Shown one piece after another: positions 1-29,273 of a stretch of 29,273 nt of DNA. Under the pieces are notes generated by a model. It did no database searches, was not told where the DNA came from, and saw only the letters and a program-made list of their open reading frames with translations. The DNA is from Candidatus Aerophobota bacterium (lineage in GTDB: Bacteria > Aerophobota > Aerophobia > Aerophobales > B3-G15): contig JAUWZM010000031.1 of NCBI GenBank assembly GCA_030615365.1, positions 1-29,273 on the forward strand, given 5' to 3'. Numbering within the stretch: the stretch's first letter is position 1; each line of letters starts with the position of its first letter. The translations under genes and the position numbers were made by a program.

Positions 1-411
1 TCCTATAGATTGCTTGAGAAAAACTTCTCCTTTTCTTTCAGGGCGCATCTCGCCCCCTCCATAACGGATGTAGCTCTGGGAAAGACCATCTTTGGGGGCA
101 GGAGAAGGTGAAATCTCTTTTTTTTTGCCAACAGGAGCTACCTCAATAGGCTTTGCAGTGAAGGGTGGAAAGAAAACAGTATGACGAACCAGGGGAAATA
201 AAACAATCTCCAGGAGGAGTCTTTCTTTACTTTTTTCCCCTCTCAATCCCATATAGGAGAGTTTTTTTGTTCTAATAATTTCCATGTAGGATCTATCTTC
301 CCCCTGAATTATAACAATGGGAAGTGGAGTAGGCAGCGGTTCCTCTTGAGCTAAGATAGTAGAGGGATAAAGAAGAGAAGCAGTCACTAAAAAAAATAAA
401 ATCCTTTTCAT
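1..411 (-). CDS. Secreted protein of unknown function, partial (3' end outside window)
   Basis: An open minus-strand frame starts with ATG at 411 and stays open to the left edge (137 codons visible). Its ATG overlaps the TAA stop of the upstream TPR gene by one base (TAATG), which points to translational coupling in one operon. The N-terminus is a clear signal peptide: MKR, a hydrophobic run (ILFFLVTASLLYP), then a cleavage-like STILAQ followed by the acidic, Pro-rich start of the mature protein (EEPLPTPLP). The rest has short beta-like stretches (PIVIIQGEDRSY, LLLEIVLFPLV) and a Pro/Lys linker (VAPVGKKKEISPSPAPK). I do not recognise a family. The context suggests an envelope partner of the TPR protein. 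The reading frame is certain; the function is not. Confidence 0.7.
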   Translation of the reverse strand, partial: MKRILFFLVTASLLYPSTILAQEEPLPTPLPIVIIQGEDRSYMEIIRTKKLSYMGLRGEKSKERLLLEIVLFPLVRHTVFFPPFTAKPIEVAPVGKKKEISPSPAPKDGLSQSYIRYGGGEMRPERKGEVFLKQSIG

Positions 412-3206
412 TATTCAATCTCCCTGAGCCTTTTTTCTGCTTCCTTAATCCATTCTTCTTCCAGTGATTTATCTTCAAGAATTTTCTGATAGGTATCCCG
501 TGCTTCGTCTTTCTTACCTATAGCTTCGTAAGATATACCTACCTGAAGTTGTGCCCTGGCTTTCCACTCTTTAAATTGAGGGTAAAGATGAACTACCTTT
601 AAGTATTCTACCACAGCCTTTCGGTAGTCTTCTACAGCTCTTTCGTAGTTTTTTTCATCTGTAGCCTCATTAAACCAACAGTCTCCTATTCGATACTGAG
701 CTTCTACAGAAAGCTTACTTTCCTCACTCACTCTTGTCACCCAAAGATAATTTTCTCTGGCGTTCGGGTAATCTTCTTGCCAGAAAAAGGAATTGGCTAA
801 CTTCAGATAAGCCTGAAGGACAAGCTCATTTTCTGGGTATTTATCAATAAATTCCCCAAAGCTCTCTCCCATCTTTTTCCATTCTTTTAGATTCTCCCAG
901 CACACTCCTGTGCTGTAAAGAGAATTCAAAAGGACATCCTTTTCCTTGGAAATCCGAAGAGCTTTACTGTAGGAACTTTCCGCATCACTGTATTTCTCTT
1001 GTTCAAAGAAGCTTTCTCCTAATCTGTAGTAAACCTCACCTCTTAGAGGGCTAAGAGGAAAAAGTTCAACAAATTTAGAGTACACATTAGCTGCCTCAGA
1101 GTAATGCGTTAGCTGAAAATGGGCGTTGCCTGTCCAGTAGTAAGCTTGGGGAAGATAGGAACTGGTAGGAAAATCATTTATTAACTTTCTTAACTCTACT
1201 ATAACCTGAGACCAGTTACCATTACTCATGTAATAATTCGCTATTTTAAATTGAGCACGATCAGCATCCGGAAAATAAGGAAATTCTTTTACTATTTTGT
1301 GGAAGGCATCTAAGGATTTTTCTTGCTGGTTGATACGTTGATAAGCCTCACCAATCATAAATAAAGCTGGGGGAATTTTCTCACTCTCAGGGTATTTTTC
1401 AATCATTGACTGTAAGGAACTTATGGCTTCAGGATAATTCTTTTGATTATACCAGCAATTTCCAATAAGGTAACTGGATTCCATAGCCAGATCCCTGCGA
1501 GTGGGGTACGTATCTATAGCTTTTTGAAAAGACCAGGAAGCGTCAGCATATTTTTGTTGACGAAAATAAGTCCATCCTATCGCATATTGGGCATCGGCAG
1601 CATTTGGGTTTTCAGGGTAGCTGGCGAGAAATCTTTCATAAGAATTCCTCGCTTTTCCGTAATCATTCAGTTTGAAGCGAGAAGCTGCTATCTGGTATAT
1701 TGCAAGAGAAACCAGTTTTGATTGAGGGTATTCACTTTCCAATTTAGAATAACTCTCTATGGCTTCAGAAAAATCTTTCAAGTTGAAAAGGCAGTTTCCT
1801 ACTTGCAAAAGGGAATAATCCATCCATTTAGAGTGAGGGTAATTTAGAATAACTTTTTTAAATGCCTCCTTTGCCTTCTTATAATCATTTTTCCCAATAT
1901 AACACCAGCCTATCTCATATTGAGCATTGCCGGCTAGAGAAGAAGCGGGGGATTTCTTTATCACCTGTTCAAAATAATAGATAGCCCTCTCATATTCGGG
2001 AGGGGAAAGATTAAACAAGGACTCTCCCATTTGAAAATTAGCATCAAGGATATACTCAGAGGCGGGAAACCGTTCAATTATTCTTCGGAAGTAAAGGGAT
2101 GCCTCTTTAAATTCTTTCAGATCAAAAGAGGAATATGCTGCCCCGTAAAGAGCATCATCAACAAATTCACTTTTGGCATAATTTTCAATTATTTTTTGAT
2201 AAGACTGGAAGGCAAGACCAAATTTATCTTGATAATAAAGGCTATCTCCTAATCTTAACCAGGCTTCGGCAAAATTTAGCGATCGGGAATAGGAGGTGAT
2301 AAATTCCTGGAACTTTTCTTCGGAATTGGCATAATCTTTCTCTTCATAGTACGTATACGCAATACCAAAGAGAGCCTCCTCTTTCCATTTTCCCTTTGGA
2401 TCAGATAGCTCCTTTCGATAAGCCTCTCTTGCCGCTTTATATTCACCAAGGCGATAAAGAGACTCTCCCAGCCAATAATTAAGATGCGTTTCATCAAAGT
2501 CGGAGGCGGCTTCACTGTATCTGCCTAATTCAAAGTAGGAAGAACCCCTCTCTTGAAGAACATCGCTACGATAGGATGAGGTAGGGTATTTCTGGATAAA
2601 AAGGGTAAACTCTCTTAACGCATCTTCAAACCTTTCTTTCGCGTAAAGAGTTTTAGAGAAGGCATAATCAACTTCTTCGCTATATTTGAACTCAGGAAAA
2701 TTTTTCTTTAAGTGCCCAAGCTCTCTGAGAGCTTCATCATAATTTCCTATCTCAAAATTAATGTATCCCAGGGAATAAAGGGCATAAGGGAAAAGTTCAC
2801 TTTTAGGATGGTCTTCAATTAATCTTTCGTAGGAAGAAATAGCACGATTGGTATCACCCAGGCAGTAGTAGCACTCTCCCATTTGATAAAGACTCTCATC
2901 TACAAAATCACTGGTTGGATAGACCTGAATTGAAGCCTGGAAAGCCCGCACTGCTTCGCCATAATTACTCTGCTGCCAGAAGCTCATTCCAATACCATAC
3001 TGAGCCCTATCACAGTTTTTATCATCGGAGAATGTATCTATAAATTTCTGGAATTCCTGAACAGCTAATTCAAACTTTCCATCCTCGTATAAGCTCTGGG
3101 CAAATTCAAACTGTTTCTCAGCCGGAGTCCGTGATAGAGCAAATTGGGGGATAAAAAAGGCAAGTAAAATTCCCATTACCAGAACTATCTTTGCTATTTT
3201 CTTCAT
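411..3206 (-). CDS. Large secreted tetratricopeptide (TPR) repeat protein
   Basis: This 931-residue protein starts with a signal peptide (MKKIAKIVLVMG, hydrophobic to about residue 24, FALS) and is then almost wholly TPR repeats. More than 20 units of 34-40 residues follow the pattern Y..G...Y..G.Y..A...F...I..YP.S....DA.Y..G, with the 'YP.S' turn typical of YbgF/BamD-type TPRs (for example ALREFTLFIQKYPTSSY and AIESYSKLESEYPQSK). No catalytic motif is visible, so it is most likely an export- or envelope-localised scaffold that binds partner proteins. A good ribosome site (AAGGAG, reverse complement of 3216-3221) lies 9 nt before the ATG, and a promoter lies just upstream. The downstream secreted ORF overlaps its stop codon, so the two are probably one operon. 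Individual TPR proteins of this length are seen in many uncultured diderms, but the exact role is unknown. Confidence 0.92.
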   Translation of the reverse strand: MKKIAKIVLVMGILLAFFIPQFALSRTPAEKQFEFAQSLYEDGKFELAVQEFQKFIDTFSDDKNCDRAQYGIGMSFWQQSNYGEAVRAFQASIQVYPTSDFVDESLYQMGECYYCLGDTNRAISSYERLIEDHPKSELFPYALYSLGYINFEIGNYDEALRELGHLKKNFPEFKYSEEVDYAFSKTLYAKERFEDALREFTLFIQKYPTSSYRSDVLQERGSSYFELGRYSEAASDFDETHLNYWLGESLYRLGEYKAAREAYRKELSDPKGKWKEEALFGIAYTYYEEKDYANSEEKFQEFITSYSRSLNFAEAWLRLGDSLYYQDKFGLAFQSYQKIIENYAKSEFVDDALYGAAYSSFDLKEFKEASLYFRRIIERFPASEYILDANFQMGESLFNLSPPEYERAIYYFEQVIKKSPASSLAGNAQYEIGWCYIGKNDYKKAKEAFKKVILNYPHSKWMDYSLLQVGNCLFNLKDFSEAIESYSKLESEYPQSKLVSLAIYQIAASRFKLNDYGKARNSYERFLASYPENPNAADAQYAIGWTYFRQQKYADASWSFQKAIDTYPTRRDLAMESSYLIGNCWYNQKNYPEAISSLQSMIEKYPESEKIPPALFMIGEAYQRINQQEKSLDAFHKIVKEFPYFPDADRAQFKIANYYMSNGNWSQVIVELRKLINDFPTSSYLPQAYYWTGNAHFQLTHYSEAANVYSKFVELFPLSPLRGEVYYRLGESFFEQEKYSDAESSYSKALRISKEKDVLLNSLYSTGVCWENLKEWKKMGESFGEFIDKYPENELVLQAYLKLANSFFWQEDYPNARENYLWVTRVSEESKLSVEAQYRIGDCWFNEATDEKNYERAVEDYRKAVVEYLKVVHLYPQFKEWKARAQLQVGISYEAIGKKDEARDTYQKILEDKSLEEEWIKEAEKRLREIE

Positions 3207-3237
3207 TTTGTTTTGCTCCTTGATAGTATTTTAGTTT

Positions 3238-3266
3238 ATTTTACCAATAAAACTTTTTATTGTCAA
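3238..3266 (-). promoter_or_regulatory. Sigma70-like promoter of the TPR operon
   Basis: Read on the minus strand: TTGACA (3266-3261), a 17-bp spacer, then TAAAAT (3243-3238). This is followed 32 nt later by the TPR gene start, with AAGGAG in between. The match is perfect at -35 and 5 of 6 at -10. Confidence 0.7.
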
Positions 3267-3382
3267 TCTTCGCAAGATTTGGGTACAACAATACTACACG
3301 CCGAACTTACAAAAGTTTCCTCAAAGGATAGATAGTATCTGTCCTATTTTGGAGACAAACTTAAATTGATTCGATGGATTTA

Positions 3383-3410
3383 TTGACATATGGATATTTC
3401 CTCTTATAAT
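3383..3410 (+). promoter_or_regulatory. Perfect-consensus sigma70 promoter of the divergent operon
   Basis: TTGACA (3383-3388), a 16-bp spacer, then TATAAT (3405-3410), both hexamers perfect. The likely start site near 3417 gives a leader of about 80 nt before the 3496 gene. It is divergent from the TPR promoter, with about 115 bp between the two -35 boxes. Confidence 0.75.
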
Positions 3411-3495
3411 ACTGGTAAGGCTTCTAAGGAAAGGAGACCGCAGCTTTCAGTCTTCGATTTTAAGAGGTATCCGAGAATCTTACAGGAAATGAAAA

Positions 3496-4029
3496 ATGAA
3501 ATGGAAACCTCTGGGATTTTCTCAACTTTCAGTAGGAGGTAGTCCCGTTCCTATTAAAACTCTTTATCTTAAAAACAAGTGGGACGAAAAGAAACGATAT
3601 CGTGTTCGCACAGCTCAGGATACCTCACATGTAAAATCTTTCTCAACTCCAGCCCAGGCTCAATTGGCTAAGGATGAGAGAAACAGGATTGGTGCCCTGG
3701 CCAGAGGAGCCCACGGTGAATGGATAAAAATAGGGAAGCTGAATCAGATACAGCCTTATATTTTTGTTTCCTTAGATGCGTTAAGTAAAAATGTTTGTCA
3801 TAAATTACTTATCCCTCTTGAATATGAACTTATTGAGGAGGAAGGTGTTCTTCTGGCTATTGAGAAGGAGGATAAGCCTTATTATATTGTGAGCAGGAGA
3901 TCCAAAAGATTTCATCATCCCGGTTGCCCCAGGGCAAAGAGAATAAGTGATAAAAATAAGATTACCTTTGCAACAAGAAAAAAAGCTCTGGAAGCTGGAT
4001 ATAGTCCAGATACTTTGTGCAAACCTTAA
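3496..4029 (+). CDS. Hypothetical protein with C-terminal Ada-type metal-binding-like motif
   Basis: The protein has 177 residues and no signal peptide. The N-terminal two thirds (to about residue 130) are not recognised. They are basic and include a stretch (TAQDTSHVKSFSTPAQAQ) that may be a small repeat-type domain. The C-terminus resembles the short Ada-like zinc-binding module: YIVSRRSKRFHHPGCPRAKR, then FATRKKALEAGYSPDTLCKP. The usual form has four cysteines (FH..C.....F.sr.eA...GY.PC..C.P). Only the first and last are present here, and the first Cys of the C-terminal pair is replaced (SPDTLC), so metal binding may be altered or lost. The start ATG at 3496 follows a weak AGGA. The gene is the first of a two-gene operon with the alcohol dehydrogenase, 23 bp downstream. 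Confidence 0.75.
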   Translation: MKWKPLGFSQLSVGGSPVPIKTLYLKNKWDEKKRYRVRTAQDTSHVKSFSTPAQAQLAKDERNRIGALARGAHGEWIKIGKLNQIQPYIFVSLDALSKNVCHKLLIPLEYELIEEEGVLLAIEKEDKPYYIVSRRSKRFHHPGCPRAKRISDKNKITFATRKKALEAGYSPDTLCKP

Positions 4030-4052
4030 ATTTAAAATATAAGGAGAAAATG

Positions 4053-5171
4053 ATGTTTACCCTTACCCATCCTCCAAAAATCATATTTGGGTGCGGCACT
4101 CTCACTCAACTGAAAGAAGAGGTTATTCGCTTTGGAGAAAATGTTCTTTTGGTAACAGGTCGCTCAGCAATGAGAAAAACTGGAATTTTAACTAAGGTAG
4201 TTGATGACCTTCACTCACAAGGGATAAAAGTAGATATCTTCGATAAAGTAGAACATGATCCCTCCTTAACTACAGTAAACGAAGGGATTAATCTTGCCCG
4301 AAAACAAAATTCTTCTGTAATTATAGGATTGGGAGGGGGAAGTTCATTAGATACTGCGAAGACTATTGCCTGTTTAGCACCTCAGGAAGGAACAGTCTGG
4401 GAATACTATACGGGAAAAACAATAAAAACATTCGGTTTACCTTTTTTAGCTATCCCCACAACTGCAGGAACAGGAGCTGAGATAACCAGAAACGCTGTGC
4501 TCACTGATAGGGAAAAGAAGACAAAAAAGAGTATCCGCAGTTTCTATATGATACCAAAAGTAGCTATGGTAGACCCAGAGCTTACCTTTTTTTGTCCTCC
4601 ATCTGTGACTGCTCATTCAGGTATGGATGCCTTGACTCAAGCTATGGAATCCTTTATTACTAAAGATTGTAACCCTGTCACTGATACACTTGCCTTGAGA
4701 GCAATAGACCTTTTATTCCATAATCTTCCTCAAGTTGTAGAAAATGGGGCAGACATTCAGGCTCGAGAAAAGGTAGTTCTGGGAAGCCTTCTTTCAGCAA
4801 TGGCTTTCTCTAATTCAGGATTGGGAGCAGTGCATGGTTTATCACATCCCTTGGGAGCTCATTTTGGTATACCTCATGGACTTGCCTGCGCTGTTTTACT
4901 TCCCCTTATAATGGAACTTAATCTAAAAACCAGAAAAGACAAATTTCAGGAAATGGCTAAAAAGATGGAGGTGAGCAGAGCAGAGGATGTTCCTGAGGTG
5001 ATAAGAGAGCTTTTAAAAAAAGTTGGCATTTCTTTATCTCTTCGAGAATGGAAAATAAAGGAAAAAGATATTCCTCTCTTAGTATCACAATCTAAGAGTG
5101 GCAGCATGAGGAAAAATCCCCGTGATGTAACCGATGCTGAATTATCAAGGGTTCTGGAAAGTATACTTTAG
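4053..5171 (+). CDS. Iron-containing (group III) alcohol dehydrogenase
   Basis: This is an NAD(P)-dependent interconverter of alcohols and aldehydes or ketones, cytoplasmic, about 373 residues, the usual family length. In order it shows N-terminal PPKIIFGCGTL, the nucleotide-binding GLGGGSSLDTAK (about 92-103), AIPTTAGTGAEITR (about 133-146), the metal region SGMDALTQAMESF with D192, and HGLSHPLGAHFGIPHG with H261, H265 and H275. The position that is the second metal ligand in FucO (DALTH) is Gln196 here; Gln at this site is found in many natural members, so metal use is uncertain rather than absent. I chose the ATG at 4053 because AAGGAG (4041-4046) is 6 nt away. ATG 4050 directly before it is possible but only 3 nt from the ribosome site. 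The substrate is unknown; it is probably co-transcribed with the 3496 gene. Confidence 0.93.
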   Translation: MFTLTHPPKIIFGCGTLTQLKEEVIRFGENVLLVTGRSAMRKTGILTKVVDDLHSQGIKVDIFDKVEHDPSLTTVNEGINLARKQNSSVIIGLGGGSSLDTAKTIACLAPQEGTVWEYYTGKTIKTFGLPFLAIPTTAGTGAEITRNAVLTDREKKTKKSIRSFYMIPKVAMVDPELTFFCPPSVTAHSGMDALTQAMESFITKDCNPVTDTLALRAIDLLFHNLPQVVENGADIQAREKVVLGSLLSAMAFSNSGLGAVHGLSHPLGAHFGIPHGLACAVLLPLIMELNLKTRKDKFQEMAKKMEVSRAEDVPEVIRELLKKVGISLSLREWKIKEKDIPLLVSQSKSGSMRKNPRDVTDAELSRVLESIL

Positions 5172-5183
5172 TTTACTTGGGTC

Positions 5184-5207
5184 AATCGGCGAATTGGTGT
5201 GCCGATT
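5184..5207. terminator. Small hairpin between convergent genes, possible bidirectional terminator
   Basis: AATCGGC (5184-5190) and GCCGATT (5201-5207) form a perfect 7-bp stem with a 10-nt loop, 12 nt after the dehydrogenase stop and before the convergent zinc-ribbon gene. No T-run follows, so it is a weak candidate for an intrinsic terminator. Confidence 0.3.
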
Positions 5208-5260
5208 AGTGAGTTGGAATCTTAGAAGCAAGCTCGAAGTTTACTTCTTACCTACAATTT

Positions 5261-5560
5261 TTAACTATTTCCATCCTTTAATTCTTGCCCGCAGTAAGGG
5301 CAGAAATGAGGCTTCCCCTGGTAGAGCTTCCCACAGTAAGGACATACTTTAGTGATTTTTTCTTCCTTATCTGCGTGAGGGCTCTTGGGAGTTTTAGATC
5401 GAAGGATAAAGTAAAGAGGTAAAAAGACAATAAGTAAAAGCCATACTCCTAAAAACCATCCTATTATAGCACTTTTACTATAGCCTCTTTTGGCGGCATC
5501 AGAGGATACCCACCAGGCAACCAGGAGAGGAATGATCGCACTAATAATCAATATTACCAT
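5261..5560 (-). CDS. Small membrane protein with C-terminal zinc ribbon
   Basis: The 99-residue protein has two predicted transmembrane helices (about residues 1-19, VILIISAIIPLLVAWWV, and about 31-53, IGWFLGVWLLLIVFLPLYF) joined by a short basic loop (DAAKRGYSK). After a charged linker comes a C-terminal double-knuckle zinc ribbon, CPYCGKLY then FCPYCGQEL. The layout matches the widespread small 'zinc-ribbon plus TM' proteins of unknown role. AAGGAG lies 9 nt before the start codon. It is convergent with the dehydrogenase gene. No enzymatic function can be assigned. Confidence 0.85.
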   Translation of the reverse strand: MVILIISAIIPLLVAWWVSSDAAKRGYSKSAIIGWFLGVWLLLIVFLPLYFILRSKTPKSPHADKEEKITKVCPYCGKLYQGKPHFCPYCGQELKDGNS

Positions 5561-5625
5561 TTTTATAATCTCCTTGCCTTTTATTTTCCTTTGCTCTGCG
5601 AGATAGTAGTAAATATCTAACGGGG

Positions 5626-6621
5626 TTACTGAATCTTTCCTTCTATCTGGGCTATTCTCTCCTCCATCTGTATAATCCTCTGGCGAATTTCCTCTATTGC
5701 CTTTTTCAACTCTGCTATCTGTGTTTTTATCTCTGAGCTTAGTGATTGAGTGGGCTCAACAGTGGAAACAGAGAGAGGTTCTTCTGGAGAGGATGTTATC
5801 TCTTTTAAAGGAAAAAGAGGCTCTGTCATCAAAAGTTTCGGTCCTTTTTCCTGAGCTATTCTTTCAATCAATAATGTTATCTGTGGTTGAGGATTTATCA
5901 GCCAAGCTCCCTCCAAATAAATCAGCGCTTGCTGGTACAGCTTGTCGTTCATATAATCAAATCCACTTTTTAAGAAAAAATCAAAGAGAGGAGCTTCACC
6001 CCATTCTGGAGAAGCAAAACTTTTGTAATCTTTTATCATCTCGGTTAGTAACTTTATGGCCTTTTCTCGTTGAGTCAATCTATTGTAAACTATAGCCAAC
6101 AGAGTCTTTCCCTTCACAGCATCTCTTTTGTTGCTCGTAGCCTCTTCATTTTCTTCCAAGCTGATATAATGATTAAACCAGCTTGAAGCACTTTCATATA
6201 GACCTTTTGCGTGAGATTTTTCTCCCTCCTGCTCGTAGTTTTTACCTAGAATATAGGCAATTTCACCTAAATGAAGGTATGGAAGAGAAAAGTTGGGCCA
6301 TTTATCAATAACCACCATATAATTTCTAATAGCCTGACTATAGTACTGTGACTCAGCATTAGCAGCAAAATAATAAGTTCTTGCCAGTTGTACCTGAGCC
6401 AAAAAGTTATCTCTATCTTCCTCTAAAACAGACTGGTAAAGATTTATAGCTAACTTATAATTTTCCTCTTCAACTGCCTTGCGAGCTTGCTGTAGATAAG
6501 TCTCTAAAGACTCCTGAGCAAGAATGTGGGTAGAAAAAGTTAGTACTATCAGTACCGTTGAGAAAAAAATTATCCCTGCAGATGGCTGAAACATTCTCTT
6601 GGTTAAACTTTTCAATTTCAT
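5626..6621 (-). CDS. Exported TPR protein with C-terminal coiled coil
   Basis: 331 residues. The N-terminus is a signal peptide or anchor (basic MKLKSLTKRMF, hydrophobic IIFFSTVLIVLTF, then THILAQ). Residues about 35-270 are degenerate TPR repeats (for example ARKAVEEENYKLAINLYQSV and YQQALIYLEGAWLINPQ). A Ser/Pro-rich linker (about 275-295) precedes a C-terminal coiled coil of about 35 residues (KTQIAELKKAIEEIRQR onward) with regular I/L spacing. This TPR plus coiled-coil architecture resembles periplasmic adaptor proteins such as YbgF/CpoB, with the domain order reversed. It is probably an envelope scaffold, functionally akin to the larger TPR protein at 411-3206 but not in its operon. The ribosome site is weak (GGA, 8-10 nt upstream), and the 5' leader consists of repeat sequence. 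Confidence 0.88.
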   Translation of the reverse strand: MKLKSLTKRMFQPSAGIIFFSTVLIVLTFSTHILAQESLETYLQQARKAVEEENYKLAINLYQSVLEEDRDNFLAQVQLARTYYFAANAESQYYSQAIRNYMVVIDKWPNFSLPYLHLGEIAYILGKNYEQEGEKSHAKGLYESASSWFNHYISLEENEEATSNKRDAVKGKTLLAIVYNRLTQREKAIKLLTEMIKDYKSFASPEWGEAPLFDFFLKSGFDYMNDKLYQQALIYLEGAWLINPQPQITLLIERIAQEKGPKLLMTEPLFPLKEITSSPEEPLSVSTVEPTQSLSSEIKTQIAELKKAIEEIRQRIIQMEERIAQIEGKIQ

Positions 6622-6630
6622 TTATTTTAT

Positions 6631-6702
6631 CCATTTATGAGGCGAATTTAATGCGCCGATAAATCGGCAGGGTACAGTGAGTAGTTGCCCAATTTATTGG
6701 GC
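6631..6702. repeat. Covarying mini-hairpin repeat (family C), inverted partial copy
   Basis: Contains GCCGATAAATCGGC (6655-6668) and GCCCAATTTATTGGGC (6687-6702), each a perfect palindrome around an ATAAAT/ATTTAT core. The part from 6631 to about 6672 matches the reverse complement of the 19087-19140 copy, and 6681-6702 matches the start of a second unit. It lies directly upstream of the 6621 gene and forms its leader. Confidence 0.75.
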
Positions 6703-6733
6703 GAATTTAAAAGCCTGTTCTAATTCTATCCGA

Positions 6734-6810
6734 GATTGCTTTGACTTCCACAGACAAGATGTCTGTGCCACCACATGTCACTTTGCTTCGCAATAACAAA
6801 TGAGCAATCC
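6734..6810. repeat. Short inverted-repeat element (family B)
   Basis: A 77-bp unit bounded by GATTGCT (6734-6740) and AGCAATC (6803-6809), with an internal palindrome CACAGACA-AGA-TGTCTGTG. A second copy lies in the opposite orientation at 26695-26772. No coding capacity; MITE/REP-like. Confidence 0.75.
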
Positions 6811-6847
6811 TTCTATTTTTAGGAAAAACTTACCTATTACAAATCTA

Positions 6848-6936
6848 TGGTGCCGGAGGAGGGAGTCGAACCCTCACGAGGGGAAAACCTCACTGGATTT
6901 TGAATCCAGCGCGTCTACCAGTTCCGCCACTCCGGC
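6848..6936 (-). tRNA. tRNA-Leu (anticodon CAA)
   Basis: On the minus strand the acceptor stem pairs GCCGGAG (5' end at 6936) with CTCCGGC, followed by discriminator A and an encoded CCA (ending at 6848). The D-arm carries TGGCGGAACTGGTAGACGCG, typical of tRNA-Leu. The anticodon stem CTGGA/TCCAG closes the loop TTCAAAA, giving anticodon CAA (decodes UUG). A long variable arm (GTGAGG..CCTCGTGA region) and the T-loop GGTTCGACTCC confirm a class II tRNA. 86 nt plus CCA. Confidence 0.97.
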
Positions 6937-6954
6937 GTATCCTTCCTCTATCTC

Positions 6955-6983
6955 ATTATAGCTAAATTTTGGTAAATACGCAA
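6955..6983 (-). promoter_or_regulatory. Likely promoter of tRNA-Leu
   Basis: On the minus strand TTGCGT (6983-6978), a 17-bp spacer and a perfect TATAAT (6960-6955) lie about 18 nt upstream of the tRNA 5' end. Confidence 0.55.
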
Positions 6984-7013
6984 GTGTTACTTGAAATTTG
7001 GTTACAATGCCGT

Positions 7014-7041
7014 TTGACAAAATACAAAAGGTAGTTACAAT
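7014..7041 (+). promoter_or_regulatory. Sigma70-like promoter of the 7126 gene
   Basis: TTGACA (7014-7019), a 16-bp spacer, TACAAT (7036-7041). This predicts a leader of about 78 nt before the 7126 start. Confidence 0.6.
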
Positions 7042-7125
7042 AAAAATTAGATCGTTTGCAATGGCTACAAGCTTAGAAAAAGGTTTTTCCCCATAGAAAT
7101 ATTAGTAAGGAGGGTTAGATAAAAA

Positions 7126-7404
7126 ATGACGGAAAAAAGAGATGAGGTCGGTCTATATAAAAAGCCCATAAAATACTCAATGGATCTTGTTGAAATAGGA
7201 CTCGAGACCGCCAAGTATAAAATCTTGGGCACTGCCTTTCTGTATAAGGATAAGCGCTTTTCGGATTCACTTAATAATGGGAGGAGCTTTATCATTTTGA
7301 GAGATGCGAAAGTTTTTTCACTCGGCAGCAAAATGCTTCTATATGAAAAAGACTACTTGATGGTAAACAAGGACTCCATTCTCTTGAGTTGGGAGGAGAA
7401 ATAA
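7126..7404 (+). CDS. Small conserved-looking hypothetical protein (DUF6812-like)
   Basis: The 92-residue protein has no signal peptide or membrane segment. A strong AAGGAGGG ribosome site (starting near 7107) and a good promoter support it being real. The middle reads like short beta-barrel-type proteins in which a strand segment (ETAKYKILGTAF) is followed by RFSDSLNNGRSFIILRDAKVF and a final VNKDSILL. That pattern (GT..., R.SD.LN, F..L.D..V) resembles the DUF6812 group of uncharacterised proteins; the match is from memory and not tested. It is monocistronic, followed by a spacer and a convergent gene. Confidence 0.75.
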   Translation: MTEKRDEVGLYKKPIKYSMDLVEIGLETAKYKILGTAFLYKDKRFSDSLNNGRSFIILRDAKVFSLGSKMLLYEKDYLMVNKDSILLSWEEK

Positions 7405-7729
7405 CTATTCCATCTAAAGAAAGCACTGAAGTTTGTACCGAGGAAGGATTGAGGGAAGAAGGTGAATGGTACGATGGAAAAGGGCATTTCTGGCTATTCT
7501 ATATTTTTATCTTACGCTTTATTATCTCCTACCTTCTCTCTCCGTGACAATGAAACATTGGTTATATGACTGTACTCTGGTAGTACCCCCTGAGTTTTAG
7601 TAAGCTACTTATTGGCAGTGCGCTGGAAGTAGTATAAAATAAGAGCTTTGGTTAACAGGCGCGGCCACTGAGGTTTTGGATAGAAGACGGTAAACCGTAT
7701 CTGTTATGAGGCGATTCGTCACTCTTAAT
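7405..7729. other. 325-bp spacer between convergent genes, no gene recognised
   Basis: It holds only a 44-codon hydrophobic ORF (7466-7600, plus) without a convincing ribosome site, and a short hairpin ACGGT-AA-ACCGT near 7687-7698. No repeat of the families seen elsewhere is recognisable here. Composition is somewhat less AT-rich near 7610-7700. Confidence 0.5.
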
Positions 7730-8770
7730 TTACTTAAAATTAAATTTTTTCTTGGTAAAAAGTTTCACGCAAACATCTACCGCCTTAGACGCATAAATGA
7801 CACCCGCATTTTGTGAGACTTCCTTTAATGCTTCATCTATACCGAAAGCCGGTCGGTACGGTCGGTGATGGGACATGGCATCGACAACATCAGACACAGC
7901 AAGAATTTGTGCTTCCAGGAGAATGTCTTTACTTGAAAGACCTTGCGGATATCCAGAACCATCCATCCTTTCATGGTGTTGAAAAACGATTTGGGCAATT
8001 GGCCATGGAAATTCTATTTCTTTTAGTATTTGGTAACCGACCTGAGGGTGAGTTCTAATTATACTGAATTCGTTTTCGCCTAATATAGAGGGCTTACTGA
8101 GAATTTCTGCTGGTACAGATATTTTGCCCATATCATGGATAAGTCCGGCCATATAGGTTCCATTAATTTGATCCTCTGGCAAGCCCATCTCCTTGGCTAT
8201 GGTTCGGGCAAGATCGGCCACGTGCCGTTGATGACCAGCAGTATAAGGGTCTCTCACTTCAATTGTCAATGCCACCACATGCACAATTTCCCCCATGGCC
8301 TTTCGCAATTTTCCCACACTATGTTTAAGTTCTTTCTCTGTATCCTTACGCTTGGCGATTTGAGTCTGCAATGTTTCGTTGATTTTTGCTAGCTCTGCGG
8401 TCCGTTCTTGAACCCGTAGCTCTAATTCGTCGTGTGATTTGCGCAGCGCTCCCAGCATCCCGTCAATCACATCCTTCAAGTTCGACAATTCATCCTTTCC
8501 TGCTATGGGTAGGGACACTGCGAGATCACCGCCTACGTCAAGACTTCTGGCAGTTTTGCTGAGACGAGACAACCGGGATAAGACGTGTTTCTCTACAAAC
8601 AACATAATCATCAAGCCAGATATTATACTAATCGTCAGCAGTACAAGGATTAGCTCCTTCAGTTCGATAAACCTCTCCATTAAGAGAATTCCCGAGGTAA
8701 CGTATAGAATCACGATAAGGCCGACTAACGTAAGCCCAATGACAATCAGTATTTTTTTACGTAGTGTCAT
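7730..8770 (-). CDS. Membrane HAMP/HD-GYP c-di-GMP phosphodiesterase-like protein
   Basis: 346 residues. Two transmembrane helices (about 7-28 and 38-58) are separated by only about 9 residues, so there is no extracytoplasmic sensor domain. A HAMP domain (about 59-112) and a coiled coil (about 113-155, HDELELRVQERTAELAKI) lead into an HD-GYP domain (about 160-340). Visible catalytic features are H180/H183, the HD pair H212-D213 in LIHDMGKI, H241, H265-H266 and the signature HHERMDGSGYP with GYP at 273-275. HD-GYP proteins hydrolyse c-di-GMP (and in some cases cGAMP) to control motility, biofilm or differentiation. AGAGGT lies 6 nt before the start. The gene follows the methyltransferase gene by 77 bp on the same strand and may share its promoter. 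The lack of a sensor loop suggests signal input within the membrane or from a partner. Confidence 0.93.
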   Translation of the reverse strand: MTLRKKILIVIGLTLVGLIVILYVTSGILLMERFIELKELILVLLTISIISGLMIMLFVEKHVLSRLSRLSKTARSLDVGGDLAVSLPIAGKDELSNLKDVIDGMLGALRKSHDELELRVQERTAELAKINETLQTQIAKRKDTEKELKHSVGKLRKAMGEIVHVVALTIEVRDPYTAGHQRHVADLARTIAKEMGLPEDQINGTYMAGLIHDMGKISVPAEILSKPSILGENEFSIIRTHPQVGYQILKEIEFPWPIAQIVFQHHERMDGSGYPQGLSSKDILLEAQILAVSDVVDAMSHHRPYRPAFGIDEALKEVSQNAGVIYASKAVDVCVKLFTKKKFNFK

Positions 8771-8847
8771 ATGTGTACCTCTAATGCACGCTCTTATTTC
8801 GTTTTATTTTTATCTTTTATCATACACGTCAACTAGCGATGTTCACA

Positions 8848-9801
8848 TTACGCGTGTTTTCTTCTGCTCAAACTCTTCATCTCAAGCAAAATGCGATGTC
8901 CCATTTTCTTTATCGTTTTAGCAGCTTTCTTCTCAGGAAAGTCGTTTATGGGAAGATTGTTTGGAAAAGAGGTAGAGATGATTTCACTTCGCTTCCCCTT
9001 AACAGCTACCATCGTCAATCTATCCCTTGGTTTGTTAGGTTCTGGAGGACTGTTGCATTCATAAATGGAAGTGAACCCAAGAGTTGCAAATAATCGATAT
9101 AGAGATGGCTTCGTGAGCCAGAAACTAGTGGAATTATCAAGTGAAGCCCAGAGTTTTTTCGTTTTTTTCTCAGGACTATGCCATGGGAGATGTTCTATAA
9201 AATTTCTTCCCCAGTATTCCACGCCTTTGTCTATGACACGGATCTTGCTTCTCAAACTCAGTAAAGTATCAATAATAATAAATTCCTTACATGCCCCTCC
9301 GAGATTACGAGCAAAATCAAACACATCGGGAACAGGAAGGTGATACAAAATACCGAGACATAACACGACGTCGAAAAACCCATATTTTTCTGAACTGAAA
9401 TTACGGACGTCCTCTTGTACCAACTCTAAATTTTTAAGCGAAAGAACCTCCTTGGCCAAACGAGCTTTTTCAATATTAGCAAGGCGACCTTCAATCGCTA
9501 CAACATTTGCACCTCTCAGGGCTAGTTCAACTGCATACAAACCTTCAAGGCATCCTAAATCCAGTATTCTGAGTTTATCTAATGGTTTTTGTGAAATATC
9601 TTCTATTATTTGCACAGTCCTTCGGAGCTTGATATCGTCCTCTACGGCATGCTTTCCGATGGTATAAATGTTATGCCCCAGGTAGATATTATGGGCTGTC
9701 CACGGACCAAAAGTTTTAATAATCTTATTCTTCTTTTCAAGGATAGTACTGGTGTTTGACGTTTTCATCCGCAAATACCCTTTATTCTCGTCCGGGGTCA
9801 T
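8848..9801 (-). CDS. Class I SAM-dependent methyltransferase
   Basis: 317 residues, cytoplasmic. The Rossmann methyltransferase core is clear: motif I ILDLGCLEGLYA (about 79-90), the acidic residue after strand 2 (VAIEGR, E104), motif II/III ELVQEDVRNF (about 126-135) and motif IV FDVVLCLGILYHL (about 143-155). The LGILYHL motif and the upstream WxxHNIxLG-type segment recall the CmoB/DUF1698 and FkbM-adjacent groups acting on tRNA wobble uridine, small molecules or sugars. The C-terminal third (about 190-317, with FWLTKPSLYRLFATLGF) is typical of such proteins and may bind the substrate. GGAG lies 3 nt before ATG 9801; an internal Met at residue 12 is an alternative start. A well-formed promoter lies about 60 nt upstream. 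The substrate cannot be inferred. Confidence 0.88.
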   Translation of the reverse strand: MTPDENKGYLRMKTSNTSTILEKKNKIIKTFGPWTAHNIYLGHNIYTIGKHAVEDDIKLRRTVQIIEDISQKPLDKLRILDLGCLEGLYAVELALRGANVVAIEGRLANIEKARLAKEVLSLKNLELVQEDVRNFSSEKYGFFDVVLCLGILYHLPVPDVFDFARNLGGACKEFIIIDTLLSLRSKIRVIDKGVEYWGRNFIEHLPWHSPEKKTKKLWASLDNSTSFWLTKPSLYRLFATLGFTSIYECNSPPEPNKPRDRLTMVAVKGKRSEIISTSFPNNLPINDFPEKKAAKTIKKMGHRILLEMKSLSRRKHA

Positions 9802-9861
9802 CTACTCCAGAATTTAAGCTTTGGCTCATTTTAGGGAATTAAAAGATTGCATTAACATTTC

Positions 9862-9890
9862 ATAATAGCACCTTTGTTTCTAAAAGTCAA
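9862..9890 (-). promoter_or_regulatory. Sigma70-like promoter of the methyltransferase gene
   Basis: On the minus strand TTGACT (9890-9885), a 17-bp spacer and TATTAT (9867-9862). It lies about 60 nt before the start codon and probably also serves the HD-GYP gene. Confidence 0.65.
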
Positions 9891-9980
9891 TTACCGATTT
9901 TTTTTGTGTCAATTAAAATTTAAAAGTGCACTGATTTTATGGTGATTTAAAGTTTACAATTTAATTAACAGATTCAACAT

Positions 9981-10196
9981 GAGAGCTCTGAAAAAAGTCT
10001 GAGGCTGCTCTTTGCTCGGTGCTTTCCAACGTTGCGGCTAAGTTCTACTCTTATCTTTATGCCGTAGCTCTTATAGGCGATGTATCAGGTTACAGGATAA
10101 CTAAGAGTTTGAACGCATAGACCCGCCTTGATCGCCGCTGCCTTATGGAAACACCTCGCCGAGCAGCAAAAAGAAAAAGGATTTTTCAGAGCTCTC
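9981..10196. mobile_element. 216-bp MITE-like element with 15-bp perfect terminal inverted repeats
   Basis: GAGAGCTCTGAAAAA at 9981-9995 is exactly matched in inverse by TTTTTCAGAGCTCTC at 10182-10196. Inner sequences continue an imperfect inverted match (CTGCTCTTTGCTCGGTG near 10005-10021 against CACCTCGCCGAGCAGC near 10152-10167). No transposase is encoded and no clear target-site duplication is seen at the ends. The right end stops 11 bp before the likely start of the UroD-fold gene, so the element probably inserted into its promoter/ribosome-site region or supplies it. Confidence 0.6.
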
Positions 10197-10207
10197 GAAT
10201 AAAAATA

Positions 10208-11338
10208 TTGACACCCAAAGAAAGAGTTATAAAAGCACTTGAACATAGAGAAGGGGATAGGGTTCCTATTGGAGAGATGTATATGAGCTCTGCTCCCATA
10301 GAAAAAATTCTGGGCAGGGAGACTTTCTTGGGGTGCGTAGAAGATATCTGGCGTGTTTCTAAGGCAAGGTGGGATGGCAGAGAAGAGGAAATATTAAAAA
10401 GCCAAAAGAAAGATCTGGTAGCTTTGGTGAATCAACTTGAATGGGATTTTGTTTCTATAGAGTCATGTTGCATTGCAACAGATTTTATGCCCCGGATGAA
10501 GGTTATCGAAGAAAAGGACGATAAAATCAAATGTCAGGATCCCATGGGAAATATCTGGCTTATTCAGCCCCTTACCGGACACCAGGTCATAATTAAATAT
10601 GCCCAAAAAAGTGATATGCCGTGGAGATTGGGTGGATTAAATGCAGCAGAGTTAGAGTTTACTAAACATATAATAGATAAGTTGGGAAATACTCACTTTA
10701 TAGTCGTTCATGCTGATGGCACTTTTCCCCAACTAGGAGGAATGGAGAATTTTCTTATGAAAATGATTACCGAGCCATCATTTGTTAAAAAGGCTATACA
10801 GGTAAGTACTGAGATGGCTATTGAACGAGGAAAGAAACTTATTCAATTAGGAGCCGATGCAGTGTTGATGGGAACTGATTGGTGCTACAAGGGTGGTCCT
10901 ATTATGGGACCAAAACTTTTTCAAGAATATCTTTTTCCCTCTTTAAAACAACATTGCAAAGAATTCCATAAAGCAGGAGCCTATGTAATAAAACATACCG
11001 ATGGTAACACCTGGCCCATTTTAGACATGGAAATAGAAGCAGGAGTAGATGGTATTCATGGCATAGAGCCAACAGCAGGGATGGATATAAAGAAGCTAAA
11101 ACAAAAGTATGGCCAGCAGTTATGCTTTTTTGGAAATATAGAGTGTGGCGAAACTTTAACCAATGCTCCAATCGAACAGGTAATCAGTGAGGTACGGTAT
11201 GTATTGAAGTGGGGTGCTCCCGGAGGTGGACTGGTTGTCACTTCCAGTAACTCTCTCCACAGAGGGGTGAAATACGATAACTATATGGCAATGCTAAGAA
11301 CAGTAAAGACAGAGGGTATTTATCCCCTTAAAATCTAA
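10208..11338 (+). CDS. Uroporphyrinogen decarboxylase-fold protein (UroD/MtaA-like family)
   Basis: This is a cytoplasmic TIM-barrel protein of the UroD superfamily, about 376 residues. The family start TPKERVIKALEHREGDRVPI is obvious; later motifs are HADGTFPQLGGMENF, GADAVLMGTDWCYK, IKHTDGNTWPILDMEIEAGV, IHGIEPTAGMD and FFGNIE. In corrinoid methyltransferases such as MtaA the zinc site uses H-x-C; here the corresponding segment is H-T-D-G, so classical zinc-thiol methyl transfer is doubtful. The frame extends upstream to an ATG at 10145, but those extra 21 codons lie largely in the MITE-like element. I therefore prefer the TTG at 10208, which matches the family N-terminus. Neither start has a good ribosome site. 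Such divergent UroD-fold genes are often found beside sugar ABC transporters and sulfatases in uncultured bacteria; the reaction is unknown. Confidence 0.85.
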   Translation: MTPKERVIKALEHREGDRVPIGEMYMSSAPIEKILGRETFLGCVEDIWRVSKARWDGREEEILKSQKKDLVALVNQLEWDFVSIESCCIATDFMPRMKVIEEKDDKIKCQDPMGNIWLIQPLTGHQVIIKYAQKSDMPWRLGGLNAAELEFTKHIIDKLGNTHFIVVHADGTFPQLGGMENFLMKMITEPSFVKKAIQVSTEMAIERGKKLIQLGADAVLMGTDWCYKGGPIMGPKLFQEYLFPSLKQHCKEFHKAGAYVIKHTDGNTWPILDMEIEAGVDGIHGIEPTAGMDIKKLKQKYGQQLCFFGNIECGETLTNAPIEQVISEVRYVLKWGAPGGGLVVTSSNSLHRGVKYDNYMAMLRTVKTEGIYPLKI

Positions 11339-11650
11339 TCTCTGTGGTTAAGTTTTGACCTTACTCAAAGTTTACAAAAAAAGGGGGTGAGAAATGAAAT
11401 AAAATTATGGTATATAGGATGAGGTAAAAGAAAGCTTCTAAAGAAAAGTGGTAAAAATGGTTAAATATTTTTTAGAGGCTTTCAGGGAAAGATAAACAAT
11501 CTTGTCAAAAGAAGGGTAATACCAAAAGTCTTATGAAAGAAAATATGAAGCCACGGAGTGTCCAGAGGAGAGACAGTCAGAAGCTTCACAGTTTATTGAT
11601 ATTTAATGATTTTTCTGTGTTCTCTGTGGTTAGGTTTTGACTTTACTCTA
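11339..11650. repeat. Spacer with 30-bp direct repeats and a partial family A inverted repeat
   Basis: A unit beginning TCTCTGTGGTTAAGTTTTGA occurs at 11339-11368 (directly after the UroD-fold stop codon) and again, about 90% identical, at 11621-11650. Between them a GCCACGGAG start near 11553 pairs roughly with TTCTCTGTGGTT near 11620, as in the family A inverted-repeat elements. No ORF with a ribosome site is seen in this spacer of about 330 bp. Confidence 0.55.
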
Positions 11651-11672
11651 AAAAAGATATAAGGAGATTTAA

Positions 11673-12995
11673 ATGAAAAAGAAACTTGTTTATTTTTTGA
11701 TTGCCTGCATGATAGGCACTTTAGTGCTTACGGCGGGTGTCAGTCAAGTTTTGGGAGCAAAACGAACAGAGGTAGAATTTGTTACCTGGGGACCATCTCC
11801 TTTGGTGGACGAATATTTTGAAGGAAGAGTTGTAGCTTTTGAAAAGCTGCATCCCGAAATAAAGGCAAACTACCACTCATTTGGTGATTATCAAAATAAG
11901 CTGATTATCCTCTATGCGGCTGGAGAAACACCGGATGTAATAAGCACCCATACATTGATTCACGATGCGTTTATGTATAGAAATATGTTCTTAGCCTTAG
12001 ACTCATATATTGATGGGCCAAATGGTTTACCCCGGGATGATTTTCCTACTTCTGGTTGGAATGCACTAAGTATGAAAGGTGTAACCTATGGTATTCCTCA
12101 AACCACAGGTGGACTAGGCTTAATGTACAACAGGGATCTTTTTGACAAAGCAGGAATGGCTTATCCAAATGAGAGCTGGACCTGGGATGATTTAAAGGAA
12201 GCGGCTGAAAAATTAACCATTAAAAAAGGAAACCGCGTTGTTCAGTATGGCTTTACTCAGGATTGGATAAGCTGGTGTCTAATCGATGCTATTTACAAGG
12301 CAGGAGGGACCATATGGAATAAAGATAAAACTGCTGCTGCTCTGAACAGCGAAGAGGTGAAAAACGTCCTTTCCTTCTGGAAAGAGCTGATAGATAATGA
12401 CTTTGCAGCAGGCCCGAAGATAGTGGGAACAGCAGCAACAGAGGCAATGAAGCTTTTTGCTATGGGAAGAGCAGCTATGATGATTGGTGGAACCTGGCAG
12501 GTGATGTCAGCCAAAGCGATGTCTCCTGACTTGAACTATGCGGTAACCTTAGCTCCTCAAGGTAAAACCAAGATCAACGTTGTCTTTGACACCAATTACG
12601 CTATAAGCAACCAAACCAAAGTCGGTGATGAAGCCTGGACACTAGCAAAGTTTTTGTTATCTCCTGATGGTCTTTTAGAAACCTGGCGAAGTCTGTACAA
12701 TTCCCTTCCTGCCCGCTACTCTTGCTTTAAAATGGAAGGTTTTAAGGAACCAAAAGGCATCCCCGGTTATATTCCCCCGGTTACGGAAAAAGAATTTGAA
12801 GAGATATTGAGCTGGGAAATCAAGGCATTTCAAAAGGATACAACCTCTACCGAATATTCCTCTGCTTTCGCCATAAACTTCATGGTTTACTCTAGCAAAA
12901 TGCTACAAGAGATATTCATAAAAGGAACACCTGTAGAACAGGCTCTTGATAGCTGTGTAGCTGAAATCAACAAGGCAATTGAAAGAGGACTTTAA
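11673..12995 (+). CDS. Sugar ABC transporter substrate-binding protein (family 1)
   Basis: 440 residues. An N-terminal signal peptide (MKKK, hydrophobic to about residue 27, QVLGA) is followed by a typical family 1 extracellular solute-binding protein. It shows EFVTWGPSPLVDEYF, VVAFEKLHPEIKANYH, LYAAGETPDVIS, YGIPQTTGGLGLMYNRDLF, ESWTWDDLKEAAEKL and MGRAAMMIGGTWQV. These are the hallmarks of MalE/UgpB-type oligosaccharide or sugar-ester binders. LIAC at 9-12 resembles a lipobox, but the hydrophobic core continues past it, so type I cleavage near residue 29 is favoured. AAGGAG lies 8 nt before the ATG. The gene heads the importer set with two permeases; no ATPase gene is in the window, so an MsmX-like shared ATPase elsewhere is likely. 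The ligand is unknown, presumably the substrate of the downstream sulfatases and glycosidase-like proteins. Confidence 0.95.
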   Translation: MKKKLVYFLIACMIGTLVLTAGVSQVLGAKRTEVEFVTWGPSPLVDEYFEGRVVAFEKLHPEIKANYHSFGDYQNKLIILYAAGETPDVISTHTLIHDAFMYRNMFLALDSYIDGPNGLPRDDFPTSGWNALSMKGVTYGIPQTTGGLGLMYNRDLFDKAGMAYPNESWTWDDLKEAAEKLTIKKGNRVVQYGFTQDWISWCLIDAIYKAGGTIWNKDKTAAALNSEEVKNVLSFWKELIDNDFAAGPKIVGTAATEAMKLFAMGRAAMMIGGTWQVMSAKAMSPDLNYAVTLAPQGKTKINVVFDTNYAISNQTKVGDEAWTLAKFLLSPDGLLETWRSLYNSLPARYSCFKMEGFKEPKGIPGYIPPVTEKEFEEILSWEIKAFQKDTTSTEYSSAFAINFMVYSSKMLQEIFIKGTPVEQALDSCVAEINKAIERGL

Positions 12996-13005
12996 TAGAT
13001 GAGTC

Positions 13006-13046
13006 AATCTTCCCTCTCCTGGTGTTATATCAGGAGAGGGAAGATT
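13006..13046 (+). promoter_or_regulatory. Strong stem-loop between binding-protein and permease genes
   Basis: AATCTTCCCTCTCCTG (13006-13021) and its perfect inverse (13031-13046) form a 16-bp stem with a 9-nt loop, 10 nt after the binding-protein stop. No T-run follows. Hairpins at this spot commonly protect the 3' end of the binding-protein mRNA and lower permease expression. It argues against the early permease start at 12999, which would run through the stem. Confidence 0.75.
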
Positions 13047-13067
13047 CTTGAAAGGAGCGCAGTAAAA

Positions 13068-13967
13068 GTGAAACAAGCTAATAGTTCAAACCTGTTTAAG
13101 CAATTTAAGGATAAGAAAGTGCAGGCAGCATATTTATTTATCGCTGTGCCCACTATTTTAATTATGGTCTTCGTATTCCTGCCCAATATAATGGGGGTAA
13201 TTCTGGCGTTTTTTAAATACGATGTTGCTTCTGCTCCCCGCTTTCTGGGTCTGGGCAACTTTATTGAGTTGGCCAGGGATGCCTTAGTCTGGCACTCATT
13301 CAGAGTAACTCTCTATTATATAATGGGAACTCTGCCTGTTGCTATAGTTTTGGGACTTTTTATCGCTCTGGCTTTAAATGCAAAATGGTTCATTGGAAAG
13401 AAAATAGTGCGAACAATGTACTTTTTCCCGGTTATACTGGGAATGGTGGTAGTAGGTTTTTTATGGCAATGGCTGTTGAATCCAATGTTTGGTTTCGTAA
13501 ATTACATCTTAGGGGAAATGGGCTTTGCTTCCATTAATTTTTTTAATAATGTTAAATTAGCCCTGCCTACAGTTGCTCTTATTGGAGTATGGAAAAATCT
13601 GGGATTTTTCATTGTAGTTTACTTAGCTGGATTGCAGGGGATTGAGGAAACTTTCTATGAAGCTGCCAGAATTGATGGTGCCAGTAAATGGCAGCAGATA
13701 CGTTATATCACCTGGCCTCTTCTTGCCCCTACCACTTTTTTCCTTACCGTAATGGGTGTTATTGGAGGTTTTCAAATTTTCCAATTAGTGTATGCCATAA
13801 CACAAGGAGGACCAGCTGATGCTACCAGAGTTATCATATACGATATTTATCAAAATGCTTTTCAATTCTTCAGGTTTGGGTATGGTTCAGCAGAAGCAAT
13901 GATTCTTTTCTTATTTATTATGACTATTACCTTATTCCAGTGGCGTTTTTATCAGAAAAGAATTTAA
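13068..13967 (+). CDS. Sugar ABC transporter permease, MalF/UgpA type
   Basis: About 299 residues, an integral inner-membrane subunit with six predicted helices, the first starting near VQAAYLFIAVPTILIMVFV. The EAA loop that contacts the ATPase is clear: YEAARIDGASKWQQIRYITW followed by PLLAP. GGPADATRVIIYDIYQNAF near the C-terminus is typical of MalF-like carbohydrate permeases. I chose GTG at 13068 because AAAGGAG (13051-13057) precedes it and the protein then has the usual N-terminus. The same frame extends to an ATG at 12999, but that would cross the 16-bp hairpin and add a non-homologous segment. It pairs with the MalG-type permease that begins 27 bp downstream. Confidence 0.93.
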   Translation: MKQANSSNLFKQFKDKKVQAAYLFIAVPTILIMVFVFLPNIMGVILAFFKYDVASAPRFLGLGNFIELARDALVWHSFRVTLYYIMGTLPVAIVLGLFIALALNAKWFIGKKIVRTMYFFPVILGMVVVGFLWQWLLNPMFGFVNYILGEMGFASINFFNNVKLALPTVALIGVWKNLGFFIVVYLAGLQGIEETFYEAARIDGASKWQQIRYITWPLLAPTTFFLTVMGVIGGFQIFQLVYAITQGGPADATRVIIYDIYQNAFQFFRFGYGSAEAMILFLFIMTITLFQWRFYQKRI

Positions 13968-13994
13968 TTTGAAAATAAATTTTAGGAGTTATCT

Positions 13995-14849
13995 GTGCTG
14001 AAAAAAGAAGAGAGAATTGAACATACAAATCTTTTATTCAAGCTAATTATTCTTGTTATCATCTGGCTTGCTGGTGTTGGTATGCTTTTTCCTGTTATAT
14101 GGGCATTAACTACTTCTCTGAAGGAAAGAGCCCAGGTCTGGCAATATCCACCTTCCTGGATACCCTGGCCCATTACCTTGAGCAATTATCCTAAGGTCTG
14201 GGATTTAATTAATCTTGGCAGAGCCTTCATAAATAGTGGTATTGTCACATCTGCAGTTACTCTGGGTGGGTTGTTTTTCAGTGCCTTAGCTGGCTTTGCC
14301 TTTGCTCATTATCGCTTTCCCGGGCGAAATATCATCTTTTTTGCTATTCTATCCACTATAATGGTACCGGTGCAGATAAGATTAATCCCTACCTTTCTTA
14401 TTATAAAGTGGATTGGCTGGGTAGATACCTATCAAGCCTTAATTCTTCCCCTGTTAGGTAATGCGTTTGGAATATTCTTAATGCGACAGTTTCTGCAGGC
14501 GATTCCCGGAGATTTATTTGATTCTGCTCGAATTGATGGGTCCTCAGAATTTAGGATTTTTCTACAGATAGTTATGCCTCTTTGTAAACCTGCCTTAGCT
14601 ACCTTGGGAATCTTCATCTTTATGGGAAGCTGGAATAATTTTATATGGCCATTAATTGTAGTAAAAAGCGAAGAAATGGAAACAGTTCCCTTGGTGATAG
14701 CTGGTTTAGGTTCAGCAGCAACAGCAATACATGGTTGGCCCGTCTTAATAGCCGGGGTTATGCTGGTAGTCATACCAGTATTGTTAGTGTTCATCGCCTT
14801 TCAAAATTATTTCGTAAGAGGAATTACTCTTTCTGGTTTAAAGGGATAA
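13995..14849 (+). CDS. Sugar ABC transporter permease, MalG type (copy 1)
   Basis: 284 residues, six predicted membrane helices. It carries the MalG-family N-terminal TSLKERAQVWQYPPSWIPWP (KE and 'PP.WIP' segment) and the EAA motif FDSARIDGSSEFRIFLQIVM followed by PLCKP. The start is GTG at 13995 with AGGAG 6 nt upstream; the second copy at 18130 begins with ATG at the same place. The gene completes a binding protein/MalF/MalG importer set. About 890 bp around it (roughly 13983-14872) are repeated at 18118-19012, including the shared 3' sequence AAAAAGGGTAGCAGTTTAGC. Confidence 0.95.
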   Translation: MLKKEERIEHTNLLFKLIILVIIWLAGVGMLFPVIWALTTSLKERAQVWQYPPSWIPWPITLSNYPKVWDLINLGRAFINSGIVTSAVTLGGLFFSALAGFAFAHYRFPGRNIIFFAILSTIMVPVQIRLIPTFLIIKWIGWVDTYQALILPLLGNAFGIFLMRQFLQAIPGDLFDSARIDGSSEFRIFLQIVMPLCKPALATLGIFIFMGSWNNFIWPLIVVKSEEMETVPLVIAGLGSAATAIHGWPVLIAGVMLVVIPVLLVFIAFQNYFVRGITLSGLKG

Positions 14850-14910
14850 AAAGGGTAGCAGTTTAGCCGCTGATTTACGCATTAGTAGCTAATAATAGCT
14901 AAAAAAAATG

Positions 14911-15080
14911 TTACTATTCAGCCACCAAGACACAAAGACACCAAGTAAACTCGGTCTTAAAATTTTTAGCGTCCTCTGTGTCTTCAGTGGTTAATTTTTT
15001 AGCAATGGATTCTTCTCTTCCCGATAGAGGTTTAAAATTCATATCACTTCTTTGTGCCCTGGTGACTTAGTGGCTAAACT
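14911..15080. repeat. Family A inverted-repeat element
   Basis: Left end TTACTATTCAGCCACCAAG (from 14911), with ACACAAAGACACCAAG following. Right end TTTGTGCCCTGGTGACTTAG then TGGCTAAACT (to 15080), which is an imperfect inverse. An internal CTGTGTCTTCAGTGGTTAA (near 14976) is a further copy of the right end. A related element is at 20637-20805, sharing about 33 bp around ATATCACT.CTTTGTGCC. Non-coding. Confidence 0.7.
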
Positions 15081-15106
15081 ATTACAAAATAACATTGGAG
15101 AAAAGA

Positions 15107-16888
15107 ATGATAAATAGTAAAGAAAAAGGATTCATTGCCTTAGATGGCACTGCTCCCTTTTCCATTAGAAGGGCTTGCGAGCTTCTCTCAGAATGGACAA
15201 AGCTACCTATTGAGGAGGAAGGAGAAGCTGATAATGTGATCCGGATTGCCTATTCCTACCAGGAAAAGACAGACAGGGAACTATTGGATTTAGATGAGGA
15301 AGGATACCTCATTAAAACATATAAAAAGAATAGTTCATCTAATATAGCCATTATAGCCAATACTGTACCAGGAGCTACCAATGGTATCTATGGATTGTGG
15401 AGGATGCTAAAAACTAACCAGTCCCATAATCCCTTTACCCAGGAATGGAATATTAAAGAAAAACCCTATTTTAAAACAAGAGGGATAATGACTATGCTTA
15501 TGCCCTGGGGGTTTGAAGAACTCTCAACTGATTCCTGGACTTTTGAGGAATGGAAGAGTTATTTAGAAAGAATAAGATCCTTGGGGGCAAACTCGGTGAT
15601 GATTTTCCTTTTAGCACTTTATCATCCTGATTTTCCAGAATTAGAAAAAAATGCCTGGCGTTACCGGGTAATCCGAGAGGCAATAATTTATGGAAAGCGC
15701 CTGGGGCTTAAGATATATGTAATGTGGGTTTATAGTATGCTCCCATCTCCCCTTTGGTGGAAATATCCCTCCTTGAGGGCAAAAGTAAGGACGGGATACC
15801 ATGGAATTACCTTTTGCTGGCAGCATCGGGAAGAACATAATATTTTAAAGATTCATCGCTATATTGTAGATTATTTTAAGGAAGCTGATGGATTTTGTCT
15901 TTTTGCTTTTGAACTGGGAGATTGTATATGTGAGAGATGTAGCCATAACCTGGATCAGGTTGTCGTAGAGGCGATGGATAATTTGAAGAAATGGGTAAAA
16001 GAGGTAAAAGCAGGGAAAAACCTTATGTTTTCCACCTGGTTTGCTGGATTGTTTGAAGACCTCACTCCAAATTTACGGGAAAAATTATCTACTCGTCTGC
16101 CTGAAGATATAACAATTGTTGATTTTAATCGCCTCTCGCTATACAAAGCTCAAAAGGAAGGACATAAAGTAATTGATTGGGTATTTTTAACCGATCCCGA
16201 AGGAGGAAGGGAAAACCGGTCTATTTTCCCAAGACCTCGCTTAAATGTGACCAGGAAAAGAATTCTGGGTTTTAAAGAGGATGGGAAATTAAAAAAGGCA
16301 GAAGGATTGTTTATCTATCGACTCACCCCTCCTACCAGATTTTTAAGTGATTATGCAGCCTTAAGATTAGCCTGGAATCCACAGTTAACAGTGGAGGAGA
16401 TCGTTGATGAGGTATCAGGGTTCTTAACCTCAGATAAGGAAAATAAGAAGAGTGTATCAAGGGCTATTCTTTCCTTAGAGAAATGGTGGCAAGGCTTAGA
16501 CGAGGAAGCACTTCAGGAGTCGATTGACCTTTTCGCCAAAGTGAAAGAAAAGGAGAAATCAGATACCTTAGAAAATATCTGGGGACCAGTATCACTCCTA
16601 CCCTTTATTTATGAGCTCAGCAAAGAAGGGGTAAGTGAGGAAAGAGAAGAGGAACTATTTAAAAAGATTTATCAGCGAATGAGAAAGATAAGGATCCTGC
16701 GCTGTTATACTACCGATCAAGCTTGGATAACAAGAGCTCAGGCTATTCTTAAAGCCAGACTTGAGTGGTGGACCTCTAAAGAAGAGGGTTTATTTGGGAA
16801 AGCTTTATTTGGAGGGCAAGATGTTTTAGGCATAGAAAAAGGTGAATTTCCTTTTTTTGAAAACTGGCAAAACTTAATTGAAGAGTAA
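15107..16888 (+). CDS. Glycosidase-like TIM-barrel protein with CxCxxC cluster (copy A)
   Basis: 593 residues, no signal peptide, cytoplasmic. The N-terminal 115 residues look like the small alpha/beta domain in front of GH20/GH67/GH84-type barrels: ACELLSEWTKLPIEEEGE, a strand pattern ending DEEGYLI, then IIANTVPGATNGIYGLWRML. A TIM-barrel-like part begins at FKTRGIMTML (about 122). LFAFELGDCICERC (265-278) has a candidate acid E269 and a Cys-x-Cys-x-x-Cys cluster, as in DUF4838-like barrels. The last third is helical and Trp-rich. I read it as a probable glycoside hydrolase of an uncharacterised family; this is inference. I chose ATG 15107 because GGAG sits 6 nt upstream (a TTG at 15095 is the alternative). 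A close paralog is at 27036. Confidence 0.82.
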   Translation: MINSKEKGFIALDGTAPFSIRRACELLSEWTKLPIEEEGEADNVIRIAYSYQEKTDRELLDLDEEGYLIKTYKKNSSSNIAIIANTVPGATNGIYGLWRMLKTNQSHNPFTQEWNIKEKPYFKTRGIMTMLMPWGFEELSTDSWTFEEWKSYLERIRSLGANSVMIFLLALYHPDFPELEKNAWRYRVIREAIIYGKRLGLKIYVMWVYSMLPSPLWWKYPSLRAKVRTGYHGITFCWQHREEHNILKIHRYIVDYFKEADGFCLFAFELGDCICERCSHNLDQVVVEAMDNLKKWVKEVKAGKNLMFSTWFAGLFEDLTPNLREKLSTRLPEDITIVDFNRLSLYKAQKEGHKVIDWVFLTDPEGGRENRSIFPRPRLNVTRKRILGFKEDGKLKKAEGLFIYRLTPPTRFLSDYAALRLAWNPQLTVEEIVDEVSGFLTSDKENKKSVSRAILSLEKWWQGLDEEALQESIDLFAKVKEKEKSDTLENIWGPVSLLPFIYELSKEGVSEEREEELFKKIYQRMRKIRILRCYTTDQAWITRAQAILKARLEWWTSKEEGLFGKALFGGQDVLGIEKGEFPFFENWQNLIEE

Positions 16889-16935
16889 AAGAAAAAATAG
16901 AAATTATTAACTATAACTACAGGAGGAAAGTAAAA

Positions 16936-18102
16936 ATGGTAACCGTATATCCAATAGGGACGACCATCTATAATCCTGAGAAGTGTTACAATGGTTATAC
17001 GATAATGTGCTTTCCCGCTGGTCATAAAGCAGTTAAGCTGATTGATATGAACGGCAATGTTGTCAATGAATGGAATGTCTTAGCCATACGGGCCAGACTT
17101 TTGGAAAATGGCAATCTGCTCACGGTAACAAGAAGAAAAATGAAAAAAAATCTTATTCAGGAATATGATTGGGATCATCGCCTTGTTTGGGAATATGCTC
17201 CTCCAGGAAGCCCTCATCATGACGTTCAAAGATTGGAAAATGGCAACACTTTATTGCTCTATACCAAAGTGGTCCCCGAGGAATACAGAGAAAAAATTGA
17301 AAATCCTGAGCGCAGAAGAGATATCTGTGTCCATTCAGACGTTGTGCTTGAAATAACACCAAAAAAAGAGATAGCCTGGGAATGGTATACCTACAAGCAT
17401 TTAGACATAAACTTATATCATCAGATATGTAGTTTGGCCGACTGGACACACATAAACACTGTTCAGGCACTTCCAGAAAACAAGTGGTATAACGCAGGAG
17501 ATGCGAGGTTCAAACCGGGTAATATTTTGTTAAGCCCGAGAAATCTCAGCCGCATCTTTATAGTGGATAAGGATACCAAAGAGATAGTCTGGACCTACAC
17601 TGGCGATTACGATGGTGGGCTTGCCGGACAGCACGAACCACATATGATCGAGAAGGGCCTGCCCGGTGAGGGCAACATATTGATCTTTGATAATGGTGCA
17701 CCTCCTCTTAATAATCTTATACACTCCAGCCAATCATACGTAATTGAGATAAATCCACCTACCAAGGTAGTAGTGTGGAAGTATGAGAATGGGGAACAGT
17801 TCTTTAGTAGATTCAGGGCTAATGCACAAAGGATTCCCCATGGAAATACATTGATATGTGAATCCAATGGTTTCAGGATCTTTGAGGTCACTTCAGAAGG
17901 AGAAACAGTTTGGGAACATGTCGTTCCAGACCAGTTAACAATTGGCCGTGCCTATAGATATTCCTACAATCACTGTCCTCAACTGAAGACTTTAGGTAAA
18001 CCAAAGGAGAAACCAGTAACTCCACCATCACATGTGAGGACAATGCCGACAAGCTTCAAGGCTTTGATGGAGGATCTTCTATGGGATTTTCAGATTAAGT
18101 GA
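16936..18102 (+). CDS. Arylsulfotransferase (ASST)-like beta-propeller protein, cytoplasmic
   Basis: 388 residues. It has a six-bladed-propeller repeat pattern (blades such as VKLIDMNGNVVNEWN, IQEYDWDHRLVWEYAPPG, SRIFIVDKDTKEIVWTYTG, SYVIEINPPTKVVVWKYENG). The ASST-family active-site segments are recognisable in order: HHDV (H94/H95), DWTHINTV (H172), SPRN (R202) and GQHEPH (H233/H236), matching the His-His-Arg-His set of AssT in which a His carries the sulfate. Known AssT enzymes move sulfate from an aryl sulfate to a phenol and are periplasmic; here no signal peptide is visible, so a cytoplasmic role is likely. AGGAGGA lies 8-9 nt before the ATG. It sits between the glycosidase-like gene and a permease, upstream of the sulfatase-fold genes. 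Sulfotransferase activity is inferred; a non-enzymatic propeller is possible. Confidence 0.85.
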   Translation: MVTVYPIGTTIYNPEKCYNGYTIMCFPAGHKAVKLIDMNGNVVNEWNVLAIRARLLENGNLLTVTRRKMKKNLIQEYDWDHRLVWEYAPPGSPHHDVQRLENGNTLLLYTKVVPEEYREKIENPERRRDICVHSDVVLEITPKKEIAWEWYTYKHLDINLYHQICSLADWTHINTVQALPENKWYNAGDARFKPGNILLSPRNLSRIFIVDKDTKEIVWTYTGDYDGGLAGQHEPHMIEKGLPGEGNILIFDNGAPPLNNLIHSSQSYVIEINPPTKVVVWKYENGEQFFSRFRANAQRIPHGNTLICESNGFRIFEVTSEGETVWEHVVPDQLTIGRAYRYSYNHCPQLKTLGKPKEKPVTPPSHVRTMPTSFKALMEDLLWDFQIK

Positions 18103-18129
18103 CAAAACTAATAACATTAGGGGTTATCT

Positions 18130-18990
18130 ATGCTTAAAAAAGAAGAGGGGATTGAACATACAAATCTTTTATTTCAGATAATTATTCTTGTTATCATCTG
18201 GCTTGTTGGCGTTGGTATGATTTTTCCTGTTGTCTGGGCATTAACTACTTCTCTGAAGGAAAGAGCCCAGGTCTGGCAATATCCACCTTCCTGGATACCC
18301 TGGCCAGCTACCTTAGGCAATTATCCTAAGGTCTGGGATTTAGTTAATTTTGGCAGAGCTTTTATAAATAGTGGCATTGTCACATCTGTAGTTACCCTGG
18401 GTGGATTATTCTTCAGCGCCTTAGCTGGCTTTGCCTTTGCTCATTATCGCTTTCCCGGGCGAAATATCATCTTTTTTGCTATTCTATCCACTATAATGGT
18501 ACCGGTGCAAATAAGATTAATCCCTACCTTTCTTATTATAAAGTGGATTGGCTGGATAGATACCTATCAAGCCTTAATTCTTCCCCTGTTAGGTAATGCT
18601 TTTGGAATATTCTTAATGCGACAGTTCCTGCAGGCTATTCCCAGAGACCTATTTGATTCTGCTCGAATTGATGGGTCCTCAGAATTTAGGATTTTTCTAC
18701 AGATAGTTATGCCTCTTTGCAAACCTGCCTTAGCTGCTCTGGGAATTTTCATCTTTATGGGGGCCTGGAATGATTTTATGTGGCCATTAATTGTAGTAAA
18801 AAGTCAAGAGATGAAAACAGTCCCCTTGATAATAGCCAGTTTAGCTTCCGGAGGAGAAGGAACGGCAATAACTGGCTGGCCTGTCTTAATGGCTGGGGCT
18901 ATGCTGGTGGTTATACCAGTATTGATAGTGTTCATAGCATTTCAAAATTATTTCGTAAGAGGAATTACCCTTTCTGGTTTAAAGGGATAA
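18130..18990 (+). CDS. Sugar ABC transporter permease, MalG type (copy 2)
   Basis: 286 residues, about 90% identical to the 13995 permease, with the same KERAQVWQYPPSWIPWP and FDSARIDGSSEFRIFLQIVM (EAA) segments. Changes concentrate in the loop before the last helix: copy 1 has GLGSAATAIHGWP, copy 2 has SLASGGEGTAITGWP with a 2-residue insertion. It starts with ATG at 18130, AGGGG about 6 nt upstream. No MalF partner accompanies it, so it may pair with the 13068 permease as an alternative subunit or be a recent duplicate. The match to copy 1 continues about 23 bp past the stop codon and then stops. Confidence 0.94.
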   Translation: MLKKEEGIEHTNLLFQIIILVIIWLVGVGMIFPVVWALTTSLKERAQVWQYPPSWIPWPATLGNYPKVWDLVNFGRAFINSGIVTSVVTLGGLFFSALAGFAFAHYRFPGRNIIFFAILSTIMVPVQIRLIPTFLIIKWIGWIDTYQALILPLLGNAFGIFLMRQFLQAIPRDLFDSARIDGSSEFRIFLQIVMPLCKPALAALGIFIFMGAWNDFMWPLIVVKSQEMKTVPLIIASLASGGEGTAITGWPVLMAGAMLVVIPVLIVFIAFQNYFVRGITLSGLKG

Positions 18991-19086
18991 AAAGGGTAGC
19001 AGTTTAGCCGCTACGTCACCAAGGTACAGAGGAATGGTAGCAGGTAAGTTTCTCTAAAAATGTGAGGTTCCTCGCCTGTCATTGCT

Positions 19087-19140
19087 GTAGCTTGCCGATT
19101 TATCGGCGCATTAAACTCGCCCCATAAATGGGGCAGCTAC
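19087..19140. repeat. Family C covarying mini-hairpin unit (complete)
   Basis: A 54-bp unit bounded by GTAGCT (19087-19092) and AGCTAC (19135-19140). Inside are GCCGATTTATCGGC (19094-19107) and GCCCCATAAATGGGGC (19119-19134), two perfect hairpins that differ in sequence from other copies but keep pairing. Upstream, ACGTCACCAAGGTACAGAGG (from 19013) is a family A fragment. Confidence 0.75.
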
Positions 19141-19172
19141 TTATTAATTGACAGATAAAAGAGGAAAATTTT

Positions 19173-19201
19173 AAAAAAATAACATCAAAAAAAATAACAT
19201 C
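19173..19201. repeat. Two tandem copies of AAAAAAATAACATC before a ribosome site
   Basis: Period of 15 bp, 19173-19186 and 19188-19201, directly before AAAGGAGG of the 19218 gene. It could be slippage or a small A-rich leader. Confidence 0.5.
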
Positions 19202-19217
19202 AAAGGAGGTTTTTTGA

Positions 19218-20573
19218 ATGAACATAGTGGTAATCGTCTCAGACACATTTCGCCGTGACAATTTGAGTTGCTATAGTGACAGGAAGGTCTATACACCTCA
19301 TCTGGACCACTTTGCTGAAAAGTGCGTGGTTTTTGACCAGGCTTACTGCGCATCTTTTCCAACAGTACCTATGCGCGCTGATCTTATGACCGGTAAGTAT
19401 ACCTTTACCCATCTTGGTTGGGCACCTCTGCCGAATAAGGAAGTAATACTTTCCCAGATATTGGCAGGCGCTGGATATACAACTATGGGTATAGTGGATA
19501 CTCCTTTCTTTATGAAAGGGGGCTACAATTATGATCGGGGCTTTCACGATTTTATTCAGTATCGGGGACACGGCTATTACTGGAAGGGTGGACAGAACTG
19601 GAGGCCATCTGAGGATCGCAAAGATGTTACCTATGAGCGCCGCTACGAAGAAGATTACTGTGCACCGAAAACCTGTGCTACAGCTGAGCACTGGATTGAA
19701 CGGCATTACAAGGAGAATTTTTTTCTCTATATAGATACCTGGGATCCTCATGAAATCTGGACTCCACCTGCACATTACGTGGAACGCTATGAACCTGATT
19801 GGGATGGAGTATTTCCCACTCATCCTTCTTATCAATATCTAAAAGACAGCAGCGTAACTACAAAAGAGCTTAATACTGCGTATGCCTGCTATCGTGGTGA
19901 GGTAACAATGGTTGACCATGCTGTAGGTCGGCTTATTGACCGAATTGAGTCAATGGGTTTAATGGATAATACCGCGATTATCTTTACAGCTGACCACGGC
20001 TATTATTTTGGTGAACATAATATCTATGGCAAAGCAGTGGTAGGAGTGGGGCAAAAAGCGTTGTTTGTAACTTCTCCACTTTATAAAGAGGTTAATAATA
20101 TCCCCCTATTAATTTATGTGCCTGGCGTTACACCACGTCACACTAATGCGCTGGTATCTGCTCCTGATTTTATGCCCACAATTATTGAATTAGCAAATGC
20201 AAAAGTGCCCGATCCTGTGCAGGGCAAATCCTTCTTACCGGTAATTAAAAAAGAAAAAGATACCCATCAGGAATTTGTGGTTTCCACCATGCAACTACAA
20301 AATCCTGGTGAAGTTACCCGAGCTGTAGATGGAACTGAACGAGAGGTAGAGATTCATTTACCGGCCACTATTACGACTGATAAATGGTCACTTCTTTATT
20401 CATGGAAAGGCTCTCCAGTAGAGCTTTACGATCTAAAATCCGATCCTGCACAAAAGAATAATGTTGCTGAGAACAATAGATCCGTAGTAAAGGAACTGCA
20501 TCAATGTTACTATGAGTTTTTGAAGAGAATCGGGACTGAAGAGAGATTACTCAAACCCAGAGCCTCTCTGTAA
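19218..20573 (+). CDS. Sulfatase-fold (alkaline phosphatase superfamily) hydrolase with Thr nucleophile position
   Basis: 451 residues, cytoplasmic (no signal peptide). The sulfatase N-terminus (VVIVSDTFRRDNLSCYSD, with D9 and D14 in metal-site positions), TPHLDHFAEKCVVFDQAY, IIFTADHGYYFGEHN (D259, H260) and PLLIYVPGV are conserved. The active-site segment SFPTVPMRADLMTGKYTF has Thr49 where sulfatases carry the Cys or Ser that becomes formylglycine (C/S-x-P-x-R). So formylglycine cannot form here; Thr is instead the nucleophile in the related NPP phosphodiesterases. The enzyme may cleave a phosphate/phosphonate ester or use Thr in some other way. AAAGGAGG lies 8 nt before the ATG. It has a related Thr-type gene at 23565. 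Calling it a sulfatase by fold is safe; the substrate is not. Confidence 0.9.
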   Translation: MNIVVIVSDTFRRDNLSCYSDRKVYTPHLDHFAEKCVVFDQAYCASFPTVPMRADLMTGKYTFTHLGWAPLPNKEVILSQILAGAGYTTMGIVDTPFFMKGGYNYDRGFHDFIQYRGHGYYWKGGQNWRPSEDRKDVTYERRYEEDYCAPKTCATAEHWIERHYKENFFLYIDTWDPHEIWTPPAHYVERYEPDWDGVFPTHPSYQYLKDSSVTTKELNTAYACYRGEVTMVDHAVGRLIDRIESMGLMDNTAIIFTADHGYYFGEHNIYGKAVVGVGQKALFVTSPLYKEVNNIPLLIYVPGVTPRHTNALVSAPDFMPTIIELANAKVPDPVQGKSFLPVIKKEKDTHQEFVVSTMQLQNPGEVTRAVDGTEREVEIHLPATITTDKWSLLYSWKGSPVELYDLKSDPAQKNNVAENNRSVVKELHQCYYEFLKRIGTEERLLKPRASL

Positions 20574-20636
20574 ATCATCTATAAGGTTACATCTCATAAC
20601 AGTCACCAATACTTAGTGGTAGAGTTAGATTTTTCG

Positions 20637-20805
20637 TTACTATTCAGCCACAAAGACATGAAGACACCAAGATTAATACGTAGAAAAGTTAATGCATTGA
20701 TGAAATCAACGGAAAAGAACAAGACGAACGAGATAGACGAAATAGACGAGACGGACGAGTTTATATCACTGCTTTGTGCCTTGGTGACTTAGTGGCCTGA
20801 ACTGT
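20637..20805. repeat. Family A inverted-repeat element with GACGA-rich interior
   Basis: Left end TTACTATTCAGCCACAAAG (from 20637), right end TTTGTGCCTTGGTGACTTAG TGGCC (to about 20796), homologous to the ends of the 14911-15080 element. The interior differs: 20724-20759 is a purine-rich near-tandem of GACGA units (GACGAACGAGATAGACGAAA and onward). Confidence 0.7.
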
Positions 20806-20857
20806 TAAGATTTTTCATAAAAAAGCTAACACAAGATTAGAAAAGGAGGTAAAAAAT

Positions 20858-21652
20858 ATGGCCAGTATACCTGATTTTTCTCTAAAAGGTAAGGTGGCTA
20901 TTGTGACGGGAGGCAGGAGAGGGATAGGCAAGGCTATTGCGTTAACTTTTGCTGAGGCCGGAGCTGATGTTGCTATTGGTGATTGCGTGATTGAGGATGG
21001 TGAACTGGACGATGTAGCCAGGGAAATCCAAAGACTTGGCAGGCGTTCCCTGGCAATTCAGATTGACGTTTCGCAAAAAACGGATGTGGATAACCTTGTT
21101 CGAGAAGTAATGGATGAGTTTGGCGTTATTGACATTTTAATAAATAATGCTGGTGTTGTTATCCCTGTACAGGTGCTTGAAACCTCAGAGGTGCTTGAAG
21201 TTTCAGAAGATATCTGGGACAGGATGATTGGTGTTAATCTTAAAGGTTGCTATCTATGCTCCCAGGCAGTAGGCAAAATAATGGTCAAGCAAAACAAGGG
21301 TAATATTATTAGTATGGCATCGGTGGCGGGGCTCAAGATGGCGGTTGATACAGCAAACGTTGTGTATAATATTAGTAAGGCAGGGATAATGATGTTTACC
21401 CGAGTGCTGGCGAAAGAATTAAGCAAATACAATATACGGGCCAATGCCATCGCTCCCGGCGGGGTTAAAACAGAGATGATTCGACCTCTATGGAGCGACC
21501 CTGAGATCTTTAAGCAGATCAAGGTAAAAATACCGGTAGGTCGATTAGCTCAGCCAAGGGAGATAGCCAACGTGGCTTTGTTTTTAGCTTCTGATGCCTC
21601 CAGTTATATCACGGGGCATACTATTGTTGCAGATGGCGGTTTGTTGACTTAG
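20858..21652 (+). CDS. Short-chain dehydrogenase/reductase (SDR, classical)
   Basis: 264 residues, a cytoplasmic oxidoreductase. The glycine-rich NAD(P) motif TGGRRGIG is at 17-24, Asp42 at the end of strand 2 (VAIGDC) suggests NAD rather than NADP, NNAG is at 96-99, catalytic Ser about 155 (ISMASVAG) and the YNISK Tyr/Lys pair are Y170 and K174. The C-terminal GGLLT ending is typical of FabG-like/sugar-alcohol SDRs. A stretch around 104-118 (QVLETSEVLEVSED) is a few residues longer than usual. AAAAGGAGG lies before the ATG. It lies 51 bp before the acetoacetate-decarboxylase-fold gene, so the pair is probably co-transcribed. In this cluster it probably oxidises a hydroxyl of the released sugar or acyl unit. 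Confidence 0.93.
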   Translation: MASIPDFSLKGKVAIVTGGRRGIGKAIALTFAEAGADVAIGDCVIEDGELDDVAREIQRLGRRSLAIQIDVSQKTDVDNLVREVMDEFGVIDILINNAGVVIPVQVLETSEVLEVSEDIWDRMIGVNLKGCYLCSQAVGKIMVKQNKGNIISMASVAGLKMAVDTANVVYNISKAGIMMFTRVLAKELSKYNIRANAIAPGGVKTEMIRPLWSDPEIFKQIKVKIPVGRLAQPREIANVALFLASDASSYITGHTIVADGGLLT

Positions 21653-21703
21653 CCTTTGTGGTTGATTTTTGATACTATGAATTATTATTTTGGGAGGTGA
21701 CAA

Positions 21704-23473
21704 ATGAACAAGTCCATTTTTTTTAATCTTCGCTATCGGACTGATCCGAAACGTATCCAAAGAGTACTCCCTCCTCTACTTGAGCCAGATGATGAGGCTA
21801 TAGTTCTGGTCGATTACGCTTTGGTTGACTTCGATGAACCATTACGTAGCATCTTTATGCCAGAGGCCTATTATGAATCAGGTTTTCATGTTTCTGCAAA
21901 GTACCGTGGTCACAGGGGTATGTTCCAAATAGGTATGCCCTTGAACTGTGACTGGGGACGGGCAATGGGCCGTGAAGCTGTTGGTTATTGTAAGAAGGAC
22001 GGCAAGATAAATATTGAGGTTAAAGATGATATTATTCATGCCTCTTTATGGCGTCGTGGGTTTCTAATCCATCGCGTAGAGACTGTTGTCACCAACAAAC
22101 CTGCCCATCCATTGAACTGGTTTCGTGAATTCGGGTACGGTGCTTTCCTCTATCGTTTTCGGCTTAACCCTGATTGGCGGAGAGGACCCCTGGGTGATGG
22201 TCCTGTGGAGCTGTGGCGTCTGGGTGGGAACGAATATGGTTATCCTACTGAGATGGAAGAGGGTGAGTACCTGCCGCTTGCCTGTGATATTGCGCGTACT
22301 AAATTTGAATTCGTTGACCCCTCCCCTCTCGATCCCTTCTGTGAATTTCCATTACTGGAAATACTTGGTGTTACATACCATGCTGTGTTCTGGGCTGATA
22401 GTTTTCAGTCCCCACAGCGACCACCTCGCCCTGGCAGTGCACCGACAACGATAGCCGGACCAACCTCTGTCTTCTTAGAAACAGTAGATAAAGCTGCGTT
22501 TGAACCATGGGCCCTCATTGGACATGATCGCCCTGTAAGTGATGGAAAACCATGGTGTCCTGCTATCTGGCCAGATTCAGCAACAGCTCTCAAACTCACA
22601 CCTGAAGAGCTCGAAGCACATCACTCACGAGAGAGTATCAGTCTTGCTCCAATCGACCTCGTTGATATCGAGCTAAAGATAGACCCCAAGACCCACGCAA
22701 AAACTCTACCACCGGGTTGCAATCCGAGTAATAAACCCCTGGTGCGCATTCTGGCCATCCGGGCCAAGGCCAGCAATATCTCCCCGGTACCTTTCAGTGA
22801 GCTGTGGCTCCTCAGTCGCTGTGAAATCAACGGCAAGTTAGCTTACTACGCACTCTCACACATCGTCGGCTCAGGAGGTGATGTTACCTTTGGACGTGAG
22901 ACCTTTGGCTATCCTTCAAAGATTGGTGAAGTTGAGTTAACGCTTCACGAGAAAGACTTTACTGTTCTGGGAAGGCGTCTCGGTCGTGATTTCTTTCGCT
23001 GCCATGCAAACCTATCACAACCTGTGGTAGGTTCAGGTGAAGAGAAATTTGTCCTGTTGGGGATTCAAGTGCAACCCATGAAACTGGAGACTCAAGTGAA
23101 TCCCATCAAAGATCCTCAAGCACCACATGCTAATCTGATAGGTCAGCCATGGACCATCCATCGTGAACACTCAAGTGATGCTACCACAGAGTCAGCCACG
23201 ATTGAGTTCCCAGACTCTCCTGGTCCTGGAATCATCGGTCGGCCTGATCCCTGGTTTGAGCTGCATCCGTATCGGGTAACCAGGGCAACACTCAGTCAAG
23301 GCGTTATGAGTCGTGGACCAGGTCAAATCCTGAAGGACCTACCAAACTTTATGCCCTACTTTGCAGAACGCTACGACGGTATCTGCGGGGATAATGTGCA
23401 ACAGGTAATACAGATGATGCAACAAGGTTCGAAGGCAACGTTCCTGGTAAACAGGAGCACCCTCTCTGAATAG
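21704..23473 (+). CDS. Double-domain acetoacetate decarboxylase-fold protein
   Basis: 589 residues, about twice the length of acetoacetate decarboxylase (ADC). Two ADC-like halves are visible. The first (about 1-290) has LPPLLEPDDEAIVLVDYAL, SAKYRGHRGMFQIGMPL and GREAVGYCKKDGKINI (K97-K98). The second (about 315-589) has FSELWLLSRCEINGKLAYY and GRETFGYPSKIGEVEL (S406-K407). In ADC the Schiff-base Lys is the first of a Lys-Lys pair after YP; the first half keeps both Lys, with Cys96 in place of Pro, while the second half has Ser at the first position. The first half is thus the better candidate for catalysis. ADC-fold relatives also act as hydratase/aldolase-type enzymes. GGGAGGTG precedes the ATG. 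It follows the SDR gene by 51 bp, consistent with oxidation then decarboxylation or carbonyl chemistry. Confidence 0.85.
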   Translation: MNKSIFFNLRYRTDPKRIQRVLPPLLEPDDEAIVLVDYALVDFDEPLRSIFMPEAYYESGFHVSAKYRGHRGMFQIGMPLNCDWGRAMGREAVGYCKKDGKINIEVKDDIIHASLWRRGFLIHRVETVVTNKPAHPLNWFREFGYGAFLYRFRLNPDWRRGPLGDGPVELWRLGGNEYGYPTEMEEGEYLPLACDIARTKFEFVDPSPLDPFCEFPLLEILGVTYHAVFWADSFQSPQRPPRPGSAPTTIAGPTSVFLETVDKAAFEPWALIGHDRPVSDGKPWCPAIWPDSATALKLTPEELEAHHSRESISLAPIDLVDIELKIDPKTHAKTLPPGCNPSNKPLVRILAIRAKASNISPVPFSELWLLSRCEINGKLAYYALSHIVGSGGDVTFGRETFGYPSKIGEVELTLHEKDFTVLGRRLGRDFFRCHANLSQPVVGSGEEKFVLLGIQVQPMKLETQVNPIKDPQAPHANLIGQPWTIHREHSSDATTESATIEFPDSPGPGIIGRPDPWFELHPYRVTRATLSQGVMSRGPGQILKDLPNFMPYFAERYDGICGDNVQQVIQMMQQGSKATFLVNRSTLSE

Positions 23474-23564
23474 TAAAGAGACGAAAAGACCCTTTGTATC
23501 CTGGAAAGAGCTAATAAAGAATGAATTTTTAACAGAACTAAATATATTATACGGGGAGAAACGT

Positions 23565-24977
23565 ATGAACGTAATTATTATCTTTGTGGATAGTCTCAGG
23601 CAAGATCATGTAAGTGTCTACAATGCGAACAAGTCACCTTTTGAGGATATCTCACCCTGCAAGACACCGAATATTGATGAGTTCGCAAAAGAGTGTGTAA
23701 TCTTTGATAATGCCTATCCCAGCGGACTTCCAACTATGCCTGTTCGTCTTGAAGTAATGACCGGTCAAAACACATTGCCCTGTCGGGGCTGGGAACCATT
23801 GAAACCAAATGATGTCACCATCCAACAGATCCTTAATAATTTGGGCTATGTCTCTGGTCTTATCGCTGATACCTATCATTTTCGTGCTCCCGGCATGAAC
23901 TACCATGCTGGCTTTAATTGCTATCAATGGATCCGTGGTCAGGAATACGATCCCTGGATCAGTTCCCCTCCCAAACGAGATATCAATGATTATGTGAATG
24001 AGCACTACCCGAAAATCTGGCGTAATCGCATTAAACAATTTCTGGCCAATACTGATGATTTTCATTCAGAATCAGATTGGTATCCAGCTAAAGTTGTAGA
24101 AAAGGCCTGCCAATGGTTAAAAGCCAATCGCTGTTATAAAAAAACTCTTCTGTGGATTGATAGCTTTGATCCTCACGAGCCCTGGGATCCACCTAAAAAA
24201 TGGGATACCTATACAGATCCAGACTACAAGGGTAAACGACTTATTATGCCCATGGGTGGATTAGCTTCAAAATGGGCTACCCCTGAGGAGACAAAATATA
24301 TCCGTGGTCTCTATGCAGGGGAGGTTAGCTTCGTGGACCATTGTCTGGGTAGGCTTTTTAGTTGTCTTGAAGAACAAGGATATATGGATAATTCATTCAT
24401 TTTCCTCCTGGCTGATCATGGGCACCCTTTAGCTGATCACGGTAAATTTTTAAAAGGGTCTGACCGTATGTATAGTGAACTTTTAAAAGTACCTTTTTTA
24501 GTGCACCTTCCTGGTGGAGAAAATAAAGGTATGAGAACAGATGCTCTGGTTCATTTTTATGATATTTTGCCCACTATCTTGGAATCACTGGGTTTAAAAA
24601 GTGTTACCGAGAATATGCATGGCAAAAGTTTTTTTCCCGTTCTCAAAAATAAAATCAACGAACATCGCTCAGCCATTATTGCTGGTTACCATGAAGGCTT
24701 TGAACGGTGCATTCGGGATAAAAATTGGAGTTATGTTATTAGACCAAAGGGTGAGTTGGATGAGCTTTATAATATAGAGAATGACTGGCGAGAGACAAAA
24801 AATGTGATTGAGAAATACCAGCAAGAAGCTCTACGTCTTGCTGAAATGTTCAACAACTATTTCTACCAACCTCTCAAAGAAGTTGGTAGAGGTTTGCAAG
24901 GGGAATATGAGATGGCATCAGGAGAAATAGATGGACTGCTGGCAGCCATTGGAGCCTCTACTAAAATAATTGACTGA
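23565..24977 (+). CDS. Sulfatase-fold hydrolase with Thr nucleophile position (second type)
   Basis: 470 residues, no signal peptide. The fold motifs are VIIIFVDSLRQDHVSVYN (D9, D14), TPNIDEFAKECVIFDNAY, IFLLADHGHPLADHGKFL (D284, H285, H292) and KVPFLVHLPGG. The active-site segment SGLPTMPVRLEVMTGQNT has Thr57 where the formylglycine precursor Cys/Ser normally sits (T-x-P-x-R). It is followed by the CRGWEPL segment, also seen as HLGWAPL in the 19218 protein, which suggests a shared subfamily. C-terminal ELYNIENDWRETKNV is standard for sulfatases. GGGGAG lies before ATG 23565. It is divergent from the 19218 enzyme and may act on a different position of the same imported compound. Confidence 0.9.
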   Translation: MNVIIIFVDSLRQDHVSVYNANKSPFEDISPCKTPNIDEFAKECVIFDNAYPSGLPTMPVRLEVMTGQNTLPCRGWEPLKPNDVTIQQILNNLGYVSGLIADTYHFRAPGMNYHAGFNCYQWIRGQEYDPWISSPPKRDINDYVNEHYPKIWRNRIKQFLANTDDFHSESDWYPAKVVEKACQWLKANRCYKKTLLWIDSFDPHEPWDPPKKWDTYTDPDYKGKRLIMPMGGLASKWATPEETKYIRGLYAGEVSFVDHCLGRLFSCLEEQGYMDNSFIFLLADHGHPLADHGKFLKGSDRMYSELLKVPFLVHLPGGENKGMRTDALVHFYDILPTILESLGLKSVTENMHGKSFFPVLKNKINEHRSAIIAGYHEGFERCIRDKNWSYVIRPKGELDELYNIENDWRETKNVIEKYQQEALRLAEMFNNYFYQPLKEVGRGLQGEYEMASGEIDGLLAAIGASTKIID

Positions 24978-25024
24978 GAATGTAAAATTATTGAGCGTGT
25001 TCTTTGAATAACTTTACAATAATT

Positions 25025-25206
25025 GTAACTATTCAGCCGCAGATAGGCGCTGATATTTTTTCTTTTATTAATAGAGGCGAGGGGCAAAAGGTGTAAGGCT
25101 AAAAGGTTATCAAGTTCATTATAAATTGTATAGAAAATTCTAAAATAATATCTGTGATTTAATGTTTAAAGCTATTTGCGTTCATCTGTGTGAATCCGTG
25201 GCTAAA
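25025..25206. repeat. Family A-type inverted-repeat element ('GCCGCAGATA' variant)
   Basis: The left end TAACTATTCAGCCGCAGATA (from 25025) shares the ACTATTCAGCC boundary with the 14911 and 20637 elements. The right end GCGTTCATCTGTGTGAATCC then GTGGCTAA (to 25206) shares GTGGCTAA. The interior is AT-rich and non-coding. Confidence 0.6.
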
Positions 25207-25239
25207 TTGTGACCAAAAATATACAGGGAGATTAGAAAT

Positions 25240-26589
25240 ATGAAACCTAACATTTTGTTTATCATCTGTCATGACTTAGGACAAAATTTAGGATGCTATG
25301 GAGATTCTTCTGTAAAGACACCCAATCTGGATCTTTTAGCTGAAGAGGGAGTGCGTTTTGAGAATTATTTTGCTACAGCCCCTCAGTGCAGTCCCAGCAG
25401 GGCCAGTATTAGCACAGGCAAATATCCTCATAGTCATGGAGTGATGGGATTAGTGAACTCATGGCCCCCTCTTATGGATTGGGATCTTCCTTCACCAGAG
25501 AAAACTATAGCTCAAAGGCTTAAAGAGGCAGGCTATTCTACTTATCTATTTGGACTTCAACACGAGAGAAAAAAACCTTCTACTCTGGGATTTGACGAGG
25601 TAATAGAACCCAAGGGAAACAATTTCGAAAAATATCACTGTGATAAAGTAGCTCCTCTGGTTATCGATTTTTTGAAAAACTCACCAGGGGAACCATTTTT
25701 TGCTAATGTAGGATTTTTCGAGGTCCATCGCCCCTATCCCAGGAAACTCTATCAACCAGATGATCCAAAAGAGGTTCTTGTTCCTGCTTATCTTCCTGAC
25801 ATTCCACAGATACGGCAGGATATAGCCGATTTTCATGGTGCTATTCACAAAGCAGATGAGGCAGTGGGCTCTATATTAAGTGCCCTGAAAAAGGCAAATC
25901 TTGAAAAAAATACATTAGTTATATTTACCACAGATCATGGAAGTGAATTTCCCAGAGCTAAGTGCACTCTCTATGATCCTGGGATAGAGACTGTTTTAAT
26001 AATGCGTTGGTTAGCCGGTGGTATAACTGGAGGTAAGGAATACTCGGAACTTTTGAGTAATATAGACTTTTTGCCTACTATTTTAGATATAGTGGGGGCT
26101 CCAATTTCCGAGAGTATACAGGGAAAAAGCTTCCTATCGCTTTTACAAGATAAGAGTTTTAAAAAGCGAGATGAAATATTTGCCGAAAAAACATATCATA
26201 CCATATATGATCCTATGAGATGCATACGCACAGAACGATATAAATATATACGTAATTTTTCAGAGGGACCCATACGTACCCTTGCTACTTGCGATCCAGG
26301 CGCCTCAAGTGGCAAGGTATTAAGTTACCTCTTAGAGCCTTATGAGGCTATTGATTTTGTTGATTTGGCAAATATTCCAGATAGCCAAAAGTATTTCTAC
26401 TTACTAAAATCACGTCCCATGGAAGAGCTATATGATGTAAAAAATGACCCTCATGAACAGCATAATCTTGCCCGTAAGCCAGAGTATATAAATATCCAAA
26501 AGGAATTAAATAGCCGTCTTACAAAATGGATGGAAGAGACAAAAGACCCAATATTAAAAGGCCCTGTGCCTACGCAAGATAAGCAGTAA
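25240..26589 (+). CDS. Canonical Cys-type sulfatase, sulfamidase (N-sulfoglucosamine sulfohydrolase)-like
   Basis: 449 residues, cytoplasmic. It has the full sulfatase signature APQCSPSRASISTGKYPHSH (Cys50-Ser-Pro-Ser-Arg54, Lys61, His64/66), with Cys50 the formylglycine precursor. It also shows FIICHDLGQNLGCYGD (D12), LFGLQHERK (H108), GFFEVHRPYPRK (H163) and FTTDHGSEFPRAKCTLYD (D232, H233, K241). The VHRPY and DHG..F.RAK.TLYD patterns are those of the sulfamidase/heparan N-sulfatase branch, so an N-sulfated or O-sulfated sugar is a reasonable guess. No formylglycine-generating enzyme or radical-SAM maturase gene is in the window; it must be elsewhere. GGGAG lies about 9 nt before ATG. It is the only clear formylglycine enzyme of the three sulfatase-fold genes here. 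Confidence 0.92.
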   Translation: MKPNILFIICHDLGQNLGCYGDSSVKTPNLDLLAEEGVRFENYFATAPQCSPSRASISTGKYPHSHGVMGLVNSWPPLMDWDLPSPEKTIAQRLKEAGYSTYLFGLQHERKKPSTLGFDEVIEPKGNNFEKYHCDKVAPLVIDFLKNSPGEPFFANVGFFEVHRPYPRKLYQPDDPKEVLVPAYLPDIPQIRQDIADFHGAIHKADEAVGSILSALKKANLEKNTLVIFTTDHGSEFPRAKCTLYDPGIETVLIMRWLAGGITGGKEYSELLSNIDFLPTILDIVGAPISESIQGKSFLSLLQDKSFKKRDEIFAEKTYHTIYDPMRCIRTERYKYIRNFSEGPIRTLATCDPGASSGKVLSYLLEPYEAIDFVDLANIPDSQKYFYLLKSRPMEELYDVKNDPHEQHNLARKPEYINIQKELNSRLTKWMEETKDPILKGPVPTQDKQ

Positions 26590-26694
26590 GGCTCTTTCGG
26601 AGTCTCAATATCAAGATTTTCCTAAGATTCTTTCTTTTACAAAAGAAAAGCTAAAATAAGACCATAATAGATAAGTTTTTCTAAAAAATGGAGT

Positions 26695-26772
26695 CATTGC
26701 TCATTTGTCATTGCGAACCTGACAAAACATGCGGTGGCACAGACATCTTGTCTGTGGAAATCAAAGCAATCC
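26695..26772. repeat. Family B inverted-repeat element (second copy, opposite orientation)
   Basis: Bounded by ATTGCT and AGCAAT, with the internal palindrome CACAGACA-TCT-TGTCTGTG. It is the reverse complement of the 6734-6810 copy over most of its length. Confidence 0.75.
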
Positions 26773-26782
26773 CTTGTAGCTT

Positions 26783-26887
26783 GCCGATTTATCGGCTGTT
26801 TTGATGCCCTTGTAGCTTGCCGATTTATCGGCGCATTAAGCCCCGCCCAATAAATTGGGCAGCTACAAACCGCTCCGTGAATGGAGT
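26783..26887. repeat. Family C mini-hairpin array (one extra head, one full unit, one tail)
   Basis: Four hairpins in a row: GCCGATTTATCGGC (26783-26796), the same again (26819-26832), GCCCAATAAATTGGGC (26845-26860) and CTCCGTGAATGGAG (26873-26886, with one G-T pair). The GTAGCT...AGCTAC frame of the full unit runs 26812-26866. With the family B copy it fills most of the 446-bp spacer before the 27036 gene; no gene is seen there. Confidence 0.75.
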
Positions 26888-26925
26888 AGCTACAATTACC
26901 AGAGAAAAGGGAAAAGTTTTAGAAA

Positions 26926-26979
26926 AGCTAAACTATTACATAAGACCAAAGGGAGGCGCGAAAGTAGGTAGGTTTAGCT
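26926..26979 (+). promoter_or_regulatory. Candidate structured leader upstream of the 27036 gene
   Basis: AGCTAAAC (26926-26933) and GTTTAGCT (26972-26979) form an 8-bp closing stem around AAGACCAAAGGGAGGCGCGA and following bases. A related structure with a shared GACCAAAGGGRGG core lies at 28881-28931. Placement about 55 nt before a start codon suggests a cis-acting RNA or another mobile repeat. Confidence 0.35.
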
Positions 26980-27035
26980 GAGGAAAAGAAAATTGAATCA
27001 TACTAAAAATAGTATTAAAATAAGGAGAAAACGAA

Positions 27036-28820
27036 ATGAATAGTAAAAAGAAAGAAGCAGGATTAATTAAATTAGATGATAGCGCTCCCTTTTCTGTGAG
27101 AAGAGCCTGTGAGCTTCTCTCAGAATGGACAAAGCTACCTATTGAGGAGGAAGGAGAAGCTGATAATGTTATCCAGATTGCCTATTCGGGTAAGGAAAAG
27201 ATACACAAGGAATTGATGGATTTAGATGAGGAAGGATACCTTATTAAAACAGAGAAAATGAACAGTTCATCCAGGGTAGTCATTATAGCTAACACTGTAC
27301 AAGGGGCTACCAATGGCATCTACGGATTGTGGAGAAGGCTAAAGATTAACCAATCTCATAATCCCTTTACCCAGGAATGGAATATTAAAGAAAAACCCTA
27401 TTTTAAAACAAGGGGGATATGGATTTTACTTATGCCCTGGGGATTTGAAGAGCTCTCGCCTAATGTCTGGACTTCTGAGGAATGGAAGAGCTATTTAGAA
27501 AAAATAAGATCTTTGGGGGCAAACTCAGTGATGATTTTTCTTATAGCATTTTACCATCCTGATTTTCCAGAATTAGAAAAATATGCCTGGCATTATAGGG
27601 TACTCCGGGAGGCAGTAATTCATGGAAAACGCCTGGGACTTAAGATGAACATAGCCTGGAACTATGGGATGCTACCACCTTCTCTCTGGTGGAAATATCC
27701 TTCATTAAGAGCAGAAGCCAGATTATATCATGGAATTACCTTTTGCTGGCAGCACAGGGAAAATCATAATATTTTAAAGATTCATCGCTATATTGTAGAT
27801 TATTTTAAAGAAGCTGATGGATTTTGTCTCTTTGCTTTTGAAGGGGGAGCCTGTTTATGTGAAAAATGTTCTCATAATCTGGATCAGATTGCCGTAGAGG
27901 CAGTGGAGAATTTGAAGAAATGGGTAAAAGAAGTGGGGGCAGGGAAAGATCTTATGTTTTCCAGCTGGTTTGCTGCAGCCTGGGAAGACCTTACTCCCAA
28001 TTTACGGGAAAAACTATGCGCTCGCCTGCCTGAAGATATAACAATCGTTGATTTTAATCGCCTTACATTATACAAGGCTCAGGAAAGAGGACACCGAGTC
28101 ATCGATTGGGTATTTTTAACTGATCCAGAAGGAGGAAGGGAAAATCAAGCTATTTTCCCCAAACCTCGTTTAAATGTTACCGCAAAAAGAATTCTGGGTT
28201 TTAAAGAGGATGAGAAATTAAAAAACCCGGAAGGATTATTTATCTATCGGCTAACCCCTCCTACCAGATTTTTAAGTGATTATGCATCATTAAGATTAGC
28301 CTGGAATCCACAGCTAACGGTAGAGGAGATTGTTGATGAGGTATCGGGATTCTTAACCTCGAATAAGGAAAATAAGAAGATCTTATCTAAAGCCATCTTA
28401 TCCTTAGAGAAATGGTGGCAAGAATTAGACGAGGAAGCTCTTCAAGAATCTATTGATCTTTTCGCTAAAGTGAAAGAAAAGGAGAAATCAGATACCTTAG
28501 AAAATATCTGGGGACCGGTATCGCTTCTACCCTTTATTTATGAGCTAAGCAAAGAGGGGGTAAGTGAGGAAAGAAAAGAGGAACTATTTAAAGAGATTTA
28601 TCAGCGGATGAGAACCATAAGGATACTGCGCTGTTATACTACTGACCAATGCTGGATAACAAGAGCTCAGGCTACTCTTAAAGCCAGACTTGAGTGGTGG
28701 ACTTCTAAAAAAGAAGGTTTATTCGGGGGAATTGATATCTTTGGTGTAGGAAGGGGTGAATTTCCTTTTTTTGAGGGTTGGCATAATTTAATTAAAGAGT
28801 TAAAAAAAAGGTTGGCTTGA
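27036..28820 (+). CDS. Glycosidase-like TIM-barrel protein with CxCxxC cluster (copy B)
   Basis: 594 residues, roughly 85% identical to the 15107 protein over its whole length, including the N-terminal domain (ACELLSEWTKLPIEEEGEAD), the TNGIYGLWR segment, GITFCWQH and LFAFEGGACLCEKCSHNL, which keeps the candidate Glu and the three cysteines. Differences cluster around residues 195-225 (NIAWNYGMLPPSLWW against YVMWVYSMLPSPLWW) and near the C-terminus, where copy B lacks a few residues (GLFGGIDIFGVG). That fits a change in substrate preference after duplication. AAGGAG lies 8 nt before ATG 27036. It is separated from copy A by about 10 kb, with the second MalG-type permease in between. Confidence 0.82.
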   Translation: MNSKKKEAGLIKLDDSAPFSVRRACELLSEWTKLPIEEEGEADNVIQIAYSGKEKIHKELMDLDEEGYLIKTEKMNSSSRVVIIANTVQGATNGIYGLWRRLKINQSHNPFTQEWNIKEKPYFKTRGIWILLMPWGFEELSPNVWTSEEWKSYLEKIRSLGANSVMIFLIAFYHPDFPELEKYAWHYRVLREAVIHGKRLGLKMNIAWNYGMLPPSLWWKYPSLRAEARLYHGITFCWQHRENHNILKIHRYIVDYFKEADGFCLFAFEGGACLCEKCSHNLDQIAVEAVENLKKWVKEVGAGKDLMFSSWFAAAWEDLTPNLREKLCARLPEDITIVDFNRLTLYKAQERGHRVIDWVFLTDPEGGRENQAIFPKPRLNVTAKRILGFKEDEKLKNPEGLFIYRLTPPTRFLSDYASLRLAWNPQLTVEEIVDEVSGFLTSNKENKKILSKAILSLEKWWQELDEEALQESIDLFAKVKEKEKSDTLENIWGPVSLLPFIYELSKEGVSEERKEELFKEIYQRMRTIRILRCYTTDQCWITRAQATLKARLEWWTSKKEGLFGGIDIFGVGRGEFPFFEGWHNLIKELKKRLA

Positions 28821-28880
28821 CAACTTATCTCATTACTATTACTTTATATAGTAACAAAATCAGTTCTTTCACAAAATAAA

Positions 28881-28995
28881 AGCTAAAATAGGACCAAAGG
28901 GGGGTGAGGAAGTTGCTTAGGTCTATTAGCTGGGGAAAAGCTTTCCAAAAAAGAGAGGTTTGGAAAATTAGTTTTTCTCTTTTTGGTAGCTTTTC
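28881..28995 (+). promoter_or_regulatory. Candidate structured leader with two stems
   Basis: Stem 1: AGCTA (28881-28885) plus ATAGGACC (28888-28895, one bulged G) pairs with GGTCTATTAGCT (28920-28931). Stem 2: GAAAAGCT (28935-28942) plus CCAAAAAAGAGA (28945-28956) pairs with TCTCTTTTTGG (28976-28986) plus AGCTTTTC (28988-28995), about 19 bp with small bulges. It ends about 40 nt before the 29037 start codon. I do not recognise a known riboswitch class. Confidence 0.4.
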
Positions 28996-29036
28996 GCTAT
29001 CTTGAGAGGTATGGGCGTAATTAAAAGGAGAAAAAA

Positions 29037-29159
29037 ATGAGAAAATTTAGTTTCAGATTGATGATTACCTTTTTAGCTTTAGCTTTAAGTATTCTCTTCA
29101 TAGGAAATACCTTGGTTCTTGCTCAAGAAAATAGTAACTATTCAGGCACCCTCTATTAA
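29037..29159 (+). pseudogene. Signal-peptide ORF cut short, probably a broken exported protein
   Basis: A strong AAGGAG (29025-29030) 6 nt before ATG 29037 opens a 40-residue product. Residues 1-30 are a textbook signal peptide (MRKFSFRLM, hydrophobic ITFLALALSILFIG, then LVLAQ), but translation stops after ENSNYSGTLY. The last codons coincide with GTAACTATTCAGGCACC (29134-29150), which resembles the left boundary of family A elements, so the gene seems to have been truncated where a repeat entered or recombined. It could also be a genuine tiny secreted peptide. Confidence 0.5.
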
Positions 29160-29211
29160 TTAAGAAATAATAGTTCGATCCTAAAAATTATCGATCTTTT
29201 AAATTTCCCTA

Positions 29212-29239
29212 TGGACTCTTTTTTGTTTTATGATACAAT
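29212..29239 (+). promoter_or_regulatory. Possible promoter of the gene at the right edge
   Basis: TGGACT (29212-29217), a 16-bp spacer, TACAAT (29234-29239). The expected start site is at or next to the ATG at 29246, so the mRNA may be leaderless. Confidence 0.35.
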
Positions 29240-29245
29240 AAAAGT

Positions 29246-29273
29246 ATGGAAAAAACAATAGTTGTTCAGGGGA
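29246..29273 (+). CDS. Start of a gene cut by the right edge (possibly uvrA-like)
   Basis: ATG at 29246 opens MEKTIVVQG before the window ends. The beginning K-x-I-V-x-x-G recalls excinuclease subunit A (UvrA) N-termini, but nine residues are too few for a call. No ribosome site is seen. Confidence 0.3.

What the first reader, a model, noticed from the sequence alone, without database searches (positions are those of the whole stretch)
10208..28820. Cytoplasmic catabolic island joining a sugar importer, sulfotransferase-like, sulfatase-fold and decarboxylase-fold enzymes
Thirteen plus-strand genes combine a family 1 sugar ABC importer, two glycosidase-like barrels, an ASST-like propeller, three sulfatase-fold enzymes, an SDR, a double ADC-fold protein and a UroD-fold protein. 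No enzyme has a visible signal peptide, unlike classic polysaccharide utilisation loci with exported sulfatases. This suggests whole-molecule import of a small sulfated or esterified glycoside and a complete intracellular route. A sulfotransferase-like gene in a desulfation locus hints at sulfate shuttling to an acceptor rather than simple release. The combination is not one I know as a described pathway.
Basis: partly seen in the sequence, partly recalled or inferred. Interest (0 to 1): 0.75.

Follow-up and report, generated by a model that had tools for sequence, protein, structure and literature searches.

The report
Cytoplasmic sulfo-sugar breakdown gene island
A run of thirteen genes in an uncultured sediment-type bacterium looks like a kit for importing a small charged sugar compound and stripping it inside the cell, using a sulfate-transferring enzyme and, in two of three cases, 'sulfatases' that are probably not sulfatases.

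The parts
10208..11338 (+). UroD-fold protein (TTG start; longer ORF from 10145)
   Evidence: PF01208 83.9 bits; aligns to MtaA 4ay7 but H-x-C reads H-x-D; start choice
11673..12995 (+). Family 1 sugar-binding protein with signal peptide
   Evidence: SBP_bac_1 133.7 bits; hydrophobic N-terminus 2.71
12999..13967 (+). Importer permease, MsmF/MalF type
   Evidence: BPD_transp_1 61.5 bits
13995..14849 (+). Importer permease, MsmG/MalG type, copy 1
   Evidence: BPD_transp_1 62.0 bits; 90% identical to copy 2
15095..16888 (+). Glycosidase-like barrel protein GHX-A (probable start ATG 15107)
   Evidence: weak GH67 N-domain hit, below cut-off; low-confidence model of its 83% identical copy matches GH84/GH67/GH20
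16936..18102 (+). Cytoplasmic PAPS-independent sulfotransferase-like six-bladed propeller (ASST-like)
18130..18990 (+). Importer permease, MsmG/MalG type, copy 2
   Evidence: BPD_transp_1 63.9 bits; 90% identical to copy 1
19218..20573 (+). Sulfatase-fold enzyme ThrS1 with Thr at the nucleophile position; probable phosphoester enzyme
   Evidence: PF00884 152.3 bits; T49 aligns with the FGly Cys; 51% relatives 2.6 and 4.1 kb from ASST genes in G001 and G005
20858..21652 (+). Short-chain dehydrogenase of the sugar/polyol type
   Evidence: adh_short_C2 228.7 bits; NF005559 247 bits over its cut-off of 215
21704..23473 (+). Double acetoacetate-decarboxylase-fold protein
   Evidence: PF06314 125.3 bits, two stretches; 73 further homologs in a capped search, nearest 63%; second domain has S/T at the first position of its K-K site in 71 of 74; GC 0.489 against 0.38-0.45 for the other 17 genes measured
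23565..24977 (+). Sulfatase-fold enzyme ThrS2 with Thr at the nucleophile position
   Evidence: PF00884 121.3 bits; T-M-P-V-R motif; 76% relative in G001, on another contig than its ASST genes
25240..26589 (+). Cys-type (CSPSR) FGly sulfatase candidate, S1_8-like
   Evidence: PF00884 161.0 bits; best solved relative S1_8A sulfatase 9bb9, E 2.4e-60; 46% relative in G015 beside KDPG-aldolase and enolase-superfamily genes
27036..28820 (+). Glycosidase-like barrel protein GHX-B

Best explanation
A catabolic island for a small anionic glycoside, run in the cytoplasm. The binding protein and permeases import the whole molecule (inferred from family; the ATPase must come from elsewhere). The two barrel proteins cut the glycosidic bond (inferred from fold). 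The Cys-type S1_8-like protein removes a sulfate ester from the sugar, if the cell has a maturase (inferred). The ASST-like propeller takes a sulfuryl group onto a histidine and passes it to another hydroxyl compound (fold shown on a model; active-site set conserved; chemistry and substrates inferred). The two Thr-type sulfatase-fold proteins act on phosphate mono- or diesters, or transfer such groups, and are not sulfatases (residue shown, chemistry inferred). The SDR, double ADC and UroD-fold proteins process the freed carbon skeleton (inferred, weak).
Against: GHX, double ADC and the Cys-type sulfatase were not found in the relatives' ASST loci; GHX in its only other genome lies in a corrinoid methyl-transfer locus. 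Thr-type enzymes also occur far from any ASST: 10 of the 12 phylum genomes that have sulfatase-family matches have no ASST, and G062, outside the phylum, has three Thr-type genes beside Dpp-type binding proteins and no ASST. Gaps up to 446 bases. No ASST in G012, the genome with the closest relative of the window's TPR marker protein. In 11 ASST-bearing genomes outside the phylum no ORF in the fetched stretches matched the window's sulfatase-fold proteins at 1e-5; several stretches are short, and one (L028) holds a PF01663 phosphodiesterase-family gene about 8 kb from its ASST. The window's ASST (36-39% identical to those of G001/G005) is of another clade than theirs. The window's own genome is not held, so maturase and ATPase could not be looked for.
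Confidence: 0.5

Rival explanations
1. No single pathway: a growth zone where several small catabolic units (importer + barrel + ASST; Thr-type enzyme; SDR + double ADC; Cys-type sulfatase + barrel) accumulated next to each other, each with its own substrate.
For: Gaps of 227-446 bases between units, against 3-91 bases inside them; SDR and double ADC have the highest GC, 0.449 and 0.489; two gene duplications; ThrS2, CysS and GHX relatives lie at separate places in relatives.
Against: All 13 genes share one strand; ASST and Thr-type enzymes cluster again in G001 and G005 far beyond chance, with importers in G005.
Confidence: 0.3
2. Biosynthesis: the ASST-like enzyme adds sulfate to a glycoside, as Cpz4 does in caprazamycin synthesis, and the sulfatase-fold enzymes edit it.
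For: Closest solved structure is Cpz4, said to sulfate sugar hydroxyls of glycosides; relatives keep ATP sulfurylase next to ASST.
Against: No glycosyltransferase, PKS or exporter family among the hits of the 13 genes; the locus has an importer and glycosidase-like genes; PAPS-independent enzymes do not use ATP-sulfurylase products directly (recalled).
Confidence: 0.1
3. A C1 locus: the barrel and UroD-fold proteins free and demethylate a methylated glycoside, and sulfate chemistry is secondary.
For: In G001 the barrel gene lies with two MttB-like methyltransferases, an MtgC-like corrinoid protein, an AcsV/RACo-like activator and two UroD-fold proteins (the second MttB-like gene by likeness to the first in the translations).
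Against: No corrinoid protein, MttB or activator family among the hits of the window's larger genes; its UroD-fold protein has H-x-D where MtaA has H-x-C and scores far below the cut-offs of the four methyltransferase models it matches.
Confidence: 0.1

Closest known systems
Streptobacillus moniliformis GAG import cluster (PMC5430744, passages)
   Same: ABC importer with binding protein brings in sulfated disaccharides; sulfatase and hydrolase predicted cytoplasmic
   Different: No sulfotransferase-like propeller or Thr-type sulfatase-fold enzyme is mentioned in the passages read; substrate known there, unknown here
Bacterial PAPS-independent aryl sulfotransferases: E. coli ASST (3elq, 3ets) and Cpz4 (9kf4, 9kf6)
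   Different: Window protein has no signal-like start and its model starts directly with the propeller, without the N-terminal beta-sandwich described for E. coli ASST; 17-20% identity
S1_8A galactose-2-sulfate sulfatase of the lambda-carrageenan PUL (PMC12549532, passages)
   Same: Whole-length relative of 25240-26589, E 2.4e-60, Cys at the FGly site
   Different: The carrageenan genes were cloned 'without predicted signal peptides', so those enzymes are apparently exported; the window's has no signal-like start; substrate here untested
Phosphonate monoester hydrolases/phosphodiesterases and other alkaline phosphatase superfamily esterases
   Same: Same fold; solved sequences matching ThrS1 include them; superfamily members with a Thr nucleophile act on phosphate esters (recalled)
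   Different: PMH uses formylglycine; ThrS1 and ThrS2 have Thr; the three alignments shown all have Cys or Ser there, the other rows were not checked
GH20/GH84/GH67 glycosidases
   Same: N-domain plus (beta/alpha) barrel plus helical domain, best structural matches of GHX-B
   Different: Model pLDDT only 53.6; 8-16% identical in the rows listed; no Asp before the conserved Glu (E269), so GH20's Asp-Glu pair (recalled) is not there

Membership tests
Formylglycine sulfatase (S1), for ThrS1 and ThrS2 | [CS]-x-P-x-R maturation motif (PMC5066984) | tested here: not met
   T-V-P-M-R and T-M-P-V-R
Formylglycine sulfatase (S1), for 25240-26589 | [CS]-x-P-x-R maturation motif | tested here: met
   C-S-P-S-R
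Formylglycine sulfatase (S1), for 25240-26589 | A maturase (anSME or FGE) in the same cell | not testable with these tools
   No genome held for the window; in the phylum anSME over its cut-off in 2 of 17 (matches at E 0.001 in 14 of 17), PF03781 in 4 of 17
PAPS-independent aryl sulfotransferase (PF05935/PF14269) | Family profile and propeller fold | tested here: met
PAPS-independent aryl sulfotransferase (PF05935/PF14269) | Nucleophile His with His, H-x-N, Arg, Thr around the sulfuryl group | tested here: inconclusive
   H95, H172-x-N174, R202, H233, T305 conserved in 117-120 of 120 close homologs; matched to H252/H356/N358/R374/H436/T501 by motif and spacing only
PAPS-independent aryl sulfotransferase (PF05935/PF14269) | Sulfuryl transfer from an aryl sulfate | not testable with these tools
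   needs enzyme assay
MtaA/CmuA-type methylcobamide methyltransferase, for the UroD-fold protein | H-x-C motif (zinc ligands, recalled) and family score | tested here: not met
   H-T-D in the alignment to 4ay7; 89.0 of 244 and 73.7 of 235.4 bits
GH20/GH84/GH67 glycosidase, for GHX-A/B | Family profile and catalytic residues | tested here: inconclusive
   Glyco_hydro_67N 19.0 and 24.4 of 24.3 bits; low-confidence model; one conserved Glu without the GH20 Asp
Acetoacetate decarboxylase, for 21704-23473 | ADC fold and Schiff-base Lys (Lys115-Lys116 pair, recalled) | tested here: inconclusive
   PF06314 met; domain 1 has K-K, but only 47 of 74 aligned proteins keep the first Lys; domain 2 has S or T there in 71 of 74
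Family 1 (CUT1-type) sugar ABC importer | Binding protein and two permeases | tested here: met
   no ATPase gene seen in the window
Classic sulfated-polysaccharide utilisation locus | Exported sulfatases | tested here: not met

The most novel reading that the evidence does not exclude
In this phylum sulfate esters are opened inside the cell by transfer onto a histidine of a cytoplasmic ASST-like propeller instead of by hydrolysis with a formylglycine sulfatase; the sulfuryl group is handed to an acceptor and, in relatives, feeds a neighbouring ATP sulfurylase and PAPS-reductase-domain protein. The two genomes with ASST pairs show only Thr-type sulfatase-fold proteins and no anSME over its cut-off, while the two genomes with anSME have Cys-type sulfatases and no ASST. 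Against a clean split: G001 also has a PF03781 (FGE-domain) protein, the genomes may be incomplete, and the window holds both ASST and a Cys-type sulfatase.
Probability: 0.15. Interest if true: 0.7.

Novelty: new variant of a known kind. Interest (0 to 1): 0.42.

Why it matters
Natural acceptors are unknown for most PAPS-independent sulfotransferases (PMC13426309, passages). A cytoplasmic clade next to sugar importers gives a concrete place to look. It also shows that most 'sulfatases' in the held genomes of this phylum (36 of 43 aligned) have a nucleophile that formylglycine cannot come from, which would inflate estimates of sulfated-glycan use.

Tried and rejected
Own genome: none held. GHX scan of the species genomes gave one locus only, and a profile search of the phylum found no second genome. 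GHX structure from five sequences: pLDDT 53.6, used only for the overall architecture. Residue-level match to E. coli ASST: its sequence did not appear in profile searches of solved structures, also at E 10, and a longer ASST relative found nothing useful, so the mapping rests on motif and spacing. Empty-site test in the nearest relative G012: its contig with the marker gene is only 3,268 bases. The methyltransferase gene left of the island had no match at 1e-20 in 17 genomes and the HD-GYP gene many paralogs; neither helped to place the border. A viral-contig scan with the ASST alignment gave one contig-edge fragment. Operon by promoter/terminator pattern: no clear excess. Paper searches for Aerophobetes + sulfatase: 0 papers; for arylsulfotransferase + sulfatase + metagenome + marine sediment: 1, listing only; for Aerophobota: 19, of which one was opened for a single passage; for an arylsulfotransferase catabolic cluster: 20 papers, ten listed, none fitting by title and abstract start. 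Considered and rejected: that the three sulfatase-fold genes are one desulfation cascade (two have Thr); that the UroD-fold protein is an MtaA-type methyltransferase. On checking, a gene in L098 that I had read as a sugar isomerase had no Pfam match and is no longer used.

Rows dropped: of 48 sulfatase-family matches in 12 of 17 genomes, 43 were recovered for the nucleophile alignment (36 Thr, 5 Cys, 2 with a gap there); 5 short fragments were not. In the ASST start-site count 89 of 120 have two or three residues before the TVYPxGTT motif, 12 have more, 19 did not fit the search expression, several of them truncated. The 120 are the best listed of 3,199 homologs, 50% or more identical, so their conservation is expected to be high.
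Full report
What is there. The permease copies are 90% identical and the barrels 83%; dN/dS near 0.2 in both pairs (NG86) suggests that both copies are kept. No ATPase subunit was seen in the window.

Where it comes from. No genome is held for the window. The 931-residue TPR protein at 411-3206 has matches at E <= 1e-60 in 16 of 98 searched genomes; all 16 belong to the 17-genome phylum of G001, nearest G012 at 74%. A 75% relative of the ASST-like protein (partial, 78% of the query covered) is named Candidatus Aerophobetes (P0026).

Export. For nine enzymes the in-frame starts were scanned; the most hydrophobic 12-residue mean in the first 40 residues is 1.51, against 2.71 in the binding protein. 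Most of the 120 listed ASST homologs also start directly at the propeller: 89 have only two or three residues before its first motif, 12 have more, 19 did not fit the expression. Some distant relatives (L021, L029) have signal-like starts by eye.

The sulfatase-fold enzymes. ThrS1 and ThrS2 have Thr at the position of the formylglycine cysteine; the Asp and His residues of the metal site remain (which residues bind metal is recalled). PMC5066984 (passages) states that oxidation of Thr would give a ketone and that Thr-motif proteins cannot be considered functional sulfatases without experiment. Across the 17 genomes PF00884 has 48 matches in 12 genomes; 43 could be aligned: 36 Thr, 5 Cys, 2 fragments without the site. 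The 5 Cys-type proteins are in G011 (4) and G015 (1), which also hold 12 Thr-type ones; these are the only two genomes with anSME over its cut-off; by chance 1 in 136, a test chosen after seeing the data. Weaker matches to the anSME model occur widely (14 of 17 genomes at E 0.001 in all, G001 and G005 included, and 12 of 14 control genomes) and are expected from other radical-SAM enzymes. Against a strict rule: PF03781, the FGE domain family, is present in G001, G002, G003 and G015. [quoted passage not shown] Its 46% relative in G015 sits in one run with a KDPG/KHG-aldolase-family gene (160.6 bits) and an enolase-superfamily gene (226.9 bits), a sugar-acid type of neighbourhood.

The barrels. 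GHX looks rare: three relatives besides the window's own second copy were found among the 7,994 candidates scored from 5.8 billion proteins, and one further genome locus. The architecture resembles GH84, GH67 and GH20, but the model is poor (pLDDT 53.6). E269 is invariant in the five aligned proteins; the residue before it is not Asp. In G001 the gene stands in a corrinoid methyl-transfer locus, so its substrate need not be a sulfated sugar.

The other enzymes. The UroD-fold protein aligns with MtaA but has Asp for Cys in the H-x-C motif. In the 98 genomes searched it has no double-length relative; seven give weak single-domain matches.

Conservation. ASST is in 13 of 98 genomes, 2 of them in the phylum. 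In both, sulfatase-fold genes cluster within 10 kb of ASST far beyond chance (tandem copies, fragments and rounded genome sizes make the tests optimistic), a 51% ThrS1 relative lies 2.6 kb (G001) and 4.1 kb (G005) from an ASST gene, and G005 has sugar-type importers beside both its ASST pairs. Two of these loci (L007 in G001, L026 in G005) also hold ATP sulfurylase and a PAPS-reductase-domain protein, and L026 a DUF6955 protein. But Thr-type enzymes are also common without ASST, in 10 of the 12 phylum genomes with sulfatase-family matches and in G062 outside it. In the 11 other ASST-bearing genomes no ORF of the fetched stretches matched the window's sulfatase-fold proteins at 1e-5; L028 has a PF01663 gene about 8 kb from its ASST, and L036 (G061) has importer genes and a UroD-fold gene near its ASST. 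GHX, CysS and the double ADC are not part of the recurrent set.

Verdict. ABC import followed by cytoplasmic desulfation is already described (PMC5430744, passages). What seems new, within the searches, is the repeated association of a cytoplasmic ASST-like propeller with Thr-type sulfatase-fold enzymes, and with sugar importers in G005 and the window.

Noticed in passing
L007:3517-4608, L025:9855-10973, L026:5693-6802: Second ASST paralog of each pair has Glu and Asn where the other copy has its two conserved His (H172, H233), a likely natural inactive partner.
   Followed up: partly
L007:1-2155, L026:1758-5617: ATP sulfurylase and a PAPS-reductase-domain protein beside the ASST pairs of G001 and G005, with DUF6955 in L026; none of these families was seen in the window.
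   Followed up: partly
L001:5138-16293: The only other genome locus of GHX carries MttB-like, MtgC-like corrinoid, AcsV/RACo-like, DUF2961 and UroD-fold genes: an apparent demethylation locus.
   Followed up: partly
411-3206 (-): 931-residue TPR protein behaves as a phylum marker: 16 of 17 phylum genomes, 0 of 81 others at 1e-60.
   Followed up: yes
21704-23473: Double ADC gene has the highest GC of the 18 genes measured (0.489); its best relatives (63%) are unnamed, and named ones are from Blastocatellia, Thermoanaerobaculia and Alphaproteobacteria, possibly a transferred gene.
   Followed up: no
29037-29273: Short ORF after GHX-B that starts with a signal-peptide-like sequence and stops early (read by eye; position).
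   Followed up: no
3496-4029: 177-residue ORF without a Pfam match.
   Followed up: no
L047, L048, L088-L090, L093, L095-L098: G011 and G015 carry anSME and Cys-type sulfatases beside 12 Thr-type ones, some next to Dpp-type importers; useful comparison genomes.
   Followed up: partly
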